From positions 558,001-622,000 of the forward strand of contig NZ_BKBA01000008.1 in NCBI RefSeq assembly GCF_007992835.1: 64,000 nt of DNA. Direction: 5' to 3'. The stretch comes from Knoellia locipacati (lineage in GTDB: Bacteria > Actinomycetota > Actinomycetes > Actinomycetales > Dermatophilaceae). Under the pieces are notes generated by a model. The model ran no database searches. It saw nothing but the letters and a program-made list of their open reading frames with translations, and was not told the DNA's origin. The position numbers and the translations under genes are program-made. This document shows positions 1 to 64,000 of this stretch, piece after piece; position 1 is the stretch's first letter, and the number at the start of each line of letters is the position of its first letter.

Positions 1-5
1 CGGGG

Positions 6-1502
6 TCAGACGGCGTTCTCCTCGCGGATGTCGGCGATCCACGCCTCGACGTCGGCGCTGCTGCGCGGCATCGCGGCCGAGAGGTTCTCGTTGCCGTCGG
101 CGGTGATGACGATGTCGTCCTCGATGCGCACGCCGATGCCGCGGAAGCGCTCGGGCACCTTGAGGTCGTCGGCCTTGAAGTACAGCCCGGGCTCGACGGT
201 GAGGACCATGCCCGGCGCGAGCTCGGCGTCCATGTACTCGGCGCGGGTGGCGAGGGCGCAGTCGTGGACGTCGAGGCCGAGGTGGTGCGAGGTGCCGTGG
301 ACCATCCAGCGGCGGTGGTACTGTCCGTGCTCGGTGTCGAGGGTGTCCTCGACCGAGACGCCCTCGGGCAGCAGGCCCCAGGCGTGCAGGTGCTCGGCGA
401 TGACGCGGATGGCGGCGGCGTGGATGTCCGAGAACTTCGCGCCCGGCTTGGCCGCGGCGATCCCGGCCTCCTGCGCGGCGTACACGGCGTCGTAGATCTC
501 GCGCTGCGCGTCGGTGAAGGTGCCGCTCACGGGGAGGGTGCGGGTGATGTCGGCGGTGAAGAGCGAGTCGACCTCGACACCGGCGTCGAGGAGGACGAGG
601 TCACCCTCGGCGACGTCACCGGTGTTCTTGATCCAGTGCAGGGTGTTGGCGTGGTCGCCGGACGCGGCGATCGAGTCGTAGCCGACGCCGTTGCCCTGGT
701 GGCGGGCGTGCAGGCCGAAGATCCCCTCGATCCAGCGCTCGCCGCGACCGAGCTCGGCGGCGGTCTCGAGCTCGGCGATGACCGCCTCGAAGCCGACGTG
801 CGTGGCTGCGACGGCCTCACGCATCTGCTCGATCTCGTACTCGTCCTTGGTGAGGCGCAGGACGGACAGGGCGTGCGCGAGAGCGTCGTCGTGCTCGGCG
901 AGCGACTCGCGCTCGGCGCCGTTCTCGACCCGCGACTCGTCGAGCGAGGCGGTGAGCTCGCGGTCGGCGTCGCGGACGACACGCACGGTGACTTGACCGG
1001 CGTCCTTGGCCACGGCCGCCTCGAACTCGTCGATGTGGCGGGCGGTGAGGCCGAGCTCGAGCTCGATGTCGGCCAGGCTGGGGCGGGCGCCGACCCAGAA
1101 CTCGCCGTAGCGGGCGTCGGCGAAGAAGTCGTCGCTGTCGCGCTCGCCGAGCGGGCGGAAGTAGAGGACGGCCTCGTGGCCGTCGTCGGTGGGCTCGAGG
1201 ACGAGGACGGCGTCGGGCTCGCGGTCCGCGCCCAGGCCCGTGAGGTGGGCGAACGCGGTGTGCGGGCGGAAGACGTAGTCGGTGTCGTTGCTGCGCACCT
1301 TGAGGCCACCGGCGGGCACGACGAGCCGGTCACCCGGGAAGGCGGCGCTGACGTCCTCGCGGCGCGTCGCGGCATACGGAGCCGCAGGGGACTGCCCGGT
1401 CGCCTGTGGGCGACGCTCGGCCCAGTCCTCACGGACGAAGCCGCGGAACTCCTCGGTCGTCGGACGCGCGCGGTTCTCTGCCTGCTTCTGCTCTTCGCTC
1501 AC
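6..1502 (-). CDS. pepP: Xaa-Pro aminopeptidase (M24B)
   Basis: A 498-residue cytosolic metallopeptidase that removes an N-terminal residue preceding proline. The first ~170 residues form the aminopeptidase-P N-terminal domain and the rest is the pita-bread fold. The dinuclear metal ligands are all visible: Asp in LLDAGVEVDS and in TADITRT, His in HGTSHHLGLDVHD, Glu in TVEPGLYF and Glu in VRIEDDIVIT, so it should be active. I chose GTG at 1502 because the protein from there (VSEEQKQAENR) matches family length; the open frame continues further upstream but only as a shadow of the divergent gene. The start lies 6 bp from the start of the DUF2332 gene on the other strand, so any promoter must lie inside that gene. 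Confidence 0.93.
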   Translation of the reverse strand: MSEEQKQAENRARPTTEEFRGFVREDWAERRPQATGQSPAAPYAATRREDVSAAFPGDRLVVPAGGLKVRSNDTDYVFRPHTAFAHLTGLGADREPDAVLVLEPTDDGHEAVLYFRPLGERDSDDFFADARYGEFWVGARPSLADIELELGLTARHIDEFEAAVAKDAGQVTVRVVRDADRELTASLDESRVENGAERESLAEHDDALAHALSVLRLTKDEYEIEQMREAVAATHVGFEAVIAELETAAELGRGERWIEGIFGLHARHQGNGVGYDSIAASGDHANTLHWIKNTGDVAEGDLVLLDAGVEVDSLFTADITRTLPVSGTFTDAQREIYDAVYAAQEAGIAAAKPGAKFSDIHAAAIRVIAEHLHAWGLLPEGVSVEDTLDTEHGQYHRRWMVHGTSHHLGLDVHDCALATRAEYMDAELAPGMVLTVEPGLYFKADDLKVPERFRGIGVRIEDDIVITADGNENLSAAMPRSSADVEAWIADIREENAV

Positions 1503-1508
1503 GGCTCT

Positions 1509-2555
1509 ATGGTGGCACGCGTGAGTGCGTACGACGGAGCCACCGTGGTCGAGCGGATGCGCAGCCACTGGGGCGGCAGCACCGACCACCTCTACGGCGT
1601 GCTCGTGCGTGAGCTCGCCGACGACTGGGACCGCGGCGGTGTCGTGCGCGAGATCCTGCGGGGGCGGGAGGATGCGCCGGCCGGCGACATGGTCCAGCTG
1701 CGGCTGCTCGCCGGCATCCACCGGATCGTGCTGCGTGGCGAGGCGCCCGGGCTGGCCTGCTTCTATCCCTCTGTGGGTGGAACTGCCGACCGGTATGCCG
1801 TGTGGCCGGCGTTGGAGCCTGTCCTGCGTGCGCACGTGGCCGAGCTGCGCGAGGGGCTGGACGTGGCGCCGCAGACCAACGAGGTCGGCCGGTCGGTCGC
1901 GCTGCTCGCCGGACTGTCGGAAGCGGTGCGACGGACCGGTCTGCACCGGGTGCGGCTCCTCGAGCCCGGGGCGTCGGCGGGGCTCAACCTGCTCGTCGAC
2001 CGGTTCCGGTTCGTCGGGGACGGGTGGACGGCCGGGCCGAGGGACGCGCACCTGGTGCTCGAGGGCTGCGAGGCGCCGGGGTTCACGCCCGTCGAGGTCG
2101 AGGTCGTCGAACGACGTGGGTGCGATCTCGACCCGTTCGACGCGACGACCGACGAGGGCGCGGCCCACCTCCGGTCCTTCATCTGGCCGCACATGCCCGA
2201 GCGCGACGGGCGTCTGGTGGCGGCGCTGGCGACCCTGCGCGAGACACCTGTGATGGTCGACCGGGCGGGTGCGGCCGGCTGGGTGCGGGCGCAGCTCGCC
2301 GAGCCGGCGCCCGAGGGGGTGCTCACGGTGGTGTGGCACTCGATCACCCGGCAGTACTGGCCGCCGCAGGAGTACGCCGCGATGCTCGATGCGATCGAGG
2401 AGGCCCGGGTGAGGATGCCGCTGGCGCGGGTGGCCCTGGAGGACCCGCACCCGCTGCCGACGACGAGCACGTGGCGGCCGCAGGTCGAGCTCGACGACGA
2501 GGTGCTCGGCTGGTGCACCCACCACGGCCCACCCCTCGAGCTGGCCCGCCGGTGA
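1509..2555 (+). CDS. DUF2332 family protein
   Basis: A 348-residue soluble protein of the actinobacterial/proteobacterial DUF2332 family, whose function is not established. Recognisable family blocks are QTNEVGRS, LLEPGASAGLNLLVDR (resembling a SAM-binding glycine loop), the acidic DLDPFD segment and FIWPHMPERD, and near the end VVWHSITRQYW. No signal peptide or membrane segment is seen. ATG 1509 is the first start; GTG 1521 (VSAYDG) is an equally good alternative and would leave 18 bp rather than 6 bp to the divergent aminopeptidase start. The stop codon lies inside the left arm of the inverted repeat that follows. Confidence 0.85.
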   Translation: MVARVSAYDGATVVERMRSHWGGSTDHLYGVLVRELADDWDRGGVVREILRGREDAPAGDMVQLRLLAGIHRIVLRGEAPGLACFYPSVGGTADRYAVWPALEPVLRAHVAELREGLDVAPQTNEVGRSVALLAGLSEAVRRTGLHRVRLLEPGASAGLNLLVDRFRFVGDGWTAGPRDAHLVLEGCEAPGFTPVEVEVVERRGCDLDPFDATTDEGAAHLRSFIWPHMPERDGRLVAALATLRETPVMVDRAGAAGWVRAQLAEPAPEGVLTVVWHSITRQYWPPQEYAAMLDAIEEARVRMPLARVALEDPHPLPTTSTWRPQVELDDEVLGWCTHHGPPLELARR

Positions 2556-2627
2556 TCAACTCACCAATTCCCCTCGTTCGTCACCGGTCAGGCTGGTGAC
2601 GGAGGGGAGGAATTGGTGAGTTGATCA
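2553..2627. terminator. long inverted repeat between convergent genes
   Basis: Perfect 19-bp arms (2553-2571 and 2609-2627) enclose further pairing of GTCACC with GGTGAC, giving a long imperfect hairpin. The arms contain ACTCACCAATTCC and are much richer in A/T than their surroundings. It lies between the DUF2332 stop and the end of glpD, so a bidirectional terminator is the simplest reading; a dispersed REP-like element is the alternative. Confidence 0.6.
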
Positions 2628-2653
2628 CGTCCCTCGGGGGAGGGGTGCTCGGG

Positions 2654-4372
2654 TCAGAGGGCGGCGTCGGGGGCGAGCCGTCGGGCCTGGTCGGCGCTCG
2701 CGTCATCGGGCATCGTCTGGCTCGACATCTCGGCCTCGACCCGGCGGTGGTAGATGTCGATCTCCTCGGCGACCCGGGCGTCGTCCCAGCCGAGGATCGG
2801 CGCGGCGAGCGCTGCGGCGTGTGGAGCGGCGCTCAGCCCACGGTCCCGCGCCTCGATCGAGATGCGCGTCCTGCGGGTGAGGATGTCGGTGAGGTGCATC
2901 GCTCCCTCGGTCGCGGCGGCATACACGACCTCCGCCCTGAGGTGGGTCTCGCCGCCGGGCAGGAGCTCGCCGAGCTCGGGCTGGGCATTGATGATCGCGA
3001 TGATCTCCTTGGTGAGCGTGCCGTAGCGCTCGAGCAGCGTCTCGACGTGCTCCTGGTCGATCCCGGCCGACCGGGCGAGGATCTGCGGTCGCTCGCTCAG
3101 CCACTCCCAGCCGACGGCGCCGGCGAGGGGGACCTTGTCGGTCGAGGACGGCGCCACCTCGACGCCGAGGTCCTTGACGGCCTCGTCGACGGCGTCCTTG
3201 GCCATGATCCGGTAGGTCGTGTACTTGCCGCCGGCGATGAGCGTGAGCCCCGGAACCGGTGTCGCGACGACGTGCTCGCGCGAGAGCTTGGTCGTCTCGT
3301 CGGTCTCGTCGCCCGAGATCAGGGGGCGCAGGCCGGCATACACGCCGTCGATGTCGTCCCGGGTGAGCGGCGTGACGAGGACCGAGTTGACCGTGGCGAG
3401 GAGGTAGTCGATGTCGGCCGCGGTCGCCGCCGGGTGCGCCTTGTCGAGGGTCCAGTCGGTGTCGGTGGTGCCGATGATCCAGTGCTCGTCCCACGGGATG
3501 ATGAACAGGACCGACTTCTCGGTGCGCAGGATGACGCCGGTCTCCGAGGTGATGCGGTCGCGCGGCACGACGAGGTGGATGCCCTTGCTGGAGCGGACCT
3601 TGAGCGGGCCGTCCTCGCCGAGCATCTGCTGGATCTCGTCGGTCCACACGCCGGCGGCGGCGACGACCCGGCGGGCGCGGATGTCGAACTCCTCACCGGT
3701 GGCGTTGTCGCGAGCCCGGACGCCGACGACGCGCTCGCCGTCGTCGGAGCGCAGCATGCTCACGGCGGCGACGCGGTTGACGACGTGGGCGCCGTGCATG
3801 GCTGCGGTGCGGGCCAGCTCGAGCACGAAGCGCGCGTCGTCGACCTGCGCGTCGTGGTACTGGATCGCGCCCGTGAGCGCATCGGGTCGCAGGCTGGGCA
3901 TGAGGCGGAGCGCGGCCTTCTTGCCGAGGTGGCGGTGGCGGGGGAGGCCGGCGGTCTGGCGCACCCCGAAGGCGAGCCCGTCGTAGAGCGCGATGCCCGA
4001 CCCGACGTAGAAGCGCTCCCAGGCGGGCTTGCTCAGCGGGTACATGAACGGCACCGGCCGCACGAGGTGCGGCGCGATCGTCGTGAGGAGCAGCCGCCGC
4101 TCCTGGAGCGCCTCGTGGACGAGCCCGAAGTCGAGCATCTCGAGGTAGCGCAGGCCGCCGTGGATGAGCTTGCTCGAGCGCGAGCTCGTGCCGCTGGCGT
4201 AGTCGCGGGCCTCGATGAGACCGGTCGACAGGCCGCGGGTGACGGCGTCGAGCGCGACGCCGCAGCCGACGACGCCACCACCGACGACGAGCACGTCGAG
4301 CTCCTCGCCGGAGCGCAGCCGCTCGAGGGTGGATGTCCGTGCCGCAGGTGAGAGGGTCACAGAAATGAGCAT
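2654..4372 (-). CDS. glpD: Glycerol-3-phosphate dehydrogenase (FAD, aerobic)
   Basis: A 572-residue membrane-associated flavoenzyme oxidising sn-glycerol-3-phosphate to dihydroxyacetone phosphate and passing electrons to quinone. The N-terminal FAD site reads DVLVVGGGVVGCGVALDA (residues ~28-45), followed by the family block SGTSSRSSKLIHGGLRYLE; IIGTTDTDW and IAGGKYTTYR lie in the middle, and the last ~130 residues are the GlpD C-terminal domain. Start ATG 4372 has GGAGG 9 nt upstream; an internal GTG at 4360 is possible. glpK lies 0.9 kb away on the same strand, separated by an opposite-strand hydrolase gene, so the pair forms a glycerol catabolic locus without an adjacent glpF. A divergent gene starts 30 bp upstream. 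Confidence 0.95.
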   Translation of the reverse strand: MLISVTLSPAARTSTLERLRSGEELDVLVVGGGVVGCGVALDAVTRGLSTGLIEARDYASGTSSRSSKLIHGGLRYLEMLDFGLVHEALQERRLLLTTIAPHLVRPVPFMYPLSKPAWERFYVGSGIALYDGLAFGVRQTAGLPRHRHLGKKAALRLMPSLRPDALTGAIQYHDAQVDDARFVLELARTAAMHGAHVVNRVAAVSMLRSDDGERVVGVRARDNATGEEFDIRARRVVAAAGVWTDEIQQMLGEDGPLKVRSSKGIHLVVPRDRITSETGVILRTEKSVLFIIPWDEHWIIGTTDTDWTLDKAHPAATAADIDYLLATVNSVLVTPLTRDDIDGVYAGLRPLISGDETDETTKLSREHVVATPVPGLTLIAGGKYTTYRIMAKDAVDEAVKDLGVEVAPSSTDKVPLAGAVGWEWLSERPQILARSAGIDQEHVETLLERYGTLTKEIIAIINAQPELGELLPGGETHLRAEVVYAAATEGAMHLTDILTRRTRISIEARDRGLSAAPHAAALAAPILGWDDARVAEEIDIYHRRVEAEMSSQTMPDDASADQARRLAPDAAL

Positions 4373-4389
4373 AGGCGGCGACCTCCGCC

Positions 4390-4395
4390 TACCCT
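4390..4395 (+). promoter_or_regulatory. -10 hexamer TACCCT, leaderless
   Basis: TACCCT ends 7 nt before the ATG of the beta-lactamase-like gene at 4403, placing transcription start at or next to the A of the start codon. Confidence 0.45.
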
Positions 4396-4402
4396 GTGGT
4401 CC

Positions 4403-5299
4403 ATGTCTGCCTCCCGCCCGCTGAGTCGCCGACTCGTCGTCGAGTCCGCCCTCGCCGGTGCCGCCGTCGGTGTGCCTGCGTGGCTCGCCCTCGGCCCGTC
4501 CGCAGGCGCTGCCGCCACCCACCCCGCTCGCCCGGCGCTCCCCGCCGTCGCGACGCTCGACAGGGCCGCCCTCACCGCAGCGCTGGACGAGCACCGTGCC
4601 GCACGTGGCGGGACGATGGGCCTCGTCGTCCACGACCTTCGCACCGGTGGCCGGTTCGCGTGGCGCGAGTTCGAGAACCAGACGCTGAGCACGGTCAAGG
4701 TCCTCATCCTCATGGCTTGCCTCAAGCGGGTCCAGGACAGCGGCACCCCGCTCACCGACACCCAGCACTCGCACGCGCGCCGCATGATCCAGGCCAGTGA
4801 CAACGACGCCACCGACGCCCTGCTCGGGTGGGTGAGGACGCCCAGCGTGCAGCAGGTCGCCGACCTGCTCGAGCTGAAGGCCACGACCGTGCGCGGCGGC
4901 GGTCCCGCCGGCTCGGGCACGTGGTGGGGCTACAGCACCTCGACGCCCTCCGACCTCGTCAGGGCCGTCGACGCGGTCGTCTCCGGCACCCCGGTCATCC
5001 ACGGCGGGCACCGGGCCTACATCCGCCACCTCATGTCGGGCGTCATCCCGGACCAGCGGTGGGGGGTCGCCGACCCGCCCCTGCCGTCAGGCACCTACAC
5101 CGAGACGAAGAACGGCTGGGGCCCGATGCCTGACGGCTACCGCCTCAACTCGATCGGTCGGGTCCTCGGCAACGGGCGCAGCCACTCGATGGCGATCCTC
5201 ACGCGCAGCCCCCGGGGCTTCCGCCACGGTAAGGAGACGATCAACGGTCTGTCGAAGATCGTCTACGACGCCCTCGCCCAGCCGCTCGCACCGGAGTAG
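4403..5299 (+). CDS. Secreted class A beta-lactamase-like serine hydrolase
   Basis: A 298-residue exported protein. The N-terminus (RPLSRRLVVESALAG, then a hydrophobic stretch to ~residue 36) looks like a Tat-type signal, although the twin arginine lies in an unusual context. All three penicillin-recognising motifs are present: SxxK as STVK (Ser96, Lys99), SDN (132-134) and KNG (236-238) in place of the usual KTG. This fits the class A/PBP-like serine hydrolase fold. Whether it hydrolyses beta-lactams or acts on peptidoglycan cannot be told from sequence, and the Glu166-type Omega-loop motif is not obvious. It sits alone between glpD and glpK on the opposite strand. Confidence 0.8.
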   Translation: MSASRPLSRRLVVESALAGAAVGVPAWLALGPSAGAAATHPARPALPAVATLDRAALTAALDEHRAARGGTMGLVVHDLRTGGRFAWREFENQTLSTVKVLILMACLKRVQDSGTPLTDTQHSHARRMIQASDNDATDALLGWVRTPSVQQVADLLELKATTVRGGGPAGSGTWWGYSTSTPSDLVRAVDAVVSGTPVIHGGHRAYIRHLMSGVIPDQRWGVADPPLPSGTYTETKNGWGPMPDGYRLNSIGRVLGNGRSHSMAILTRSPRGFRHGKETINGLSKIVYDALAQPLAPE

Positions 5300-5306
5300 C
5301 CGCGCC

Positions 5307-6821
<1,515 letters not shown>

Positions 6822-7023
6822 GCCGCCAGAGCCTAGGTGGCCCGGGCCGACCTCCGCTCACACTCGTGGGGAGGATCTCGGGGACCAGAGCCCCTCGGAT
6901 CCTCCACCCGAGCGCCGAGCGCCGAGCTCCGAGCGCCGAAGAGCCGGGGCCGAGCGGGGCTGTGAGGGAACGCACGCGGCAGACCCGCGCGCAGACGGAC
7001 GGTCGCAGGCGAGGATGGGGCGC

Positions 7024-7563
7024 ATGCAGTTCGGACGCAGCTATGAAGAGTTCGAGGTCGGAGCGACCTACAAGCACTGGCCCGGGAAGACGGTCACCGA
7101 GTTCGACGACCACATGTTCTGCCTGTTGACCATGAACCACCACCCGCTCCACCTCGACACCAACTACGCCGAGGAGACGACGCAGTTCGGCAAGAACGTC
7201 GTCGTGGGCAACTACGTCTACTCGATCCTGCTCGGCATGAGCGTCCCCGACGTCTCCGGCAAGGCGATCGCCAACCTCGAGATCGAGAGCCTGCGCCACG
7301 TCGCGCCGACCTTCCACGGCGACACGCTCTACGGCGAGACCCGCGTCCTCGACAAGTGGGAGTCGACCTCCAAGGACGACCGCGGGGTCGTGCACGTCGA
7401 GACGATCGGCTACAACCAGGACGGCAAGGTCGTCTGCATCTTCCGCCGCAAGGTCATGGTCCCCAAGGACAGCTACCTGCAGGCGCGCGGTGGCGAGCAG
7501 CCCGGCCGCCCCACCCCGCAGCCCGACAGGAACTGGCCCGGCCCCGAGGCGACGGAGGGCTGA
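7024..7563 (+). CDS. MaoC-family (R)-specific hydratase
   Basis: A 179-residue hot-dog-fold protein of the MaoC dehydratase family, which hydrates enoyl-CoA or mesaconyl/methyl-branched CoA substrates. The N-terminal half carries the family hydratase segment FDDHMFCLLTMNHHPLHLD, with the usual D...N..HP.H pattern, followed by VVVGNYVYSILLGMS and LRHVAPTFHGDTLYGETRVLDK. I chose ATG 7024 (MQFGRSYEEFEVG) because GAGGA lies 8 nt upstream; ATG 7015 is in frame. No CoA-metabolism genes adjoin it, so the substrate is open. The 200 bp upstream holds short imperfect GAGCGCC repeats (6908-6945). Confidence 0.88.
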   Translation: MQFGRSYEEFEVGATYKHWPGKTVTEFDDHMFCLLTMNHHPLHLDTNYAEETTQFGKNVVVGNYVYSILLGMSVPDVSGKAIANLEIESLRHVAPTFHGDTLYGETRVLDKWESTSKDDRGVVHVETIGYNQDGKVVCIFRRKVMVPKDSYLQARGGEQPGRPTPQPDRNWPGPEATEG

Positions 7564-7580
7564 GTTCCCTTCTCGCGCAA

Positions 7581-7628
7581 CGGAAGTGGACGGCATACCC
7601 AAGGCAGTGGGTATGCCGTCCGCTTCCG
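7581..7628. terminator. bidirectional terminator built from paired GTATGCCG octamers
   Basis: A 21-bp stem with one mismatch and a 6-nt loop (7602-7607). The two arms are CGGCATAC and GTATGCCG with matching flanks extended to CGGAAG/CTTCCG. It lies between the convergent ends of the MaoC gene and the sigma-associated membrane protein gene. Confidence 0.75.
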
Positions 7629-7641
7629 TTCGCGGGTCGGG

Positions 7642-8907
7642 TCACCCCGCGCTGAGGGGAGCCAGGCTCGGCGTGACCACGCCGCTCGGCGTGCACACCC
7701 TCGCCCGCAGCTCCAACGACCGGTTGGTGTCCGGCAAGGGCTGGAGCTGCAGGGTCCAGCCACTGTCGAGTGCGATGTCGGTCGCGTCAGCGAGGTTCTG
7801 GCGACCCGTGAGCTCGGTGCCGGAGAAGTCGACATCGCACACGTCCTGCCCGGCGGGCAGGAAGAACGCGGCCACGAGCTGGTCACCAGCGTGGACGAAG
7901 TCCCAGAAGGCTGCGGTCGGGACCTCGGGCACGTCGACCTCGAGGAGGACGCCGGCGGTGGGGTCGGTCGGGCTCAGGGGCCCCTCGGTCACACCCTCGC
8001 CGGTGCACCCCGCGCCGGGGTGGGCCCGGACCTCGACGGCGACGTCGGCCTTGCCGAGGTAGGCGGGGACGGTGTGCCGGGCCCAGGTCCGGGCCGAGTC
8101 CTGCGCCGTGCCGAGCTCGTCGAGGTCGCATGTCGCCGGTGCACCCGCGCGGTCCGTCTTGGCCCCGAGGTCGTGCTCGCTGATCTGGGGGAGGTCGCGC
8201 GTGACCACCGAGTCGCCCTTGCAGATGTCCACGGTTCCGCTGGAGGCAGCCTTGTTGAGCAGCGAGGTGTCGATCGGCTGGACGACGACGTCCCACTCGC
8301 CGCGGGTGACGGTCACGCCGGCGGGGAGCGAGTCGGCGAAGGAGTAGCCGCACGGTCGCTGTCCCTTGGGAAGGATGAGGACGGCGGCGTTCGCGACGAT
8401 CCACGAGGCCGTCGTCGGCCGCTCGGTGAGTCCCAGGGTGACCTCGGTCGCCCCCTTGCCCTCGGCGCTCTCTGACTGGGCGAGCACATTGGTGGAGCAG
8501 CCCGAGAGGATCTCGGCCGTCACGGTGACCGCGCCACCCGTCGGGAGCACGCCGGGCGCGGTGGCCGTGAGCCACGGGGTCCGGCCCGCCGACGAGTCGT
8601 CGGGGAAGCACTGCGTGGTCGCCCGCGTCGAGACCGACGCGGAGGGCGATGGCGAGGTGGACACCGACCCGGACAGAGACGGGCCGGCAGGAGCCACGGA
8701 CGCGCTCGGCGTGCCCGGGAGCACCAGGGCGAGGGCCGTCGCCGCGGCGGCGAGGCCGACCACGCCACCGCCCGCAGCAGCGAGGCGCCGGCGCGCCCGG
8801 ATCCGCTGTCCGGTGCGAAGCGTCGCGTCGAGGTCGTAGTGGAGCCGCGGCGCGGGGGCGCCCACGAGCAGGTCGTGGATGTCGTCGTGCTGGTCGAGGT
8901 CAGACAT
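7642..8907 (-). CDS. Membrane-anchored protein encoded with a SigE-family sigma factor
   Basis: A 421-residue protein with a short cytosolic N-terminus (MSDLDQHDDIHDLLVGAP), an Arg-rich stretch (RIRARRRL), one transmembrane helix at about residues 41-62, a Ser/Pro/Val-rich linker and a large external domain with several Cys. ATG 8907 has GGAGG 6 nt upstream and overlaps the stop of the sigma gene as ATGTCTGA, so the two are translationally coupled. That arrangement suggests an anti-sigma or surface-sensing role, but no ZAS zinc motif or known anti-sigma domain is visible, so this is inference from context. It resembles the partner of the second sigma gene in layout. Confidence 0.8.
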   Translation of the reverse strand: MSDLDQHDDIHDLLVGAPAPRLHYDLDATLRTGQRIRARRRLAAAGGGVVGLAAAATALALVLPGTPSASVAPAGPSLSGSVSTSPSPSASVSTRATTQCFPDDSSAGRTPWLTATAPGVLPTGGAVTVTAEILSGCSTNVLAQSESAEGKGATEVTLGLTERPTTASWIVANAAVLILPKGQRPCGYSFADSLPAGVTVTRGEWDVVVQPIDTSLLNKAASSGTVDICKGDSVVTRDLPQISEHDLGAKTDRAGAPATCDLDELGTAQDSARTWARHTVPAYLGKADVAVEVRAHPGAGCTGEGVTEGPLSPTDPTAGVLLEVDVPEVPTAAFWDFVHAGDQLVAAFFLPAGQDVCDVDFSGTELTGRQNLADATDIALDSGWTLQLQPLPDTNRSLELRARVCTPSGVVTPSLAPLSAG

Positions 8908-9400
8908 GGTGGCCCTCCTTGAGTTCCTGGGCGGCGAGCGCCTCACGGAGCCGGGCGAGGCCGCGGGAGGCGCTGCTCTTGACGGTGCCGACGCTGACGT
9001 CGAGGAGGTCGGCGACCTCGGCCTCGGTCAGCCCGGCGTAGTGGCGCATGACGACGACCTGCCGCTCGCGAGTGGGAAGCGTGGCGAGGAGGCGGACGAT
9101 CGCATCGGTGTCCTCCGGCTCGCGGTCGTGGTGCTCGCCCTCGGGCAGCACGCTCACCGTGGTCTCGCGCCTGCGGCGGCGGTGAGTGTCGATGTGGTCG
9201 TTGAGGATGCAGCGGCGTGCGTACGCCATCGGCTGGCGGCCGCGCAGCCACCCCCACCTCACGTAGACCTTGAGCATCGCCGACTGCACCAGGTCCTCGG
9301 CCTGGGTCGCGTTGCCACAGATCAGCCATGCGGTGCGGAGCAGCCGTGGGCTCGCTCCCGTCGCGAACTCTGCGAACTCGTCATCGTGCCTGCCTGCCAT
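8900..9400 (-). CDS. SigE-family ECF RNA polymerase sigma factor
   Basis: A 166-residue group 4 sigma factor. Region 2 covers about residues 10-75 (RLLRTAWLICGNATQAEDLVQ) and region 4 about 105-155, with the helix-turn-helix LTEAEVADLLDVSVGTVKSS. It matches the actinobacterial SigE-like family (TIGR02983 type), in which sigma genes are followed by a membrane protein. The start ATG 9400 is preceded by a G-rich Shine-Dalgarno. The 117 bp upstream separates it from the divergent VOC gene and presumably holds both promoters. Confidence 0.92.
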   Translation of the reverse strand: MAGRHDDEFAEFATGASPRLLRTAWLICGNATQAEDLVQSAMLKVYVRWGWLRGRQPMAYARRCILNDHIDTHRRRRRETTVSVLPEGEHHDREPEDTDAIVRLLATLPTRERQVVVMRHYAGLTEAEVADLLDVSVGTVKSSASRGLARLREALAAQELKEGHHV

Positions 9401-9517
9401 CTCACCCCCCGTTCTCTCGCGTCATCATTGCCCCCCTACGACGGAGCAGCACCGCCAAAGGTTGAGTGTCGGCAATCCGGTGGCCGCGGCGCGTTCCACG
9501 GTGCGACAGTGACGCCC

Positions 9518-9937
9518 ATGACCTCACGCATCTCGCACACGTCCGTCGACTCCCGCAACGCCCACGACCAGTCGCACTGGTGGAGCGAAGTCCTCGGCTG
9601 GTCGCAGGACCCGAAGGACCCGAACCTCCCCGGCCACGAGGAGTGCATGATCTTCAGCCCCGACGGTCGCCAGCGGGTTCTCTTCATCGAGGTGCCCGAG
9701 GGCAAGACCGTGAAGAACCGTCTGCACCTCGACCTCACGCCGACCGACCGCACACGCGACGAGGAGGTGGAGCGCCTCCTCGCCCACGGTGCGACCCTCC
9801 ACCAGGACCTGCGCGACCTGCCGGGACGTCCGCCCGGCTCGGGCTGGGTGACGCTGCTGGACCCGGAGGGCAACGAGTTCTGCATCCTGCGCAGCGAGTC
9901 GGAGCGTCCCGACCCGTACGCGCACCTCGTCGTCTGA
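9518..9937 (+). CDS. VOC/glyoxalase-like protein
   Basis: A 139-residue single vicinal-oxygen-chelate domain pair: first half SVDSRNAHDQSHWWSEVLGW, second half ending WVTLLDPEGNEFCILRSE, the usual terminal beta-strand signature. Such proteins range from antibiotic-binding to isomerase or dioxygenase functions; substrate unknown. ATG 9518 is chosen; an in-frame GTG lies at 9509. It is flanked on both sides by sigma/membrane-protein modules on the other strand. Confidence 0.85.
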   Translation: MTSRISHTSVDSRNAHDQSHWWSEVLGWSQDPKDPNLPGHEECMIFSPDGRQRVLFIEVPEGKTVKNRLHLDLTPTDRTRDEEVERLLAHGATLHQDLRDLPGRPPGSGWVTLLDPEGNEFCILRSESERPDPYAHLVV

Positions 9938-9940
9938 GCC

Positions 9941-10954
9941 CTACTTCACCGCTTCGGTATGCCGGGTGCCCGCCGCGTCGGTCCAGCTCACCGCGGTGAC
10001 GCTAGGTCCGGCGCCGGCGCCGGGTGCCGACGCCTCGGCGAATGCGACCTCCGCGCTGCCGAGTGAGCGGACGGTGACGTCGGTGGTGCGGGTGGCGTTG
10101 GCCCACTCGAGCCTCACGTCGCGCGCGCCCTCCGGCAGCAGCGTCACCGAGCTCCAGGACCACTCGCCGTCGTCGGGCTTCTGCCCGTAGCCCATCGTCG
10201 TGCTCTCACCGGTGGTGAGCGGACGCGTCGACCCACCGCTGCCGTCGGCCATGAAGACACCGATGGTGCTGGCGTCCTGCGCGACGAAGAACCGGTCGCC
10301 GTCGTTGGTCGGCACGCTCGGCAGGAGGGATCCGGTCGCCGTGCGCACCTCGTCGTCGGCGTTGGTCCAGATCGTGTCGACGTAGGAGTCGACCTCCTTG
10401 GGGTCGTCGAACTTCAGGGCGACGGCCTGGTACGCGGTCCCCGGCAGCGGCTGCTGGTCGGTCTCGATCCCGCCGTGCGTGCCGTCGCGCGTGATGGTGA
10501 GGAACGCCGTGGCGTCGGCGGGGGCCGTGCCGAGCATGACGCCCTCGGCGCCCGAGCCGGTGCCCAGGGAGACGACGGTGGCGTCTGCGCTCGACCCTGC
10601 GAGCTGCTGTCGTGACGTGCCGGAGCCCTTGTAGAACATGATGTTGGGCTGGTCAGCGGGGGCACCCGGGCGCACCTCGACGGACCAGTCGCCGTCGAAC
10701 AGGGCGGCGGACACGCGCCGACCGGCGTCGACGGAGGTCGAAGGTCCGGCTGGCAGGGCCTCCCCGCCGAGGCCGGAGCCAAGGGGGGTGAAGGCGATCG
10801 CGGCGGCGGCGACCGCGGCACCGGCGCCGAGCCCGGCCCGGCGCAGGTTGCGGCGGCGCAGGCGACGCCGACCGCCGGTGTGCACGGCGTTCTCGTCGAC
10901 CGAGAGCGCGGGCGACGGGGGAGCGGCGAGGAGCTCGAGGATCGGGTCAGACAT
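9941..10954 (-). CDS. Membrane-anchored protein encoded with second SigE-family sigma factor
   Basis: A 337-residue protein with the same plan as the 7642-8907 product: an N-terminus beginning MSDPILELLAAP, an Arg-rich block (RRRLRRRNLRR), a single hydrophobic helix at about residues 40-57, then a ~280-residue external domain of repeated beta-like segments. ATG 10954 overlaps the sigma stop as ATGTCTGA, exactly as in the other module. The external domain shows no close similarity to the first partner by eye. An anti-sigma or signal-input role is inferred only from coupling. The stop lies 3 bp from the convergent VOC stop, so there is no room for a terminator between them. Confidence 0.8.
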   Translation of the reverse strand: MSDPILELLAAPPSPALSVDENAVHTGGRRRLRRRNLRRAGLGAGAAVAAAAIAFTPLGSGLGGEALPAGPSTSVDAGRRVSAALFDGDWSVEVRPGAPADQPNIMFYKGSGTSRQQLAGSSADATVVSLGTGSGAEGVMLGTAPADATAFLTITRDGTHGGIETDQQPLPGTAYQAVALKFDDPKEVDSYVDTIWTNADDEVRTATGSLLPSVPTNDGDRFFVAQDASTIGVFMADGSGGSTRPLTTGESTTMGYGQKPDDGEWSWSSVTLLPEGARDVRLEWANATRTTDVTVRSLGSAEVAFAEASAPGAGAGPSVTAVSWTDAAGTRHTEAVK

Positions 10955-11444
10955 GACGGTCTCCTTCGGGGACGAGCAGCGTGCGCAGGCGGGCGAGGCC
11001 ACGGGAGGTCGAGGACTTCACGGTCCCCGTGCTGATGTTGAGCGTGTCGGCGACCTCGCGCTCGGAGAGGTCGGCGTGGTGGCGCAGGACGACGCACTGG
11101 CGCTCGCGGACCGGCAGCTGGGCGAGCGCGGCCGTGAGGTGGTCGGCGAGGACGACCTGGTCGGTGCGGTCGGCGAGCGCCGTCTCGGGCACGTCCGAGG
11201 TGAGCGACTCGCGCCAGCGTCGGCGGTGGCTGTCGGTGTGGAGGTTGACGAGCACGCGTCGCGCGTAGTTGTGGGTCCCCCCGGCCTCGATCCGTGGCCA
11301 GGCGACATAGACGCGCTCGAGCGTCTCCTGCACGAGGTCCTCGGCGCTGTTCGCGCCGCCCGTGAGCAGCCACGCCAGGCGCAACAGCCGTGGGGAGCTC
11401 GACCGCATGAACTCGTCGAACGACCCGTCATCCCGCTTGCTCAC
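10947..11444 (-). CDS. SigE-family ECF RNA polymerase sigma factor
   Basis: A 165-residue paralogue of the 8900-9400 sigma factor, with region 2 (RLLRLAWLLTGGANSAEDLVQETLERVYV) and region 4 (LPVRERQCVVLRHHADLSEREVADTLNISTGTVKSS). Both proteins end in a His-Val dipeptide, encoded where the next gene's ATG overlaps. The start is GTG 11444 with GAGGTGG upstream. An 11-bp inverted repeat 29 bp upstream may be an operator or part of the 5' leader. Confidence 0.92.
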   Translation of the reverse strand: MSKRDDGSFDEFMRSSSPRLLRLAWLLTGGANSAEDLVQETLERVYVAWPRIEAGGTHNYARRVLVNLHTDSHRRRWRESLTSDVPETALADRTDQVVLADHLTAALAQLPVRERQCVVLRHHADLSEREVADTLNISTGTVKSSTSRGLARLRTLLVPEGDRHV

Positions 11445-11472
11445 GACACCACCTCTTCTCCATCACCATCGA

Positions 11473-11501
11473 ACCGGACGCCCTAGGTACGGGCGTCCGG
11501 T
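11473..11501. promoter_or_regulatory. perfect 11-bp inverted repeat upstream of sigma gene
   Basis: Arms ACCGGACGCCC (11473-11483) and GGGCGTCCGGT (11491-11501) are separated by TAGGTAC. It lies 29 bp upstream of the sigma start in the 222-bp divergent gap before the PHP gene. The loop could hold a -10 element, so operator and leader hairpin are both possible. Confidence 0.4.
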
Positions 11502-11653
11502 CCGAAAGGTTGTCATGGTCGGTCCGGGATGTCGTCAGAAGCTCGGGTCGTCGACGCCGAGTCCTCGCCCTCCACGGGCTCGCCATTTCTCAGAGGCGAC
11601 GTCCTGCACGCCCACTCCGGCGCCGGGTCCCCTCACCCGGTGCATGGCCCGCC

Positions 11654-11659
11654 TAGGGT
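11654..11659 (+). promoter_or_regulatory. -10 hexamer TAGGGT, leaderless
   Basis: TAGGGT stands 7 nt before the GTG of the PHP gene; no Shine-Dalgarno is present. This decides the GTG 11667 start over the longer upstream open frame. Confidence 0.55.
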
Positions 11660-11666
11660 ACGGAGC

Positions 11667-12508
11667 GTGAGGATCGACCTGCACACGCACTCGACCGCGA
11701 GCGACGGCACCCAGAGCCCGACCGAGCTCGTCGCCGAGGCCAGGGCCGTGCGGCTCGGCATGATCGCCCTCACCGACCACGACACGACCGCGGGCTGGGA
11801 GGAGGCCGTCGGGGCCGCCCTCCACCACGGTGTCCGGCTCGTGCGGGGCATCGAGATCTCGTGCAGCCGCACCCACCGCAGCATCCACCTGCTCGGCTAC
11901 CTGCCGAACCCGGACGACCCGCGGCTCGTCATCGAGCTGGCCCGGGCCCGCGACAGCCGGGTGAGCCGGATGGACCGGATGATCGAGCGGATGGCCGCGG
12001 ACGGCATACCGGTGTCGGTCGAGGAGGTACGTGCCCAGCTGGCGCCCGGCGCGACGCTCGGCCGGCCGCACCTCGCCGATGCTCTCGTGTCCGTCGGGGT
12101 CGTGGCCGACCGCGACGAGGCGTTCCGGGACCTGCTCCACGACCGCGGCAGGTACTACGTCGGCCACTACGCCCCCGATCCCGTCGACGCCATCGAGCTG
12201 GTGCGCAGCGCCGGGGGAGTGCCGGTCCTCGCACACCCGTTCGCGATGCGCGGCGCGACCGTCTCGGACGACCTGGTGGCCGAGCTGGCGGCGGCGGGCC
12301 TGGCCGGGATCGAGGCCCACCACCGCGACCACGAGCCGGCCGACGTCGAGCGCGCCGTCCGCCTGGCGCAGCGCCACGACCTCGTCGTCACGGGGAGCAG
12401 CGACTACCACGGGACCGGCAAGCTCAACCGTCTCGGAGAGCGCACCACGGAGCCGCGCGAGTGGTCACGTATCGTCGAGCAGTCCTCAGGCGTGAAAGTG
12501 GTGGAACC

Positions 12509-12512
<4 letters not shown>
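11667..12512 (+). CDS. PHP-domain phosphoesterase
   Basis: A 281-residue member of the polymerase-and-histidinol-phosphatase superfamily (3',5'-nucleoside bisphosphate phosphatase / YciV type). The metal-binding motifs are intact: N-terminal DLHTHSTASDG, ALTDHDTTAGW, GIEISC, VLAHPF and C-terminal GSSDYHG. Related enzymes hydrolyse 3'-phosphoadenosine-5'-phosphate or short oligonucleotides. The last four bases overlap the purU start (GTGA), indicating one transcript and coupled translation. The rare Ile codon ATA (12006) occurs here only within the over-represented octamer. Confidence 0.9.
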
Positions 12513-13399
<887 letters not shown>

Positions 13400-13438
13400 G
13401 CCTGTGAACGACTCGCGAGGGATGTCGGCGCGGCTGAC

Positions 13439-13444
13439 TAGGTT
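13439..13444 (+). promoter_or_regulatory. -10 hexamer TAGGTT, leaderless
   Basis: TAGGTT stands 6 nt before the GTG at 13451 and supports that start for the RecB-like nuclease gene. Confidence 0.55.
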
Positions 13445-13450
13445 GGCGTC

Positions 13451-14335
13451 GTGACGCAGGTGGGAGCCGGGCGACCGGTGCAGGACGAGTTCGCGGGCAT
13501 GCCGCCGAAGCTGTATGCCGCGAGCCCCTCACGCCTGCTCGCCCTCGTCGACTGCCCGCGCCGCTACCGGATGCAGTACCTCGACCGGCCACGACCCGAG
13601 CAGCGCCCGCAGCGCGCCCACACGTCGTTCGGGCTCGCGGTGCACAACGCCCTGCGTGACTGGTGGGACCTGCCCCGTGACCGGCGCACCGCGTCCGCGG
13701 GGCGTGAGCTCGTGCGCGAGTCGTGGATCGACGTCGGCTTCCGCGACCCCGAGCAGTCCGCGCAGTGGCGCCGGCGCGCGCAGGAGCACGTCACGGCATA
13801 CCTCGCGGGCGTCGACCCCGACGACCACCCCACCGGCATCGAGCGCACCGTGTCGTTCGTCAGCGGGGCGCTGCGGGTCACCGGGCGCATCGACCGGCTC
13901 GACGACCGTGACGGCGAGCTCGTCGTCGTCGACTACAAGACGAGCCAGAAGCCGCTCGGTGAGACCGATGCGCGCACGTCACTGCCCATGGCCCTGTATG
14001 CCGCGGCCGTCTGGAAGATGTTCCGTCGCCCCTGCCTGCGGGTCGAGCTCCACCACGTGACCTCCGGCGAGGTCGTAGAGCACACCCACACGCCGGAGTC
14101 GCTGACCCGCAAGGTCGACGAGGCCAAGTCGATCGCCCGCGACGCGCAGCGCGCCGACGCGGACTACGCCGAGCGGGGTGTCGAGTCGACCCTCTTCCCG
14201 CCGGTCGTCGGGCCGTTGTGCACGTGGTGCGACTTCCGTGCCCACTGCCCCGAGGGCCAGACGGCAGGCCCCGAGAAGTCCGGGTGGGCCGCGCTCGAGC
14301 CCACCGAGGTCCCGCGGGCCGTCGAGGTCGGCTGA
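13451..14335 (+). CDS. RecB-family PD-(D/E)XK nuclease with Fe-S cysteines
   Basis: A 294-residue single-domain nuclease of the RecB C-terminal/Cas4-like class. The catalytic core reads GRIDRLDDRDGELVVVDYKT (about residues 141-160). Four cysteines in the iron-sulfur arrangement of AddB/Cas4 proteins are present: one near the N-terminus in VDCPRRYRMQYLD and three near the end in LCTWCDFRAHC. No helicase domain is fused and no cas genes are nearby. Standalone homologues are common in actinobacteria, with role unproven; DNA end processing is the likely activity. Confidence 0.87.
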   Translation: MTQVGAGRPVQDEFAGMPPKLYAASPSRLLALVDCPRRYRMQYLDRPRPEQRPQRAHTSFGLAVHNALRDWWDLPRDRRTASAGRELVRESWIDVGFRDPEQSAQWRRRAQEHVTAYLAGVDPDDHPTGIERTVSFVSGALRVTGRIDRLDDRDGELVVVDYKTSQKPLGETDARTSLPMALYAAAVWKMFRRPCLRVELHHVTSGEVVEHTHTPESLTRKVDEAKSIARDAQRADADYAERGVESTLFPPVVGPLCTWCDFRAHCPEGQTAGPEKSGWAALEPTEVPRAVEVG

Positions 14336-14339
14336 GGGC

Positions 14340-15266
14340 TCAGCCCCCCACGGGTCGGAGACGAGCCCAGATCGTGACGTCGTCCGGTGACAGCCAAGGC
14401 GCCACGACCCGGTGGATCTCGGCCACGGTGGCGGGATCGGCCAGGGTGACGCTCACGCCCAGCCGCCCGTCCGCGCCGGGCCCGCCACCCAGCCACTGGC
14501 CGGGGTCCTGCGGTAGGGCCAACAGCGCCTTCTGGGCGGACACCATCTCAGCGCGGGTCGCCCCGTCTCGCTGCTCCACGCAGAGGCCGCCGGACCACAG
14601 GGTGCGTGCCTCGGCATGGGCTCTCTCGGGGTCATCGGTGACGAGCACGTTCATGGTGGCTCCTCGACGGCCGGACACCCAGGAGCCGACGTAGCCCTCC
14701 ATCGTCTCGAGGTGTCGGCTCAGTGCGTCGCTCGCCCTGGTGTCGGCTCGCACCCCCGAGGCCCGGCTGTCGGCAGCGCCGCGCAGCGGGTCGTCACAGA
14801 GCTGTGGGAAGGGGTCGCGTGCCGCCGGTGCCTCCACCACCGCCCCGGCCGGTGGGAAGTCGCTCGGCGGACGCTTCAGGGTGAAGGTCCCCGCCGCGTA
14901 GGTCCCGGTGACATAGGTCGTGTCGATCCAGGTGACGTCCCCCTCGACGGTCTCGTTCGTCACCTGGTCCCAGTCCCAGCCGACGAGGCGCAGGCTCCCC
15001 GCGCACTGGGGTGGGTAGGACTCCAGGATCGCGCCGACACAGAGCACGGGCTCCTGCGTGGGGGAGCCCTGGATGACCATCGCCGAGGTCCACACCAGGT
15101 CCGCGCCAGGGGACGGGGAGGCGCCGGTGCCGACGGTGCCGCCAGCAGGGGACGCCGCGTCGGCCGACGCGTGCGGAGCGTGCGAGCCGGCGTCGCACGA
15201 CGCCAGCAGTGCCGACAACAGCAGCAGCAGCACCCCCGCCGCTGCGGTCCTCGCCCTCGTCGACAT
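14340..15266 (-). CDS. Putative lipoprotein of unknown function
   Basis: A 308-residue exported protein with a typical lipoprotein signal peptide: MSTRARTAAAG, a Leu-rich core and the lipobox LLASC (Cys24). The mature part begins with an Ala/Ser/Gly/Pro linker and contains scattered Cys and Trp but no domain I can name. ATG 15266 is chosen because it begins the signal peptide. It converges with the RecB-like gene with only 4 bp between stops, and diverges from the VOC gene 63 bp away. Confidence 0.82.
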   Translation of the reverse strand: MSTRARTAAAGVLLLLLSALLASCDAGSHAPHASADAASPAGGTVGTGASPSPGADLVWTSAMVIQGSPTQEPVLCVGAILESYPPQCAGSLRLVGWDWDQVTNETVEGDVTWIDTTYVTGTYAAGTFTLKRPPSDFPPAGAVVEAPAARDPFPQLCDDPLRGAADSRASGVRADTRASDALSRHLETMEGYVGSWVSGRRGATMNVLVTDDPERAHAEARTLWSGGLCVEQRDGATRAEMVSAQKALLALPQDPGQWLGGGPGADGRLGVSVTLADPATVAEIHRVVAPWLSPDDVTIWARLRPVGG

Positions 15267-15329
15267 GCCCCTTCGACGGGACTCGGCGTTCGACGGTTCC
15301 CTGTCGGCGGACGGTGCGAGGCTGGGCCC

Positions 15330-15713
15330 ATGATCGTCGACCACATCGGTATCACCTGCGCCGACCTCGAGTCCTCCAAGCGCTTCTACGACGCGGTGCT
15401 CGCCACCCTCGGCCACCGCCGGGTCATGGACGTCGGCGTCGCCGTCGGCTACGGCAGCGAGAGCCCCGACTTCTGGCTGGCGGAGCCGGAGGTCGAGGGT
15501 CCCAACCGCGAGACCCACATCGGCTTCACGGCGTCGGGCGTCGACGCGGTGCACGCCTTCCATGCCGCAGCCAAGGGCCTCGGTGCCGAGACGCTGCACG
15601 AGCCCCGGCTCTGGCCGGAGTACCACCCGGGCTACTACGCCGTCTTCGTCAGGGACCCCGACGGCAACAACGTCGAGGCCGTCTTCCACGGCGCGACGCC
15701 GGCGGGGGAGTGA
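15330..15713 (+). CDS. VOC/glyoxalase-like protein
   Basis: A 127-residue VOC protein starting MIVDHIGITCADLESSKRFYDAVL, the classic first-module motif, and ending VFVRDPDGNNVEAVFH with the metal-ligand Glu. This subgroup resembles the small glyoxalase/bleomycin-resistance-like proteins annotated as lactoylglutathione lyase-like; substrate unknown. It is 8 bp from the next VOC gene, so the two probably form an operon. Confidence 0.88.
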   Translation: MIVDHIGITCADLESSKRFYDAVLATLGHRRVMDVGVAVGYGSESPDFWLAEPEVEGPNRETHIGFTASGVDAVHAFHAAAKGLGAETLHEPRLWPEYHPGYYAVFVRDPDGNNVEAVFHGATPAGE

Positions 15714-15721
15714 GGCCGGGC

Positions 15722-16189
15722 ATGGAGCAGCGTGTCTCGTTCGTCACCCTGGCCGTCGCGGACCTCGCCGCCTCGCACCGGTTCTATGTCGACGGGCTCG
15801 GCTGGACCCCGGAGTTCCACGACCCGTCCGAGGTGCTCATGTTCCGGGCAGGGCCGTTGACGGTGCTCTCACTCTGGGACCGCGCGCACTTCGAGGCCGA
15901 GGTCGGTGCGCCGGCCCAGACCGGTCCCGGAGTCGTCCCGATCACGCTGAGCCACAACGTGCACGAGCGCGGCCAGGTCGACGACGTGCTCGCAGACGCC
16001 CGTGCCGCCGGCGCGAGCGAGGTCTCCGACGGCGTCGAGCGCGAGTGGGGCGGCTACACCGGCTACTTCGCCGACCCCGACGGGTTCCGCTGGGAGATCG
16101 CCTGGAACCCTGGGCCGGTCGGGCAGTTCGTCCTGCCGCCCGTGGCCGACACCACCCTCGGGGTGGACACCGGGACCGGCGCGGACTGA
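15722..16189 (+). CDS. VOC/glyoxalase-like protein
   Basis: A 155-residue VOC protein (FVTLAVADLAASHRFYVDGLGW ... GYFADPDGFRWEIAWNP). This is the subgroup with a C-terminal WEIA(W/H)NP motif, frequent in actinobacteria and uncharacterised. It lies directly downstream of another VOC gene but shares only the fold signature, so tandem recent duplication is unlikely. A 7-bp stem (16207-16223) follows and may terminate the pair. Confidence 0.87.
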   Translation: MEQRVSFVTLAVADLAASHRFYVDGLGWTPEFHDPSEVLMFRAGPLTVLSLWDRAHFEAEVGAPAQTGPGVVPITLSHNVHERGQVDDVLADARAAGASEVSDGVEREWGGYTGYFADPDGFRWEIAWNPGPVGQFVLPPVADTTLGVDTGTGAD

Positions 16190-16206
16190 GAGACTGGGGC
16201 GCGGGT

Positions 16207-16223
16207 CCCACGCTCTGCGTGGG
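16207..16223 (+). terminator. short hairpin after VOC pair
   Basis: CCCACGC and GCGTGGG pair around a TCT loop. There is no T-run, so a terminator is tentative. Confidence 0.35.
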
Positions 16224-16256
16224 CCGGCATACCCACTCTTCCCGCTAGGACACCAC

Positions 16257-17039
16257 GTGCCCCCTCGCAAGCGCGCCGCCGGCGCCACGATCCTCGCCGT
16301 CGCCAACCAGAAGGGCGGCGTCGCCAAGACGACCTCGGTCGCCTCGCTCGGCGCCGCGTTCGCCGAGCTCGGCAAGCGGGTCCTGCTCGTCGACCTCGAC
16401 GCTCAGGCGTGCCTGACGTTCAGCCTCGGTGTCGACCCCGACGAGGTCGAGGAGTCGATCCACCACGTCCTGCTCGGGCAGGTCGAGATCAAGGACGTCG
16501 TCGTCGAGTGCGAGGACGGCGTCCACCTCGTCCCCAGCTCGATCGACCTCGCCGGCACCGAGGCCGTGCTGCTCGGGCGACCGGCCCGCGAGTACGTCCT
16601 GCAGACCGCGCTCGAGCCGGTGCGCAAGGAATACGACGTCATCCTCGTCGACTGCTCGCCGAGCCTCGGGGTGCTCACCCTCAACGCCCTCACCGCGGCG
16701 AGCGGGCTCATCATCCCGATGCCGTGCGAGATGCTCAGCCACCGCGGCGTCGGCCAGCTGCTCGACACCGTCGCCGACGTCAAGCGCTTCCTCAACAAGA
16801 AGCTCAAGGTCGTCGGCATCCTGCCCACCCTCTTCGACGGTCGCAGCAACCACGCCCAAGAGGTCCTGTCCGACGTGGGCGAGCGCTACCAGCTGCCGGT
16901 GCTGTCGCCGCCGATCCCGCGCACCGTGAGGTTCGCCGAGGCGCCCGCCGTGGGCCGGTCGATCCTCGCGACGTCGCGCACGTCCAAGGGCGCGCGCGCC
17001 TACCGCGAGGTCGCCAAGAGCCTGCTGCCGCAGCTCTAG
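16257..17039 (+). CDS. ParA/Soj-type ATPase (orphan)
   Basis: A 260-residue MinD/ParA ATPase. The deviant Walker A is KGGVAKTT with the signature lysine (residues ~19-26), followed by VLLVDLDAQACLT and the Walker B VILVDCSPSLGVLT. No parB or parS-like cluster lies nearby, so it is not the chromosome-partition pair; orphan ParAs position other cargo. GTG 16257 is chosen, with TAGGAC 5 nt upstream, close to the leaderless pattern of neighbouring genes. Confidence 0.88.
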   Translation: MPPRKRAAGATILAVANQKGGVAKTTSVASLGAAFAELGKRVLLVDLDAQACLTFSLGVDPDEVEESIHHVLLGQVEIKDVVVECEDGVHLVPSSIDLAGTEAVLLGRPAREYVLQTALEPVRKEYDVILVDCSPSLGVLTLNALTAASGLIIPMPCEMLSHRGVGQLLDTVADVKRFLNKKLKVVGILPTLFDGRSNHAQEVLSDVGERYQLPVLSPPIPRTVRFAEAPAVGRSILATSRTSKGARAYREVAKSLLPQL

Positions 17040-17092
17040 CCGGGCCGAGATCCCGCCCTCGGCCGAATGTCGGAGGGGGTCGTGAGCGGGGT

Positions 17093-17098
17093 TACGGT
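17093..17098 (+). promoter_or_regulatory. -10 hexamer TACGGT, leaderless
   Basis: TACGGT stands 6 nt before ATG 17105 of the alcohol dehydrogenase gene. A GGAGG overlaps this stretch, so a short-leader reading is also possible. Confidence 0.45.
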
Positions 17099-17104
17099 GG
17101 AGGC

Positions 17105-18163
17105 ATGCCCACCACCACACGAGCTCTGTCCGTCCCCTCTGCCGGCGCTCCCTTCGAGGCCGTGGACCTCGAGCGCCGCGACCTGCGCGACGACGACGTC
17201 CGGATCGACGTCGCCTTCGCCGGCATCTGCCACAGCGACATCCACACCGTCCGCGACGAGTGGGGTGCCGCGCACTACCCGATCGTCACCGGCCACGAGA
17301 TCGCCGGCACCGTGAGCGCCGTCGGCGACGGCGTCACCAAGTACAAGGTCGGCGACCGGGTCGGCGTCGGCTGCCTCGTCGACTCCTGCACCGAGTGCGA
17401 GAACTGCAAGAACGGCCAGGAGATGTTCTGCTCCAACGGCTCGGTCGGCACCTACAACAGCCAGAACTACGACGGCGAGTGGGCTGCCGGCGGCTACAGC
17501 CAGCAGATCGTCGTCACCGAGCGCATGGTCCTGCGCATCCCCGACGGCATCGAGCTCGACGAGGCCGCGCCGCTGCTCTGCGCCGGCATCACGACCTACT
17601 CGCCGCTGCGCCGCTGGGGCGCCGGCCCGGGCAAGAAGGTCGCCGTCGTCGGTGTCGGCGGCCTCGGACACATGGCCGTCAAGCTCGCCGCCGCCATGGG
17701 CGCCGAGGTCTCGACGCTCTCGCGCTCGTCGGCCAAGGCCGACGACGCCAAGGCGCTGGGCTCGAGCAACCACATCGCCACGAGCGACGACGACGCGATG
17801 AAGGCGGCCAAGGGCAGCTTCGACCTCATCATCAACACGGTGAGCGCGGACCTCGACATGGAGACCTACGTCCGGCTGCTCCGTCCCAACGGCGCCCTCG
17901 TCAACGTCGGCCTCCCGCCGAACAAGCTCTCGGTCAACCCCGGTGCCCTCATCGGCGGCAACAAGGTGCTCACCGGCAGCAACATCGGTGGCATCGGCGA
18001 GACCCAGGAGATGCTCGACTTCTGCGCCGAGCACGGTCTCGGTGCGACGATCGAGACGCTCGACGCGAGCGACACGACGACGATCGACGCGGCATACGAC
18101 GAGGTCGTGGCGGGCAAGGTCCGCTACCGCTACGTCATCGACACCTCGACGATCCCCGCCTGA
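17105..18163 (+). CDS. Zinc-dependent alcohol dehydrogenase (CAD/YahK type)
   Basis: A 352-residue medium-chain dehydrogenase of the cinnamyl-alcohol-dehydrogenase/aldehyde-reductase class. Catalytic zinc ligands are in GICHSDIH and TGHEIAG, structural zinc is held by CTECENCKNGQEMFC (C-x2-C-x2-C-x7-C), and the nucleotide site is VAVVGVGGLGHMAVKLA with SRSS after beta-2, which favours NADP(H). Probable role is aldehyde reduction and detoxification. Two strong hairpins follow. Confidence 0.92.
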   Translation: MPTTTRALSVPSAGAPFEAVDLERRDLRDDDVRIDVAFAGICHSDIHTVRDEWGAAHYPIVTGHEIAGTVSAVGDGVTKYKVGDRVGVGCLVDSCTECENCKNGQEMFCSNGSVGTYNSQNYDGEWAAGGYSQQIVVTERMVLRIPDGIELDEAAPLLCAGITTYSPLRRWGAGPGKKVAVVGVGGLGHMAVKLAAAMGAEVSTLSRSSAKADDAKALGSSNHIATSDDDAMKAAKGSFDLIINTVSADLDMETYVRLLRPNGALVNVGLPPNKLSVNPGALIGGNKVLTGSNIGGIGETQEMLDFCAEHGLGATIETLDASDTTTIDAAYDEVVAGKVRYRYVIDTSTIPA

Positions 18164-18192
18164 CCGGCACCCGCCACGGCGGGTCGTCACAC

Positions 18193-18227
18193 GCGACCGT
18201 CGGCGTCCTTGGGACGCCGGCGGTCGC
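18193..18227. terminator. hairpin 1 between convergent adh and helicase genes
   Basis: 16-bp stem with one mismatch and a TTG loop. Confidence 0.6.
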
Positions 18228-18281
18228 TGTGCGCGACGGACCCGACGCTCGACCCGCCCACCCGGATGGCGCCGCGCAACG

Positions 18282-18320
18282 CACGAGGCCCGCCCCGCAC
18301 AGTGCGGGACGGGCCTCGTG
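18282..18320. terminator. hairpin 2 between convergent adh and helicase genes
   Basis: 18-bp stem with one mismatch and a CAG loop. It reads equally in both directions, so a bidirectional terminator is likely. Confidence 0.65.
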
Positions 18321-18374
18321 TCGGGCGGGGCAACAGCGGCCGTATGCCGGCCGGTCACCCTCGCGGGGTGGGTC

Positions 18375-20000
18375 TCAGTCGGTCGCGCCGGCCGGCTTGC
18401 CACCGCGGGTGCGGCGACGGCTCCGGTTGCGGCGCGGGGCGTCGGAGCCCTCGGCGGACCCGCCGGTGCCGGTGCGCGCCTCGCCGCCACGGGACCGGTC
18501 GCCGTCGCGCGAGCCACCGTCGCGCGAACCGCCGTCGCGCGAGCCACGGCCACGGCCGCCGTCACGGGACCCACCGTCACGCGAACCGCCACGGCCACCG
18601 GCCGGGCGACGGCCACCGGACTTGCCGGTCTCGCCGAGGTCCTCGAGGGTCTCCGCGTCGAGTCCGGCGCGGGTCTGGGCCGACTTGGGCAGGCGACCCT
18701 TGGCGGTGCGCGGGATGTCCATCTGCTCGTAGAAGTGGTCCGAGGAGGAGTAGGTCTCCTCGGGGTCCGGGATGCCGAGGTCGAGGGTCTTGTTGATCAT
18801 CGTCCAGCGGTGCAGGTCGTCCCAGTCGACGAAGGTCACGGCGATGCCGGTCTGGCCCGCGCGACCGGTGCGGCCGATGCGGTGGATGTAGGTCTTCTCG
18901 TCCTCGGGGCACTGGTAGTTGATGACGTGGGTGACGTTCTCGACGTCGATGCCGCGGGCCGCGACGTCGGTGGCGACGAGGACGTCGACCTTGCCGGAGC
19001 GGAACGCACGCAGGGCCTGCTCGCGAGCGCCCTGGCCGAGGTCGCCGTGGATGGAGGCGGCGGCGAAGCCGCGCTCGACGAGGTCGTCGGCGACCTTGGC
19101 GGCGGTGCGCTTGGTCCGGCTGAAGACGATGGTCAGGCCGCGGCCGTTGGCCTGGAGCATGCGGGCGAGCATCTCGACCTTGTCCATGGCGTGCGCGCGG
19201 TAGACGTGCTGGGTGACGGCCTTGACGGTCTGCGAGGTGTCACCCTCGCCCTCCTGCATGGCGCGGATGTGGGTCGGCTGCGTCATGTAGCGACGGGCCA
19301 GCGCGACGACGGCACCCGGCATCGTGGCCGAGAAGAGCATCGTCTGCCGGGCGGGGGAGGTCATCGCGAGCAGCTTCTCGACGTCGGGCAGGAAGCCGAG
19401 GTCGAGCATCTCGTCGGCCTCGTCGAGCACGACGGTCTTGCAGCGCGACAGGTCGAGGTGACCCTGCTTGGCGAGGTCGATGAGACGACCCGGCGTGCCG
19501 ACGACGACCTCGACGCCCTTCTGGAGGGCCTCGATCTGCGGCTCGTAGGCGCGGCCGCCGTAGACGGTCAGGACGCGGATGCCACGGGTCTTGCCGGCGC
19601 GCTCGAGGTCCGCGGCGACCTGCACGGCGAGCTCGCGGGTCGGGGCGACGGCGAGCGCCTGCGGCTTGCCCTGGTGGGCGAAGCCCTCCCAGGCGTCGTC
19701 GCCGCGGGCGATGGTCTTGTTGAGCAGCGGGATGCCGAAGCCGAGCGTCTTGCCCGTGCCGGTCTTGGCCTGACCGATGATGTCGTGCCCGGAGAGCGCG
19801 ACCGGCAGGGTCATCGCCTGGATCGGGAACGGCGTCGTGATGCCGTGCGCGGCGAGGGCCGACACGATGTCGGGGTGGATCGGGAAGTCGGCGAAGGTCT
19901 GCTCGACCGCCGTCGCCTGCTTGGTCGCCTCGATGGCGGCCTCGTCGGGGATGGCCTCCGCGGTCGCGGGGTCGGCAGGGATCGTCTGGCTGTCAGTCAT
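18375..20000 (-). CDS. rhlE: DEAD-box RNA helicase with SRDGG-repeat tail
   Basis: A 541-residue ATP-dependent RNA helicase. All motifs are present in order: Q motif PFPIQAMTLP, AKTGTGKT, PTRELA, TPGRLID, VLDEADEMLD, FSATM, HGDLGQGARE, ATDVAARGIDV and HRIGRTGRAG. The last ~85 residues are a basic, disordered tail with at least six near-perfect SRDGG units, then RNRSRRRTRGG, typical of RNA-binding tails. ATG 20000 is the first start after the shadow of the divergent gene. It matches M. tuberculosis Rv3211 in position and type. Confidence 0.93.
   Translation of the reverse strand: MTDSQTIPADPATAEAIPDEAAIEATKQATAVEQTFADFPIHPDIVSALAAHGITTPFPIQAMTLPVALSGHDIIGQAKTGTGKTLGFGIPLLNKTIARGDDAWEGFAHQGKPQALAVAPTRELAVQVAADLERAGKTRGIRVLTVYGGRAYEPQIEALQKGVEVVVGTPGRLIDLAKQGHLDLSRCKTVVLDEADEMLDLGFLPDVEKLLAMTSPARQTMLFSATMPGAVVALARRYMTQPTHIRAMQEGEGDTSQTVKAVTQHVYRAHAMDKVEMLARMLQANGRGLTIVFSRTKRTAAKVADDLVERGFAAASIHGDLGQGAREQALRAFRSGKVDVLVATDVAARGIDVENVTHVINYQCPEDEKTYIHRIGRTGRAGQTGIAVTFVDWDDLHRWTMINKTLDLGIPDPEETYSSSDHFYEQMDIPRTAKGRLPKSAQTRAGLDAETLEDLGETGKSGGRRPAGGRGGSRDGGSRDGGRGRGSRDGGSRDGGSRDGDRSRGGEARTGTGGSAEGSDAPRRNRSRRRTRGGKPAGATD
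18490..18600. repeat. tandem repeat encoding SRDGG units
   Basis: Imperfect 15-bp units (variants of CCGTCGCGCGAACCG) repeat in frame within the helicase tail. Copy number could vary between strains without frameshift. Confidence 0.7.
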
Positions 20001-20184
20001 GGGAACTCTCTGATCGGCGGCATCACGCGCGCAATGCTCGTCGCCGCTGTGGCGGGCCGATCGGAGGTCTTCGGGCGGGCGCTCACGTGAGGCCCTCACA
20101 CTGATGTTCGTCGTGCCGACCGGGCACCGTGGACCTTCCCAGCCTACCGTGCGTATGCCGTCCGCCCGGCCACCGGCGGATCGC

Positions 20185-20190
20185 TAGGCT
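20185..20190 (+). promoter_or_regulatory. -10 hexamer TAGGCT, leaderless
   Basis: TAGGCT stands 7 nt before ATG 20198. Confidence 0.55.
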
Positions 20191-20197
20191 GCGCGTC

Positions 20198-20875
20198 ATG
20201 GAGACGAACCCGCCCGAGGGACTGGACGACCCGGCATACCGCGCTGCCGTCGTGGACCTCCTCGGGGTGCTCGCCTACGGCGAGCTCACGGCCTGCCTCC
20301 GGATGGCGACCGACGCCGACCTCGCGCCGTCGCTGCGGATCAAGGCGCAGATGGCCGGGTTTGCCTCGACCGAGTACCGCCAGTACGAGCTGCTCGTGGA
20401 GCGGCTCGACGACCTGGGGATCGACGCCGAGGTGGCGATGCAGCCGTTCGTGGCGCCGTTCTCCGCCTTCCACGACCGCACCAGGCCCCGGAGCTGGGTC
20501 GAGGGACTCGTCAAGGCCTACGTCGGCGACGGCATCGCCAAGGACTTCTACCGCGAGATGGCCTCGTTCGTGGACCAGCGCACGCGCGACGTCATGGACC
20601 ACGCGCTCGACGACGCTGGCACGGGCGAGTTCATCGTCGGTGTCGTGCGCGACACCCTCAAGACCGACCCCACGGCCAAGGGGCGGCTGAGCCTGTGGGG
20701 CCGTCGCCTGCTCGGCGAGGCGCTGAGCCAGGGGCAGTCGGTCGCCGTGGAGCGCGACGCCCTCACCGCCCTGCTCGTGGGTGGCGGAGCCGACCTCACC
20801 GAGATCGGTGAGATGTTCACCCGGCTCACCGACCGGCACACCGAGCGGATGGCGCGGCTCGGCCTCACCGCCTGA
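20198..20875 (+). CDS. Ferritin-like MiaE_2-type protein
   Basis: A 225-residue all-helical protein of the ferritin-like fold annotated as tRNA-(MS2IO6A)-hydroxylase-like in actinobacteria (equivalent of Rv3210c beside the DEAD-box helicase). Candidate di-iron ligands are Glu in YGELTACLRMA, Glu in FASTEYRQYELL and Asp/Glu in AKDFYREMASFVDQ. True MiaE activity is not established for this branch. The conserved position next to rhlE suggests an RNA-related role. Confidence 0.85.
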   Translation: METNPPEGLDDPAYRAAVVDLLGVLAYGELTACLRMATDADLAPSLRIKAQMAGFASTEYRQYELLVERLDDLGIDAEVAMQPFVAPFSAFHDRTRPRSWVEGLVKAYVGDGIAKDFYREMASFVDQRTRDVMDHALDDAGTGEFIVGVVRDTLKTDPTAKGRLSLWGRRLLGEALSQGQSVAVERDALTALLVGGGADLTEIGEMFTRLTDRHTERMARLGLTA

Positions 20876-20902
20876 CGCTTCGGGTCCGATCCTCGGCCCA
20901 CG

Positions 20903-20926
20903 GCGTCGCACACACGTGTGCGACGC
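20903..20926. repeat. 11-bp inverted repeat, GTCGCACAC/GTGTGCGAC
   Basis: Perfect 11-bp arms separated by AC, with another GTCGCACAC copy at 20944. It lies between convergent genes and may be a terminator. Confidence 0.4.
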
Positions 20927-20991
20927 GCGCTAGGCGCTCCTTCGTCGCACACGCACGCATCGCCCACGTGTGTGCTCGTTCCCGCGGACGG

Positions 20992-21026
20992 CGAAGGCCC
21001 CAACCGTCTTGCGGTCGGGGCCTTCG
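20992..21026. terminator. bidirectional terminator hairpin
   Basis: 15-bp stem with one mismatch between the MiaE-like and GlsB-like genes. Confidence 0.6.
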
Positions 21027-21053
21027 TCATGCGTGCTGGTGTGCGCCGGAGCG

Positions 21054-21323
21054 TCAGACCTGCTTCTTGCCGGTGGCCATGCCGTAACCCACGATGAGGA
21101 GGGCGGCCACGACGATGCCGGCGAGGAACGGGATGAACTGGAACCCGCCGTTGCCGTTGTTGTAGCCCAGCTGGTAGACGAGCCAGGAGGCGATGAGCGA
21201 GCCGAGGATTCCGAGGATCACGGTCACCAGGACCGAGATGCTCTGTCGTCCCGGAAGGACGAGCCGCGCCAGCGCTCCGATGATGGCACCGACGATGATG
21301 GCGCCGATGATGGTTCCGATCAC
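21054..21323 (-). CDS. GlsB/YeaQ/YmgE-family membrane protein
   Basis: An 89-residue integral membrane protein with three hydrophobic helices (GTIIGAIIVGAIIGALARL, SVLVTVILGILGSLIASWLV, FIPFLAGIVVAALLIVGYGMA) and the family LPGRQ loop. This transglycosylase-associated family is often stress-induced; function unproven. GTG 21323 has AAGGAG 8 nt upstream. A 7-bp stem (21362-21380) in the leader sits just before it. Confidence 0.9.
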   Translation of the reverse strand: MIGTIIGAIIVGAIIGALARLVLPGRQSISVLVTVILGILGSLIASWLVYQLGYNNGNGGFQFIPFLAGIVVAALLIVGYGMATGKKQV

Positions 21324-21497
21324 GGGAACCGCTCCTTTCTGGCCCTGTCGGGCACGAGGTCGGCCACCTGGATGGTGGCCTTGAACTCTTCGACCATATG
21401 CCACAAATTGCTCTGACGACGGGGAGCGCGTGGGCTCATTTTCGAGCCGGCGCGATCGTCATCGCGGCAGGTCAGGCCGGTTTTCCAGGAGCCGGTC

Positions 21498-21740
21498 TCA
21501 CTCGTTGTGGTCGGGGCGGATCTGGCCGAAGCCGACCCGGCTCTTCTCGGACTCGCCGACCTGGACCCAGCCCAGCGCGCGGCCGGGGACGAGGACCTGT
21601 CGGCCCTTGGAGTCGGTGAGCCGGAGCACCCCTCCGTCGACGAGCGCGGCGTCGATGGCCTGCGCGACCTCGTCGGCGGATGCGTCGGTCTCGAGTGCGA
21701 TCTCGCGTGCGACGTTCTGCACGCCGATGTTGACCTCCAC
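21498..21740 (-). CDS. DUF3107 family protein
   Basis: An 80-residue acidic protein beginning VEVNIGVQNVAREIALE and ending RVGFGQ. It is the actinobacteria-wide DUF3107 family (Rv3208A/TB9.4 in M. tuberculosis, an antigen of unknown function). GTG 21740 has GGGAAG 6 nt upstream. It lies 63 bp downstream of the TetR gene on the same strand, as in mycobacteria, so the two are probably co-transcribed. Confidence 0.9.
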   Translation of the reverse strand: MEVNIGVQNVAREIALETDASADEVAQAIDAALVDGGVLRLTDSKGRQVLVPGRALGWVQVGESEKSRVGFGQIRPDHNE

Positions 21741-21803
21741 GGTCTGCTTCCCTTCGGTTCGTGATGGTCGCGCGGCGAGGGCCGTGGACCTGTTCACGAG
21801 AGG

Positions 21804-22445
21804 CTAACCGTGCGCGGCCTCCGAACGTTCCCCGCCCGTCCGGGGCAGCGACCCGATGCCGCGCCACGCGAGGGCGCTCACGAGCGCGCAGGCGTCGTCA
21901 CGGGCGAGGTCGGACTCTGCGGCGAGCCAGTGCCGGGCGGTGATCTGGGCCATGCCGGCGAGGCCGACACCGAGGAGCATCGCCTGCTCGTCGGGGATGC
22001 CGGAGTCCTCGGCGATGACGTCGGCGATGGCCTCGGCGCAGGACAGCTCGAGACTGTCGAGGCGGGCGCGGACCTGCGGGACGCTCGTGAGGTCGGACTC
22101 GAAGACCATCCGGAAGGCCGCACCCTCGCGCGACACGAAGTCGTAGTAGGCGCTGATCGTCGCCGCGACGCGGTCCTTGTTGTCCTCGGTGGGGCGGGCC
22201 AATGCCTCGCGGACGAGCCGCTCGAGGGTGTCGCAGTGCTGGTCCAGCAGCGCGAGGTAGAGCTCGAGCTTGCCGGGGAAGTGCTGGTAGAGCACGGGCT
22301 TGGAGACACCGGCGTGCTCGGCGATGTCGTCCATCGCCGCCGCGTGGTAGCCGCGCTCGACGAAGACTGCCTGCGCCGCCTCGAGGAGCTGGGCGCGGCG
22401 CTCGGATCGTGGCATGCGCTGGCCGCGGGGAGTGCTCGGGTCCAT
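21804..22445 (-). CDS. TetR/AcrR-family transcriptional regulator
   Basis: A 213-residue repressor. The N-terminal helix-turn-helix spans residues ~28-60 (MDDIAEHAGVSKPVLYQHFPGKLELYLALLD). The ligand-binding C-terminal domain is all-helical and ligand unknown. ATG 22445 is used; an internal ATG 10 codons later (MPRSERRAQLL) is plausible. It corresponds to Rv3208 in the syntenic block, and its divergent neighbour is moeZ. Confidence 0.92.
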   Translation of the reverse strand: MDPSTPRGQRMPRSERRAQLLEAAQAVFVERGYHAAAMDDIAEHAGVSKPVLYQHFPGKLELYLALLDQHCDTLERLVREALARPTEDNKDRVAATISAYYDFVSREGAAFRMVFESDLTSVPQVRARLDSLELSCAEAIADVIAEDSGIPDEQAMLLGVGLAGMAQITARHWLAAESDLARDDACALVSALAWRGIGSLPRTGGERSEAAHG

Positions 22446-22525
22446 GACATTCCTGTCTGCCGTGTCGTTCTCCTGTGGTCCGCGTCATCGTACGGTCCGC
22501 GAAGGGGCCTGCGGAGCCAGCGACG

Positions 22526-22531
22526 TATCGT
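22526..22531 (+). promoter_or_regulatory. -10 hexamer TATCGT, leaderless
   Basis: TATCGT stands 7 nt before GTG 22539 and favours that start over ATG 22568. Confidence 0.45.
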
Positions 22532-22538
22532 GACCTGT

Positions 22539-23777
22539 GTGGACGCCTCCGGCGGGCCGAGCGCCCGTATGCCGCTCGCCCCCGTCGGCGAGGAGCTCTC
22601 ACCTGCCGAGCGGACGAGGTTCGCACGCCACGTGATCCTCCCGGGGGTCGGGGACCGGGGGCAGCGCCGTCTGCGGTCGGCCCGGGTCCTCGTCGTGGGC
22701 GCCGGAGGACTGGGGTCGCCGGTCCTGCTCTACCTCGCCGCGGCCGGCGTCGGGCGACTCACCGTCGTCGACGACGACGTGGTCGAGGCGACCAACCTCC
22801 AGCGCCAGGTCCTGCACGGCATCGCCGACGTCGGACGCGCCAAGGTCGACTCCGCCGTGCAGGCGCTCGCCCTCCTCGCACCCGAGGTCGAGGTGCGGCC
22901 CGTCTCGCAGCGGCTCGTCGCCGACAACGTCCTCGACCTCGTCGCCGACCACGACGTCGTCGTCGACGGGGCCGACAACTTCCCCACGCGCTACCTCGTC
23001 GGTGACGCCTGCGCCCGCCTCGGCGTGCCGCACGTCTGGGGCTCGGTGTACCAGCACGACGCGCAGGTGAGCGTCTGGTGGTCCGGGGTGGGCCCGTGCT
23101 ACCGCTGCGTCTTCCCGTCGCCCCCACCCCCGGGTGCGGTGCCGTCGTGCTCGACCGGTGGGGTCCTCGGTGCGAGCGTCGGGACGATCGGGTCGGTCAT
23201 GGCCGAGGAGGTCGTCAAGCTCCTCATCGGCGGTGGCGAGCCCCTCGTCGGACGGCTCCTGGTCCACGACGCCTGGCGGCAGGAGTGGAGCACCCTCCCG
23301 GTGGCGGCGAACCCGGACTGCGTCGTCTGCGGTGCCGGTGCGGACCCGCGCCGCCCCCTCGGCATCGGTGCGACGGAGTCCTCGCAGGACGGGGCCGAGG
23401 AGGCGTCGGGCGACGGGGCCGGCACCGCGAGGCCCTCGCTCCCGTCGATCTCGGTCGTCGACCTCGCCACCCGGCTGGCTGCGCGGGAGTCGGGCTCGGA
23501 CGAGTTCGTCCTCGTCGACGTGCGCGAGCCGGGGGAGCGCGACGTCGTCGTCATCCCCGGCGCGCTCGCCGTGCCCTTGGGGGAGGTGCGCGCACGCGGT
23601 GGCGAGGCGCTCGCGGAGGTCGCGCACGGCATACCTGTGCTCGTGCACTGCAAGAGCGGCGCGCGGTCCGCGGAGGCGGTGGAGCGGCTCCGGGCCGAGG
23701 GCGTCGACGCCGTCGACGTCACCGGTGGGGTGCTCGCGTGGGTGCGCGACGTGGACCCGACGCAGCCGACGTACTGA
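22539..23777 (+). CDS. moeZ: Adenylyltransferase/sulfurtransferase MoeZ
   Basis: A 412-residue fusion. The E1-like domain adenylates the C-terminus of a small sulfur carrier (MoaD, CysO) and the rhodanese domain delivers sulfur. Seen: ATP loop VLVVGAGGLGSPVLLYLAAAGVG, zinc pairs CYRC and CVVC, the conserved Cys in SCSTGGVLG, and the C-terminal rhodanese with HCKSGARS (active Cys). GTG 22539 gives a leaderless start; ATG 22568 (MPLAPVGEELSPAE) is the conventional alternative. It is the position equivalent of Rv3206c. Together with moaE at 43.9 kb it serves molybdopterin synthesis and possibly CysO-dependent cysteine synthesis. Confidence 0.93.
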   Translation: MDASGGPSARMPLAPVGEELSPAERTRFARHVILPGVGDRGQRRLRSARVLVVGAGGLGSPVLLYLAAAGVGRLTVVDDDVVEATNLQRQVLHGIADVGRAKVDSAVQALALLAPEVEVRPVSQRLVADNVLDLVADHDVVVDGADNFPTRYLVGDACARLGVPHVWGSVYQHDAQVSVWWSGVGPCYRCVFPSPPPPGAVPSCSTGGVLGASVGTIGSVMAEEVVKLLIGGGEPLVGRLLVHDAWRQEWSTLPVAANPDCVVCGAGADPRRPLGIGATESSQDGAEEASGDGAGTARPSLPSISVVDLATRLAARESGSDEFVLVDVREPGERDVVVIPGALAVPLGEVRARGGEALAEVAHGIPVLVHCKSGARSAEAVERLRAEGVDAVDVTGGVLAWVRDVDPTQPTY

Positions 23778-23826
23778 CCACTCGAGGGCTTGCGGCCGTG
23801 TCGGTCGGACGTGATGGGATCAGTCG

Positions 23827-26800
23827 GTGCTGACCCTGCGACGCGCTGCGACCACCGAGGTCGTCGTGCCCACCCTCGACCCCGTGCAGCAGTCCGTCGT
23901 CGACTGGCGGGGGAGCGGCGTGCTGCGGGTGCTGGGGGCTCCGGGCACGGGCAAGACCACCGTGGCCGTCGAGCTCGTCGCCGCGCAGGTCCGTGACGGC
24001 CTCAGGCCCGAGCAGTGCCTCGTGCTCGCGGCCTCGCGGCGAGGGGCGGCCCGCCTGCGCGACCGCGTGACCGCCCGCGTCGGTGGCACGTCGACCGAGC
24101 CGCTCGCCCGGACCTTCCCGTCGTTCGGGTTCGGCGTGCTGCGTGCGCACGCCGCGCTCACCGGGGACCAGCCACCGCGCCTGCTGAGCGGACCCGAGCA
24201 GGACGTCGTGCTGCGCGAGCTGCTCGCCGGCCACGCCACCGGTGAGACGCCGGGCCCGCGCTGGCCCGAGCGGGTGCGTCTCGCCCTGCCGACTCGCGCC
24301 TTCCGGGCCGAGCTGCGTGACCTCCTCATGCGCACCGTCGAGCTGGGGCTCGATGCCGACGACCTCGAGCGCCTCGGCCGCGAGCACGACCGTGACGAGT
24401 GGGTCGCCGGGGCCTACCTCCTGCGTGAGTACGACGAGGTGACCGCGCTGCTCACGCCGGGCGCGTTCGACCCCGCCCTCATCCTCGGCGCGGCCGCGGG
24501 TGCCCTCGACGACGACCCGGACCTCGCCGACGCCGCGACCGGCTCGTTGCGGCTCGTCGTCGTCGACGACGCCCAGGAGATGACACCCGCCGCGCTGCGG
24601 CTCCTCGAGGTCCTGCGGCGCGTCGCCCCCTCGGCGGGGATCGTCCTGCTCGGCGACCCCGACAGCGCGACGCAGACCTTCCGCGGCGGTGACCCGTCGT
24701 TGCTGGCCCGCGAGTGGGCCGTGCTCGGCGACGGCCCGACCGTCGTCCTGCCCTCGAGCCACCGCCTCCCCGAGCGCCTGCTCGAGGTGACCGGTGCGGT
24801 CGCGGGCCACATCGGCGTCCTCGGTGACGCCTCGCACCGCCGGGTCGAGCCCGCTGGTCCGGGGGGTGGGGCCGAGGTGCACCTCCTGCGGTCGGCAAGC
24901 CAGGAGGCCGGGTTCGTCGCGTCCCGCCTGCGGGCGGCGCACCTGCTCGACGGGGTGTCGTGGGCCGACATGGCGGTCGTGGTGCGTGGCCAGGCGCGCA
25001 GCGCCGCCCTGCGGCGGGCGCTGCAGTCGGCGGGGGTGCCCGTGAGTGCCGCCGAGGCCGAGCTGCCCGTGCGCGACGAGCCCGCCGTGCGACCCCTCCT
25101 CGCTCTGCTCCGGGTCGTCATCGACCTCGGGCTCGGTCGCACCGACGCGGTGCCCGTCGACGTCGCACTCGACGTCCTCGTGTCGCCGCTCGGTGCCGCC
25201 GACCCGGTCGAGCTGCGGCGGCTGCGACGTGCGCTGCGCCGCGACGAGCTCGACGCCGGTGGGTCACGCACGAGCGACGAGCTGCTCGCCGAGGTCCTGC
25301 TCCGCCCGGCGGTGCACGGCCGGCTCGGCGGCGAGGGCCGGTCGGTGCAGCGCGTGGGCCGCATGATCCTCGCCGGTGTCGCCGCGTGTGCCTCGCCGGA
25401 CGGCACCTGGGCCGTCGGGACGAGTGCCGAGGCGATCCTCTGGGCGATGTGGGACGCCTCCGGGCTCGCGGCACCGTGGCGGGAGTCCGCGCTGGCCGGG
25501 GGAGCCGCCGGTGCACGCGCCGACCGTGACCTCGACGCGGTCCTGGCCATCCTGCGCGCCGCCGCGACGTTCGGTGAGCGGCTGCCCGGGTCCTCGCCCG
25601 AGGCCTTCCTCGAGCACGTCCTCGGACAGGACGTCCCCGGTGACACGCTCGCGGCCCGCGCGCCCGCCGGTGACACCGTCTCCCTCCTCACCCCCCAGGC
25701 CGCAGCCGGGCGGGAGTGGCCGCTCGTCGTCGTCGCCGGTGTCCAGGAGGGCAGCTGGCCCGACCTCCGGCTGCGCGGCTCGCTGCTCGGCTCGACCGAC
25801 CTCGTCGATGTGGTGCGCGGACGTGCCGGTGGTCACCGTGCCGCGCTGGCGGCCGTGCGCCACGACGAGACCCGTCTCTTCCACGTGGCCGTGTCGCGTG
25901 CCACCCGCGAGCTGCTCGTCACCGCCGTGCGCAGCGAGGACGAGCAGCCCTCTCCCTACCTCGAGGTCGTCTCGCCGCTGCCCGACGACGTGGAGCGCCG
26001 GGAGGTGAGCGACTGGGCCCGGCCGATGACCCTGCCCTCGCTCGTCGGTGCCCTGCGGCGCGACATCGTGTCCGACGACGCCCCGCGCCGGGGAGCGGCC
26101 ATCACCGCCCTCGCGCGCCTGGCGCGCGAGGGCGTGCCCGGCGCCGACCCCGCCAGCTGGTGGGTGCTCCACGGCATCTCCGACGAGCGGCCGCGCCGGG
26201 GTCCCGACGACGTCGTGCGGGTCCGGCCCTCGACCATCGACGCGTTCGGCTCCTGCCAGCTCAAGTGGGCGCTCACCTCCGCCGGCGGCGACGGCCCGAT
26301 GATCGGGCAGCGTGACGTGGGCACCCTCATCCACGAGATCGCGGCCGAGGGCGATGCCGACGCGCCCACCATGCGAGGTCTCCTCGACGAGCGGTGGGCG
26401 CGCCTCGGGCTCCCGCCCGGCTGGTCGACCGAGCTCAAGCGACGCGAGGCCGGACGGATGCTCGACCGCCTCGCCCGCTTCTTCGACGAGAACAGCGCAG
26501 CCGGGTGGCGCCGGCTCGCCGCCGAGGAGTCGATGAGGGTCGAGCTCGGGCGGGTGCAGCTGCGGGGGAGCGTGGACCGGCTCGACGTCGACCGCGACGG
26601 CGCCGTCCGGGTCATCGACTACAAGACCGGCTCGAGCAAGCCCAGGGCCGACGACGTCCCCCGCCACGCCCAGCTGGGTGCCTACCAGCTCGCCGTGACG
26701 ACCGGCGCCTTCGGCCACCTCGGGGTCGAGCCGACGTCCGCGGGCGCGGCCCTGCTTCACCTCGGCAAGGCGGCCGGCCAGAGGACGACGATCCAGGTCC

Positions 26801-26970
26801 AGCCACCGCTGTCGCGCGACGAGGACCCCGGGTGGGCCGAGGACCTGGTGCGCGAGACCGGCGAGGCGATGGCGGGCGCGACCTTCACCGCCACCCCGAG
26901 CGACGACGTGTGCCGCACCTGCCCGGTCCGCAGCTCCTGCCCGGCGCAGCCCGAGGGGAGGGCCCTGTGA
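23827..26970 (+). CDS. adnA: AdnA-like helicase-nuclease subunit
   Basis: A 1047-residue protein with an N-terminal UvrD/SF1A motor and a C-terminal RecB-type nuclease, as in the mycobacterial AdnAB double-strand-break resection machine. Walker A is GAPGTGKTT (residues ~37-45). The Walker B position reads VVVDDAQEM, lacking the DE pair normal in active motors, as expected for the weaker AdnA motor. The nuclease has GSVDRLD and VIDYKTG, with Fe-S type cysteines in FGSCQLKW and CRTCPVRSSC. Its stop overlaps the adnB start by 4 nt (GTGA), so the subunits are made in equal amounts. Confidence 0.92.
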   Translation: MLTLRRAATTEVVVPTLDPVQQSVVDWRGSGVLRVLGAPGTGKTTVAVELVAAQVRDGLRPEQCLVLAASRRGAARLRDRVTARVGGTSTEPLARTFPSFGFGVLRAHAALTGDQPPRLLSGPEQDVVLRELLAGHATGETPGPRWPERVRLALPTRAFRAELRDLLMRTVELGLDADDLERLGREHDRDEWVAGAYLLREYDEVTALLTPGAFDPALILGAAAGALDDDPDLADAATGSLRLVVVDDAQEMTPAALRLLEVLRRVAPSAGIVLLGDPDSATQTFRGGDPSLLAREWAVLGDGPTVVLPSSHRLPERLLEVTGAVAGHIGVLGDASHRRVEPAGPGGGAEVHLLRSASQEAGFVASRLRAAHLLDGVSWADMAVVVRGQARSAALRRALQSAGVPVSAAEAELPVRDEPAVRPLLALLRVVIDLGLGRTDAVPVDVALDVLVSPLGAADPVELRRLRRALRRDELDAGGSRTSDELLAEVLLRPAVHGRLGGEGRSVQRVGRMILAGVAACASPDGTWAVGTSAEAILWAMWDASGLAAPWRESALAGGAAGARADRDLDAVLAILRAAATFGERLPGSSPEAFLEHVLGQDVPGDTLAARAPAGDTVSLLTPQAAAGREWPLVVVAGVQEGSWPDLRLRGSLLGSTDLVDVVRGRAGGHRAALAAVRHDETRLFHVAVSRATRELLVTAVRSEDEQPSPYLEVVSPLPDDVERREVSDWARPMTLPSLVGALRRDIVSDDAPRRGAAITALARLAREGVPGADPASWWVLHGISDERPRRGPDDVVRVRPSTIDAFGSCQLKWALTSAGGDGPMIGQRDVGTLIHEIAAEGDADAPTMRGLLDERWARLGLPPGWSTELKRREAGRMLDRLARFFDENSAAGWRRLAAEESMRVELGRVQLRGSVDRLDVDRDGAVRVIDYKTGSSKPRADDVPRHAQLGAYQLAVTTGAFGHLGVEPTSAGAALLHLGKAAGQRTTIQVQPPLSRDEDPGWAEDLVRETGEAMAGATFTATPSDDVCRTCPVRSSCPAQPEGRAL

Positions 26971-29900
26971 CGAGCCCCGCTGTGGCGCTGCGCTACTCCG
27001 CAGCCGATGTCTCGCAGGCCATCGGTCTGCCCCACCTGCCGACCCCGGAGCAGACGGCCGTCATCGAGGCGCCTCTCAAGCCGCTCCTCGTCATCGCCGG
27101 CGCCGGCTCCGGCAAGACCGAGACCATGGCCGCCCGCGTCGTGTGGCTCGTCGCCAACGGGCTCGCCGAGCCCGACGAGGTGCTCGGCCTCACCTTCACC
27201 CGCAAGGCAGCGACCGAGCTCGCCGACCGCATCGGCAGCCGTCTCGCGCAGCTGCGCCGGGTCGGCCTGTGGACCCCCGCCGACGACGACGGCGCGCCGT
27301 CCCTCGGTGCCGACGTCAGCGTCTCGACCTACCACTCGTATGCCGGCCGGCTCGTCCGCGAGCACGGCCTCCGCCTCGGCTACGAGGCCGACACCCGCCT
27401 GCTCTCCGAGGCGGCCGCCTGGCAGACGGCGCACGAGGCCGTCGCGCGCTACGACGGCCCGATGGACGACGTCGAGAAGGCCGAGTCCACGGTCACCGCC
27501 GCCGTCGTCGACCTCGCGGGTGAGATGGCCGAGCACCTCCAGAGCGCCGAGTCCGTTGCGGCACACCTCGACCGGGTCATCTCGCACCTCGAGGACATGG
27601 AGCGCGGGGACACCCGCAAGAAGGCACACCCGGCGCGGGCCGAGCTCGACAACCTCAGGCTGCGACGGGCCGTCGTGCCCATCGTCGAGGACTACGCGCG
27701 GCTCAAGCGCACCCGCGACGCCATGGACTTCGCCGACCAGATGGCGCTCGCGGCCAGGCTCGCGATGACCTTCGACGACATCGGGGCGATCGAGCGGGCC
27801 CGCCACCGCGTCGTCCTGCTCGACGAGTTCCAGGACACCTCCGAGGCGCAGCTGGCGCTGCTCAAGGCGCTCTACGTCGCGCCCGGTGAGACGTCGGCGG
27901 TCACCGCGGTGGGCGACCCGCACCAGTCGATCTACGGCTGGCGCGGAGCCAGCGCGACGACCCTGACCCGCTTCGCCGAGGAGTTCGCCGACCCCGAGCC
28001 GGCCCAGAAGCGCGACCTGTCGACGAGCTGGCGCAACGACTCCGCGATCCTCGACGTCGCGAACCACCTCGCAGGGCCGTTGCGCGACACGTCCCGGGTC
28101 CCCGTCGAGCCGCTGTCGGCACGGCCCGGCGCCGGGCCGGGGTCGGTCGAGGCGTCCCGGCTCCTCACCTCCGCCGACGAGGCCGACCACGTCGCCCGCT
28201 GGCTGGCGGCGCAGCGGGCCCGGGGGCAGGTCAGCGCCGCAGTGCTGTGCCGCAAGCGCGCCGAGTTCGCCACGGTGACGGCGGCGCTCGAGGAGCACGA
28301 CATCCCCCACGAGGTCGTCGGGCTCGGTGGCCTGCTCCTCACGCCCGAGGTCGAGGACGTCGTCGCCCTCCTCCACGTCGTGCAGGACCCATCGCGTGGC
28401 GACCACCTCGTCCGCCTGCTGTCGGGCCCCATGATGCGGCTGGGCATCGCCGACCTCGACGCGCTCGCGGCCTGGTCGCGCGACCAGCAGCACCGTCGCG
28501 GTGGTCCCGTGGCGCGGCACGAGAAGGACCTCGCGCCGGACGCCGCCGACGCCCCGAGCATCGTCGAGGCCCTCGACTCCCTGCCGCCGGCAGGATGGGT
28601 GGGCCCGGAGGGTGAGCATCTGTCCGAGGTCGCCGCCGCCCGTCTCGCCGGGCTCGGCAGGACGGTCCAGCGCCTGCGTGGGCTGACCTTCCTGCCGCTC
28701 GCCGACCTCGTGCTCGAGGCCGAGAAGGCGCTCGGCCTCGACATCGAGGTCCTCTCGCGGCCCAACTACACGCCGGCGGCAGCACGGGCACACCTCGACG
28801 CGTTCGGCGACGTCGCGGCCCAGTTCTCGATGAGCGCCGACCGGGCCACGCTCGGCGGGTTCCTCGACTGGGTCAAGGCTGCCATCGACGAGGAGCGCGG
28901 TCTCGACCGCGGCTACGCCGACGCGACGCCCAACGCCGTGCAGGTCATGACGATCCACGCCGCCAAGGGCCTCGAGTGGGACGTCGTCGCCGTCCCGGGG
29001 ATGGTCGAGAGCACCTTCCCCGCGCACAACCTCCACACGTCCGCGTTCCAGGACGGCGAGTGGCGCATCTCCTCACCCAAGGACAAGGGGTGGCTCGCCG
29101 GCCTCAAGGACGGCGGCCTGCCCTACGAGCTGCGTGGCGACCGTGACGGTCTCCCCGACCTGGGGTGGCGCAGCGCCGACGGGTGGGACGACCTCGCCGA
29201 GCGCCTCGAGGACTTCGCGGTCGCCGGGGGGCGGCACGCGATCGCCGAGGAGCGGCGCCTCGCCTACGTCGCGGCCACCCGCGCGCGGCACGCGCTCCTG
29301 CTCACGTCGAGCGTGTGGAGCCGCCCCAAGACCCCGCGTGTGACGTCGCGCTTCCTCGAGGAGGTGCTCGAGGTCGCCGAGGGAGGTGCCGGTGCCGCGG
29401 ACAGCACCCGAGTGGGCGACGCGGACGACGGCGCGGTCGGTCCCGTCCGGCGCGGCCTGTGGGTGGAGCTGCCCGAGCCGCCCGAGGACGGGTCCGTGCT
29501 CGTCAAGCCCGGCACCGAGGAGGGCGCGGAGTTCCACTGGCCGGTCGACCACCTCGACCACCGTCGACGTCGGGCGCTCCCGGCTGCCAGGGCCGTGCTC
29601 GACGCGGTCCCGGACACCGACCGTGACCCGGGCGACGGGCCCTGGGGACAGGAGCTCCAGGTCCTCCTCGCCGAGCGTGCCGCACGCGCCGCCCGGCACG
29701 CCGACGTGGTCGAGCTCCCGTCGCACCTGTCGACGTCGTCGCTCGTCGCCTTCGCCACCGACCCCGGACGGTTCGCCTCCGAGCTGCGCCGTCCGATGCC
29801 GTCGGCACCGGCCAGGGCAGCGCGTCGCGGCACGGCGTTCCACGCGTGGGTCGAGGAGCACTACGCGCGGGCGGCCATCGTCGACATCTTCGAGCTGCCC

Positions 29901-30311
29901 GGCAGCGCCGACGAGGACCCGCTGTCCGACGACGAGCTGCCGGCGATGCGCGAGCGCTTCCTCGCCAGCCCTTGGGCGGACCGGCAGCCGGCCGAGATCG
30001 AGACCTCGCTCGAGACCGTCGTCGACGGGGTGGCCATCCGCGGGCGCGTCGACGCGGTCTTCCGCGACGTCGACGACGCCGACTGGGTCATCGTCGACTG
30101 GAAGACCGGGAGCAGGCCCACCGGCGAGGTGGCTCGCACACGTGCACTGCAGCTCGCGGCATACCGGATCGCGTGGGCGCGCCTGCGCGAGGTGGACCCG
30201 GAACGGGTCCGCGGCGCCTTCTACTACGCGGGGACCGGTGAGACGGTCTGGCCCGAGCTGGCCGGAGAGGCCGAGCTCAGCGCTCTGCTGTCGGAGGTGC
30301 CGTCGGGCTGA
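26967..30311 (+). CDS. adnB: AdnB-like helicase-nuclease subunit
   Basis: A 1114-residue SF1A helicase with RecB nuclease, the lead motor of AdnAB. Motifs: IAGAGSGKTETMAARV (Walker A), LTFTRKAATELADR, VVLLDEFQDTSEAQ (full DEFQ), VGDPHQSIYGWRGA, MTIHAAKGLEWDVV and RLAYVAATRARH. The nuclease at the C-terminus has GRVDAVFRDVDDADWVIVDWKTG. Unlike AdnA, no Fe-S cysteine cluster is apparent at its end. The last 35 bp overlap the end of the convergent phosphotransferase gene. Confidence 0.93.
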   Translation: MTSPAVALRYSAADVSQAIGLPHLPTPEQTAVIEAPLKPLLVIAGAGSGKTETMAARVVWLVANGLAEPDEVLGLTFTRKAATELADRIGSRLAQLRRVGLWTPADDDGAPSLGADVSVSTYHSYAGRLVREHGLRLGYEADTRLLSEAAAWQTAHEAVARYDGPMDDVEKAESTVTAAVVDLAGEMAEHLQSAESVAAHLDRVISHLEDMERGDTRKKAHPARAELDNLRLRRAVVPIVEDYARLKRTRDAMDFADQMALAARLAMTFDDIGAIERARHRVVLLDEFQDTSEAQLALLKALYVAPGETSAVTAVGDPHQSIYGWRGASATTLTRFAEEFADPEPAQKRDLSTSWRNDSAILDVANHLAGPLRDTSRVPVEPLSARPGAGPGSVEASRLLTSADEADHVARWLAAQRARGQVSAAVLCRKRAEFATVTAALEEHDIPHEVVGLGGLLLTPEVEDVVALLHVVQDPSRGDHLVRLLSGPMMRLGIADLDALAAWSRDQQHRRGGPVARHEKDLAPDAADAPSIVEALDSLPPAGWVGPEGEHLSEVAAARLAGLGRTVQRLRGLTFLPLADLVLEAEKALGLDIEVLSRPNYTPAAARAHLDAFGDVAAQFSMSADRATLGGFLDWVKAAIDEERGLDRGYADATPNAVQVMTIHAAKGLEWDVVAVPGMVESTFPAHNLHTSAFQDGEWRISSPKDKGWLAGLKDGGLPYELRGDRDGLPDLGWRSADGWDDLAERLEDFAVAGGRHAIAEERRLAYVAATRARHALLLTSSVWSRPKTPRVTSRFLEEVLEVAEGGAGAADSTRVGDADDGAVGPVRRGLWVELPEPPEDGSVLVKPGTEEGAEFHWPVDHLDHRRRRALPAARAVLDAVPDTDRDPGDGPWGQELQVLLAERAARAARHADVVELPSHLSTSSLVAFATDPGRFASELRRPMPSAPARAARRGTAFHAWVEEHYARAAIVDIFELPGSADEDPLSDDELPAMRERFLASPWADRQPAEIETSLETVVDGVAIRGRVDAVFRDVDDADWVIVDWKTGSRPTGEVARTRALQLAAYRIAWARLREVDPERVRGAFYYAGTGETVWPELAGEAELSALLSEVPSG

Positions 30312-31674
30312 CGGGGGCGTCCGCGGGCTCGGAGCGGGCGAACGTGCGCGGCGTCCACGTCACCTCGTCGTCGTGCTCGTCGTCCGAGTCGTGCCACTGC
30401 GGTGCCGGCTCCGGGGTGGCGCCGGTGGCCGGCTCGTCGACGTCGCGGTCGGATGCGGCGTCGTCCGCGGTCGCGACGTCGTCGGGGACGACGTCGGAGC
30501 CGCTCGAGTCGTCGGGACCGTCCTCGTCGGACTCGTCGTCCGGGCCGGCGTGCGGACCGGCGTCCGGCTCCGAGGCCTCCGGCTCCTCGCTGTCCGCCGC
30601 GTCGTCCGCGGCGTCCGTCGCCACGGGTGCGAACTCGACCTCGACGTCCTCGTCGTCGTCCTCGTCGGCCACCACGGGCGGGGGAGTTGCCCGTCCGCGC
30701 AGCGCCACCGGGGTGAGCGAGCTGCGGCGGTAGTCGTCGTCGGCGTCCTCGGCATGGACCTCGTCGTCGAGCCGGCGCAGCCTGCTCGAGAGGCCCTCGA
30801 CGGCGGCCTCGTCGCCCCGCGCATCGGCGCGCATGAGCTCGGCGAGGACGCCGAGCTCGGCAGCCAGCCGGGCGCGCACGAGGAGGTTGCCGTCGGGCCG
30901 CTCGACGCGGGCGTGGGCGTAGGCCTCGAGCACTGTCTCGAGGGCGGCGGGGTCCGCCTCGTCGACGAGCGCGGCGAAGTCGTCAGCAGGGTCGGCGACC
31001 TTGGCGTCCTCCCACCCCGTGAGTCCGCGGATGCGCCCCGTCGAGGCGTCGCTGTCGTCCTCGAAGACGGCGAGCACCTGGTCGCCCGTGAGGTCGCCGT
31101 GCACGCACGTCGGCGCGAAGCGCCAGAGCGCGACGTCCTCGAGCGCGTGCTCCCACCGGGCGAGCAGGGCCGTCGGCACGCGGCCGGACTCGGCGGCGCG
31201 GTCGAGCTCGGTGAGCCGCCGGCGGCGGTAGGAGTCGGTGTCGTAGGTCGGCATGCCGGCCTCGTCGAAGAGGCGCACGTCGGTGTTGTGCAGGGCGGCG
31301 AGGGCACGCCCGAGCTCGGCCGCGGGTCCGGGGCCGGGGGGCATCTCGTCGAAGGCGAGGTTCTGGCCGGGCAGGAACGCATAGATCATCGCGCGGCCAC
31401 CCCCCTTGAGCTCGACGAAGCCCTTGGGCGAGGGGATCGAGAAGGGCAGCCGCCGCGCGAGCATCTGCAGCAGTGGCACGGTGAGGTCCATCCGGGCACC
31501 CGCGGCCTCGCTGCGCGGCGCGCGGACGACCCAGCGGCGGTGCTCGCTGTCCTGGACGAACGCGACGTCGTAGTCCTGGTCGGGGACGCTCGGCAGGGCC
31601 TCGACGCTCACCGGGTCCAGGCCCGGGACGGCAGCGCTGGCCAGGGCGGCAAGGAAGGTCGGGGTGCGTTCCAC
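30277..31674 (-). CDS. APH-family phosphotransferase with long acidic tail
   Basis: A 465-residue protein. Residues 1-310 are an aminoglycoside/macrolide-phosphotransferase-type kinase fold with the catalytic loop CVHGDLTGDQVL and the metal segment LTGWEDAKVADP. From ~340 onward it is a disordered tail dominated by Asp, Glu, Ser and Pro (DEDDDEDVEVEF and similar). Similar proteins in this position in Micrococcales are annotated macrolide 2'-phosphotransferase-like, but substrate is unproven. Its 3' end overlaps adnB by 35 bp tail to tail. Confidence 0.85.
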   Translation of the reverse strand: MERTPTFLAALASAAVPGLDPVSVEALPSVPDQDYDVAFVQDSEHRRWVVRAPRSEAAGARMDLTVPLLQMLARRLPFSIPSPKGFVELKGGGRAMIYAFLPGQNLAFDEMPPGPGPAAELGRALAALHNTDVRLFDEAGMPTYDTDSYRRRRLTELDRAAESGRVPTALLARWEHALEDVALWRFAPTCVHGDLTGDQVLAVFEDDSDASTGRIRGLTGWEDAKVADPADDFAALVDEADPAALETVLEAYAHARVERPDGNLLVRARLAAELGVLAELMRADARGDEAAVEGLSSRLRRLDDEVHAEDADDDYRRSSLTPVALRGRATPPPVVADEDDDEDVEVEFAPVATDAADDAADSEEPEASEPDAGPHAGPDDESDEDGPDDSSGSDVVPDDVATADDAASDRDVDEPATGATPEPAPQWHDSDDEHDDEVTWTPRTFARSEPADAPVSPTAPPTAER

Positions 31675-31702
31675 CCGTTCACCGTATGCCGTGAGCGCAC
31701 CC

Positions 31703-31708
31703 TAGGGT
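31703..31708 (+). promoter_or_regulatory. -10 hexamer TAGGGT, leaderless
   Basis: TAGGGT stands 7 nt before GTG 31716 and sets the nudC start there rather than at GTG 31707, which overlaps the hexamer. Confidence 0.55.
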
Positions 31709-31715
31709 GGTCAAC

Positions 31716-32678
31716 GTGGCCCGAGCAGCAGCGAGTCTTCCGTCCCTGGCCCTTTCTCGCGGGAGTCTGGACCGCCACGGCGAGCTGCGAGGCGACCCGG
31801 GCCTGCTCGCCTCGCTCCTCGACGACCCCACCACCCGGGTGCTCGAGCTCGTCGACGGTCGCACCGCCGTCACCGAGGAGGACGGGGGCCGGGTGCGCCT
31901 GGGCTATCGATCACCGGTGCCCGAGGACCGCGACCGATTCACCGCCTACCTCGGTCACGCACCGACGGGCGGGGCGGCATACGTCCTGTCGGTGGCCCAC
32001 GACGGCAGCGCGACCGGTGGCACGAGCGCACCCGGCGGCGACGCACCGCAGCGCCAGGGCCTGCGCGGGGTCGGGGCCCGGCTCGACGACCTCGACGCGG
32101 GGGTCCTCACCACGGCGACCGGGCTGGCCAACTGGCACGGGCGCCACGGCTTCTGTCCCCTCTGCGGCTCACCGACGACGCCGGCGCAGTCCGGCTGGAT
32201 CCGGGTCTGCCCGGCCGACGGGAGCGAGCACTACCCGCGCACCGACCCGGCCGTGATCATGTCGGTCGTCGACGAGAACGACCGGCTGCTGCTGGCTCGC
32301 GGTGTCGGCTTCGCGGCGCAGGGCATGTCGGTGCTCGCGGGCTTCGTCGAGCCCGGCGAGAGCCTGTCCGCCGCCGTCGCGCGCGAGGTCCACGAGGAGG
32401 TAGGGGTGCGCGTCACCGACGTCACCTACCTCGGTGACCAGCCCTGGCCCTTCCCCTCCTCGCTCATGATCGGGTTCACCGCACGGGCGGTCTCGACCGA
32501 GCTCGTGCTCCAGCAGGACGAGATCGAGGAGGCGCGCTGGTTCGAGCGCGAGGAGCTCGCCCGGGCGGTCGCCGACGGGTCGCTGCGCATCTCGGGCCGG
32601 ATCTCGATCGCCCGACGGCTCATCGAGCACTGGTACGGCGAGGAGCTCGACGCCCCGGAGGCCTCGCTGCGCGCCTGA
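31716..32678 (+). CDS. nudC: NAD(+) diphosphatase / RNA deNADding enzyme NudC
   Basis: A 320-residue NUDIX enzyme cleaving NADH/NAD and NAD-capped RNA. It has an N-terminal domain, zinc ribbon, NUDIX box GFVEPGESLSAAVAREVHEEVG (residues 209-230 region) and the NudC-specific motif DQPWPFPSS (from 241). The zinc ribbon shows Cys147, Cys150 and Cys165, but the expected fourth ligand at 168 is Asp (CPADG instead of CPxCG). It lies between adnB and uvrD2 as in M. tuberculosis (Rv3199c). Confidence 0.94.
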   Translation: MARAAASLPSLALSRGSLDRHGELRGDPGLLASLLDDPTTRVLELVDGRTAVTEEDGGRVRLGYRSPVPEDRDRFTAYLGHAPTGGAAYVLSVAHDGSATGGTSAPGGDAPQRQGLRGVGARLDDLDAGVLTTATGLANWHGRHGFCPLCGSPTTPAQSGWIRVCPADGSEHYPRTDPAVIMSVVDENDRLLLARGVGFAAQGMSVLAGFVEPGESLSAAVAREVHEEVGVRVTDVTYLGDQPWPFPSSLMIGFTARAVSTELVLQQDEIEEARWFEREELARAVADGSLRISGRISIARRLIEHWYGEELDAPEASLRA

Positions 32679-32694
32679 CTCCGGGGGAGTCAGG
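32674..32694. terminator. 9-bp hairpin containing both stop codons
   Basis: CCTGACTCC and GGAGTCAGG pair around GGG. The nudC TGA and the mycoredoxin stop both lie in the stem. Confidence 0.6.
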
Positions 32695-32950
32695 CGCCGA
32701 GGCGCTGCTTGACCTCGCCGATCGACGGGTTCGTGGCCGCCGTGCCGTCCGGGAAGACGACGGTCGGGACGGTCTGGTTGCCACCGTTGACCTGCATGAC
32801 GTAGACCGCGGCGTCCTCGTCGCGCTCGATGTCGACGACGTCGTAGGCGATGCCCTCACGGTCCATCTGCGACGAGAGGCGGCGGCAGTAGCCGCACCAG
32901 CTCGTCGAGTACATCGTCACGGTGCCGGCGGCGGGGGTCGGGGTGCTCAT
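32690..32950 (-). CDS. mrx1: Mycoredoxin-like glutaredoxin
   Basis: An 86-residue thioredoxin-fold oxidoreductase with the active site WCGYC (about residues 18-22) and the TVPTVVF cis-proline segment plus NPSIGEVKQRL. Mycoredoxin-1 uses mycothiol to reduce mycothiolated proteins; M. tuberculosis Rv3198A has the same CGYC motif and the same uvrD2-adjacent position. This implies a mycothiol-using organism. It diverges from uvrD2 with 57 bp between starts. Confidence 0.93.
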   Translation of the reverse strand: MSTPTPAAGTVTMYSTSWCGYCRRLSSQMDREGIAYDVVDIERDEDAAVYVMQVNGGNQTVPTVVFPDGTAATNPSIGEVKQRLGA

Positions 32951-32994
32951 GGCGCTCCTGTGGAAGGCGAGGTCGGGCGGTCGGGCCCGACACC

Positions 32995-33000
32995 TAGGAT
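32995..33000 (+). promoter_or_regulatory. -10 hexamer TAGGAT, leaderless
   Basis: TAGGAT stands 7 nt before the uvrD2 ATG at 33008. Confidence 0.55.
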
Positions 33001-33007
33001 CGCACCG

Positions 33008-35194
33008 ATGCCCACCCTGCCTGCACACCCCTCCGCCGATGCGATCCTCGACGGCCTCGACCCGCAGCAGCGGGAGGTCGCGGCCAACCCCACCGGGCCG
33101 ATGGTCGTCCTCGCCGGTGCCGGCACGGGCAAGACCCGCGCGATCACCCACCGGATCGCGTATGCCGTCCTCTCCGGTGCGCAGCAGCCGCAGCGCACGC
33201 TCGCGGTCACCTTCACTGCCAGGGCGGCGGGTGAGATGAGGACGCGGCTGCGCGACCTCGGCGTCGGTGGCGTGCAGGCCCGCACCTTCCACGCGGCCGC
33301 GCTGCGGCAGCTGCACTACTTCTGGCCCCAGGCCATCGGCGGGGCGGCGCCCGAGGTCATGCCGCACAAGGCCGGGGCCGTCGCCGAGGCCGCTGGCCGG
33401 CTGCGCATGCGCTTCGACCGCACGGGCATTCGTGACCTGGCGGCCGAGGTCGAGTGGGCCAAGGTCAGCATGCTCACCTCCGAGACCTATGCCGCGGCGG
33501 CGCGCGCCGCCGGCCGCGAGGCGCCCGGGCTCGACCTCACCGCGATGGCGCGCGTGCTGGCGGCCTACGAGGAGGTCAAGGCCGAGCGAGGGGTCATCGA
33601 CTTCGAGGACGTCCTGCTCGTGCTCGTCGGCATCCTCGAGGAGAACGACGCCGTCGCGCGGGCGGTGCGGGAGCAGTACCGCAGCTTCGTCGTCGACGAG
33701 TACCAGGACGTCAACGCCCTCCAGCAGCGGCTGCTCGACCTCTGGCTGGCCGACCGCAAGGACATCTGCGTCGTGGGCGACCCCGCCCAGACGATCTACT
33801 CGTTCACCGGCGCCTCGCCGGCGCACCTCCTCGGCTTCCGGTCCCGCCACCCCCGGGCCCGGCAGGTCGAGCTCGTCCGCAACTACCGGTCGACGCCCGA
33901 GATCGTCGGTCTCGCCAACCTCGTGCTGCGCTCCCCGAGCGGTGGCCGGCGCAGCGGCTCGGTGGTCCTCGAGGCCCAGCGCCAGACCGGGCCGACGCCG
34001 ACGCTCGCCCACCACGACGACGACCCCGCGGAGGCCGCTGCGGTCGCCGCGCAGATCGCCGACCTCGTCGCCGGCGGCACGGCCCCTGCTGACATCGCCG
34101 TCCTCTTCCGCACCAACGGGCAGTCCGAGGTCGTCGAGTCGGCGCTCGCGGACCGCGGCATCCCCTACCTCGTGCGAGGCGGCGAGCGCTTCTTCCAGCG
34201 CAAGGAGGTCCGCGACGCCGTCGTGCTCCTGCGCGGCGCGGCGCGCTCCGACGACGGCTCGGTGCTCCTGCCCGAGCTGGTCAGGGACGTCCTCCTCGGG
34301 GCCGGATGGTCCCGCGAGGTCCCGGTCGCCGGGGGCGCCGCCCGCGAGCGGTGGGAGTCGCTCGCAGCGCTCGCGGCCCTGGCCGACGACCTCTTCGCCG
34401 CAGACGGCGAGGCGCGGATGCCGGCCTTCGTGCGTGAGATCGACGAGCGGATGGCTGCGCAGCACGCCCCCTCGGTGCAGGGGGTGACGCTCGCATCCCT
34501 CCACGCGGCCAAGGGTCTCGAGTGGGGGACGGTCTTCCTCATCGGCTGCTCCGACGGCTACCTGCCGATCGCGATGGCCGACACCCCCGAGGCGATCGAG
34601 GAGGAGCGCCGCTTGCTCTACGTCGGCGTGACCCGGGCCCGCGACCGGCTCGTCCTCTCGTGGTCGGGGGCGCGCACCCCGGGCGCCCGGGCGACGCGCC
34701 GCCCCTCACGCTTCCTCGACGGCACGGCGAGCATCCTCGGCGAGGGCGCCCGGTCGCAGCCCAAGCGGTCCTCGCGCGTCGGCGGCTCCGGCGCCAAGAC
34801 GCCCAAGGTTGCCCGGCGCAGCACCTGCCGCACCTGCGGCAAGGACCTCGAGACGGCGGGGGAGCGCACGGTCGGACGCTGCTCCACGTGTCCGGCGACC
34901 TACGACGAGGCGCTGTTCGAGAGCCTGCGCGAGTGGCGGCTGGCCACGTCACGCGCGGCGAGCGTGCCGGCCTTCGTCGTCTTCACGGACGCGACCCTCA
35001 CCGCGATCGCGGAGCAGGCGCCGGCCGACGTGGCCGCGCTGTCGGCGATCAGCGGCGTGGGCCAGCGCAAGCTCGACCTCTACGGCCCCCAGGTCCTGGC
35101 AATCCTGGGTGGCGCGACACCGTCGTCCGTCATCGAATCCGCGACAATTTTTTCCGACGAATCCGGTTCTGCTGCAACGGATTCCGGCGCCTAG
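33008..35194 (+). CDS. uvrD2: ATP-dependent DNA helicase UvrD2
   Basis: A 728-residue 3'-5' SF1 helicase. Motor motifs: LAGAGTGKTRAITHRIA, VTFTARAAGEM, FVVDEYQDVNALQQ, VVGDPAQTIYSFTGA, LASLHAAKGLEW and RRLLYVGVTRAR. Between motor and tail is the tetracysteine zinc motif (CRTC about residue 607, CSTC about 625), followed by a C-terminal HRDC domain (ALSAISGVGQRKLDLYG). That combination defines mycobacterial UvrD2 (Rv3198c), in which the tetracysteine module is needed for unwinding. The last ~20 codons include a TTTTTT run (35148-35153) unlike the rest of the gene. Confidence 0.95.
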   Translation: MPTLPAHPSADAILDGLDPQQREVAANPTGPMVVLAGAGTGKTRAITHRIAYAVLSGAQQPQRTLAVTFTARAAGEMRTRLRDLGVGGVQARTFHAAALRQLHYFWPQAIGGAAPEVMPHKAGAVAEAAGRLRMRFDRTGIRDLAAEVEWAKVSMLTSETYAAAARAAGREAPGLDLTAMARVLAAYEEVKAERGVIDFEDVLLVLVGILEENDAVARAVREQYRSFVVDEYQDVNALQQRLLDLWLADRKDICVVGDPAQTIYSFTGASPAHLLGFRSRHPRARQVELVRNYRSTPEIVGLANLVLRSPSGGRRSGSVVLEAQRQTGPTPTLAHHDDDPAEAAAVAAQIADLVAGGTAPADIAVLFRTNGQSEVVESALADRGIPYLVRGGERFFQRKEVRDAVVLLRGAARSDDGSVLLPELVRDVLLGAGWSREVPVAGGAARERWESLAALAALADDLFAADGEARMPAFVREIDERMAAQHAPSVQGVTLASLHAAKGLEWGTVFLIGCSDGYLPIAMADTPEAIEEERRLLYVGVTRARDRLVLSWSGARTPGARATRRPSRFLDGTASILGEGARSQPKRSSRVGGSGAKTPKVARRSTCRTCGKDLETAGERTVGRCSTCPATYDEALFESLREWRLATSRAASVPAFVVFTDATLTAIAEQAPADVAALSAISGVGQRKLDLYGPQVLAILGGATPSSVIESATIFSDESGSAATDSGA

Positions 35195-35219
35195 GCTGCG
35201 CCGTCGACAAATCACCTCG

Positions 35220-35258
35220 TTAATTCCGTTGCACGCGCTCTCGCGCACCCCCTAGCCT
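35220..35258 (+). promoter_or_regulatory. putative whiB7-type promoter with upstream AT element
   Basis: TTGCAC (35229-35234) and TAGCCT (35253-35258) are 18 bp apart. TTAATT (35220-35225) lies 3 bp upstream of the -35. WhiB7-activated promoters in actinobacteria carry an AT-rich element just upstream of the -35, bound by the AT-hook, so autoregulation is predicted. Transcription should start near 35265, giving a ~425-nt leader before whiB7. Confidence 0.6.
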
Positions 35259-35323
35259 GATCTCACACAGCACGGCAGTCGTCGTGCCACGACAGCACCA
35301 TTTCAGTGAGGAGGGTTGGCCGC

Positions 35324-35548
35324 ATGGAGACCACGAAGAGCATCGCAACGGGCTACGACGTCCCGTTCCGCACGCGTGAGCACCAGGGCGCTCTGCCGAC
35401 CCTCGCGCCCATCAGCGTTCCGGTTCAGGGGACCAGTGTGTCCGCTGCCGGCATGGGTGCCCCGATCGGCACCGGTGTCCGCGCCGATGCCCCCTTCGAC
35501 CTCACCACGGGTGTTCTCTCCGCCTCCTGCCAGGCGTCGCCGCTGTAG
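35324..35548 (+). CDS. 74-residue ORF in the whiB7 leader
   Basis: A 74-residue ORF with a strong ribosome-binding site (GAGGAGGG, 8 nt before ATG 35324) and normal GC-rich third positions, so it is very likely translated. The peptide (METTKSIATGYDVPF...) is rich in Gly, Ala, Thr, Val and Pro, has no signal peptide or membrane segment, and matches nothing I know. Its stop codon lies inside a hairpin (35536-35561), with a T-tailed terminator 21 nt beyond the stop and whiB7 after that. It is unusually long for an attenuator peptide; a stand-alone small protein cannot be excluded. Confidence 0.75.
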   Translation: METTKSIATGYDVPFRTREHQGALPTLAPISVPVQGTSVSAAGMGAPIGTGVRADAPFDLTTGVLSASCQASPL

Positions 35549-35561
35549 CCACAGCAGCGAC
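35536..35561 (+). promoter_or_regulatory. hairpin spanning the leader-ORF stop codon
   Basis: An 11-bp stem with one mismatch (GTCGCCGCTGT with ACAGCAGCGAC) and loop AGCC. A ribosome finishing or stalling near the end of the leader ORF would melt it, so it could act as the sensing hairpin upstream of the terminator. Confidence 0.45.
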
Positions 35562-35568
35562 AGGCCTC

Positions 35569-35604
35569 AGGCCGCGGAACCCACCCGGGATCCGCGGCCT
35601 TTTT
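35569..35604 (+). terminator. Rho-independent terminator in whiB7 leader
   Basis: A perfect 10-bp stem (AGGCCGCGGA with TCCGCGGCCT) and 12-nt loop followed by TTTTT. T-tailed terminators are rare in this window. It stands between the leader ORF and whiB7, so read-through must be allowed for whiB7 expression. TCCGCCTCCT at 35519-35528 pairs with 8 of 10 bases of the left arm and is a candidate antiterminator. Confidence 0.75.
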
Positions 35605-35689
35605 CGTTGTCCGTCGATCCACAGACCACCGCACACCCGACGCAACACAACCCCCACCCAGACCGGGTGGGAGAAGGAGGTGACACCCC

Positions 35690-35977
35690 GTGCAGCTGAC
35701 CGACCTCATCGACGCACAGGAGTGCACTGCCGACCTCGGTGACTCCGTGCCCTGTCGCGAGAACGACGCCGAGATCTGGTTCGCCGACACCCCCGCAGGA
35801 GTCGAGTTCGCCAAGGCCCTCTGCGCCACCTGCCCGATCAGGAGCGCCTGCCTCGCGGGTGCCCTCGATCGGCAGGAGCCGTGGGGTGTCTGGGGCGGCG
35901 AGCTCTTCGAGCAGGGAGTCGTCATTCCCCGCAAGCGGCCCCGTGGCCGCCCGCGCAAGGACACCGTCGCCGCATGA
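35690..35977 (+). CDS. whiB7: WhiB7-type redox transcription factor
   Basis: A 95-residue Fe-S regulator that binds the primary sigma factor and activates intrinsic antibiotic-resistance genes. The four cluster cysteines are Cys22, Cys45, Cys48 and Cys54 (C-x2-C-x5-C), followed by the GVWGG turn (66-70) and the C-terminal AT-hook RGRPRK (85-90), the WhiB7 hallmark. GTG 35690 is preceded by a full anti-SD match, AAGGAGGTGA, with a 7-bp hairpin (35653-35671) just upstream. Position after uvrD2 is the same as Rv3197A. Confidence 0.96.
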   Translation: MQLTDLIDAQECTADLGDSVPCRENDAEIWFADTPAGVEFAKALCATCPIRSACLAGALDRQEPWGVWGGELFEQGVVIPRKRPRGRPRKDTVAA

Positions 35978-36057
35978 CCGGCATCTCACCCTCCGCGATC
36001 GGTCCGTCCGATCGCCACCCGACCTCATGACCACCCACCTGGATCCTTGGAGGAACC

Positions 36058-36189
36058 ATGTACCGCAGGCGAATGCAGCAGGTTCGTCGCACCCTGCACG
36101 AGCGGAACGTGCACGAAGCACACCGCCGCGCGCAGATGCACCTCGAGCGAGAGCGCATGCTCGCCGAGGTCCGCATGATCGTGCGATGA
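36058..36189 (+). CDS. 43-residue basic small protein
   Basis: A short ORF with an excellent ribosome-binding site (TTGGAGGAACC before ATG 36058). The peptide (MYRRRMQQVRR ... MIVR) has many Arg, His, Glu and Met, no hydrophobic segment, and looks like one amphipathic helix. It begins 80 bp after whiB7 with no hairpin between, so it is probably co-transcribed and under the same control. I do not recognise a family. Confidence 0.6.
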   Translation: MYRRRMQQVRRTLHERNVHEAHRRAQMHLERERMLAEVRMIVR

Positions 36190-36245
36190 CCGACCAGGAT
36201 CGGCGCCGCTCCCACGCCGGGGGCGGCGCTGTTCCATGTCCGGGG

Positions 36246-36310
36246 CCGGTGCGTCCCGGTGCGTCCCGGTGCGTCCCGGTGCGTCCCGGTGCGTCCCGGT
36301 GAATCCCGGT
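36246..36310. repeat. 10-bp tandem repeat GCGTCCCGGT
   Basis: Five exact copies (36251-36300) plus one diverged copy on each side. The period matches one helical turn of DNA. Confidence 0.95.
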
Positions 36311-36402
36311 GCCTCGGTGCCGGTATGCCGTTCTCTGACCACGTCCTGAGACGCGTCCCTGTCGCGGTGGACCGGTAGGGGCCGCCGTGGTTCGCTCTTT
36401 CC

Positions 36403-36477
36403 ATGTCGTCGACCGCAGCCGCCCGGATGTTCCCGGTGATGCCCGCTGCCGTCATGTGCTGTCGCTGTTGCCGCTGA
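36403..36477 (+). CDS. poly-cysteine leader peptide upstream of cysteine dioxygenase
   Basis: A 24-codon ORF starting MSSTAAARMF and ending CCRCCR then stop; the four Cys codons are TGC TGT CGC TGT TGC. The stop is 79 nt before the cysteine dioxygenase ATG. Short ORFs ending in cysteine runs are known cysteine-responsive attenuators of sulfur operons in mycobacteria. No Shine-Dalgarno precedes the ATG; a TAGGGG at 36376-36381 would give a short leader, so the exact promoter is uncertain. Confidence 0.7.
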   Translation: MSSTAAARMFPVMPAAVMCCRCCR

Positions 36478-36556
36478 CGCGAGTCACCCGCACCCCACAG
36501 CCCCTGGTCGCCTCTGCGCGCGACCTCCCCTGACGACACCTTTCTCGGAGAGACCC

Positions 36557-37054
36557 ATGACCCTCGCACGTCCCGCATCCACCCTTCCCGGCGTCAACAC
36601 CTTCACCCCCGTCCAGCTGCTGCGGGTGGCCCGCCTGTTCGCCGCCGACCCCGACCTGCCCGACCTGCTCCCCGAGCGGGCCGAGGACCCGGGTGGCCGG
36701 CGCTGGCACCAGCTCGCCGAGACCCATCACCTCCAGCTCTGGGTCATCGAGTGGCCACCCGGCGCCGGCACCGGCTTCCACGACCACGGCGGCTCCCGTG
36801 GCGCCTTCACCGTCGTCCGGGGCTCGCTCACCGAGCGCCAGGTGGTGCAGGGGACCTTGCACCAGCGGGTCCTCGCTGACGGGGAGGGCCGGGCCTTCGG
36901 TGCGAACCACCTGCACGACGTCGCCAACGACGGCGACGAGACGGCGCTCAGCGTCCACGCCTACTCGCCGCGCCTGGACCAGATGACCCACTACGACCTC
37001 GTCGACGGCGCCCTCGTGCCGTCCGGGGTCGAGCAGCGGGGAGTGGGCTGGTGA
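36557..37054 (+). CDS. Cysteine dioxygenase (type I)
   Basis: A 165-residue cupin that oxidises cysteine to cysteine sulfinate using one iron. The His ligands are His75 and His77 (GFHDHGGSRGAF) with the third in ANHLHDV (118/120). The eukaryotic Cys-Tyr crosslink cysteine is a Gly here, as in other bacterial enzymes. ATG 36557 has GGAGAG 5 nt upstream. The stop overlaps the rhodanese start (GTGA), a common actinobacterial CDO-rhodanese operon. Confidence 0.93.
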   Translation: MTLARPASTLPGVNTFTPVQLLRVARLFAADPDLPDLLPERAEDPGGRRWHQLAETHHLQLWVIEWPPGAGTGFHDHGGSRGAFTVVRGSLTERQVVQGTLHQRVLADGEGRAFGANHLHDVANDGDETALSVHAYSPRLDQMTHYDLVDGALVPSGVEQRGVGW

Positions 37055-37464
37055 GCGGCACCGGGATCGACGAGCTGCTGGCAGAGGCGAGGAGCCGGCT
37101 GGAGCGTCTGTCGGCGCGCGAGGCCTGGCGTGAGGTGCGTTCGGGCGCCGCGTGGCTGGTCGACATCCGCCCGGCGGCCCAGCGGGCGGAGGAGGGGGAG
37201 GTGGCGCCGGGTCTGGCGCCCCTCGTCGTCGAGCGCAACGTCCTCGAGTGGCGCTTCGACCCGCGCCAGGACGCCGTCCTGCCCGGCGTCGGCTTCGACA
37301 CGCGCGTCATCGTCCTGTGCCAGGAGGGCTACACCTCCAGCCTCGCGGCCGACGCCCTCCGGTCGCTGGGCCTGTCCCGGGCAACGGACGTCGTGGGCGG
37401 GTTCGCCGCCTGGCGTGGTCAGGGGCTACCCGTGGCCCGCACGACCGAGCTGCTCAGGGCCTGA
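37051..37464 (+). CDS. Rhodanese-domain sulfurtransferase
   Basis: A 137-residue single rhodanese domain with the entry motif AAWLVDIRPAAQRAEEG and the active-site loop VLCQEGYTSS (catalytic Cys), ending VVGGFAAWRGQGLPV. Translationally coupled to cysteine dioxygenase, it probably handles sulfane sulfur or sulfite produced from cysteine breakdown; this is inference from context. Confidence 0.9.
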   Translation: MSGTGIDELLAEARSRLERLSAREAWREVRSGAAWLVDIRPAAQRAEEGEVAPGLAPLVVERNVLEWRFDPRQDAVLPGVGFDTRVIVLCQEGYTSSLAADALRSLGLSRATDVVGGFAAWRGQGLPVARTTELLRA

Positions 37465-37541
37465 CCTCGCAGCGCGCGGCACCCCGTTGCCGGCGCGGCG
37501 GACACGGGCCGGCTGTCTCCGTGGGCGATGGACGGTGGTCC

Positions 37542-37547
37542 TAGGCT
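37542..37547 (+). promoter_or_regulatory. -10 hexamer TAGGCT, leaderless
   Basis: TAGGCT stands 6 nt before ATG 37554 of the glycosylase gene. Confidence 0.55.
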
Positions 37548-37553
37548 GGGCGC

Positions 37554-38138
37554 ATGCCCACGCTGACGATCGCCCAGGACCCGGCCGCCGACAAGGTGCT
37601 CAGCGAGGACCCGTTCGCCCTGCTCACCGGCATGCTGCTCGACCAGCAGTTCCCCATGGAGCGCGCGTTCGCCGGTCCGGCCAAGGTGCTCGAGCGGTTC
37701 GGCACCCTCGACGTCGCCGAGATCGCCGCTGCCGAGCCCGAGGCGTTCGCCGACCTCTGCTCGACCCCGCCCGCGGTGCACCGGTACGGCCGCTCCATGG
37801 CCGCACGCATCCAGGCGCTCGCCACGGTCGTGCGCGACGAGTACGCAGGCGACGCGAGCCGGATCTGGTCCGACGCGGGCACCGGAGCCGAGCTGTTCGC
37901 CCGGGTCAAGAAGCTCCCAGGCTTCGGTGAGCAGAAGGCCAAGATCTTCGTCGCCCTGCTCGCCAAGCAGCTCGACGTGCGCCCCGACGGCTGGGAGAAG
38001 GCGGCCGGGGCCTACTCCGAGACGGGCAGCTTCCGCTCGGTCGCCGACGTCGTCGACGCCGAGTCGCTCCAGAAGGTCCGCGACTTCAAGAAGTCGGCCA
38101 AGGCCGCCGCCAAGGCCGCGGCCGCCGCCAAGGACTGA
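37554..38138 (+). CDS. HhH-GPD-type base-excision DNA repair protein
   Basis: A 194-residue actinobacterial HhH-GPD protein. The helix-hairpin-helix lies at KKLPGFGEQKAKIFVALLAKQLDVRPDGW, near residues 115-142. The N-terminal part (DPFALLTGMLLDQQFPMERAFAGP) is the family substrate-pocket region. The C-terminal ~20 residues are a Lys/Ala tail (KKSAKAAAKAAAAAKD) likely to bind DNA non-specifically. No iron-sulfur loop is present. Lesion specificity is unknown. Confidence 0.9.
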   Translation: MPTLTIAQDPAADKVLSEDPFALLTGMLLDQQFPMERAFAGPAKVLERFGTLDVAEIAAAEPEAFADLCSTPPAVHRYGRSMAARIQALATVVRDEYAGDASRIWSDAGTGAELFARVKKLPGFGEQKAKIFVALLAKQLDVRPDGWEKAAGAYSETGSFRSVADVVDAESLQKVRDFKKSAKAAAKAAAAAKD

Positions 38139-38170
38139 GCGCCATCGCGGCCGGGCCCGGGGCCATCCGG

Positions 38171-38602
38171 GTGACGTCCATGGTCATCCTGCCCAGCGAC
38201 GACGGCACCAGGCACGCGGTGGCCGGGTTCGGGCCCACGCTCGAGAACCCTCTCGGGTTCCACCGGCTCGTCGGTGGCGGCGTCGAGCCGGGCGAGACCG
38301 CCCGTGACGCTGCCATCCGCGAGGTCCACGAGGAGCTCGGGGCTGGTCTCGTCGACGTCGAGCTCCTCGGTGTCCTCGAGAACATCTTCGAGCTCGACGG
38401 GGAGCCCGGGCACGAGGTCGTGTTCGTCCACACCGGCCGCCTCGACCCCGCCGGGGCCATCCCGCCGGAGGGAGGCATGTTCGTCGACAACGGCGACCCG
38501 ATGCCCGTCGAGTGGCGACCCGTCGACGACGGTGACGTCACGGTGCCGCTCCACCCGCCGGGCGCCTCCGCGCTCGCGAGGCGAGCCGCGCGACGCGCCT
38601 GA
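38171..38602 (+). CDS. NUDIX hydrolase
   Basis: A 143-residue NUDIX protein with the box GGGVEPGETARDAAIREVHEELG (about residues 35-57) intact. Substrate unknown. GTG 38171 is taken as start; ATG 38180 (MVILPSDDG) is close and equally possible. It follows the glycosylase by 32 bp on the same strand, so the two may share a transcript for nucleotide-pool and DNA repair. Confidence 0.88.
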   Translation: MTSMVILPSDDGTRHAVAGFGPTLENPLGFHRLVGGGVEPGETARDAAIREVHEELGAGLVDVELLGVLENIFELDGEPGHEVVFVHTGRLDPAGAIPPEGGMFVDNGDPMPVEWRPVDDGDVTVPLHPPGASALARRAARRA

Positions 38603-38606
38603 GCGC

Positions 38607-38637
38607 GACGGCATACCGACGACGCCCGTATGCCGTC
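38607..38637. terminator. inverted octamer pair between convergent genes
   Basis: GACGGCATAC (38607-38616) and GTATGCCGTC (38628-38637) form a perfect 10-bp stem with an 11-nt loop, between the NUDIX and ABC1-kinase stops. Confidence 0.65.
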
Positions 38638-38641
38638 CGGC

Positions 38642-39976
38642 TCACCGAGGCGGGGGGACCGCGTCCTCGTCGATGCCGGGCACGTGCGCGAAGACGAGGT
38701 CACGCATCGGCACAGTGCCACCCACCTGGCAGAGGACGCCGATGCAGCCCAGCCACACCCGGTGGATGAGGAGGTACTCGGGCGGCAGGTTGAAGCGCAG
38801 CCCCACGAGGAACTCCTCGCGCCGTGGGTCCTGGATCGTGCCCGACACCGAGCGCAGCCAGCTGCGGCTGAACGTGAAGCTCTCGTGCTCGAGCGGCTCG
38901 ACGAAGGTCCGCAGGTAGTGCAGCAGCGCGATGTCGGAGACCTCGACCCCCGGCCGGATGAAGCCCTCACGCCGCAGCACCTCGCCGAGGGCCACCTCGT
39001 CACCGGCGAGCGTCTGGGTGATGAGCTCGCCCATCGACCGTGGCATGCCGGCCGGCAGTCGGTTGACCGCTCCGAAGTCGAGGACGCCCAGACGGCCGTC
39101 GGGGGTGATCCGGAAGTTGCCGGGGTGCGGGTCGGCGTGCAGGAGCCTGGCCCGGTTGGGTCCGCGCAGGAGGAACTCGAGGTAGAGACCCGCGGCCTCG
39201 TCGCGCTCGGAGGGAGTGCCGTCGGCGATGACCTGCGAGAGCGGCCGGCCGTCGACCCACTCGGAGACGATCACCTGGGAGGAGTGGGCGAGGACGTCGG
39301 GGACGAAGACGTCGTCGTCGCCGCGGAACGCCTTGGCGAACACCTTCTGGTGGCTGGCCTCGAGGTCGTAGTCGAGCTCCTCGCTCATCCGGGCCTTGAC
39401 CTCGTCGAGGATCGGCCCCATGGCGATCCCCGGGACCATGGCCCCGGCGAGCCGGGCCACCCGGGAGAGCTGGTTGATGTCGGAGAGCAGCGCCTCGCCG
39501 GCGCCGGGGTACTGCACCTTGACCGCGACCTCGCGGCCGTCGCGCCACACGGCGCGGTGGACCTGGCCGATCGAGGCGGCGGCGACGGGCCGGTCCTGGA
39601 AGGACTGGAACTTCGAGGTGCGCCAGCGCGGGCCGAGCTGCTCGGCGAGGATCGCGTGGACCCGCTCGACGGGCATCGGCGGCGCGGCCTCCTGGAGCTT
39701 GGTGAGCGTCGCGCGGTAGGGGCCGGCGAGCTCCTCCGGCATCGCCGCCTCCATGACCGACAGGGCCTGCCCGAACTTCATCGCGCCGCCCTTGAGCTCG
39801 CCGAGCACGGCGAAGAGCTGCTCGGCGGTGCGCGCCTGGAGCTCGGCCGCGATGGCCTCGGCGGGCGCGCCACCGACGCGCCGACCCAGGCCCACGGCGG
39901 CGCGACCGGCGTGCCCCAGGGGCAGGCCGACGAGCTTGGCGGTGCGCGAGAGGGAGCGTCGGGGGATGTCACTCAC
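38642..39976 (-). CDS. ABC1/UbiB-family atypical kinase-like protein
   Basis: A 444-residue AarF/ABC1 protein. Motifs: N-terminal KxGQ segment GAMKFGQALSVMEA, Ala-rich loop AAASIGQVHRA, VAVKVQYPG lysine, EELDYDLEA, HADPHPGNF and VLDFGAVNR metal site. Family members are ATPases linked to quinone biology; Rv3197 in M. tuberculosis, next to whiB7, is the positional equivalent and has been linked to macrolide resistance. GTG 39976 overlaps the upstream ThiF-like stop by 4 nt. Confidence 0.92.
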   Translation of the reverse strand: MSDIPRRSLSRTAKLVGLPLGHAGRAAVGLGRRVGGAPAEAIAAELQARTAEQLFAVLGELKGGAMKFGQALSVMEAAMPEELAGPYRATLTKLQEAAPPMPVERVHAILAEQLGPRWRTSKFQSFQDRPVAAASIGQVHRAVWRDGREVAVKVQYPGAGEALLSDINQLSRVARLAGAMVPGIAMGPILDEVKARMSEELDYDLEASHQKVFAKAFRGDDDVFVPDVLAHSSQVIVSEWVDGRPLSQVIADGTPSERDEAAGLYLEFLLRGPNRARLLHADPHPGNFRITPDGRLGVLDFGAVNRLPAGMPRSMGELITQTLAGDEVALGEVLRREGFIRPGVEVSDIALLHYLRTFVEPLEHESFTFSRSWLRSVSGTIQDPRREEFLVGLRFNLPPEYLLIHRVWLGCIGVLCQVGGTVPMRDLVFAHVPGIDEDAVPPPR

Positions 39977-40584
39977 CCCGCCATTGTGTCGGGTCCACCT
40001 GACAGTGGGGCTGGGACTCCCGAACGAGGGCACACGGGGCACAGCGGGTGGCGGTCCCAGTGCCGGTGCGAGATGGTCGGGCCGTCCACCTCGATCTCGG
40101 TCGAGACGCCGACGAGACGGCTCGCGCCGGCGATCCCCGCGAGGACCACGGTGGCGGTGACGGCGGCGGTGAGGACCCCTAGGCCACCGGGTGGCAGGGC
40201 GACCGGGTCGAGGGCGAGCCGGCTGCTCGGCGCCGCGCCGACGGCGTCGAGGTCGTGCGCGGTGAGGGCGTGGCAGCGCCAGCACGCCCCGATGCCGGGG
40301 ACGACGAGGGGGCCGATGGTGCTGACCCGGCCGTCGCACGTCACCGGCAGGTGCGGCACCCCCGCCCGCTGCCACGGCGCGGCCGCCTCGACCGTGACCG
40401 TGGAGCCCGCCACGAGGACGACGGCAGCCGGACGGTCGCGCGGACTGGCCGACAGCAGCGCCTCGGCGGCGTCGGCGGCGAACGGTCCGCCGTGCACACG
40501 GGCGGCACCGGCCAGTCGGAGCTGGCGGGTGATCTCGCCGGGGAGGCCGCCTCGGCCGTCCACGACGACGAGCGGCTGTGGCAT
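39973..40584 (-). CDS. ThiF/cyclodehydratase-like zinc protein, no ATP loop
   Basis: A 203-residue protein with two CxxC pairs (Cys101/104 in ACWRCHALTAHD and Cys182/185 in LCPVC) spaced as in the structural zinc of E1/ThiF and TOMM ThiF-like proteins. The N-terminal half has a Rossmann-like pattern but no GxGGxG ATP loop and no catalytic Cys, so it is probably a non-enzymatic family member. ATG 40584 has GGAGG 5 nt upstream. Translationally coupled to the ABC1 kinase gene, as often seen next to whiB7. Confidence 0.75.
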   Translation of the reverse strand: MPQPLVVVDGRGGLPGEITRQLRLAGAARVHGGPFAADAAEALLSASPRDRPAAVVLVAGSTVTVEAAAPWQRAGVPHLPVTCDGRVSTIGPLVVPGIGACWRCHALTAHDLDAVGAAPSSRLALDPVALPPGGLGVLTAAVTATVVLAGIAGASRLVGVSTEIEVDGPTISHRHWDRHPLCPVCPRSGVPAPLSGGPDTMAG

Positions 40585-40699
40585 CGGTGCCTCCGGGATC
40601 GGGTGGTCCCGCCAATCTGGCACACCCGCGCCGACCCGCCGTGGAGTCATCCACAGGCACAGCGGCACGCGCGTGAGCGGCGCCGACCCCGGACGTGCA

Positions 40700-40728
40700 G
40701 CGGCCCCCGGTGACGAACCGGGGGCCGC
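40700..40728. terminator. perfect 11-bp hairpin
   Basis: GCGGCCCCCGG pairs with CCGGGGGCCGC around a 7-nt loop, downstream of the DUF5679 gene and upstream of the ThiF-like gene, so it separates their transcripts. Confidence 0.65.
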
Positions 40729-40753
40729 GGGAAAACGAGAGGGGCTCGAGCGC

Positions 40754-40915
40754 TCAGGCCTTGCCGAGGATGCGGTTGAGGTTGGTGCCGCACACGGGGC
40801 ACTTGCCCTTGGCCATGCGGCGGCCGTTGTCGGAGACGACGACGTTGCCCTCGGCCTCGCGCTTCTCCTTGCACTTCACGCAGTAGAACTCGCCCTTGTA
40901 GGTCTCGTCAGCCAT
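40754..40915 (-). CDS. DUF5679 small zinc-ribbon protein
   Basis: A 53-residue protein with two CxxC knuckles, YCVKC (residues 12-15) and CPVCG (39-42), the pattern of a zinc ribbon, ending NLNRILGKA. GGAG lies 6 nt upstream of ATG 40915. It matches the small actinobacterial DUF5679 family; function unknown. The 294 bp upstream to the next gene holds only C-rich sequence without clear structure. Confidence 0.88.
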   Translation of the reverse strand: MADETYKGEFYCVKCKEKREAEGNVVVSDNGRRMAKGKCPVCGTNLNRILGKA

Positions 40916-41197
40916 TGCAACTCCTTGGTCGTGGTGCCGCGGATGAGCGGCGATGACGCTTTCACCCTAGACCGGACGAGCACGCGATCGTGCTCAGCCA
41001 CGCTCGCCCCAGCGGCGTCCCACGGGGGGTTCTGGGCGGTCCGATCGCCCCACCGGCCCCAGGCGAAACACCAGCCCCACAAGCCCCATCGGGAGGGTCA
41101 TCCGCTCCCTGCAAGTCTCCCATCGCGCTGCGCGCACTCCCGCACCGGGGAGAGGGTCCCCACCGCGCGCCACCAGCACGTTGTCGGGGCGCTGGCC

Positions 41198-41203
41198 TAC
41201 CGT
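41198..41203 (+). promoter_or_regulatory. -10 hexamer TACCGT, leaderless
   Basis: TACCGT stands 6 nt before GTG 41210. Confidence 0.5.
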
Positions 41204-41209
41204 TGAGGG

Positions 41210-41752
41210 GTGAGCACCGAGGACATCGAGGTCCGGCGCAGCCAGCGACGCCGCCGCACCGTGAGCGCGCGCCGCGAGGGCGACCGCGTCGTCGTGCTCA
41301 TCCCTGCCTCGATGTCGCGGGCCGAGGAGCGCGTCTGGGTGGCTCGCATGGTCGACCGGCTCAAGGCCGGGGAGCGACGCCGCCGACCGAGCGACGTCGA
41401 CCTCATGTCCCGCGCCACCGAGCTCTCCGAGCGCTACCTCGGCGGCCATGCCCGCCCGCGCTCGATCCGGTGGGTCACCAACCAGCGCTCGCGGTGGGGC
41501 AGCTGCACCCCCTCGGACGGCTCCATCCGACTGTCCGACCGGCTCCAGGGCATGCCGACCTACGTCGTCGACTACGTCATCCTCCACGAGCTCGCGCACC
41601 TTCTGGTGGGCGGCCACAACCGCGACTTCTGGACGCTGCTGCGCTCCTACCCCAAGCTCGAGCGCGCTCGGGGCTTCCTCGACGGCGTGGCCCTCGCCAA
41701 GGGCATCGACGTCTCCGACGCGGACGACGACGTCGAGGACGCGTCGGCCTGA
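41210..41752 (+). CDS. YgjP-like (DUF45) zinc metallopeptidase
   Basis: A 180-residue protein with the HExxH site HELAHLLVG (about residue 126) and a following HNRDFW that supplies the third ligand, plus the family block RWGSCTPSDGSIRLSDRL. Membership in the YgjP/WLM-related M48 group is clear; substrates are unknown. The acidic tail (DADDDVEDASA) is unusual but short. It converges on the NUDIX gene with 13 bp between stops. Confidence 0.88.
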   Translation: MSTEDIEVRRSQRRRRTVSARREGDRVVVLIPASMSRAEERVWVARMVDRLKAGERRRRPSDVDLMSRATELSERYLGGHARPRSIRWVTNQRSRWGSCTPSDGSIRLSDRLQGMPTYVVDYVILHELAHLLVGGHNRDFWTLLRSYPKLERARGFLDGVALAKGIDVSDADDDVEDASA

Positions 41753-41765
41753 CCGACCCCGGCGC

Positions 41766-42401
41766 TCAGAGCCGCAGGGCCCGCCGGGTCGCCTCGACGA
41801 GCGCTGACAGCTCGGTCCGCGTGTCCTTCGGCAACGCGTCGACCGGCCACCACGCGACGTCGAGGGACTCCTCGCTCGTCGCGGGGACGACCGCCCGGTC
41901 CACGACCGCGGCGTAGCGCACGTCGAGGTGCGCGCGGCACCGGCCGAAGTCGCCGCTCAGCGTGTGCCGGTCGAGCTGGACGATCACCGGATCGACGTCG
42001 AGCGTGGCGATGCCGGACTCCTCCCGGCCCTCGCGCGTCGCGGCCGCGTGCAGCCCCGCATCGGTGGCCTCGAGGTGCCCGCCGAACTGGAACCAGGCCC
42101 GCGCGCGGCGGTGGTGGGTGAGCAGCACCTCACGACCGTCGGGGGTGATGACGAGGCAGCTGGCGGTGAGGTGCTCCGGTGGGCCGGCCTTCGCGACCCC
42201 GTCCGGGTGCCGCTCGAGATGAGCCAGGTATGCCGTCCGCAACCGTTCCTGCTCTGCGTCCGGTGCGCTCCACGCGCCGAGCACCTGCACGGCGTCGGCG
42301 TGGAGGTGGGCGAACGCGCGCACGACATCGACCTCGGGACCGCCACGGGAGTCGGTGGCGGCGCCCTGTCCCTGCGCGGTCGTCGCGGGACGCTCCGTCA
42401 C
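41766..42401 (-). CDS. NUDIX hydrolase
   Basis: A 211-residue NUDIX enzyme with an N-terminal helical extension of ~75 residues and the box GHLEATDAGLHAAATREGREESG (about 107-129). GTG 42401 overlaps the stop of the DUF2342 gene by 4 nt. Same-strand coupling to a metalloprotease-like gene is conserved in Micrococcales, but I know of no functional link. Confidence 0.88.
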   Translation of the reverse strand: MTERPATTAQGQGAATDSRGGPEVDVVRAFAHLHADAVQVLGAWSAPDAEQERLRTAYLAHLERHPDGVAKAGPPEHLTASCLVITPDGREVLLTHHRRARAWFQFGGHLEATDAGLHAAATREGREESGIATLDVDPVIVQLDRHTLSGDFGRCRAHLDVRYAAVVDRAVVPATSEESLDVAWWPVDALPKDTRTELSALVEATRRALRL

Positions 42402-43840
42402 GAAGCGGTGGGGGAGTCGGGGGAGGACCCGTCGGGCCGGCCCTCACCCGTGTCGCCACCCAGGAGGGCCGACAGCTCGGCGTCGAGGTCGTCGCCAGTC
42501 GCGGCCGAGCGCTGGCGCTCGACGTAGCCCAGCGGGTCGTCGAGGTCGGCAGCGTCGGGCGCCACGTCGGGGTGGGCCCACGCCGCGTCGCGCGCCTCGG
42601 CGCCGCCCGAGGCCTCGAGGGCCGCGAAGAGGTTGGCGGCGTCACGCAGGCGGCGGGGTCGCAGCTCGAGCCCGACGAGGGCGGCGAAGGTCTTCTCGGC
42701 CGGGCCGCCACTCGCGCGGCGTCGCCGGATCGCCTCCCCGAGCGCCTCTGCCTGGGGCAGGTGCGGTGCGACCGCGGCCGCGGCGACGACGTCGACCCAG
42801 CCCTCGATGAGCGCGAGCAGGGTCTCGAGGCGCGAGAGGGCAGCCTTCTGGGAAGCGGACTGCTGCGGCGCGAACAGGCGTCCGGCGAGGGCCTGCTGCA
42901 TGGCCTCGACGTCGGTCGGGTCGATCGAGCGCAACCCCTCCTCGATGGCGTCGGTGTCGATCGTCGTGTCGCGCGCGTAGTCACGGACGGCGCCGAGGAC
43001 CTGCGGGGCGAGCCACGGGACGGAGTGGAAGAGCCGGGTCCGCGCACTCTCTCGCACGGCCAGGTGCAGCCGGGCTTGGGGCTCGTCGATCTCGAGCCCG
43101 GCGGCGAAGGCGCTGATCGCCTGCGGCATGAGGACGACGTCGGGGGCCGGGACGAGCGGCAGCGAGACCTCGCTGCCGGTGAGGACCTCGCCGGCGAGTG
43201 CGCCGACGGCCTGGCCGAGCTGCACGGAGAACATCGAGCCCTGCATGCGGCGGAGCATGGGCGCCATCTGGCCCATCATCGCGGCGGGGTTGGTGCCGGG
43301 CGGGACGAGCCCCTCGGGCAGGCCGCCCTCGCCGAGCTCACCGAGCTGCTTGGTCATCGCGGCGCCCATGGCGTCGCCGACGCCCACGGCGATCGGGTCG
43401 ACGAGGTCGCGCCACACCGGCATCGTGGCCTCGACCCACTCGGCCCGGCTCCAGGCGCGACCGAGGAGCCCGGAGTGGTCGAGGTCGGTCACGGCGTCGA
43501 GCCAGAGGTTGGCGACGTCGACGGCCTCGCGGGCCTCGGACGTCACGGTGGCGGTGACCGACGGGTCGCCCTCGGCGGCGATCGTCTTGCGGGCGATGTC
43601 GGTGGCGACGGTGACGTCCACCGACCCGCTCTCGTCGGCGCCGGCGAACATCGCCTGCACCTGTCCGGCGACCATCTGCAGCATCTGCGGGTCGACGTCG
43701 TCCAGACCCATGGTGCGCATCATCTCGACCATCTGGGGGTCCAGCTCGGCACCGCCGGTGAGGCCGCGCAGCACCTGCTCGAGCTCCGGCGGGAGGCCCG
43801 GCTCCTCGGAGTCGTCGGGACGGTCGTGCGAATCGGTCAC
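42398..43840 (-). CDS. DUF2342 putative zinc-dependent metalloprotease
   Basis: A 480-residue protein of the actinobacterial DUF2342/TIGR03624 family (Rv3195). The diagnostic block is ARLHLAVRESARTRLF, followed by HSVPWLAPQVLGAVRDYAR and the EGWVDVVAAAAV helix. The N-terminal ~120 residues carry repeated DPQM.. methionine-rich motifs, and the end is an acidic tail. Catalytic assignment as a metalloprotease is structural-family inference. GTG 43840 is chosen from the start of similarity (VTDSHDRPDDSEEPGLPPELEQ). Confidence 0.9.
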   Translation of the reverse strand: MTDSHDRPDDSEEPGLPPELEQVLRGLTGGAELDPQMVEMMRTMGLDDVDPQMLQMVAGQVQAMFAGADESGSVDVTVATDIARKTIAAEGDPSVTATVTSEAREAVDVANLWLDAVTDLDHSGLLGRAWSRAEWVEATMPVWRDLVDPIAVGVGDAMGAAMTKQLGELGEGGLPEGLVPPGTNPAAMMGQMAPMLRRMQGSMFSVQLGQAVGALAGEVLTGSEVSLPLVPAPDVVLMPQAISAFAAGLEIDEPQARLHLAVRESARTRLFHSVPWLAPQVLGAVRDYARDTTIDTDAIEEGLRSIDPTDVEAMQQALAGRLFAPQQSASQKAALSRLETLLALIEGWVDVVAAAAVAPHLPQAEALGEAIRRRRASGGPAEKTFAALVGLELRPRRLRDAANLFAALEASGGAEARDAAWAHPDVAPDAADLDDPLGYVERQRSAATGDDLDAELSALLGGDTGEGRPDGSSPDSPTAS

Positions 43841-43928
43841 TGCGGGGCTCCTGGGGCGGCGGTGCGATGATGTGGTCTCATCAGTACCCAACCACGGATG
43901 GCCCGGGGATAGTTCCGAGGAGGAGCGC

Positions 43929-44384
43929 GTGCAGCACGACGTCAGGACCGACTCGGCCCTCTCCGGCACGGTCGTCCTCGCCGAGATCCGGGACGCGGCC
44001 CTGTCCGTCGACGAGGTCGTCGCGAGCGTCCAGGACCCGACCTGTGGCGGCATCACCCTCTTCCTCGGGGTCGTGCGCGACCACGACCGTGGCCAGGAGG
44101 TGTCCTCGCTCGACTACTCGGTGCACCCGACGGCGGCAGCGCGCCTCGTCGAGGTGAGCCACGCCGTCGCTGCCCGGTCGGGTGCGGTCCGTCTCGCCGC
44201 GCTCCACCGCAGTGGTCATCTCGACGTCGGTGACGTCGCCGTGGTCGTGGCCGCCGCGGCCGCGCACCGCGATGCCGCCTTCGCGGCCTGCCGCGACCTC
44301 ATCGACACCCTCAAGGCCGAGGTCCCCATCTGGAAGCACCAGCACCTGGGCGACGGCGGCACGGAGTGGGTCGGCCTTCCGTGA
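43929..44384 (+). CDS. moaE: Molybdopterin synthase catalytic subunit
   Basis: A 151-residue MoaE transferring sulfur from MoaD to precursor Z. Family blocks: GGITLFLGVVRDHDRGQEVSSLDYSVHP, LHRSGHLDVGD and the C-terminal catalytic segment LKAEVPIWKHQ. The usual moaD is not adjacent. GTG 43929 is preceded by GAGGAG at a tight 3-nt spacing, so GTG usage here is less certain. Coupled to ylbL (GTGA overlap), an unusual pairing that has been seen in other actinobacteria. Confidence 0.9.
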   Translation: MQHDVRTDSALSGTVVLAEIRDAALSVDEVVASVQDPTCGGITLFLGVVRDHDRGQEVSSLDYSVHPTAAARLVEVSHAVAARSGAVRLAALHRSGHLDVGDVAVVVAAAAAHRDAAFAACRDLIDTLKAEVPIWKHQHLGDGGTEWVGLP

Positions 44385-45508
44385 GGTTCCGCAACCCCGC
44401 CGCCTCGAGCGGTGACGGCCAGTCCGCGCCCCACGACCTCGGGGCGATGCCCACGACGAACCCGTATGCCGTGAGCCGCCGGAGTGGCGGCCTGCTCTCC
44501 TCGCTGTTCCTCGTCATCGTCATCGCGGCCGGGCTGTCGTTCATCCCGCTGCCCTACGTGATCTTCCAGCCCGGACCCATCACCAACACCCTCGGCGACC
44601 TCGACGGCAAGCCGATCATCCAGGTCAAGGGCGCCACGGCATACCCGGCCAAGGGTGCTCTCGACTTCACGACGGTGCGCGTCAGCGGGGGACCGGGGGT
44701 CCGCGTCAACGTCTTCGAGCTCGCCGAGGCCGCGCTGCGCAAGGACTACGAGATCTACAAGCGCGAGGAGATCTACCCCACCGAGACCACCCGCGAGCAG
44801 GTCCAGCAGGAGAACGCCGCCGAGATGGTCGACTCCCAGGAGGTCGCCGCGGCCATCGCGCTGCGCGAGACCGGCCGGACCGTCCCGGAGCGCGTGGTGG
44901 TCTCCCAGCTCCCCGAGGGCTCACCCGCCAAGGGCGTGCTCGAGCCCGGTGACGAAATCGTCTCCGTGGCCGGCACGGCCACGCCCGACGCCGCCGCCGT
45001 CCAGGCCGCGGTGCGCGCGCAGAAGGCCGGCACGCCCGTGTCGATCGTCGTGCGGCGCAGCGGCAGCGAGAAGACCGTCTCGGTGACGCCGCGCGACGTG
45101 CAGGGCCGGACGGTCATCGGCGTCGCGCTCGGTCGGGACTACGAGCTCCCGGTCGACGTGACCATCACGGCCGGAGGCGTGGGTGGACCGTCGGCCGGCA
45201 CGATGTTCACCCTGGCCGTCTACGACGTGCTCACCCCCGGCGACCTCACCGGCGGCAAGCGCATCGCCGGCACCGGCACGATGGAGCCCGACGAGTCCGT
45301 GGGCCCGATCGGCGGCATCCGCCAGAAGCTGTCCGGCGCGCGCAACGGAGGGGCCGACTACTTCCTCGCGCCCGCCGACAACTGCGACGAGGTCGTCGGA
45401 CACATCCCCGACGGCCTCCAGGTCGTCAAGATCGGCACGTTCGCCGACGCCCTCGGTGCGGTCAAGGCGATCGCCGCCGACGACGTGTCGTCGCTGCCCC
45501 GCTGCTGA
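44381..45508 (+). CDS. YlbL-type Lon/PDZ membrane protease
   Basis: A 375-residue membrane-anchored protease. One transmembrane helix (LLSSLFLVIVIAAGLSFIPL, near residues 38-57) is followed by a PDZ domain (VSQLPEGSPAKGVLEPGDEIVSVAG) and a Lon-type S16 domain with the Ser in GGPSAGTMF and the Lys in GPIGGIRQKLSGARN, the Ser-Lys dyad. Equivalent to Rv3194c. It stands directly before UPF0182, as in mycobacteria, although PPA1309 on the other strand intervenes. Confidence 0.9.
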   Translation: MRFRNPAASSGDGQSAPHDLGAMPTTNPYAVSRRSGGLLSSLFLVIVIAAGLSFIPLPYVIFQPGPITNTLGDLDGKPIIQVKGATAYPAKGALDFTTVRVSGGPGVRVNVFELAEAALRKDYEIYKREEIYPTETTREQVQQENAAEMVDSQEVAAAIALRETGRTVPERVVVSQLPEGSPAKGVLEPGDEIVSVAGTATPDAAAVQAAVRAQKAGTPVSIVVRRSGSEKTVSVTPRDVQGRTVIGVALGRDYELPVDVTITAGGVGGPSAGTMFTLAVYDVLTPGDLTGGKRIAGTGTMEPDESVGPIGGIRQKLSGARNGGADYFLAPADNCDEVVGHIPDGLQVVKIGTFADALGAVKAIAADDVSSLPRC

Positions 45509-45529
45509 GAGCGCCGGCCGGCCACCCGG

Positions 45530-46066
45530 TCAGTCGGTGAAGGTCGACCGCAGCGCGGCGACGAGGCCGGGTGCGATGTCGGCGCCGGTGGCGACCCGGT
45601 CGTCGCTGTCGTGCTCGCGCTGGCGCAGGAGGCAGATGCTGCGGCCGTCCCGCGTCACGGCCGCGAGGAGCCGGACGTCGCGGCGGTCGGGGTGCTCGGC
45701 GAGGGCGGCGACGGCCGCCTCCCGGTCGCGGGGCAGGTCGCGCTCGGCCTCCGGCGGGACGACGAGACGCTCGACGACGATGGCGCAGCCGAGCACGGTG
45801 TCGGGCCAGGCGATCTGGCCGAGGAGCGACTCGATCGACTCGTTGTCGGGCAGGTCCTCCTGCTCGATGGCGGTGAGCGCGCCGTCGACCTGGTCCGAGA
45901 CCGTGAGCCCTGCGGCCAGCTGCGGCTCCCGGCTGACGAGGTCGGCCGTGGACACGAGCGCGAACAGTCGCGGCGGCTGGTCCCATCCCGCCGACGCGAC
46001 GTGGCGTTCGGTGTCGAGGGCTGCGAGGGAGAGGGGTTCGGTCACGGGCTGCGAGGCGGAGGTCAC
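45530..46066 (-). CDS. PPA1309-family protein
   Basis: A 178-residue soluble protein of the actinobacterial PPA1309 family: LSLAALDTERHVASAGWDQPPRLFALV, VERLVVPPEAERDLP and the end VRLLAAVTRDGRSICLLR. Function unknown. GTG 46066 is the first start beyond the overlapping region. It is convergent with ylbL and divergent from UPF0182 (92 bp apart). Confidence 0.88.
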   Translation of the reverse strand: MTSASQPVTEPLSLAALDTERHVASAGWDQPPRLFALVSTADLVSREPQLAAGLTVSDQVDGALTAIEQEDLPDNESIESLLGQIAWPDTVLGCAIVVERLVVPPEAERDLPRDREAAVAALAEHPDRRDVRLLAAVTRDGRSICLLRQREHDSDDRVATGADIAPGLVAALRSTFTD

Positions 46067-46158
46067 GGGGCCATCCTCGCGCACACATGTCGGGAAGATA
46101 GGTTGACCCTTCAGCCCGGGTCCTCCCGGGGAGTTCACGGACCTGGAGTGAGCGAACA

Positions 46159-49100
46159 GTGAGCCGGCCAGAGTGGTTCGACGGTATCGACCCCGACGAC
46201 GCAGACAAGCAGTCCGGGGGGTCCGGTCCGCGTGACCCGGGCGGGCCCGCGCGCGGCTCCGGACCGGGGGGCGGAGCGGGTTCGGGTGGTCGCATCCGAC
46301 GGCCCGGCCGTCCCGGTGGCGCGGGGGTGCCCCCCAAGAGGGGACCCCTCGGCACCACCCTCGCCATCCTCGCCGGGGTCGCGATCCTCGCGCTCATGGC
46401 GGCCGGCGTCCTCACCGACGTCTGGTGGTACGACTCGGTCGGTTTCCGCGACGTCTTCCTCACCCAGCTCGGCACCCGGGTGCTGCTCTTCGTCGCCGCC
46501 TTCGTCATCACCGCGGGAGCGGTCGCGGCGAGCCTCGTGGTCGCCTACCGCGCCCGTCCGCGGCGCATCCTGCCCTCGCCGTCGGCGCAGGTGCTCGACC
46601 AGTACCGCCAGGTCCTCGACCCGCTGCGGCGGCTCGCGACGATCGTCGTGCCGTCGGTGCTGGGACTCCTCGCCGGTGCTGCCGCGATGGGTGCCTGGCG
46701 CACGTTCCTGTTGTGGCGCAACGCCGTTCCCTTCGGGACCAAGGACCCCCAGTTCGGCCTCGACGTGGGCTTCTTCGTCTTCACGCTCCCGTGGCTGCGC
46801 TTCCTCGTCAGCTTCTTCACGGTCGTCCTGCTGCTCGCCCTGCTCGCCGCGGCGTTCACCCACTACGTCTACGGCGGCCTCCAGCTGCCGGGCCGCGGTG
46901 AGACCACACGTGCAGCCTTCATCCAGGTCGCGACCCTGGCCTCGCTGCTCGCCCTGGTGCGTGCGGCCGCCTACTGGCTCGACCGCTACAGCCTCACGAC
47001 GAGCGAGTCCAAGCTCATCACCGGCATCACCTACACCGACGCCAACGCGGTGCTGCCGATCAAGGCGATCCTCGCGGTGGCGACGGTGATGTGCGCCGGG
47101 TTCTTCATCGCCTCGATCTGGACGCGCAGCTGGCGTCTGCCGCTCATCGGCGTCGGGCTGCTCACGGTGCTCGCGGTCGTCGCCGGCGGCCTCTACCCGG
47201 CTGCGGTCCAGTCGCTCAAGGTCCGCCCGTCCGAGAAGTCGCTCGAGGCCCAGTACATCCAGCGCAACATCGACGCGACGCGTGCCGCCTTCGGCATCGA
47301 CGGCATCAAGAAGACGCCGTACTCCGCGACGACCGACGCCGAGCCGGGCCAGCTGCGCGAGGACGCCGAGACCATCCCGGGCATCCGCCTCGTGGACCCC
47401 AACGTCGTGTCGCCGACCTTCCGCCAGTTCGAGGGTCTGCGCCAGTACTACGCCTTCCCCGACATCCTCGACGTCGACCGCTACGCCATCGACGGCAAGA
47501 AGAGCGACTCCGTCGTCGCCGTGCGCGAGCTCAACCTCAGCGGTGTCCCCGAGAACCAGCGCAACTGGCTCAACGACCACACCGTCTACACCCACGGCTT
47601 CGGCTTCATCGGCGCCTACGGCAACAAGCGCACCACTGAGGGCGACCCGCAGTTCTTCTCGAGCGGGTTCTCCACCAAGGGCCCGATGGGCGTCGACTAC
47701 GAGCCGCGCATCTACTTCGGCGAGGAGTCACCGCAGTACTCCATCGTCGGCGCCCCCGAGGGGGCCAAGCCGCGCGAGTTCGACTTCCCCGACGACCAGG
47801 GCGAGGGCGGCCAGGCCAACAACACCTACGAGGGCAGTGGCGGCGTCGCCATCGGCTCCTTCGGCCGCAAGCTCGCGTATGCCGTGAAGTACCGCGAGCC
47901 GAAGTTCCTCCTCTCGGACGCGGTCAACAGCGACTCGCGCCTGCTCGACCACCGCCTTCCCCGCGAGCGCGTCGAGCGGGTCGCCCCGTGGCTCACGGTC
48001 GACGGCAACGCCTACCCCGCCGTCGTCGACGGCCGGGTCAAGTGGATCGTCGACGCCTACACGACGACGGCCCGCTACCCCAACAGCCGCCTCACCGACC
48101 TCGCCGAGGCGACCTCCGACTCGGTGAGCGAGCGCTCGAGCGTCGTCGTCGCCGGCGCCGGGCGGGTCAACTACATCCGCAACTCGGTCAAGGCCACCGT
48201 CGACGCCTACGACGGCCAGGTCAAGCTCTACGGCTGGGACACCAAGGACCCCATCCTCAAGGCGTGGAGCAAGGCCTTCCCCGGAGCGGTCTCGCCGATG
48301 TCCGAGATGTCGGCACAGCTCATGAGCCACGTCCGCTACCCGCAGGACCTCTTCAAGGTCCAGCGCCAGCTGCTCTCGAGCTACCACGTCACCGACGCCA
48401 ACTCGTTCTACGGCGGTGGCGACTTCTGGCGGGTGCCCAAGGACCCGACGCACGCGACCCAGGACCAGCCGGTCTACTACCAGTCGCTCGCGATGCCGGA
48501 CCAGACCACGCCGGCCTTCTCGCTGACCACGACGTTCATCCCGTCGGGCTCGGGCCGAGAGATCCTGCGTGGGTTCCTCGCCGTCGACTCCGACGCGGGT
48601 GGCACGGCCGGCAAGCAGGCGGACACCTACGGCAAGATGCGGCTGCTCGAGCTGCCACGCAACTCGGCGGTCGACGGGCCCGGCCAGGTGCAGAACCAGA
48701 TCGAGGTGAGCACGGCTCGCTCGCAGAGCCCGAGCGAGCCGCTCAACCTCAGCCAGTTCATCGCGCAGAACCGTCAGTCGGGCAAGCAGCTGACCTACGG
48801 CAACCTGCTCACGCTCCCCGTGGGTGAGGGCCTGCTCTACGTCCAGCCAATGTACGTCCAGGCCTCCCGCGAGGGCGGCTCGTTCCCGCAGAACAAGGCG
48901 ACGGTCGCCGTGTTCGGCAAGCGGATCGCCTGGGGCGAGACGCTCGACCAGGCGCTCGACGGCCTGTTCGGTGGCAACTCCGGCGCGAGTGCCGGCGACA
49001 GCGGCACCGACTCGGGTGGCACGCCGGCCCCGGGTGGTCAGACGCCACCCGACCAGACGCCGACCGCCCAGCTGGCCGAGGTCATCAAGGACATCGAGGC

Positions 49101-49287
49101 GGCCAACGCGGCCGGTCAGGCGGCACTCAAGAAGGGTGACTTCGCGGCATACGGCGTGGCGCAGAAGGACCTCCAGGACGCGATCGCGCGTGCGGCGGCA
49201 CTCAGCCCGCAGCTCGCGACCCCCGCTCCCGGTGCGTCGGCCAGCCCGTCGGCCACCCCGTCGCCGAGCCCCTCGGCGTCGCCCTGA
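46159..49287 (+). CDS. UPF0182 family membrane protein
   Basis: A 1042-residue integral membrane protein. About seven transmembrane helices occupy residues ~70-350, then a ~600-residue external domain begins near VQSLKVRPSEKSLEAQYIQRNIDATR, the family signature, followed by a Gly/Thr/Pro-rich and Ala/Ser/Pro tail. Equivalent to Rv3193c. Function unknown; the large extracellular part is conserved in actinobacteria and cyanobacteria. GTG 46159 is taken as start (MSRPEWFDGIDPDD). Confidence 0.93.
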   Translation: MSRPEWFDGIDPDDADKQSGGSGPRDPGGPARGSGPGGGAGSGGRIRRPGRPGGAGVPPKRGPLGTTLAILAGVAILALMAAGVLTDVWWYDSVGFRDVFLTQLGTRVLLFVAAFVITAGAVAASLVVAYRARPRRILPSPSAQVLDQYRQVLDPLRRLATIVVPSVLGLLAGAAAMGAWRTFLLWRNAVPFGTKDPQFGLDVGFFVFTLPWLRFLVSFFTVVLLLALLAAAFTHYVYGGLQLPGRGETTRAAFIQVATLASLLALVRAAAYWLDRYSLTTSESKLITGITYTDANAVLPIKAILAVATVMCAGFFIASIWTRSWRLPLIGVGLLTVLAVVAGGLYPAAVQSLKVRPSEKSLEAQYIQRNIDATRAAFGIDGIKKTPYSATTDAEPGQLREDAETIPGIRLVDPNVVSPTFRQFEGLRQYYAFPDILDVDRYAIDGKKSDSVVAVRELNLSGVPENQRNWLNDHTVYTHGFGFIGAYGNKRTTEGDPQFFSSGFSTKGPMGVDYEPRIYFGEESPQYSIVGAPEGAKPREFDFPDDQGEGGQANNTYEGSGGVAIGSFGRKLAYAVKYREPKFLLSDAVNSDSRLLDHRLPRERVERVAPWLTVDGNAYPAVVDGRVKWIVDAYTTTARYPNSRLTDLAEATSDSVSERSSVVVAGAGRVNYIRNSVKATVDAYDGQVKLYGWDTKDPILKAWSKAFPGAVSPMSEMSAQLMSHVRYPQDLFKVQRQLLSSYHVTDANSFYGGGDFWRVPKDPTHATQDQPVYYQSLAMPDQTTPAFSLTTTFIPSGSGREILRGFLAVDSDAGGTAGKQADTYGKMRLLELPRNSAVDGPGQVQNQIEVSTARSQSPSEPLNLSQFIAQNRQSGKQLTYGNLLTLPVGEGLLYVQPMYVQASREGGSFPQNKATVAVFGKRIAWGETLDQALDGLFGGNSGASAGDSGTDSGGTPAPGGQTPPDQTPTAQLAEVIKDIEAANAAGQAALKKGDFAAYGVAQKDLQDAIARAAALSPQLATPAPGASASPSATPSPSPSASP

Positions 49288-49326
49288 CCCGACCGGTCGA
49301 ACCCTGCGTCACGAGGGCCGCCGCGC

Positions 49327-50382
49327 TCACCACTGGTGGGCGCGGCGGTTCTCCATTGCGAGGAGAGCGATGGCGACGACCGCTCCGATGACCGTCTCGA
49401 CGCCCCGGTCGAGGACGAGGTCCGGCGCCGACTGCGAGGCCCCGAGCTGACCCATGAGCAGCGCCATCGGGGTGATGAACAGCAGGGCCAGCCCGTAGTT
49501 GCGACCGACGAGGAGCTCGGTGACGATCTGGAGCGCGACGACGACGAGCACGAGCGGCACCGGGTCGAGCCCGAGCAGGAGCAGCGGGATGCTCGTGAGG
49601 AGCCCGAGGATCGTGCCGGCGATGCGGTGACCGGCGCGCAGCGCTTGGTGGGCCCGGCCACGCACGCTCAGGGGTGCTGCCGCCGCAACCATCGCCCACC
49701 AGGAGTGGCCGAGACCGGCGCTCGTGGCGACGGCTCCCGCGACACCCACCGCGACCATGTAGCGCAGGGGGTCCGGGCTCCACGGTGAGACCAGGGCGGC
49801 GTGGGGCTGGCGCGCGATGCGGGCCACGACGGCCCCGACGTTCCCCACGACGAGCGCGAAGGCGGCGCTCGCCGCACTCACGGCCAGGGCCACGGGGACG
49901 TCGGACCAGGACGCGTGCGTCGCGGCCACGGTCCCGAACGCGAAGATCAGGAACAGTGGGCCCGGCGGGTGCCAGTCGAGCACCGTGGACACCATCGACC
50001 CGGCCCCGGCCACGGCGACGGCCACCAGGACGCGCGTCCACGGCCCGGCACCCGAGGCCGAGACCGCCGCGCCCAGGACGACGCACGTCACCAGCGCCAC
50101 GCCGGCGCTCGCCTGCATGACGGCGCGGGGGACGTGGACCCGGTTGCGGCCGTACAACGAGGTGAAGGCGCCGAACGCGGCATACACCGCCCACGGCGTC
50201 CGGTCGAGTGCGATCACGGTGAGCAGGGGGACCGCGACGCTGAGACCAGCTCGGATTGCGACCCGGTGCGAGCCGGCCGGGACGGGGTTGAGACGCACGA
50301 GGTCCCGGACCCCGAAGTCGAGGGTGGGCGGTCGCGACGTCGGGGAGGTCGCCCTCCTGTCACCGGTCCACATGCGAGCCAT
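49327..50382 (-). CDS. FUSC/aromatic acid exporter-like membrane protein
   Basis: A 351-residue membrane protein with two six-helix repeats: VAIRAGLSVAVPLLTVIALD ... WAVYAAFGAFTSLYGRN and, in the second half, YMVAVGVAGAVATSAGLGHSWWAMVAAAAPLS ... GHRIAGTILGLL. This duplicated motif with an Arg-Gly turn is the FUSC/YccS exporter plan. Substrate unknown. ATG 50382 and ATG 50373 (GACGAT 7 nt upstream) are both possible. Confidence 0.85.
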   Translation of the reverse strand: MARMWTGDRRATSPTSRPPTLDFGVRDLVRLNPVPAGSHRVAIRAGLSVAVPLLTVIALDRTPWAVYAAFGAFTSLYGRNRVHVPRAVMQASAGVALVTCVVLGAAVSASGAGPWTRVLVAVAVAGAGSMVSTVLDWHPPGPLFLIFAFGTVAATHASWSDVPVALAVSAASAAFALVVGNVGAVVARIARQPHAALVSPWSPDPLRYMVAVGVAGAVATSAGLGHSWWAMVAAAAPLSVRGRAHQALRAGHRIAGTILGLLTSIPLLLLGLDPVPLVLVVVALQIVTELLVGRNYGLALLFITPMALLMGQLGASQSAPDLVLDRGVETVIGAVVAIALLAMENRRAHQW

Positions 50383-50481
50383 CGTCCCACTGCCGCAGCG
50401 CAGCCCGGCCCGCAGCGGGGGAGTCCCCGGTTCCCCAGCGCGGCCCCCGGCACCATGTCGTCCCCACGTACCGACCCTGAT

Positions 50482-50510
50482 TTGGTCCTGCCGCCGGCGT
50501 CCCGTAACCT
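50482..50510 (+). promoter_or_regulatory. tRNA promoter, TTGGTC-17-TAACCT
   Basis: A good -35/-10 pair with a 17-bp spacer, 36 bp upstream of the mature tRNA. Confidence 0.65.
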
Positions 50511-50545
50511 AGTGATCACCGAGCGACCGCAAGGTCCTCACTCAT

Positions 50546-50622
50546 CGCGGGGTGGAGCAGCTCGGTAGCTCGCCGGGCTCATAACCCGGAGGTCGCAGGT
50601 TCAAATCCTGCCCCCGCTACCA
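50546..50622 (+). tRNA. initiator tRNA-fMet (CAT)
   Basis: A 77-nt tRNA with encoded CCA. The anticodon CAT is at 50580-50582. The anticodon stem has three consecutive G-C pairs and the acceptor begins with an unpaired C1 opposite U72; both are initiator features. All four stems pair. Confidence 0.97.
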
Positions 50623-50628
50623 ACCGAC

Positions 50629-50659
50629 AACGGCGGGTCGTCACAGACGGCCCGCCGTT
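50629..50659 (+). terminator. terminator after tRNA-fMet
   Basis: AACGGCGGG and CCCGCCGTT pair around 13 nt, followed by CGTCGTTTT. Confidence 0.65.
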
Positions 50660-50712
50660 CGTCGTTTTCCGGCAGGGTGGAGGTCATCCGGCCAGTTTCG
50701 AGGAGGCACAGC

Positions 50713-52122
50713 ATGACCGCGCACCGCGTCGTCGTCATCGGTTCGGGCTTCGGAGGGCTCTTCGGCACGCAGGCACTGCGTCGCCGCAAGGACGTCGAGG
50801 TCACCCTCATCGCCAAGACGACCCACCACCTGTTCCAGCCCCTGCTCTACCAGGTGGCGACCGGCATCCTGTCCGAGGGCGGCATCTCGCCGAGCACCCG
50901 CGAGATCCTCGCCGGCCAGAAGAACGCCCGCGTCATCCTCGGCACCGTGGTCGACATCGACCTCGAGGCCAAGACCGTGCGCAGCGAGGTCCTGGGCCGC
51001 GAGACCGTCACGCCGTTCGACACCCTGCTCGTCGCCGCCGGCGCCGGCCAGTCCTACTTCGGCAACGACCACTTCGCCGAGTACGCCCCGGGCATGAAGA
51101 GCATCGACGACGCGCTCGAGCTGCGCGGCCGCATCTTCGGCTCCTTCGAGTGGGCCGAGCTCGCGACCGCTCCCGCCGAGCGCGACCGCTACCTCACCTT
51201 CGTCGTCGTCGGCGCCGGGCCCACCGGTGTCGAGATGGCCGGCCAGATCGCCGAGCTGGCGCACCGCACCCTCAAGCGTGACTTCCGGGCGATCGACACC
51301 CGCGAGGCCCGCATCGTGCTGCTCGACGCCGCGCCCAAGGTGCTGCCCTCGTTCGGTGACCGCCTCGGCGGCGCCGCGAAGGACCGGCTCACCAAGATGG
51401 GCGTCGAGGTCGAGCTGGGCACCAAGGTCGTCGGCGTCGACTCCACGGGCATCGACATCGAGAAGGCCGACGGCACCCGCGACCGGATCGAGGCCGCCAC
51501 CAAGGTGTGGGCCGCCGGTGTCCAGGGCTCCGAGCTCGGCGCCATGCTCGCCGCGCAGTCCGACGCCGAGCTCGACCGCGCCGGCCGCGTCAAGGTCAAC
51601 CCCGACCTCACGCTGCCCGGCCGCCCCGACGTCTACGTCGTCGGCGACATGGCCGCCCTCGACAATCTCCCCGGCGTCGCGCAGGTCGCGATCCAGGGCG
51701 CCCGCTACGCCGCGAAGCACCTCAAGGCGCGCCTCGACGGCAAGCCCGCCCCCGAGAAGTTCTCGTACTTCGACAAGGGCTCGATGGCGACCATCTCGCG
51801 GTTCAGCGCGGTGGCGAGCGTCGGCAAGCTGCGGTTCTCCGGCTTCCTCGCGTGGGTGCTGTGGCTCGCGATCCACATCGTCTACCTCATCGGGTTCAAG
51901 CAGCGGATCACCACGCTCCTGCACTGGATGGTGAGCTTCATCGGGCGTGGGCGCTCCGAGCGCACCGTGACGGCCCAGCAGATCCTCGCGCGCAACATCA
52001 TCCGCAACATCCCGCCCGAGGACCTGCCCAAGCTCCCCGTCGTCGAGTCCGACCACGTCCCCACCCCGGCGTCGTCGGCGTCGGCCAGCACGACCGCGGC
52101 CGAGGCCGAGCACGCGAGCTGA
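50713..52122 (+). CDS. ndh: Type II NADH dehydrogenase
   Basis: A 469-residue single-subunit NADH:quinone oxidoreductase, feeding electrons from NADH to menaquinone without proton pumping. FAD motif VVVIGSGFGGLFG, NADH motif VVVGAGPTGVEMAGQ and the second FAD motif VYVVGDMAALD are present, with a C-terminal amphipathic/hydrophobic anchor (FLAWVLWLAIHIVYLIGFKQR). ATG 50713 has GGAGG 6 nt upstream. The monocistronic gene follows the tRNA terminator. Confidence 0.94.
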   Translation: MTAHRVVVIGSGFGGLFGTQALRRRKDVEVTLIAKTTHHLFQPLLYQVATGILSEGGISPSTREILAGQKNARVILGTVVDIDLEAKTVRSEVLGRETVTPFDTLLVAAGAGQSYFGNDHFAEYAPGMKSIDDALELRGRIFGSFEWAELATAPAERDRYLTFVVVGAGPTGVEMAGQIAELAHRTLKRDFRAIDTREARIVLLDAAPKVLPSFGDRLGGAAKDRLTKMGVEVELGTKVVGVDSTGIDIEKADGTRDRIEAATKVWAAGVQGSELGAMLAAQSDAELDRAGRVKVNPDLTLPGRPDVYVVGDMAALDNLPGVAQVAIQGARYAAKHLKARLDGKPAPEKFSYFDKGSMATISRFSAVASVGKLRFSGFLAWVLWLAIHIVYLIGFKQRITTLLHWMVSFIGRGRSERTVTAQQILARNIIRNIPPEDLPKLPVVESDHVPTPASSASASTTAAEAEHAS

Positions 52123-52189
52123 GCCCACGGCATACACCGGGGGTCGTCGACGACCCGCGAAGCCGCGGGGCGGGCACACCCTCGGCACG

Positions 52190-52195
52190 TAGGGT
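52190..52195 (+). promoter_or_regulatory. -10 hexamer TAGGGT, leaderless
   Basis: TAGGGT stands 6 nt before ATG 52202. Confidence 0.55.
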
Positions 52196-52201
52196 GGCGG
52201 C

Positions 52202-53488
52202 ATGCCGCTCGACTACCCGGTCCACGAGCGCACCCTCACCAACGGGCTGCGTGTCGTCGTCTCACCGGATCCCAGCGTTCCGAACGTCACCGTCAACATC
52301 TGGGTGGGAGTCGGCTCGCGCCACGAGGCGCCCGGGCGCACCGGGTTCGCGCACCTCTTCGAGCACCTCATGTTCCAGGGCTCGCGCAACGTCGCCAGCG
52401 GTGAGCACTTCGAGGCGCTCATGGCGCAGGGCGGACGGCTCAACGCGACGACCTGGTTCGACCGGACCAACTACTTCGAGACGGTGCCCAAGGGTGCGCT
52501 CGAGCTCGCGCTGTGGCTCGAGGCGGACCGGCACGGTCACCTGCTCGACGCGGTGAACCAGGCGAACCTCGACAACCAGCGGGACGTGGTCAAGGAGGAG
52601 AAGCGCCAGCGCTACGACAACCAGCCCTACGGCAACGCGCTCATCGACGTCTATGCCGCGACCTTCCCCGAGGGGCACCCCTACCACCACCCGACCATCG
52701 GCTCGATGGAGGACCTCGACGCCGCGAGCCTCGAGGACGTCCACGCGTTCTTCCGCCGCCACTACGCACCGGACAACACGGTGCTCACGCTCTGCGGCGA
52801 CGTCACGCCGGACGACGGATTCGCCCTCGTGGAGCGCTATTTCGGCTCCATCGAGGCCAGCGAGGAGCCGCGACGTCCCCCCGTCGCACCGCTGACGCCG
52901 CTGACCGAACCGGTCCGGGTCGAGCGCCGCGAGGACGTCCCCAACGACCGTCTCCACGTCGCCTTCCGGCTGCCCGTCGACGAGACCGAGGAGTTCAACG
53001 CCGTGAGCCTCGCGCTCGACGCGCTCGGCGGGCTGGCCTCGTCACGTCTCGTCCGGCGGCTCGTGCGCAAGGAGCAGACCGCCCTCGGCGCACACGCGAC
53101 CTCGTGGGGCTTCGTCGACGGAGTCTCCCTCGGGTTCTTCGTGCTCGACATCGCCGACGAGGTCGACACCGACGCCGTCGAGCGGGCCCTCGTCGAGGAG
53201 CTCGAGCGGTTCGCCGTCGAGGGCCCGACCGAGGCCGAGATGGATGCCGCCCTCGCCCAGGCCGAGCGCGGCTGGCTGTCGATGCTCGCGAGCCAGGAGG
53301 AGCGGGCCGACGCCCTGTCGCACTACACCTCGCTCCACGGCGACCCGAACCTCGTCAACACCCACCTCGACCGCCTGCGTGCGGTGACGCCGGAGCAGGT
53401 GCGGCTCGCGGCCGCCACCTGGCTGCGTCCCGAGAGCCGCGCGGTGGTCGCCTACCGCGCCGACGTCGAGACTGAGGAGGTCGCATGA
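52202..53488 (+). CDS. M16 peptidase, catalytic subunit
   Basis: A 428-residue pitrilysin-family protease. The inverted zinc motif HxxEH is present as FAHLFEHLMFQGS, with the second Glu in the following NATTWFDRTNYFETVP helix region. Half-size M16B proteins work as heterodimers with an inactive partner that supplies substrate-binding residues. Its stop overlaps the partner start by 4 nt (ATGA). Confidence 0.93.
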   Translation: MPLDYPVHERTLTNGLRVVVSPDPSVPNVTVNIWVGVGSRHEAPGRTGFAHLFEHLMFQGSRNVASGEHFEALMAQGGRLNATTWFDRTNYFETVPKGALELALWLEADRHGHLLDAVNQANLDNQRDVVKEEKRQRYDNQPYGNALIDVYAATFPEGHPYHHPTIGSMEDLDAASLEDVHAFFRRHYAPDNTVLTLCGDVTPDDGFALVERYFGSIEASEEPRRPPVAPLTPLTEPVRVERREDVPNDRLHVAFRLPVDETEEFNAVSLALDALGGLASSRLVRRLVRKEQTALGAHATSWGFVDGVSLGFFVLDIADEVDTDAVERALVEELERFAVEGPTEAEMDAALAQAERGWLSMLASQEERADALSHYTSLHGDPNLVNTHLDRLRAVTPEQVRLAAATWLRPESRAVVAYRADVETEEVA

Positions 53489-54843
53489 GCACCACGACCG
53501 TGCCCCGTCCGGAGGTCGCGGCCCCCGAGCCGTGGGCCTTCCCGCTGCCACAGGAGTCGGTGACGGACAACGGCATACGACTTCTCACGTATGCCGTCCC
53601 CGGCCAGTACGTCGTGTCCCTGCGGCTCGTCGTCCCGCTGTCGCTCACCGACGAGCCGGCCGACCGCGAGGGCGTCGCGGCCATGACCGCACGCCTGCTC
53701 GACGAGGGCACGGCGGAGCACTCGAGCGAGGAGTTCGCCGAGCTCATGGAACGCACCGGAATGGTGCTGGGCGCCGCGGTGACCGACGGCGCCCTGAGCG
53801 TGGACGTCGACGTGCCGCAGCGGTTCCTGCCCCAGGCGCTGGACCTGCTGCGCCAGACGCTGGCCGAGCCGGCGTTCCCGCAGGACGAGGTACGCCGCAT
53901 CCTGCGCAGCCGCCTCGCGGAGATCGAGCAGGAACGGGCCTCGGCACCGCACCGCGCCGCCCGCGAGCTCACCGCCACCCTGTGGGCCCCGACCGAGCGC
54001 GCCTCCCGCCCGGCCGCCGGGACGCCCGCGACCATCTCCGCGATGGGCCGTGACGACGTCGTCGAGTTCCACCGCAGGCACATCGGCCCGCGCGGCGCCA
54101 CCCTCGTCGTCGCCGGTGACCTCGACGGCGTCGACGTCGCCGACGTGGTCGCGACCGGGCTCGGTGGCTGGACCAACCCCGACCACGTGCCGGCCACGCC
54201 GGCCCGACCGCCCGTTCCCGCCGGGGGAGGGGCCCGCGTGGTCCTCGTCGACCGGCCGGGATCGGTGCAGAGCGAGCTGTCGGTCGCGGTGCCCGGTCCG
54301 GACCGGTCGGTCGCGACCGGCTGGGCGCCCTACCCCGTCCTCAGCTTCATGGTCGGGGGGTCGCCGAGCGCCCGTGTCGACGCCGTCCTGCGCGAGGACA
54401 AGGGCTACACCTACGGCATCCGCGCCGCCTTCCGGCCGCGTGCCCGGGGCGGGTCCTTCGTCACCGCGGGCTCGGTGCGTGCCGACGCCACCGTCGATGC
54501 ACTCAGGCTGCTCGTCGAGATCCTCGGTACGGCGCGAGAAGGGTTCTCGCAGGCCGAGATCCGCAGTGGGGTGGACTACGTCGTGCAGACGGCGCCGGGT
54601 CGTTATGCGACGGCGGACGCCGTCGCCGACGAGGCGTCGGCCCTGGCCATCGAGGGCCTCCCGCTCGACTTCCAGACGACGACGCTCGCCGCGATGCGCG
54701 AGCTCGACGACGCGGCCCTCACCACGGCATACACGGACGTCGTCACGGGGGAGTGGGTCGTGGTCGTCGTGGGCGACGCCGCGAGCCTGCGCGAGGGCAT
54801 CGAGGGGCTGGGCCTCGGACCGGTGACGGTGGTCCCGGCCTGA
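53485..54843 (+). CDS. M16 peptidase, non-catalytic partner
   Basis: A 452-residue M16 homologue in which the zinc motif position reads GVAAMTARLLDEGT, with no HxxEH, so it cannot bind zinc. It keeps the substrate-binding R/Y pair (SARVDAVLREDKGYTYGIRAA). The pair resembles the Sphingomonas/Bacillus M16B heterodimers, where partner residues clamp the substrate. A pair of facing GTATGCCG octamers lies near its start. Confidence 0.92.
   Translation: MSTTTVPRPEVAAPEPWAFPLPQESVTDNGIRLLTYAVPGQYVVSLRLVVPLSLTDEPADREGVAAMTARLLDEGTAEHSSEEFAELMERTGMVLGAAVTDGALSVDVDVPQRFLPQALDLLRQTLAEPAFPQDEVRRILRSRLAEIEQERASAPHRAARELTATLWAPTERASRPAAGTPATISAMGRDDVVEFHRRHIGPRGATLVVAGDLDGVDVADVVATGLGGWTNPDHVPATPARPPVPAGGGARVVLVDRPGSVQSELSVAVPGPDRSVATGWAPYPVLSFMVGGSPSARVDAVLREDKGYTYGIRAAFRPRARGGSFVTAGSVRADATVDALRLLVEILGTAREGFSQAEIRSGVDYVVQTAPGRYATADAVADEASALAIEGLPLDFQTTTLAAMRELDDAALTTAYTDVVTGEWVVVVVGDAASLREGIEGLGLGPVTVVPA
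53570..53597. repeat. inverted octamer pair inside M16 gene
   Basis: ACGGCATACG (53570-53579) and CGTATGCCGT (53588-53597) form a perfect 10-bp stem with an 8-nt loop. It uses the rare codons ATA (Ile) and TAT (Tyr) in NGIRLLTYAV. Confidence 0.85.
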
Positions 54844-54870
54844 CGCCGGGTCCACCGGGCGGGTGACGGC

Positions 54871-55653
54871 TCAGAGGCCGATGCGCGCCAGGACCTCGTC
54901 GTGGAGCAGACCGTTGGTGGCCACGGCGTTGCCACCGAACGGTCCGTCCTCACCCTTGAGCGACGTGAACCGGCCGCCCGCCTCGGTGACGATCGGGACG
55001 AGGGCGACCATGTCGTGCAGGTTGAGCTCCGGCTCGGCCGCGATGTCGACGGCTCCCTCGGCCAGGAGCATGTAGGACCAGAAGTCCCCGAAGGCGCGCT
55101 CGCGCCAGCAGTCGCGGGCGAGGTCGAGGACCGCCTCCTGACGGCCGACCGCCTCCCACGACGTCGCCGAGCTGTAGGACAGCGAGGCGTCGGAGAGCGT
55201 GGAGACCTGCGAGACCGAGATGCGCTTCGCCGACGTGAGGCTGCGTCCTGCCCAGGCCCCGCTGCCCACGGCGGCCCACCACCGGCGGTTGAGTGCGGGT
55301 GCGGCGACGAGGCCGAGGACCGGCTGCCCGGCGTCGATGAGTCCGATGAGGGTCGCCCACACCGGCACGCCACGCACGAAGTTGTGGGTGCCGTCGATGG
55401 GGTCGATGACCCACTGCCGTGGACCGTGTCCGGTGGCCTCCATCTCCTCGCCGATCACGGCGTCGCGCGGGCGGGTCCTCTTGAGCTGTGAGCGCACCAG
55501 CTCCTCGGCGCTGCGGTCGGCGTCGCTCACGAGCGTGAGGTCGGGCTTGGACTCCACCCGGAGGTCCTCGGCCCGGAAGCGGGAGACGGTCACCCGCTCC
55601 ACGGCGTCGGCGAGGACATGGGCGAGTCGCAGGTCGTCGTCGTAGGTCGGCAC
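54871..55653 (-). CDS. hisN: Histidinol-phosphatase, IMPase type
   Basis: A 260-residue inositol-monophosphatase-fold enzyme, the actinobacterial form of histidinol-phosphate phosphatase. Metal motifs: IGEEM (Glu), WVIDPIDGTHNFVRG (two Asp) and the C-terminal ELNLHDMVALVPIVTEAGG. GTG 55653 (VPTYDDDLRLA) is chosen because TACGGT lies 7 nt upstream in RNA sense; GTG 55662 would overlap that hexamer. In related genomes it lies next to aroA and rsgA, but here a peptide transporter operon separates them. Confidence 0.88.
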   Translation of the reverse strand: MPTYDDDLRLAHVLADAVERVTVSRFRAEDLRVESKPDLTLVSDADRSAEELVRSQLKRTRPRDAVIGEEMEATGHGPRQWVIDPIDGTHNFVRGVPVWATLIGLIDAGQPVLGLVAAPALNRRWWAAVGSGAWAGRSLTSAKRISVSQVSTLSDASLSYSSATSWEAVGRQEAVLDLARDCWRERAFGDFWSYMLLAEGAVDIAAEPELNLHDMVALVPIVTEAGGRFTSLKGEDGPFGGNAVATNGLLHDEVLARIGL

Positions 55654-55660
55654 GCCCGTC

Positions 55661-55666
55661 ACCGTA
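55661..55666 (-). promoter_or_regulatory. -10 hexamer TACGGT, leaderless hisN
   Basis: Reads TACGGT on the minus strand, 7 nt before GTG 55653. It is mirrored by another TACGGT on the plus strand at 55676-55681. Confidence 0.5.
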
Positions 55667-55745
55667 GCCCCTCACTACGGTCACAATCGGGTCTCGTGTC
55701 GGTCACGCCCCTCCCGCGAGTCGCCGATGTGGTCTTACATGGGGA

Positions 55746-55769
55746 CCGCGTGCCTCCCATGGCACGCGG
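55746..55769 (+). promoter_or_regulatory. 9-bp hairpin/operator in peptide-transporter leader
   Basis: CCGCGTGCC and GGCACGCGG form a perfect palindromic stem with a 6-nt loop, 80 bp upstream of the binding-protein ATG. Either an operator or an RNA hairpin. Confidence 0.35.
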
Positions 55770-55848
55770 GGGCCACCCGACCGGGACCGGCTCTCACTTG
55801 ATGTCCGTTCACTTTCCCTGGAACGGATCGACACGTAGGAGGACATCC

Positions 55849-57507
55849 ATGCGAGGAACCACTCGCACGGTGGCCGTTGCCGGTATCTCGGCGGCAGCAC
55901 TGCTGCTCGCTGGTTGTGGCGGCGGCGGCGATGAGGGCGGCAGCACGGACAGCGGCGCCGCGGCCAAGACCGGCGGCGCCATCACGGTTCGTGGCTGCAA
56001 CCCGGAGAACCCCCTGATCGCGGGCAACACGTCCGAGACGTGTGGCGGCAACGTGCTCGACGTCATCACGGCCAAGCTGGTCAAGTACAACGTCGACACC
56101 GCTGCTCCCGAGAACGACATCGCAGAGTCGATCGAGACCTCGGACAACCAGAACTTCACGGTCAAGCTCAAGAAGGACTACAAGTTCCACGACGGCACGG
56201 TCGTCAAGGCCAAGAACTTCGTCGACGCCTGGAACTACACCGCTTACGGCCCCAACGCCCAGCTCGGTTCCTACTTCTTCGAGCCCATCGAGGGCTACGC
56301 GGACCTCCAGTCCGAGGACCCGGACGGCGACGGCCCGCAGAAGGCCCCGACGCCCAAGGCCAAGGAGCTGACCGGCCTCAAGGTCGTCGACGACACGACC
56401 TTCACCATCAAGACGACCGAGAAGGTCTCGAACCTCCCCGTCCGCCTCGGCTACACGGCGTTCTCGCCCCAGCCCGACGCGTTCTTCGCGGACCCCAAGG
56501 CCTTCGGTGACAAGCCGATCGCCGCCGGCCCCTACAAGGTCGACTCCTGGACCAAGAACGCCGAGATCAAGCTCTCGAAGTTCGCCGACTACAGCGGCGC
56601 GCGCAAGGGCAACCTCGACAACATCACGTTCAAGATCTACCAGGACAGCAACGCGGCCTACGCCGACGTCCAGGCCAACCAGCTCGACGTGACCGACGAG
56701 GTCCCGGCCAGCGCCCAGATCGACGACAAGTACAAGACCGACCTTCCGGACCGCAACCTCCAGAAGCCGGTCGGCGTCATCCAGACGATCACCACGGCCC
56801 CCGCCAAGGTGGACCCGAACTACGGTCCGGAGATCCGCAAGGCCATCTCCATGGCGATCAACCGTGAGGCCATCATCAAGGCCATCTTCAACGGCACGCG
56901 TGAGCCCGCCACCGGCTGGGTCTCCCCGGTCGTCGACGGCTACAAGGCCGACGTCTGTGGCGAGTTCTGCAAGTACGACCCGGCCAAGGCCAAGGAGCAG
57001 CTCGCCAAGGCGGGTGGCTTCAAGGGCGGCAAGATCACCCTGTCGTACAACGCCGACGCGTCGCACAAGGAGTGGACCGAGGCCACCTGCAACAGCATCA
57101 AGCAGGCTCTCGGTGTCGACTGTGTCGCCACCCCCGTGGTCGACTTCTCCACCTTCCGGACCCTGATCCACGACCGGAAGATGAAGGGCATGTTCCGTAC
57201 CGGTTGGCAGATGGACTACCCGTCGATCGAGAACTTCCTCGCGCCGCTCTACGGCACGGGCGCCTCGTCCAACGACGGTGACTTCTCCGACCCGGCGTTC
57301 GACGCCAAGCTCAAGGAGGCCGCTGCGGCCACCGACGCTGCCGCCTCGAACAAGCTCTACCAGGAGGCCGAGGGCATCATCGCCAAGGACATGGCGACCA
57401 TCCCGCTCTGGTACTCCACGACCACCATGGGCTGGTCGGACAAGGTCACCAACGTCAAGGTCACGCCGTTCGGTGTGCCGGACTACGCGGGTATCTCGCT
57501 GAAGTGA
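55849..57507 (+). CDS. dppA: Peptide ABC transporter substrate-binding lipoprotein
   Basis: A 552-residue family 5 extracellular solute-binding protein. The signal peptide ends in the lipobox LLLAGC (Cys23), then a Gly/Asp/Ser linker. Family marks: KFHDGTVVKAKNFVDAWNYT, PIAAGPYKVDSW and IRKAISMAINREAIIKAIFNG. AGGAGG lies 6 nt upstream of ATG 55849. Four Cys in the mature part could form disulfides. It heads a five-gene operon; likely cargo is oligopeptides or dipeptides, specificity unproven. Confidence 0.93.
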   Translation: MRGTTRTVAVAGISAAALLLAGCGGGGDEGGSTDSGAAAKTGGAITVRGCNPENPLIAGNTSETCGGNVLDVITAKLVKYNVDTAAPENDIAESIETSDNQNFTVKLKKDYKFHDGTVVKAKNFVDAWNYTAYGPNAQLGSYFFEPIEGYADLQSEDPDGDGPQKAPTPKAKELTGLKVVDDTTFTIKTTEKVSNLPVRLGYTAFSPQPDAFFADPKAFGDKPIAAGPYKVDSWTKNAEIKLSKFADYSGARKGNLDNITFKIYQDSNAAYADVQANQLDVTDEVPASAQIDDKYKTDLPDRNLQKPVGVIQTITTAPAKVDPNYGPEIRKAISMAINREAIIKAIFNGTREPATGWVSPVVDGYKADVCGEFCKYDPAKAKEQLAKAGGFKGGKITLSYNADASHKEWTEATCNSIKQALGVDCVATPVVDFSTFRTLIHDRKMKGMFRTGWQMDYPSIENFLAPLYGTGASSNDGDFSDPAFDAKLKEAAAATDAAASNKLYQEAEGIIAKDMATIPLWYSTTTMGWSDKVTNVKVTPFGVPDYAGISLK

Positions 57508-57547
57508 CCCCAGCGTGTCGGGTGAGCACCTGACCCGACATCAGCAG

Positions 57548-57585
57548 GCTGTCGGCCTGCCGGCACTCGCCGGCAGGCCGACAGC
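57548..57585 (+). terminator. strong intra-operon hairpin after dppA
   Basis: A perfect 17-bp stem with the 4-nt loop ACTC and no T-run. It probably causes partial termination or protects the 3' end of the binding-protein message, so that dppA is made in excess over the permease. The 200 bp from here to dppB hold no other clear signal. Confidence 0.65.
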
Positions 57586-57785
57586 ATGCCGGGGGTACAT
57601 TTCCCCCTACGGGGCGCCCGCCCCATCCTGAGCTCCAGCTCGCCCGATGCCCTCTGCCGCGTCAGGTATGTTGCAGTTCTGGCCCGGCTCACAAGGCCAT
57701 ACCCGACTTCACGAGACGCGCGTGTGCCGTCTCGCCGTGCCCCTCCGCCACCGCGGACTGGGCCGAAAGTGACCCAGGAGGTGAC

Positions 57786-58715
57786 ATGGGCAAGTACATC
57801 GTCAGGCGACTGCTGCAGATGATCCCGGTGGTTCTGGGAGCAACCTTCATCATCTTCGCCATGGTCTTCGCCCTGCCCGGAGACCCGACCGCCGGCAAGT
57901 GCGGTGAACGCCCCTGCTCCCCGGAGTTCGTTGCGAAGTTCCGCGAGGAGCACAACCTCAACGACCCGCTCCCCGTGCAGTACGGCAAGTACCTCGGCAA
58001 GTTCGTCCAGGGCGACCTCGGGACCAACTACTACGGGATCCCGGTCAAGGACGACCTCGCCAAGCGCTACACGATCACCGGCCGGCTCGCGCTCATGGCG
58101 ATCGCCTTCGAGGCCATCATCGGCATCCTCGCCGGTGTCCTGGCCGGTGTGCGCAAGGGGAGGTTCATCGACAACCTCGTCACCGTGAGCACGCTGTTCG
58201 TCATCTCCATCCCCGTCTTCGTCATCGGTGTGCTGCTCCAGTACCTCTTCGGCATCAAGTGGGGCCTGTTCCCTGCCACCGTGCCGAGCCTCGAGGCCTC
58301 GACGTGGTCACTCGTGCTGCCCGCCTTCGTCCTCGGCTCGCTCTCCATCGCCTACGTCGCGCGACTCACGAGGACCAACCTCGTCGAGAACCTCCGCGCC
58401 GACTACGTGCGCACGGCAGCAGCCAAGGGTCTGACGAAGTCCCGCGCCGTCGGCGTCCACACCCTGCGCAACTCGCTCATCCCGGTCGTCACCTTCATCG
58501 GCGCCGACTTCGGCGGGCTCCTCGGTGGGGCCATCGTGACCGAGCGCATCTTCAACATCCAGGGAGTGGGTGGCTACATCTGGAAGGGCATCAACTCCCG
58601 TGACGGTGTCGCCGTCGTCTCCGCGGTGACCGTGCTCGTCATCGTGTACCTGCTCGTCAACCTGCTCGTCGACCTTCTCTACGGCGTGCTCGACCCGAGG
58701 ATCAGCCATGACTGA
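57786..58715 (+). CDS. dppB: Peptide ABC transporter permease
   Basis: A 309-residue inner-membrane permease of the BPD type with six helices, starting MGKYIVRRLLQMIPVVLGATF. The EAA cytoplasmic loop is DYVRTAAAKGLTKSRAVGVHTLRNSL. GGAGG lies 4 nt upstream of ATG 57786. Its stop overlaps the start of the next gene by 8 nt (ATGACTGA). Confidence 0.94.
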   Translation: MGKYIVRRLLQMIPVVLGATFIIFAMVFALPGDPTAGKCGERPCSPEFVAKFREEHNLNDPLPVQYGKYLGKFVQGDLGTNYYGIPVKDDLAKRYTITGRLALMAIAFEAIIGILAGVLAGVRKGRFIDNLVTVSTLFVISIPVFVIGVLLQYLFGIKWGLFPATVPSLEASTWSLVLPAFVLGSLSIAYVARLTRTNLVENLRADYVRTAAAKGLTKSRAVGVHTLRNSLIPVVTFIGADFGGLLGGAIVTERIFNIQGVGGYIWKGINSRDGVAVVSAVTVLVIVYLLVNLLVDLLYGVLDPRISHD

Positions 58716-59631
58716 CTCCCTTGCCGTCAGCGTCCAGCCCACCGCGGGCGAGGACGTGGGCGAGGCCCGCTCGCTCGCCCAGGACGCGTGGCGATCGCTG
58801 CGCAAGAACAAGATCTTCTGGATCTCCGTGACCCTCATCACGGCGTTCGTGCTCATGGCGGTCTGGCCCTCGCTGTTCACCCGGACCGACCCGACCTTCG
58901 GCGACATCAACAACGTGCGCGACACCCCGAGCGGTGCGCACATCTTCGGCACCGACGGCCAGGGTTACGACATCTTCGCCCGCACGATCTACGGCGCCCG
59001 GGCCTCGATCATCGTCGGCATCCTCACCTCGCTGACGACCCTCATCGTCGGCGGCGTCGTCGGCATCGTCGCCGGCTTCTACGGTGGCTGGATCGACGCG
59101 GTCGTCTCGCGCATCACGGACATCTTCTTCGCGATCCCGCTGCTCCTCGGCGGCATCCTGTTCATGGCGAGCTTCCCCAACAACCCGCAGTCGACCCCGT
59201 ACCTCGTCATCGTCGGCAAGGTCGTGCTCACCCTGACGATCTTCGGCTGGCCCTCGATCGCGCGCCTCATGCGCTCGAGCGTCCTGCAGGTCAAGCCCAA
59301 CGAGTACGTCCTCGCGGCGCGGGCCCTGGGCGCGAGCCCGCTGCGGATCATCCGCTCGCACATCCTCCCCAACGCCCTCGCGCCGGCGATCGTCGTCTCG
59401 ACGATCAACCTCGGCGGCTTCATCGTGGCGGAGGCGACGCTGTCGTTCCTCGGTATCGGCCTGACCCCGCCGGCGATCTCGTGGGGTGTGGCGATCAGCG
59501 ACGCCCTCGTGGCCGTCCGCACCTACCCGCACATCCTTCTCTTCCCCAGTCTGTTCCTCAGCCTCGCGGTCCTGGCGTTCATCCTGCTCGGCGATGCCGT
59601 GCGTGACGCCTTCGACCCGAAGTCTCGATGA
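58708..59631 (+). CDS. dppC: Peptide ABC transporter permease
   Basis: A 307-residue permease partner with an N-terminal cytosolic segment (SLAQDAWRSLRKNKIFWI), a first helix, then an external loop (RDTPSGAHIFGTDGQGYDIFARTIYGARAS) typical of DppC, and the EAA loop EYVLAARALGASPLRIIRSHILPNAL. ATG 58708 overlaps dppB. Confidence 0.94.
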   Translation: MTDSLAVSVQPTAGEDVGEARSLAQDAWRSLRKNKIFWISVTLITAFVLMAVWPSLFTRTDPTFGDINNVRDTPSGAHIFGTDGQGYDIFARTIYGARASIIVGILTSLTTLIVGGVVGIVAGFYGGWIDAVVSRITDIFFAIPLLLGGILFMASFPNNPQSTPYLVIVGKVVLTLTIFGWPSIARLMRSSVLQVKPNEYVLAARALGASPLRIIRSHILPNALAPAIVVSTINLGGFIVAEATLSFLGIGLTPPAISWGVAISDALVAVRTYPHILLFPSLFLSLAVLAFILLGDAVRDAFDPKSR

Positions 59632-59647
59632 GCAGGAGGAGCAACCA

Positions 59648-60679
59648 GTGACCACCACCACCAAGTCAGTGGCGCCCGCTTCGGACTACAAGCCCGACGA
59701 CAGCGGCCGCCTCCTCGAGGTCGACAACCTCTTCGTCGAGTTCCACACCGCCGAAGGCGTGGCCAAGGCGATCAACGGTGTCTCGTTCGACCTGCACCAG
59801 GGAGAGACGCTCGCGATCCTCGGCGAGTCCGGTTCCGGCAAGTCCGTGACCGCTCAGGCGATCATGGGCATCCTCGACATGCCGCCGGCCGTCATCCCGT
59901 CGGGTGCCATCCGCTACTGCGGCCAGGACCTGCTGACCATGCCGGAGGACCAGCGCCGCAGGGCACGCGGCCCGGAGATCTCGATGATCTTCCAGGACGC
60001 GCTCAGCTCGCTCAACCCGACGTTCCCCGTCGGCTGGCAGATCGGCGAGATGTTCCGGCAGCACCGGGGCATGAACAAGTCCGACGCCTATGCCCAGGCC
60101 GTCCGCCTCATGGAGCGCGTCGCGATCCCCGGAGCCAAGGACCGGGTCAAGAACTACCCGCACCAGTTCTCCGGCGGCATGCGCCAGCGCATCATGATCG
60201 CGATGGCGATCGCGCTCGACCCGGCGGTCCTCATCGCCGACGAGCCGACCACCGCCCTCGACGTCACCGTCCAGGCGCAGATCATGGCCCTGCTCGCTGA
60301 GCTCCAGGAGGAGCGTCAGATGGGCCTCATCCTCATCACCCACGACCTCGGTGTCGTGGCCGACGTCGCGGACCGCGCCTCGGTCATGTATGCCGGTCGC
60401 ATCGTCGCGCAGGCGGGGATCGAGGACCTCTACGCCCGCCCGGCGCACCCCTACACCCGCGGTCTGCTCGAGTCGATCCCCCGACTCGACCAGAAGGGCC
60501 AGACGCTCGCCGCCATCGGTGGCCTGCCGCCGAACCTCACCAGGATCCCGCCGGGCTGCGCGTTCAACCCGCGCTGCCGCATGGCCCAGGACATCTGCCG
60601 CACCGACGTCCCGGAGCTGCGTCACGTGGCCAACCAGGACTCCGCCTGCCACTTCGCCGAGGAGGTCCTCAATGGCTGA
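59648..60679 (+). CDS. dppD: Peptide ABC transporter ATPase
   Basis: A 343-residue ATPase. Walker [16 protein letters not shown]-loop [11 protein letters not shown], signature FSGGMRQR, Walker [15 protein letters not shown]-loop ITHDLG. The C-terminal oligopeptide/dipeptide domain carries four Cys (CAFNPRC...CRTD...CHF), which in this family may bind an Fe-S cluster. GTG 59648 has GGAGGAG upstream. Confidence 0.94.
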
Positions 60680-61898
60680 CGTCATTCTCAAGGCTGACAA
60701 CCTCTACAAGCACTACCCGATCAAGGGTGGTGTGCTGCGCACCACGACCGGTCAGGTCAAGGCCGTCGACGGCGTCTCGTTCGAGCTCCAGCGGGGCGAG
60801 ACCCTCGGCATCGTCGGCGAGTCCGGCTGTGGCAAGTCCACCCTGGGCCGCGTCCTCATGCGTCTCGAGGAGCCGACGTCGGGCACCGTGAACTTCGACG
60901 GTGTCGACATGTACTCGCAGAGCGGGTCCGCGATGCGCAAGCTGCGTCGCGACATCCAGATCGTGTTCCAGGACCCCTACACGTCGCTCAACCCGCGCAA
61001 GACGGTCGGCGACATCATCGGGGAGCCGTTCGAGATCCACCCCGACGTCGTCCCCAAGGGTGGTCGCAAGAAGGGCGTCCAGGAGCTCCTGGAGATGGTG
61101 GGCCTCAACCCGGAGCACATCAACCGCTACCCGCACCAGTTCTCGGGCGGACAGCGCCAGCGCATCGGCATCGCCCGCGGCATCGCGCTGCGCCCCAAGG
61201 TGCTCATCTGCGACGAGCCGGTCTCCGCGCTCGACGTCTCGGTGCAGGCGCAGGTCATCAACCTCATGGAGAAGCTGCAGGACGAGCTCGGCCTGTCCTA
61301 CATCTTCATCGCGCACGACCTGTCGGTCGTCCGGCACATCTCCGACCGTGTCGGCGTGATGTACCTCGGGCGCATGGTCGAGCTCGGCACCGAGGAGCAG
61401 ATCTACCAGCGGCCGACCCACCCCTACACGCAGGCCCTGCTGTCCGCGGTCCCGGTCCCGGACCCGCTGATGCGTGGCAAGCGTGAGCAGATCGTGCTCA
61501 CCGGTGACGTCCCGTCGCCGGCGAACCCGCCCTCGGGCTGCCGCTTCCACACGCGCTGCTTCAAGGCGCAGGACCGCTGCAAGGTCGACGACCCCGAGCT
61601 GATCGACCGTCCGGACGGCGTCGGCGAGCACCGCTCGGCCTGCCTGTTCGCAGAGCCGCGCGTCATCGTCGAGACCGTCGACGTCTCGGACGTCGAGGTG
61701 GACACCCGCTTCGCGAGCACCGACGTCGTCGACCTCGACGCCTTCGCCGAGGACGACGGCCTCCTGCCTGCCGACGCCGCGAGCGTGGCGCAGGGCTCGC
61801 AGGTCGTGGGCGAGACCGAGGGTCCGCTGGACCGCCCGGCCGACACGAACCGGCTCATCGACGACGAGCCGACGGAGCAGCGCGACCCGCGGGTCTGA
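60672..61898 (+). CDS. dppF: Peptide ABC transporter ATPase with acidic C-terminal extension
   Basis: A 408-residue ATPase: [51 protein letters not shown] and AHDLSVV. The C-terminal Cys set is CRFHTRC...C. After the normal end (CLFAEP, residue ~324) there is an ~80-residue acidic, low-complexity extension ([11 protein letters not shown] ... [11 protein letters not shown]) absent from typical DppF. It overlaps dppD by 8 nt. Confidence 0.93.
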
Positions 61899-61920
61899 CG
61901 CGACACCAGGTCAGCAGCAC

Positions 61921-61964
61921 ACGACGAGGGCCCGGAAGGAAGCATTCGTCCGGGCCCTCGTCGT
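61921..61964. terminator. bidirectional terminator, 16-bp stem
   Basis: Perfect 16-bp arms and a 12-nt loop, between the convergent ends of dppF and rsgA. Confidence 0.75.
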
Positions 61965-61979
61965 CGCCGTGGTGAGGAG

Positions 61980-63011
61980 TCAGTCGCCCCTCTGCGGCGT
62001 CCGCGTGCGCAGCAGCCGTCGGAGGGACTCCAGCCGTGAGGCTCCTGCGGGGCCGGCATGGCCACCGGCCACCCAGGCGTCGAGGGCGCACTCCTCCTCG
62101 TCGTGGGTGCAGCCGCGGGGGCACTCGTCGGTGCCGGCCTCGAGGTCGGGGAAGTGGACGATGATCCGCTCGGGGTCGACGTGCGCCAGCCCGAAGGACC
62201 GGATGCCGGGAGTGTCGATGACCCACCCGCCGCCGTCGGGGAGCCGCAGCGCGATCGCGGACGTGCTCGTATGCCGTCCACGCCCGGTCACGTCGTTGAC
62301 CACACCCGTCGCGCGGTAGGCGCCGGGCACCAGGGCGTTGACGAGCGTCGACTTGCCGACGCCGGAGTGCCCGACGAGCACGCTGACCCGACCGCGCAGG
62401 GCATCACGCAGGGCCTCGAGGCCGTCGGTGCCGTCGTCGCCCGAGGTGGCGGTGACCACCGATGGCACCTCGAGCGGGGCGTAGTTCTCGAGGAACGGCT
62501 CGGGGTCGGCCAGGTCGGCCTTGGTGAGCGCGAGCAGCGGCGACATGCCGGCGTCGTAGGCCGCGACGAGGCAGCGGTCGATGAGGCGCGGGCGCGGCTC
62601 CGGGTTGGCCAGGGCCGAGACGACCACGAGCTGGTCGGCGTTGGAGACGATGACCCGCTCGACGGGGTCGGTGTCGTCGGCGGTGCGCCGGAGCAGGGTG
62701 CGGCGGGGCTCGACCCGGACGATCCGGGCGAGGGCGTCGGGGCTGCCGGACACGTCTCCCACGAGGGCCACGTCGTCGCCGACGACGATGCCCTTGCGGC
62801 CGAGCTCCCTGGCGCGCATGGCGATGACGACCCGCTCGTCCGCGAGACCGTCGCCCACGAGCACGGTGTAGCGGCCACGGTCGACGGTCGTGACCTTGGC
62901 GGGCACGGCGTCGAGGTGCGCGGGCCGGTCCTTGGAGCGGGGACGGCTGCCCCGCTTGTTGGGCCTGACCTTGGCGTCGGACTCGTCGTAGTCGCTCGTC
63001 GACCGGGCCAT
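61980..63011 (-). CDS. rsgA: Ribosome small-subunit-dependent GTPase A
   Basis: A 343-residue circularly permuted GTPase that helps mature the 30S subunit. The N-terminal OB fold (PAKVTTVDRGRYTVLVGDG) is followed by G4 (LTKADL), then G1 (GHSGVGKSTLVNAL) and G3 (DTPGIRSFG), the permuted order. The C-terminal zinc domain is CPRGCTHDEEEC. A basic N-terminal tail (VRPNKRGSRPRSKDR) is present. ATG 63011 overlaps the aroA stop by 1 nt (TGATG), so it is coupled to aroA. Confidence 0.95.
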   Translation of the reverse strand: MARSTSDYDESDAKVRPNKRGSRPRSKDRPAHLDAVPAKVTTVDRGRYTVLVGDGLADERVVIAMRARELGRKGIVVGDDVALVGDVSGSPDALARIVRVEPRRTLLRRTADDTDPVERVIVSNADQLVVVSALANPEPRPRLIDRCLVAAYDAGMSPLLALTKADLADPEPFLENYAPLEVPSVVTATSGDDGTDGLEALRDALRGRVSVLVGHSGVGKSTLVNALVPGAYRATGVVNDVTGRGRHTSTSAIALRLPDGGGWVIDTPGIRSFGLAHVDPERIIVHFPDLEAGTDECPRGCTHDEEECALDAWVAGGHAGPAGASRLESLRRLLRTRTPQRGD

Positions 63012-64000
63012 CAGGCGGTGCGTCCCTGCGCCGAGGCGTCGCCCAGCATCCCGGACCACAGGTCCGTGAACGTGGGCAGCGTCTTGGCGACGGTGCCGGG
63101 GTCCTCGAGGACGAGACCTGGGACGGCGAGGCCGAGGACGGCGCCCGCCATGACCATCCGGTGGTCGGCGTAGGTCGCGAAGCGGGTGGGGGAGAGGCGT
63201 CGCGGCACGATGTGCAGCCCGTCCTGCGTCTCGGTGACCTCGGCGCCCATGGCACCGAGCTCGCGGGCGAGGGCCGCCAGCCGGTCGGTCTCGTGTCCCC
63301 GGATGTGGGCGACCCCGCGGATGACCGTCGGGCCGTCGGCCAGCGCCGCGAGGGCGGCGACGACGGGCGTGAGCTCGCTCGCGTCGTGGAGGTCGAGGTC
63401 GACACCGGTGAACCCGTCGACGGCGCTCACGGTGAGCCCGTCGCGCGCGAGCCTGACGTCGGCGCCCATCTCGTCGAGGATGTCGCGGATGTCGTCACCG
63501 GCCTGCGTGGTGTGCTGCGGCCAGCCCGGGACGTGCACCCGGCCACGGGTGACGAGGGCTGCCGCGAGGAAGGGTGCGGCGTTGGACAGGTCCGGCTCGA
63601 CCTGGACGTCCAGGGGGTTGAGCGGTCCCGGCTCGACCCGCCAGACGTCGGGCTCGGTGTCGTCGACGTCGGCCCCGACGTCGCGCAGCGCCTCGACGGT
63701 CATCTCGATGTGCGGCTGGCTGGGCACGGGCGCGCCCTCGTGGCGGATCGTCACACCCTGCTCGTAGTGCGCGCCCGAGAGGAGCAGCGCCGAGATGAAC
63801 TGCGACGAGGCCGAGGCGTCGAGGGTGACGTCACCGCCTCGGACCGACCCCGTCCCGCGGACGACGAAGGGGAGGGTCCCCCTCCCGTCGTCGGCCACGT
63901 CGACGCCGAGCGCGCGCAGCGCCTCGAGGGCCGGACCCATCGGCCGGGTGCGGGCGTGCGGGTCGCCGTCGAAGCGCACCCCACCGTCGGCGAGGGCGGC
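63011..64000 (-). CDS. aroA: 3-phosphoshikimate 1-carboxyvinyltransferase (5' end outside window)
   Basis: The C-terminal 329 residues of EPSP synthase, the shikimate-pathway enzyme making EPSP. The visible part starts inside the gene ([23 protein letters not shown]) and includes [12 protein letters not shown], the Pro-Trp-Pro-rich [12 protein letters not shown] segment and [15 protein letters not shown] with the catalytic region intact. It is open at the window edge, so only the end is certain. Confidence 0.95.

Follow-up and report, generated by a model that had tools for sequence, protein, structure and literature searches.

The window analysed here, a 64,000-nucleotide stretch of the Knoellia locipacati genome, contains 41 exact copies of the octamer GTATGCCG, some of them arranged as inverted pairs. 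The copies, and the predicted genes that flank or hold the pairs, are as follows.

1370..1377, minus strand, exact GTATGCCG copy
1793..1800, plus strand, exact GTATGCCG copy
2917..2924, minus strand, exact GTATGCCG copy
3334..3341, minus strand, exact GTATGCCG copy
5471..5478, minus strand, exact GTATGCCG copy
6138..6145, plus strand, exact GTATGCCG copy
7591..7618, inverted GTATGCCG pair (7591-7598 minus, 7611-7618 plus), terminator-like hairpin, predicted fold -28.8 kcal/mol
7024-7563 plus and 7642-8907 minus, predicted convergent genes flanking the 7591..7618 pair
9957..9964, plus strand, exact GTATGCCG copy
12002..12009, minus strand, exact GTATGCCG copy
12801..12808, minus strand, exact GTATGCCG copy
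13513..13520, plus strand, exact GTATGCCG copy
13794..13801, minus strand, exact GTATGCCG copy
13996..14003, plus strand, exact GTATGCCG copy
16225..16232, minus strand, exact GTATGCCG copy
18090..18097, minus strand, exact GTATGCCG copy
18342..18349, plus strand, exact GTATGCCG copy
20153..20160, plus strand, exact GTATGCCG copy
20232..20239, minus strand, exact GTATGCCG copy
22567..22574, plus strand, exact GTATGCCG copy
23627..23634, minus strand, exact GTATGCCG copy
27338..27345, plus strand, exact GTATGCCG copy
30157..30164, minus strand, exact GTATGCCG copy
31684..31691, plus strand, exact GTATGCCG copy
31975..31982, minus strand, exact GTATGCCG copy
33160..33167, plus strand, exact GTATGCCG copy
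36323..36330, plus strand, exact GTATGCCG copy
38609..38635, inverted GTATGCCG pair (38609-38616 minus, 38628-38635 plus), terminator-like, predicted fold -16.6 kcal/mol
38180-38602 plus (NUDIX) and 38642-39976 minus (ABC1 kinase-like), predicted convergent genes whose 39-base gap holds the 38609..38635 pair
42228..42235, plus strand, exact GTATGCCG copy
44464..44471, plus strand, exact GTATGCCG copy
44637..44644, minus strand, exact GTATGCCG copy
47877..47884, plus strand, exact GTATGCCG copy
49145..49152, minus strand, exact GTATGCCG copy
50178..50185, minus strand, exact GTATGCCG copy
52128..52135, minus strand, exact GTATGCCG copy
53571..53596, inverted GTATGCCG pair (53571-53578 minus, 53589-53596 plus) within a predicted M16 peptidase-like gene (53485-54843)
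54725..54732, minus strand, exact GTATGCCG copy
60388..60395, plus strand, exact GTATGCCG copy
62269..62276, plus strand, exact GTATGCCG copy

An earlier note on this DNA had counted about 41 copies, and the exact count agrees. The near-equality of strands that it described (21 and 20) also stands, the exact split being 20 on the plus strand and 21 on the minus strand. Most of the positions it listed were correct; a few were off by one (7612 is 7611, 12003 is 12002, 38610 is 38609 and 42228 replaces 42229). Its estimate of a 20-fold excess over about two expected copies was borne out at approximately 19- to 47-fold, since a third-order Markov model of the window predicts 2.11 copies and dinucleotide shuffles give a mean of 0.88, with none of 100 shuffles reaching 41. 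Ranked by z-score among the octamers of the window, GTATGCCG is second only to ACGGCATA, its own one-base-shifted overlap. The base that follows is T in 23 of the 41 copies and nine continue with TCC, as had been noticed; flanks past position 9 show only a weak bias. The whole 3.59-Mb genome holds 2535 copies, 1266 and 1269 by strand, or approximately one per 1.4 kb, compared with 99 (49 and 50) for the motif read backwards. GTATGCCG is, like the DUS- and USS-type uptake sequences, a short word present about once per kb, far above composition and equally on both strands.

The Markov and codon-shuffle tests were run on the window and on a 441-kb sample (the window plus 19 stretches, 318 copies); own-genome statistics drew on the window plus 20 stretches, each 17-20 kb long (a total of 461 kb, or approximately 13% of the 3.59 Mb), and the reversed-word control on the whole genome. 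Genes were called with a simple purpose-made caller rather than a standard one. The Markov model with the motif masked from its training, which raises the excess of GTATGCCG itself, predicts 1.39 copies in the sample against the 318 observed. Coding copies number 235 of the 318, versus 18.2 (sd 4.1) when codons are shuffled within each gene and 8.45 (sd 2.7) under synonymous resampling. Within the window and the sample, the excess thus stood up to the kinds of test that the earlier note had named as able to overturn it. All six reading frames are used, with a preference for the Tyr-Ala and Ala-Tyr frames, consistent with the proposal of varied frames and not with one protein motif. The proposed imposition of rare codons is likewise evident, as 24 of 28 ATA codons and 108 of 205 TAT codons in the sample lie inside GTATGCCG. 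The word is intragenic and, as in DUS and USS, denser between genes (1.66/kb) than within them (0.60/kb).

Copies are evenly spaced in the sampled stretches, a trait shared with uptake sequences, but here the spacing is strand-resolved. Same-strand pairs 40-1000 b apart number 38 against an expectation of 100.7 (sd 9.6), and none of 1000 simulations gave so few, whereas convergent (54 vs 55.5) and divergent (57 vs 55.1) pairs occur as expected. Same-strand copies avoid each other below approximately 1.5 kb; opposite-strand copies do not. The shortage holds whether the sites lie within a single gene, in two different genes or in intergenic DNA, and is less marked between adjacent genes that run in opposite directions (17 same, 24 opposite). 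A further copy would seem to be redundant beside one on its own strand but not beside one on the other, so that each strand appears to be read separately. Strand counts in 20 stretches are closer to equal than binomial (0.29), and this near-equality also holds where nearly all genes point one way (loci L041, L050 and L051). An apparent one-strand run on contig C2 was an artefact of listing, because the strand counts of L050 and L051 are 7/7 and 7/8. The spacing effect was not significant in genomes G067, G003, G014 and G045 (G063 has five sites).

At the shortest distances, all 16 adjacent pairs less than 40 b apart in the own-genome sample are in opposite orientation and fold as hairpins. Opposite pairs less than 46 b apart (n = 19) have predicted fold energies of -16 to -44 kcal/mol; 14 are intergenic, four intragenic and one at an edge, and nine of the 14 lie within 30 b past a stop codon, as read from the table of pairs. 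By predicted hairpin formation and position, these inverted pairs may act as terminators, as is described for those of DUS and USS. Near-matches provide a further comparison. One-mismatch forms number 249 in the sample versus 188.7 under the masked Markov model (unmasked training inflated this expectation to 282.6 through the motif itself), and 212 in coding sequence versus 274.3 (sd 14.0) under synonymous resampling. They are slightly over-represented or not at all.

In the comparison with related genomes proposed by the earlier note, GTATGCCG is abundant in 40 of 71 family genomes (939-4724 copies), whereas 31 are motif-poor (7-293 copies). The 46 genomes from other families of the order have 2-167 copies. 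The distribution is family-restricted and patchy. Across eight Knoellia-type comEC loci, 363 of 474 sites are conserved exactly (77%), compared with 23.8% for control octamers. Some motif-poor genera carry other words at approximately 0.3-1 per kb, including one-base variants of GTATGCCG (GGATGCCG, GTATGCGG and perhaps GTACGCCG) and the unrelated words CGAAGGGG and GGAGNCGGT. CGAAGGGG reaches at most 386 copies outside G044/G045, and GGAGNCGGT at most 993 outside G014/G063. In the ComEC tree, carriers of GGATGCCG and GTATGCGG are nested inside the GTATGCCG part. A word common to related species, with dialects, is also typical of DUS and USS, with GTACGCCG a doubtful case. In G030, GTACGCCG occurs 49 times in genes versus 13.6 expected but only five times in 26.8 kb of intergenic DNA, and shows neither a spacing effect nor hairpin pairs. 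Intergenic copies are enriched in G047 (9 in 8.4 kb) and G055 (3 in 3.5 kb), again with no spacing effect. GTACGCCG can be called a dialect only tentatively; the G030 copies could be relics of GTATGCCG left by synonymous change, because TAT to TAC and GCA to GCG both yield GTACGCCG. Candidate words in G009, G016 and G018 were rejected, being at most approximately twice the codon expectation and barely enriched between genes (in G018, 14 in 15.8 kb versus 4 for the reversed word). None of 80 viral loci listed with a GTATGCCG hairpin belongs to a motif-rich virus; 74 have fewer than four copies, and the set is uninformative.

The competence genes expected alongside a DUS- or USS-type word, ComEA and ComEC, are encoded in the genome together with a Tad locus; motif-poor relatives have ComEC, ComEA and TadE too. 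The tad locus comprises RcpC, a TadZ-like protein, T2SSE, two T2SSF, TadE and a TadG-like protein, and lies within the longest motif-free gap of the sample. ComEC was found in 111 of 117 genomes and TadE in all of them but G014 (116), in motif-bearing and motif-poor genera alike. ComEC was not found in three motif-bearing genomes (G036, G040 and G041), which are fragmented and 58-95% complete. Among 20 motif-poor or dialect loci, ComEA was found in all but that of G056. Loss of the motif therefore does not follow loss of competence genes, which is unsupported as its cause. PilN is absent from all 71 family genomes, which makes a type IVa pilus, with a minor pilin like ComP, an unlikely reader for the family. 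No receptor candidate was found among the proteins searched. Micrococcus luteus has comEA/comEC and two tad loci, and its competence requires tad loci (PMC4322843); ComEA, ComEC and a tad locus are encoded here as well. A possible difference is that neither 'uptake sequence' nor 'sequence-specific' is used as a term in the main text of the M. luteus paper (PMC4322843).

The earlier note likened GTATGCCG to the uptake sequences of Neisseria and Haemophilus. This likeness holds for most of the sequence-level features tested (density, equal strands, intergenic enrichment, inverted hairpin pairs, even spacing, site conservation and dialects). It falls short in the strand-resolved spacing, the lack of a receptor among the proteins searched, and the competence genes of motif-poor relatives. 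The ComP-associated DUS of the Neisseriaceae is likewise short, non-palindromic and carried on both strands; it occurs within genes, is frequent in intergenic DNA, forms inverted pairs at terminators and has dialects between genera (PMC3630211). Unlike DUS, GTATGCCG belongs to a one-membrane actinobacterium whose family lacks the type IVa gene PilN; it has strand-resolved spacing and little halo of near-matches, and is replaced by unrelated words in some sister genera. The USS of the Pasteurellaceae shares the density, the fairly even spacing and the absence of chromosomal orientation bias, as well as inverted pairs as terminators, which in USS occur in both arrangements (PMC7811141, PMC1939737). 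Mismatched forms of known uptake sequences are reported to be over-represented, and uptake by H. influenzae to be independent of motif orientation (PMC1939737). Unlike USS, near-matches of GTATGCCG are hardly enriched and only same-strand copies seem mutually redundant. Given the orientation-independent uptake reported for H. influenzae, a classical uptake word would not be expected to show strand-resolved spacing, nor would an orientation-blind receptor produce it. No described counterpart of GTATGCCG in Actinobacteria was found among the papers listed in a search of open-access literature.

Based on these sequence features, we favor, with a probability of about 0.58, the interpretation that GTATGCCG serves for self-recognition in the manner of a DNA uptake sequence, and that biased transformation has spread it in bacteria that encode ComEA, ComEC and a Tad locus. 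We infer uptake, drive and strand choice as follows. Competent cells of these monoderm actinobacteria, which have ComEA/ComEC and a Tad/Flp pilus locus, would prefer GTATGCCG-bearing strands, either at uptake or in retention afterwards. Homologous recombination of such strands would spread and restore the word by molecular drive, producing an evenly spaced set on each strand of approximately one copy per 2.8 kb. Copies would be tolerated where the protein permits (Tyr-Ala, Ala-Tyr, Gly-Ile, Met-Pro) and be densest between genes, and some inverted pairs may have been co-opted into terminator-like hairpins. Strand-resolved read-out could arise if the receptor held the duplex in the orientation that sends the motif strand through ComEC, or if recognition took place on the single strand once imported. 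A broader and more tentative proposal, to which we give somewhat less than even odds, is a family-wide, strand-resolved self-marking, in which a per-strand even array is read on single-stranded or oriented DNA over approximately 1.5 kb and sister genera have swapped the word by one-base steps and for unrelated words.

The main rival, which we consider unlikely, is a Chi-like signal recognised on a single strand by a helicase-nuclease moving along the DNA. This enzyme, which would not be RecBCD but might be the actinobacterial AdnAB, would stop degrading DNA at the signal and promote recombination instead. Chi sites are sharp octamers read strand-specifically, which would fit GTATGCCG, and each approach direction would need its own evenly spaced set. 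Strand-resolved spacing with convergent and divergent pairs equal, as seen in the own genome, is expected of such an orientation-dependent signal, and the strong site conservation also agrees. However, leading-strand bias is a feature of known Chi sites and the Chi of E. coli is less dense than one per 1.4 kb, whereas gene direction and local strand counts reveal no leading-strand bias of GTATGCCG, even where genes mostly point one way. RecC was found in none of nine Knoellia genomes, making RecBCD-Chi itself unlikely for the genus; by our own tally of the 52 genera sampled in the family, motif-bearing genera have it less often (6 of 29) than the others (12 of 23). This pattern would suit an enzyme other than RecBCD, yet the absence from the genus also counts against a Chi-like role. 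Moreover, the unrelated words of sister genera would require a complete change of enzyme specificity.

It is improbable that GTATGCCG is recognised by an orphan DNA methyltransferase, or by some other epigenetic or restriction system, and has accumulated like HIP1 of cyanobacteria (PMC4390886). Both are very abundant octamers, each in one clade. A single sharp octamer with little halo is what such an enzyme could leave, and word replacement between genera would fit exchanged specificity genes. HIP1 is a palindrome; GTATGCCG is not self-complementary, the two strands carrying separate arrays, and neither same-strand avoidance over 1.5 kb nor inverted hairpin pairs would obviously result from methylation. 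Slightly less probable again is a word bound by a protein of chromosome organisation, replication or segregation within the cell. Even spacing across the sampled stretches would be expected of one, but avoidance limited to the same strand is hard to obtain from a duplex-binding compaction protein. Genome strand counts and gene direction give no polarity along the replichore, so GTATGCCG is not KOPS- or primase-like, and the polarity type of the nucleoid or packaging signal raised in the earlier note is unlikely for the same lack of strand bias. A terminator word spread because inverted pairs terminate could account for hairpin pairs near gene ends, such as those between convergent genes at 7.59 and 38.61 kb, and for the intergenic enrichment, but is very improbable given that most copies are intragenic (235 of 318) and adjacent pairs closer than 40 b number only 16. 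An artefact of composition, codon usage or dispersed repeats can be given almost no weight, with nothing beyond the Tyr-Ala/Ala-Tyr frame preference in its favor, as the codon-shuffle, synonymous, Markov and reversed-word controls all fail to explain the excess and the flanks are hardly constrained.

Finally, if the strand-resolved self-marking is correct, the code would be unlike DUS and USS in what is read, a strand rather than a duplex, and in the extent to which one word can replace another. In the literature examined, genome-wide uptake words are described for two Gram-negative families. Their presence across a family of Actinobacteria would show that sequence-specific self-recognition evolved once more in bacteria that lack an outer membrane; Knoellia, Pedococcus, Phycicoccus, Humibacillus and their relatives would then be predicted to be naturally competent. 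The strand-resolved spacing is a physical clue, rarely available from genome statistics, to which strand is imported or read and over what length. Dialects and motif-less sisters provide a natural experiment for finding the reader.

The window contains exactly 41 copies of GTATGCCG, 20 on the forward and 21 on the reverse strand. The near-equal count and the excess over composition claimed in the earlier note are thus upheld, with 0.88 copies expected from dinucleotide shuffles and 2.1 from a third-order Markov model. In the whole genome (3,587,375 bases in 19 contigs) the octamer occurs 1266 and 1269 times on the two strands, versus 49 and 50 for the reversed word, the motif letters read backwards. 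A sample of the window and 19 further stretches (441,205 bases, to which one stretch was later added) holds 318 copies, versus 1.39 predicted by a Markov model trained on sequence in which the octamer was masked. Among these, 235 are fully coding (0.60 per kb), 77 fully intergenic (1.66 per kb) and six cross a boundary; between genes, tandem gaps are the densest (2.04 per kb), followed by convergent (1.87) and divergent ones (1.27).

The constraint acts on DNA, as had been proposed, and not on protein. Against the 235 coding copies, within-gene codon shuffling yields 18.2 (sd 4.1) and synonymous resampling 8.45 (sd 2.7); the octamer is read in all six frames, most commonly as Tyr-Ala (108) and Ala-Tyr (79). 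It does force rare codons: 24 of the 28 ATA and 108 of the 205 TAT codons in the sample lie inside it. T follows at position 9 in 161 of 317 copies; other flanking bias is weak. The most codon-biased genes are the poorest in copies (0.28 per kb, versus 0.55-0.79 in the remaining quintiles). The longest copy-free gap of the window (54733-60387, 5.7 kb, GC 0.67) covers the larger part of an oligopeptide ABC transporter operon.

Spacing of the octamer is strand-resolved. Same-strand pairs at 40-1000 bases number 38, fewer than in any of 1000 simulations (expected 100.7, sd 9.6), a shortage that fades near 1.5 kb, whereas opposite-strand pairs are as frequent as expected, both convergent (54 versus 55.5) and divergent (57 versus 55.1). 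Neighbors separated by 300 bases or more switch orientation more often than in any of 2000 label shuffles (0.668 versus a mean of 0.525, sd 0.032), and strand counts per stretch are nearer equality than binomial (0.29, 20 stretches). At 40-1500 bases, same and opposite pairs number 23 and 57 within one gene, 30 and 63 between two genes, and 20 and 53 where at least one site is intergenic; the two-gene contrast is weaker for opposite-direction genes (17 and 24) than for same-direction genes (13 and 39). The shortage recurs in named loci, both of Knoellia (6 versus 27.1) and of other genera (36 versus 63.5), the latter with an excess of divergent pairs (53 versus 33.9). An orientation-blind receptor binding duplex DNA would make same- and opposite-strand neighbors both redundant; a signal read on one strand would not. 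A Chi-like recombination signal, the main rival of an uptake role, accounts for this spacing equally well. However, Chi predicts a leading-strand bias, which is absent for GTATGCCG, and RecC was found in none of nine genomes of the genus.

At close range the octamer forms inverted pairs. All 16 adjacent pairs less than 40 bases apart are in opposite orientation, eight in each arrangement; with the extra stretch, 4.8 opposite pairs are expected for these 16, and 4.3 same-strand pairs for none observed. Two such pairs of the window fall between closely spaced convergent genes:

window 7591-7618, both strands, inverted GTATGCCG pair in a short gap between convergent genes
window 38609-38635, both strands, inverted GTATGCCG pair in a short gap between convergent genes

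Of 19 opposite pairs less than 46 bases apart, 14 are intergenic (3 convergent, 8 tandem, 3 divergent), four intragenic and one at an edge. Their fold energies are -16 to -44 kcal/mol, with several stems outreaching the word, and by our reading of the table nine of the 14 lie no more than 30 bases past a stop codon. For the uptake words of Neisseriaceae (DUS) and Pasteurellaceae (USS), passages of PMC3630211 and PMC7811141 describe inverted pairs at terminators.

Sites are mostly either whole or lost. When eight comEC loci of the Knoellia type are aligned, 363 of 474 sites (counted over ordered locus pairs, hence non-independent) are exact, versus 23.8% for control octamers, and 24 (5.1%) carry one mismatch, versus 30.3%. 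One-mismatch forms number 249 versus 188.7 (masked Markov) in the sample, and 212 versus 274.3 (sd 14.0, synonymous resampling) inside genes. Near-match counts and alignments therefore indicate little or no halo.

Abundance is confined to members of the family (Dermatophilaceae) and is patchy among them. Of 71 family genomes, 40, from 29 of 52 genera by our tally, have 939-4724 copies; the other 31 have 7-293. In other families of the order, 46 genomes hold 2-167 (184 reversed in the top one). In a phylum draw of 296 genomes, three family members hold 1251-2535 and the others at most 386, that maximum in a 7.5-Mb genome with 176 reversed. Named Knoellia, Pedococcus, Phycicoccus and Humibacillus loci carry 5.4-21.5 copies per 20 kb and Leekyejoonella 4.5; the Nostocoides sp. 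Soil756 locus has none. By our tally RecC is present in only 6 of the family's 29 motif-bearing genera and in 12 of the remaining 23, a difference that may be phylogenetic.

Several motif-poor relatives carry other words, sought in 20-kb stretches of 20 such genomes, some extended with further sequence.

Genome-wide counts of other words
GTACGCCG: G030 2216, G031 1359; 39-900 in 68 other genomes
GGATGCCG: G024 3816, G033 3949; 253-1548 in 68 others
GTATGCGG: G027 1204; 5-459 in 69 others
CGAAGGGG: G044 3180, G045 2201; 34-386 in 115 others
GGAGNCGGT: G014 3842, congeneric G063 1102; 66-993 in 115 others

GGATGCCG in G033 occurs 27 times in 11.3 kb between genes (reversed control 1) and 67 times versus 12.2 within genes by synonymous resampling; for CGAAGGGG in G044 the counts are 17 in 6.1 kb (control 0) and 27 versus 6.5. 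GTATGCGG in G027 reaches 18 versus 2.1 in coding sequence, with four copies in 6.7 kb of intergenic DNA, and GGAGNCGGT exceeds codon usage (34 versus 7.9). GTACGCCG is doubtful as a word in G030, and its case is somewhat better in G047 and G055. CGAAGGGG pairs less than 40 bases apart are mostly opposite (15 versus 3.7 expected; same-strand 5 versus 3.5), and 12 of its 17 inverted hairpins are intergenic. The same-strand shortage recurs for the own word of G033 (42 versus 76.6), for the unrelated word of G044 (62 versus 85.4) and in a pooled set of small size (5 versus 10.9, p 0.02). Counts in G067 (48 versus 53.5), G003 (13 versus 17.4), G014 (24 versus 25.0) and G045 (6 versus 8.6) do not differ significantly from expectation; the shortage was not seen for GTACGCCG, and in G063 it was assessed on only five sites. 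GGAGNCGGT showed no close pairs or spacing effect in 56 kb. No comparable word was found in 60-kb samples each of G009, G010, G016, G017, G018, G021, G022 and G048.

In a ComEC tree (45 rows, single gene, midpoint root), the two GGATGCCG genomes are sisters adjoining Humibacillus within the GTATGCCG part, where the GTATGCGG and CGAAGGGG genomes also fall, and motif-less Nostocoides (G009) is sister of Knoellia. Word labels require 12 changes, versus 21.6 after shuffling.

Other repeated words were encountered. Stretches of eight G or C bases are over-represented in G044 samples (L142, L174, L175; 48 versus 6.0 in 60 kb), as is GGGTCAGT in Pedococcus bigeumensis (L065; 14 versus 0.7 in 22 kb). 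In G030 samples (L139, L183-L186; 100 kb), CAGTTCGAC (33 versus 2.7) and ACGGTCACG (27 versus 2.6) are possibly a local repeat or a further word. GGATGCCG could be another such word in G090 of another family, f19 (774 + 774 versus 97 + 87 reversed). In G088, of another family, about 53 GTATGCGG copies at steps of mostly 61 bases (C1:28082-31265) are a repeat array, CRISPR- or tandem-like.

In a ComEC scan of named genomes, the window's genome groups with Knoellia and Janibacter sp. HTCC2649 (74-82% identity; K. koreensis 59%). Besides ComEC it encodes ComEA (SLBB and helix-hairpin-helix) and a tad locus with RcpC, a TadZ-like ATPase, a T2SSE ATPase, two T2SSF proteins, TadE and a TadG-like protein. 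Transformation of Micrococcus luteus requires tad loci, according to a passage of PMC4322843. PilN was found in none of the 71 family genomes. Since com and tad genes occur in motif-poor relatives too, they allow an uptake function and do not single it out. The tad locus lies within the longest copy-free gap of the 461-kb sample (L215:9171-20000, contig C2, ~229.2-240.1 kb; 10.8 kb or longer, as it reaches the contig end), and may have been recently acquired or be frequently replaced.

Finally, the resemblance to uptake sequences claimed earlier is confirmed in anatomy, by which GTATGCCG belongs with that kind, as a variant; from these sequence features we infer that it probably functions as an uptake word. 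Biased uptake and recombination would drive its spread, a molecular drive that would explain abundance, even spacing, restoration of sites, intergenic preference and dialect shifts, the last being changes to one-base variants of the word. Because spacing is strand-resolved, the word would in addition decide or mark the strand that is imported or recombined.
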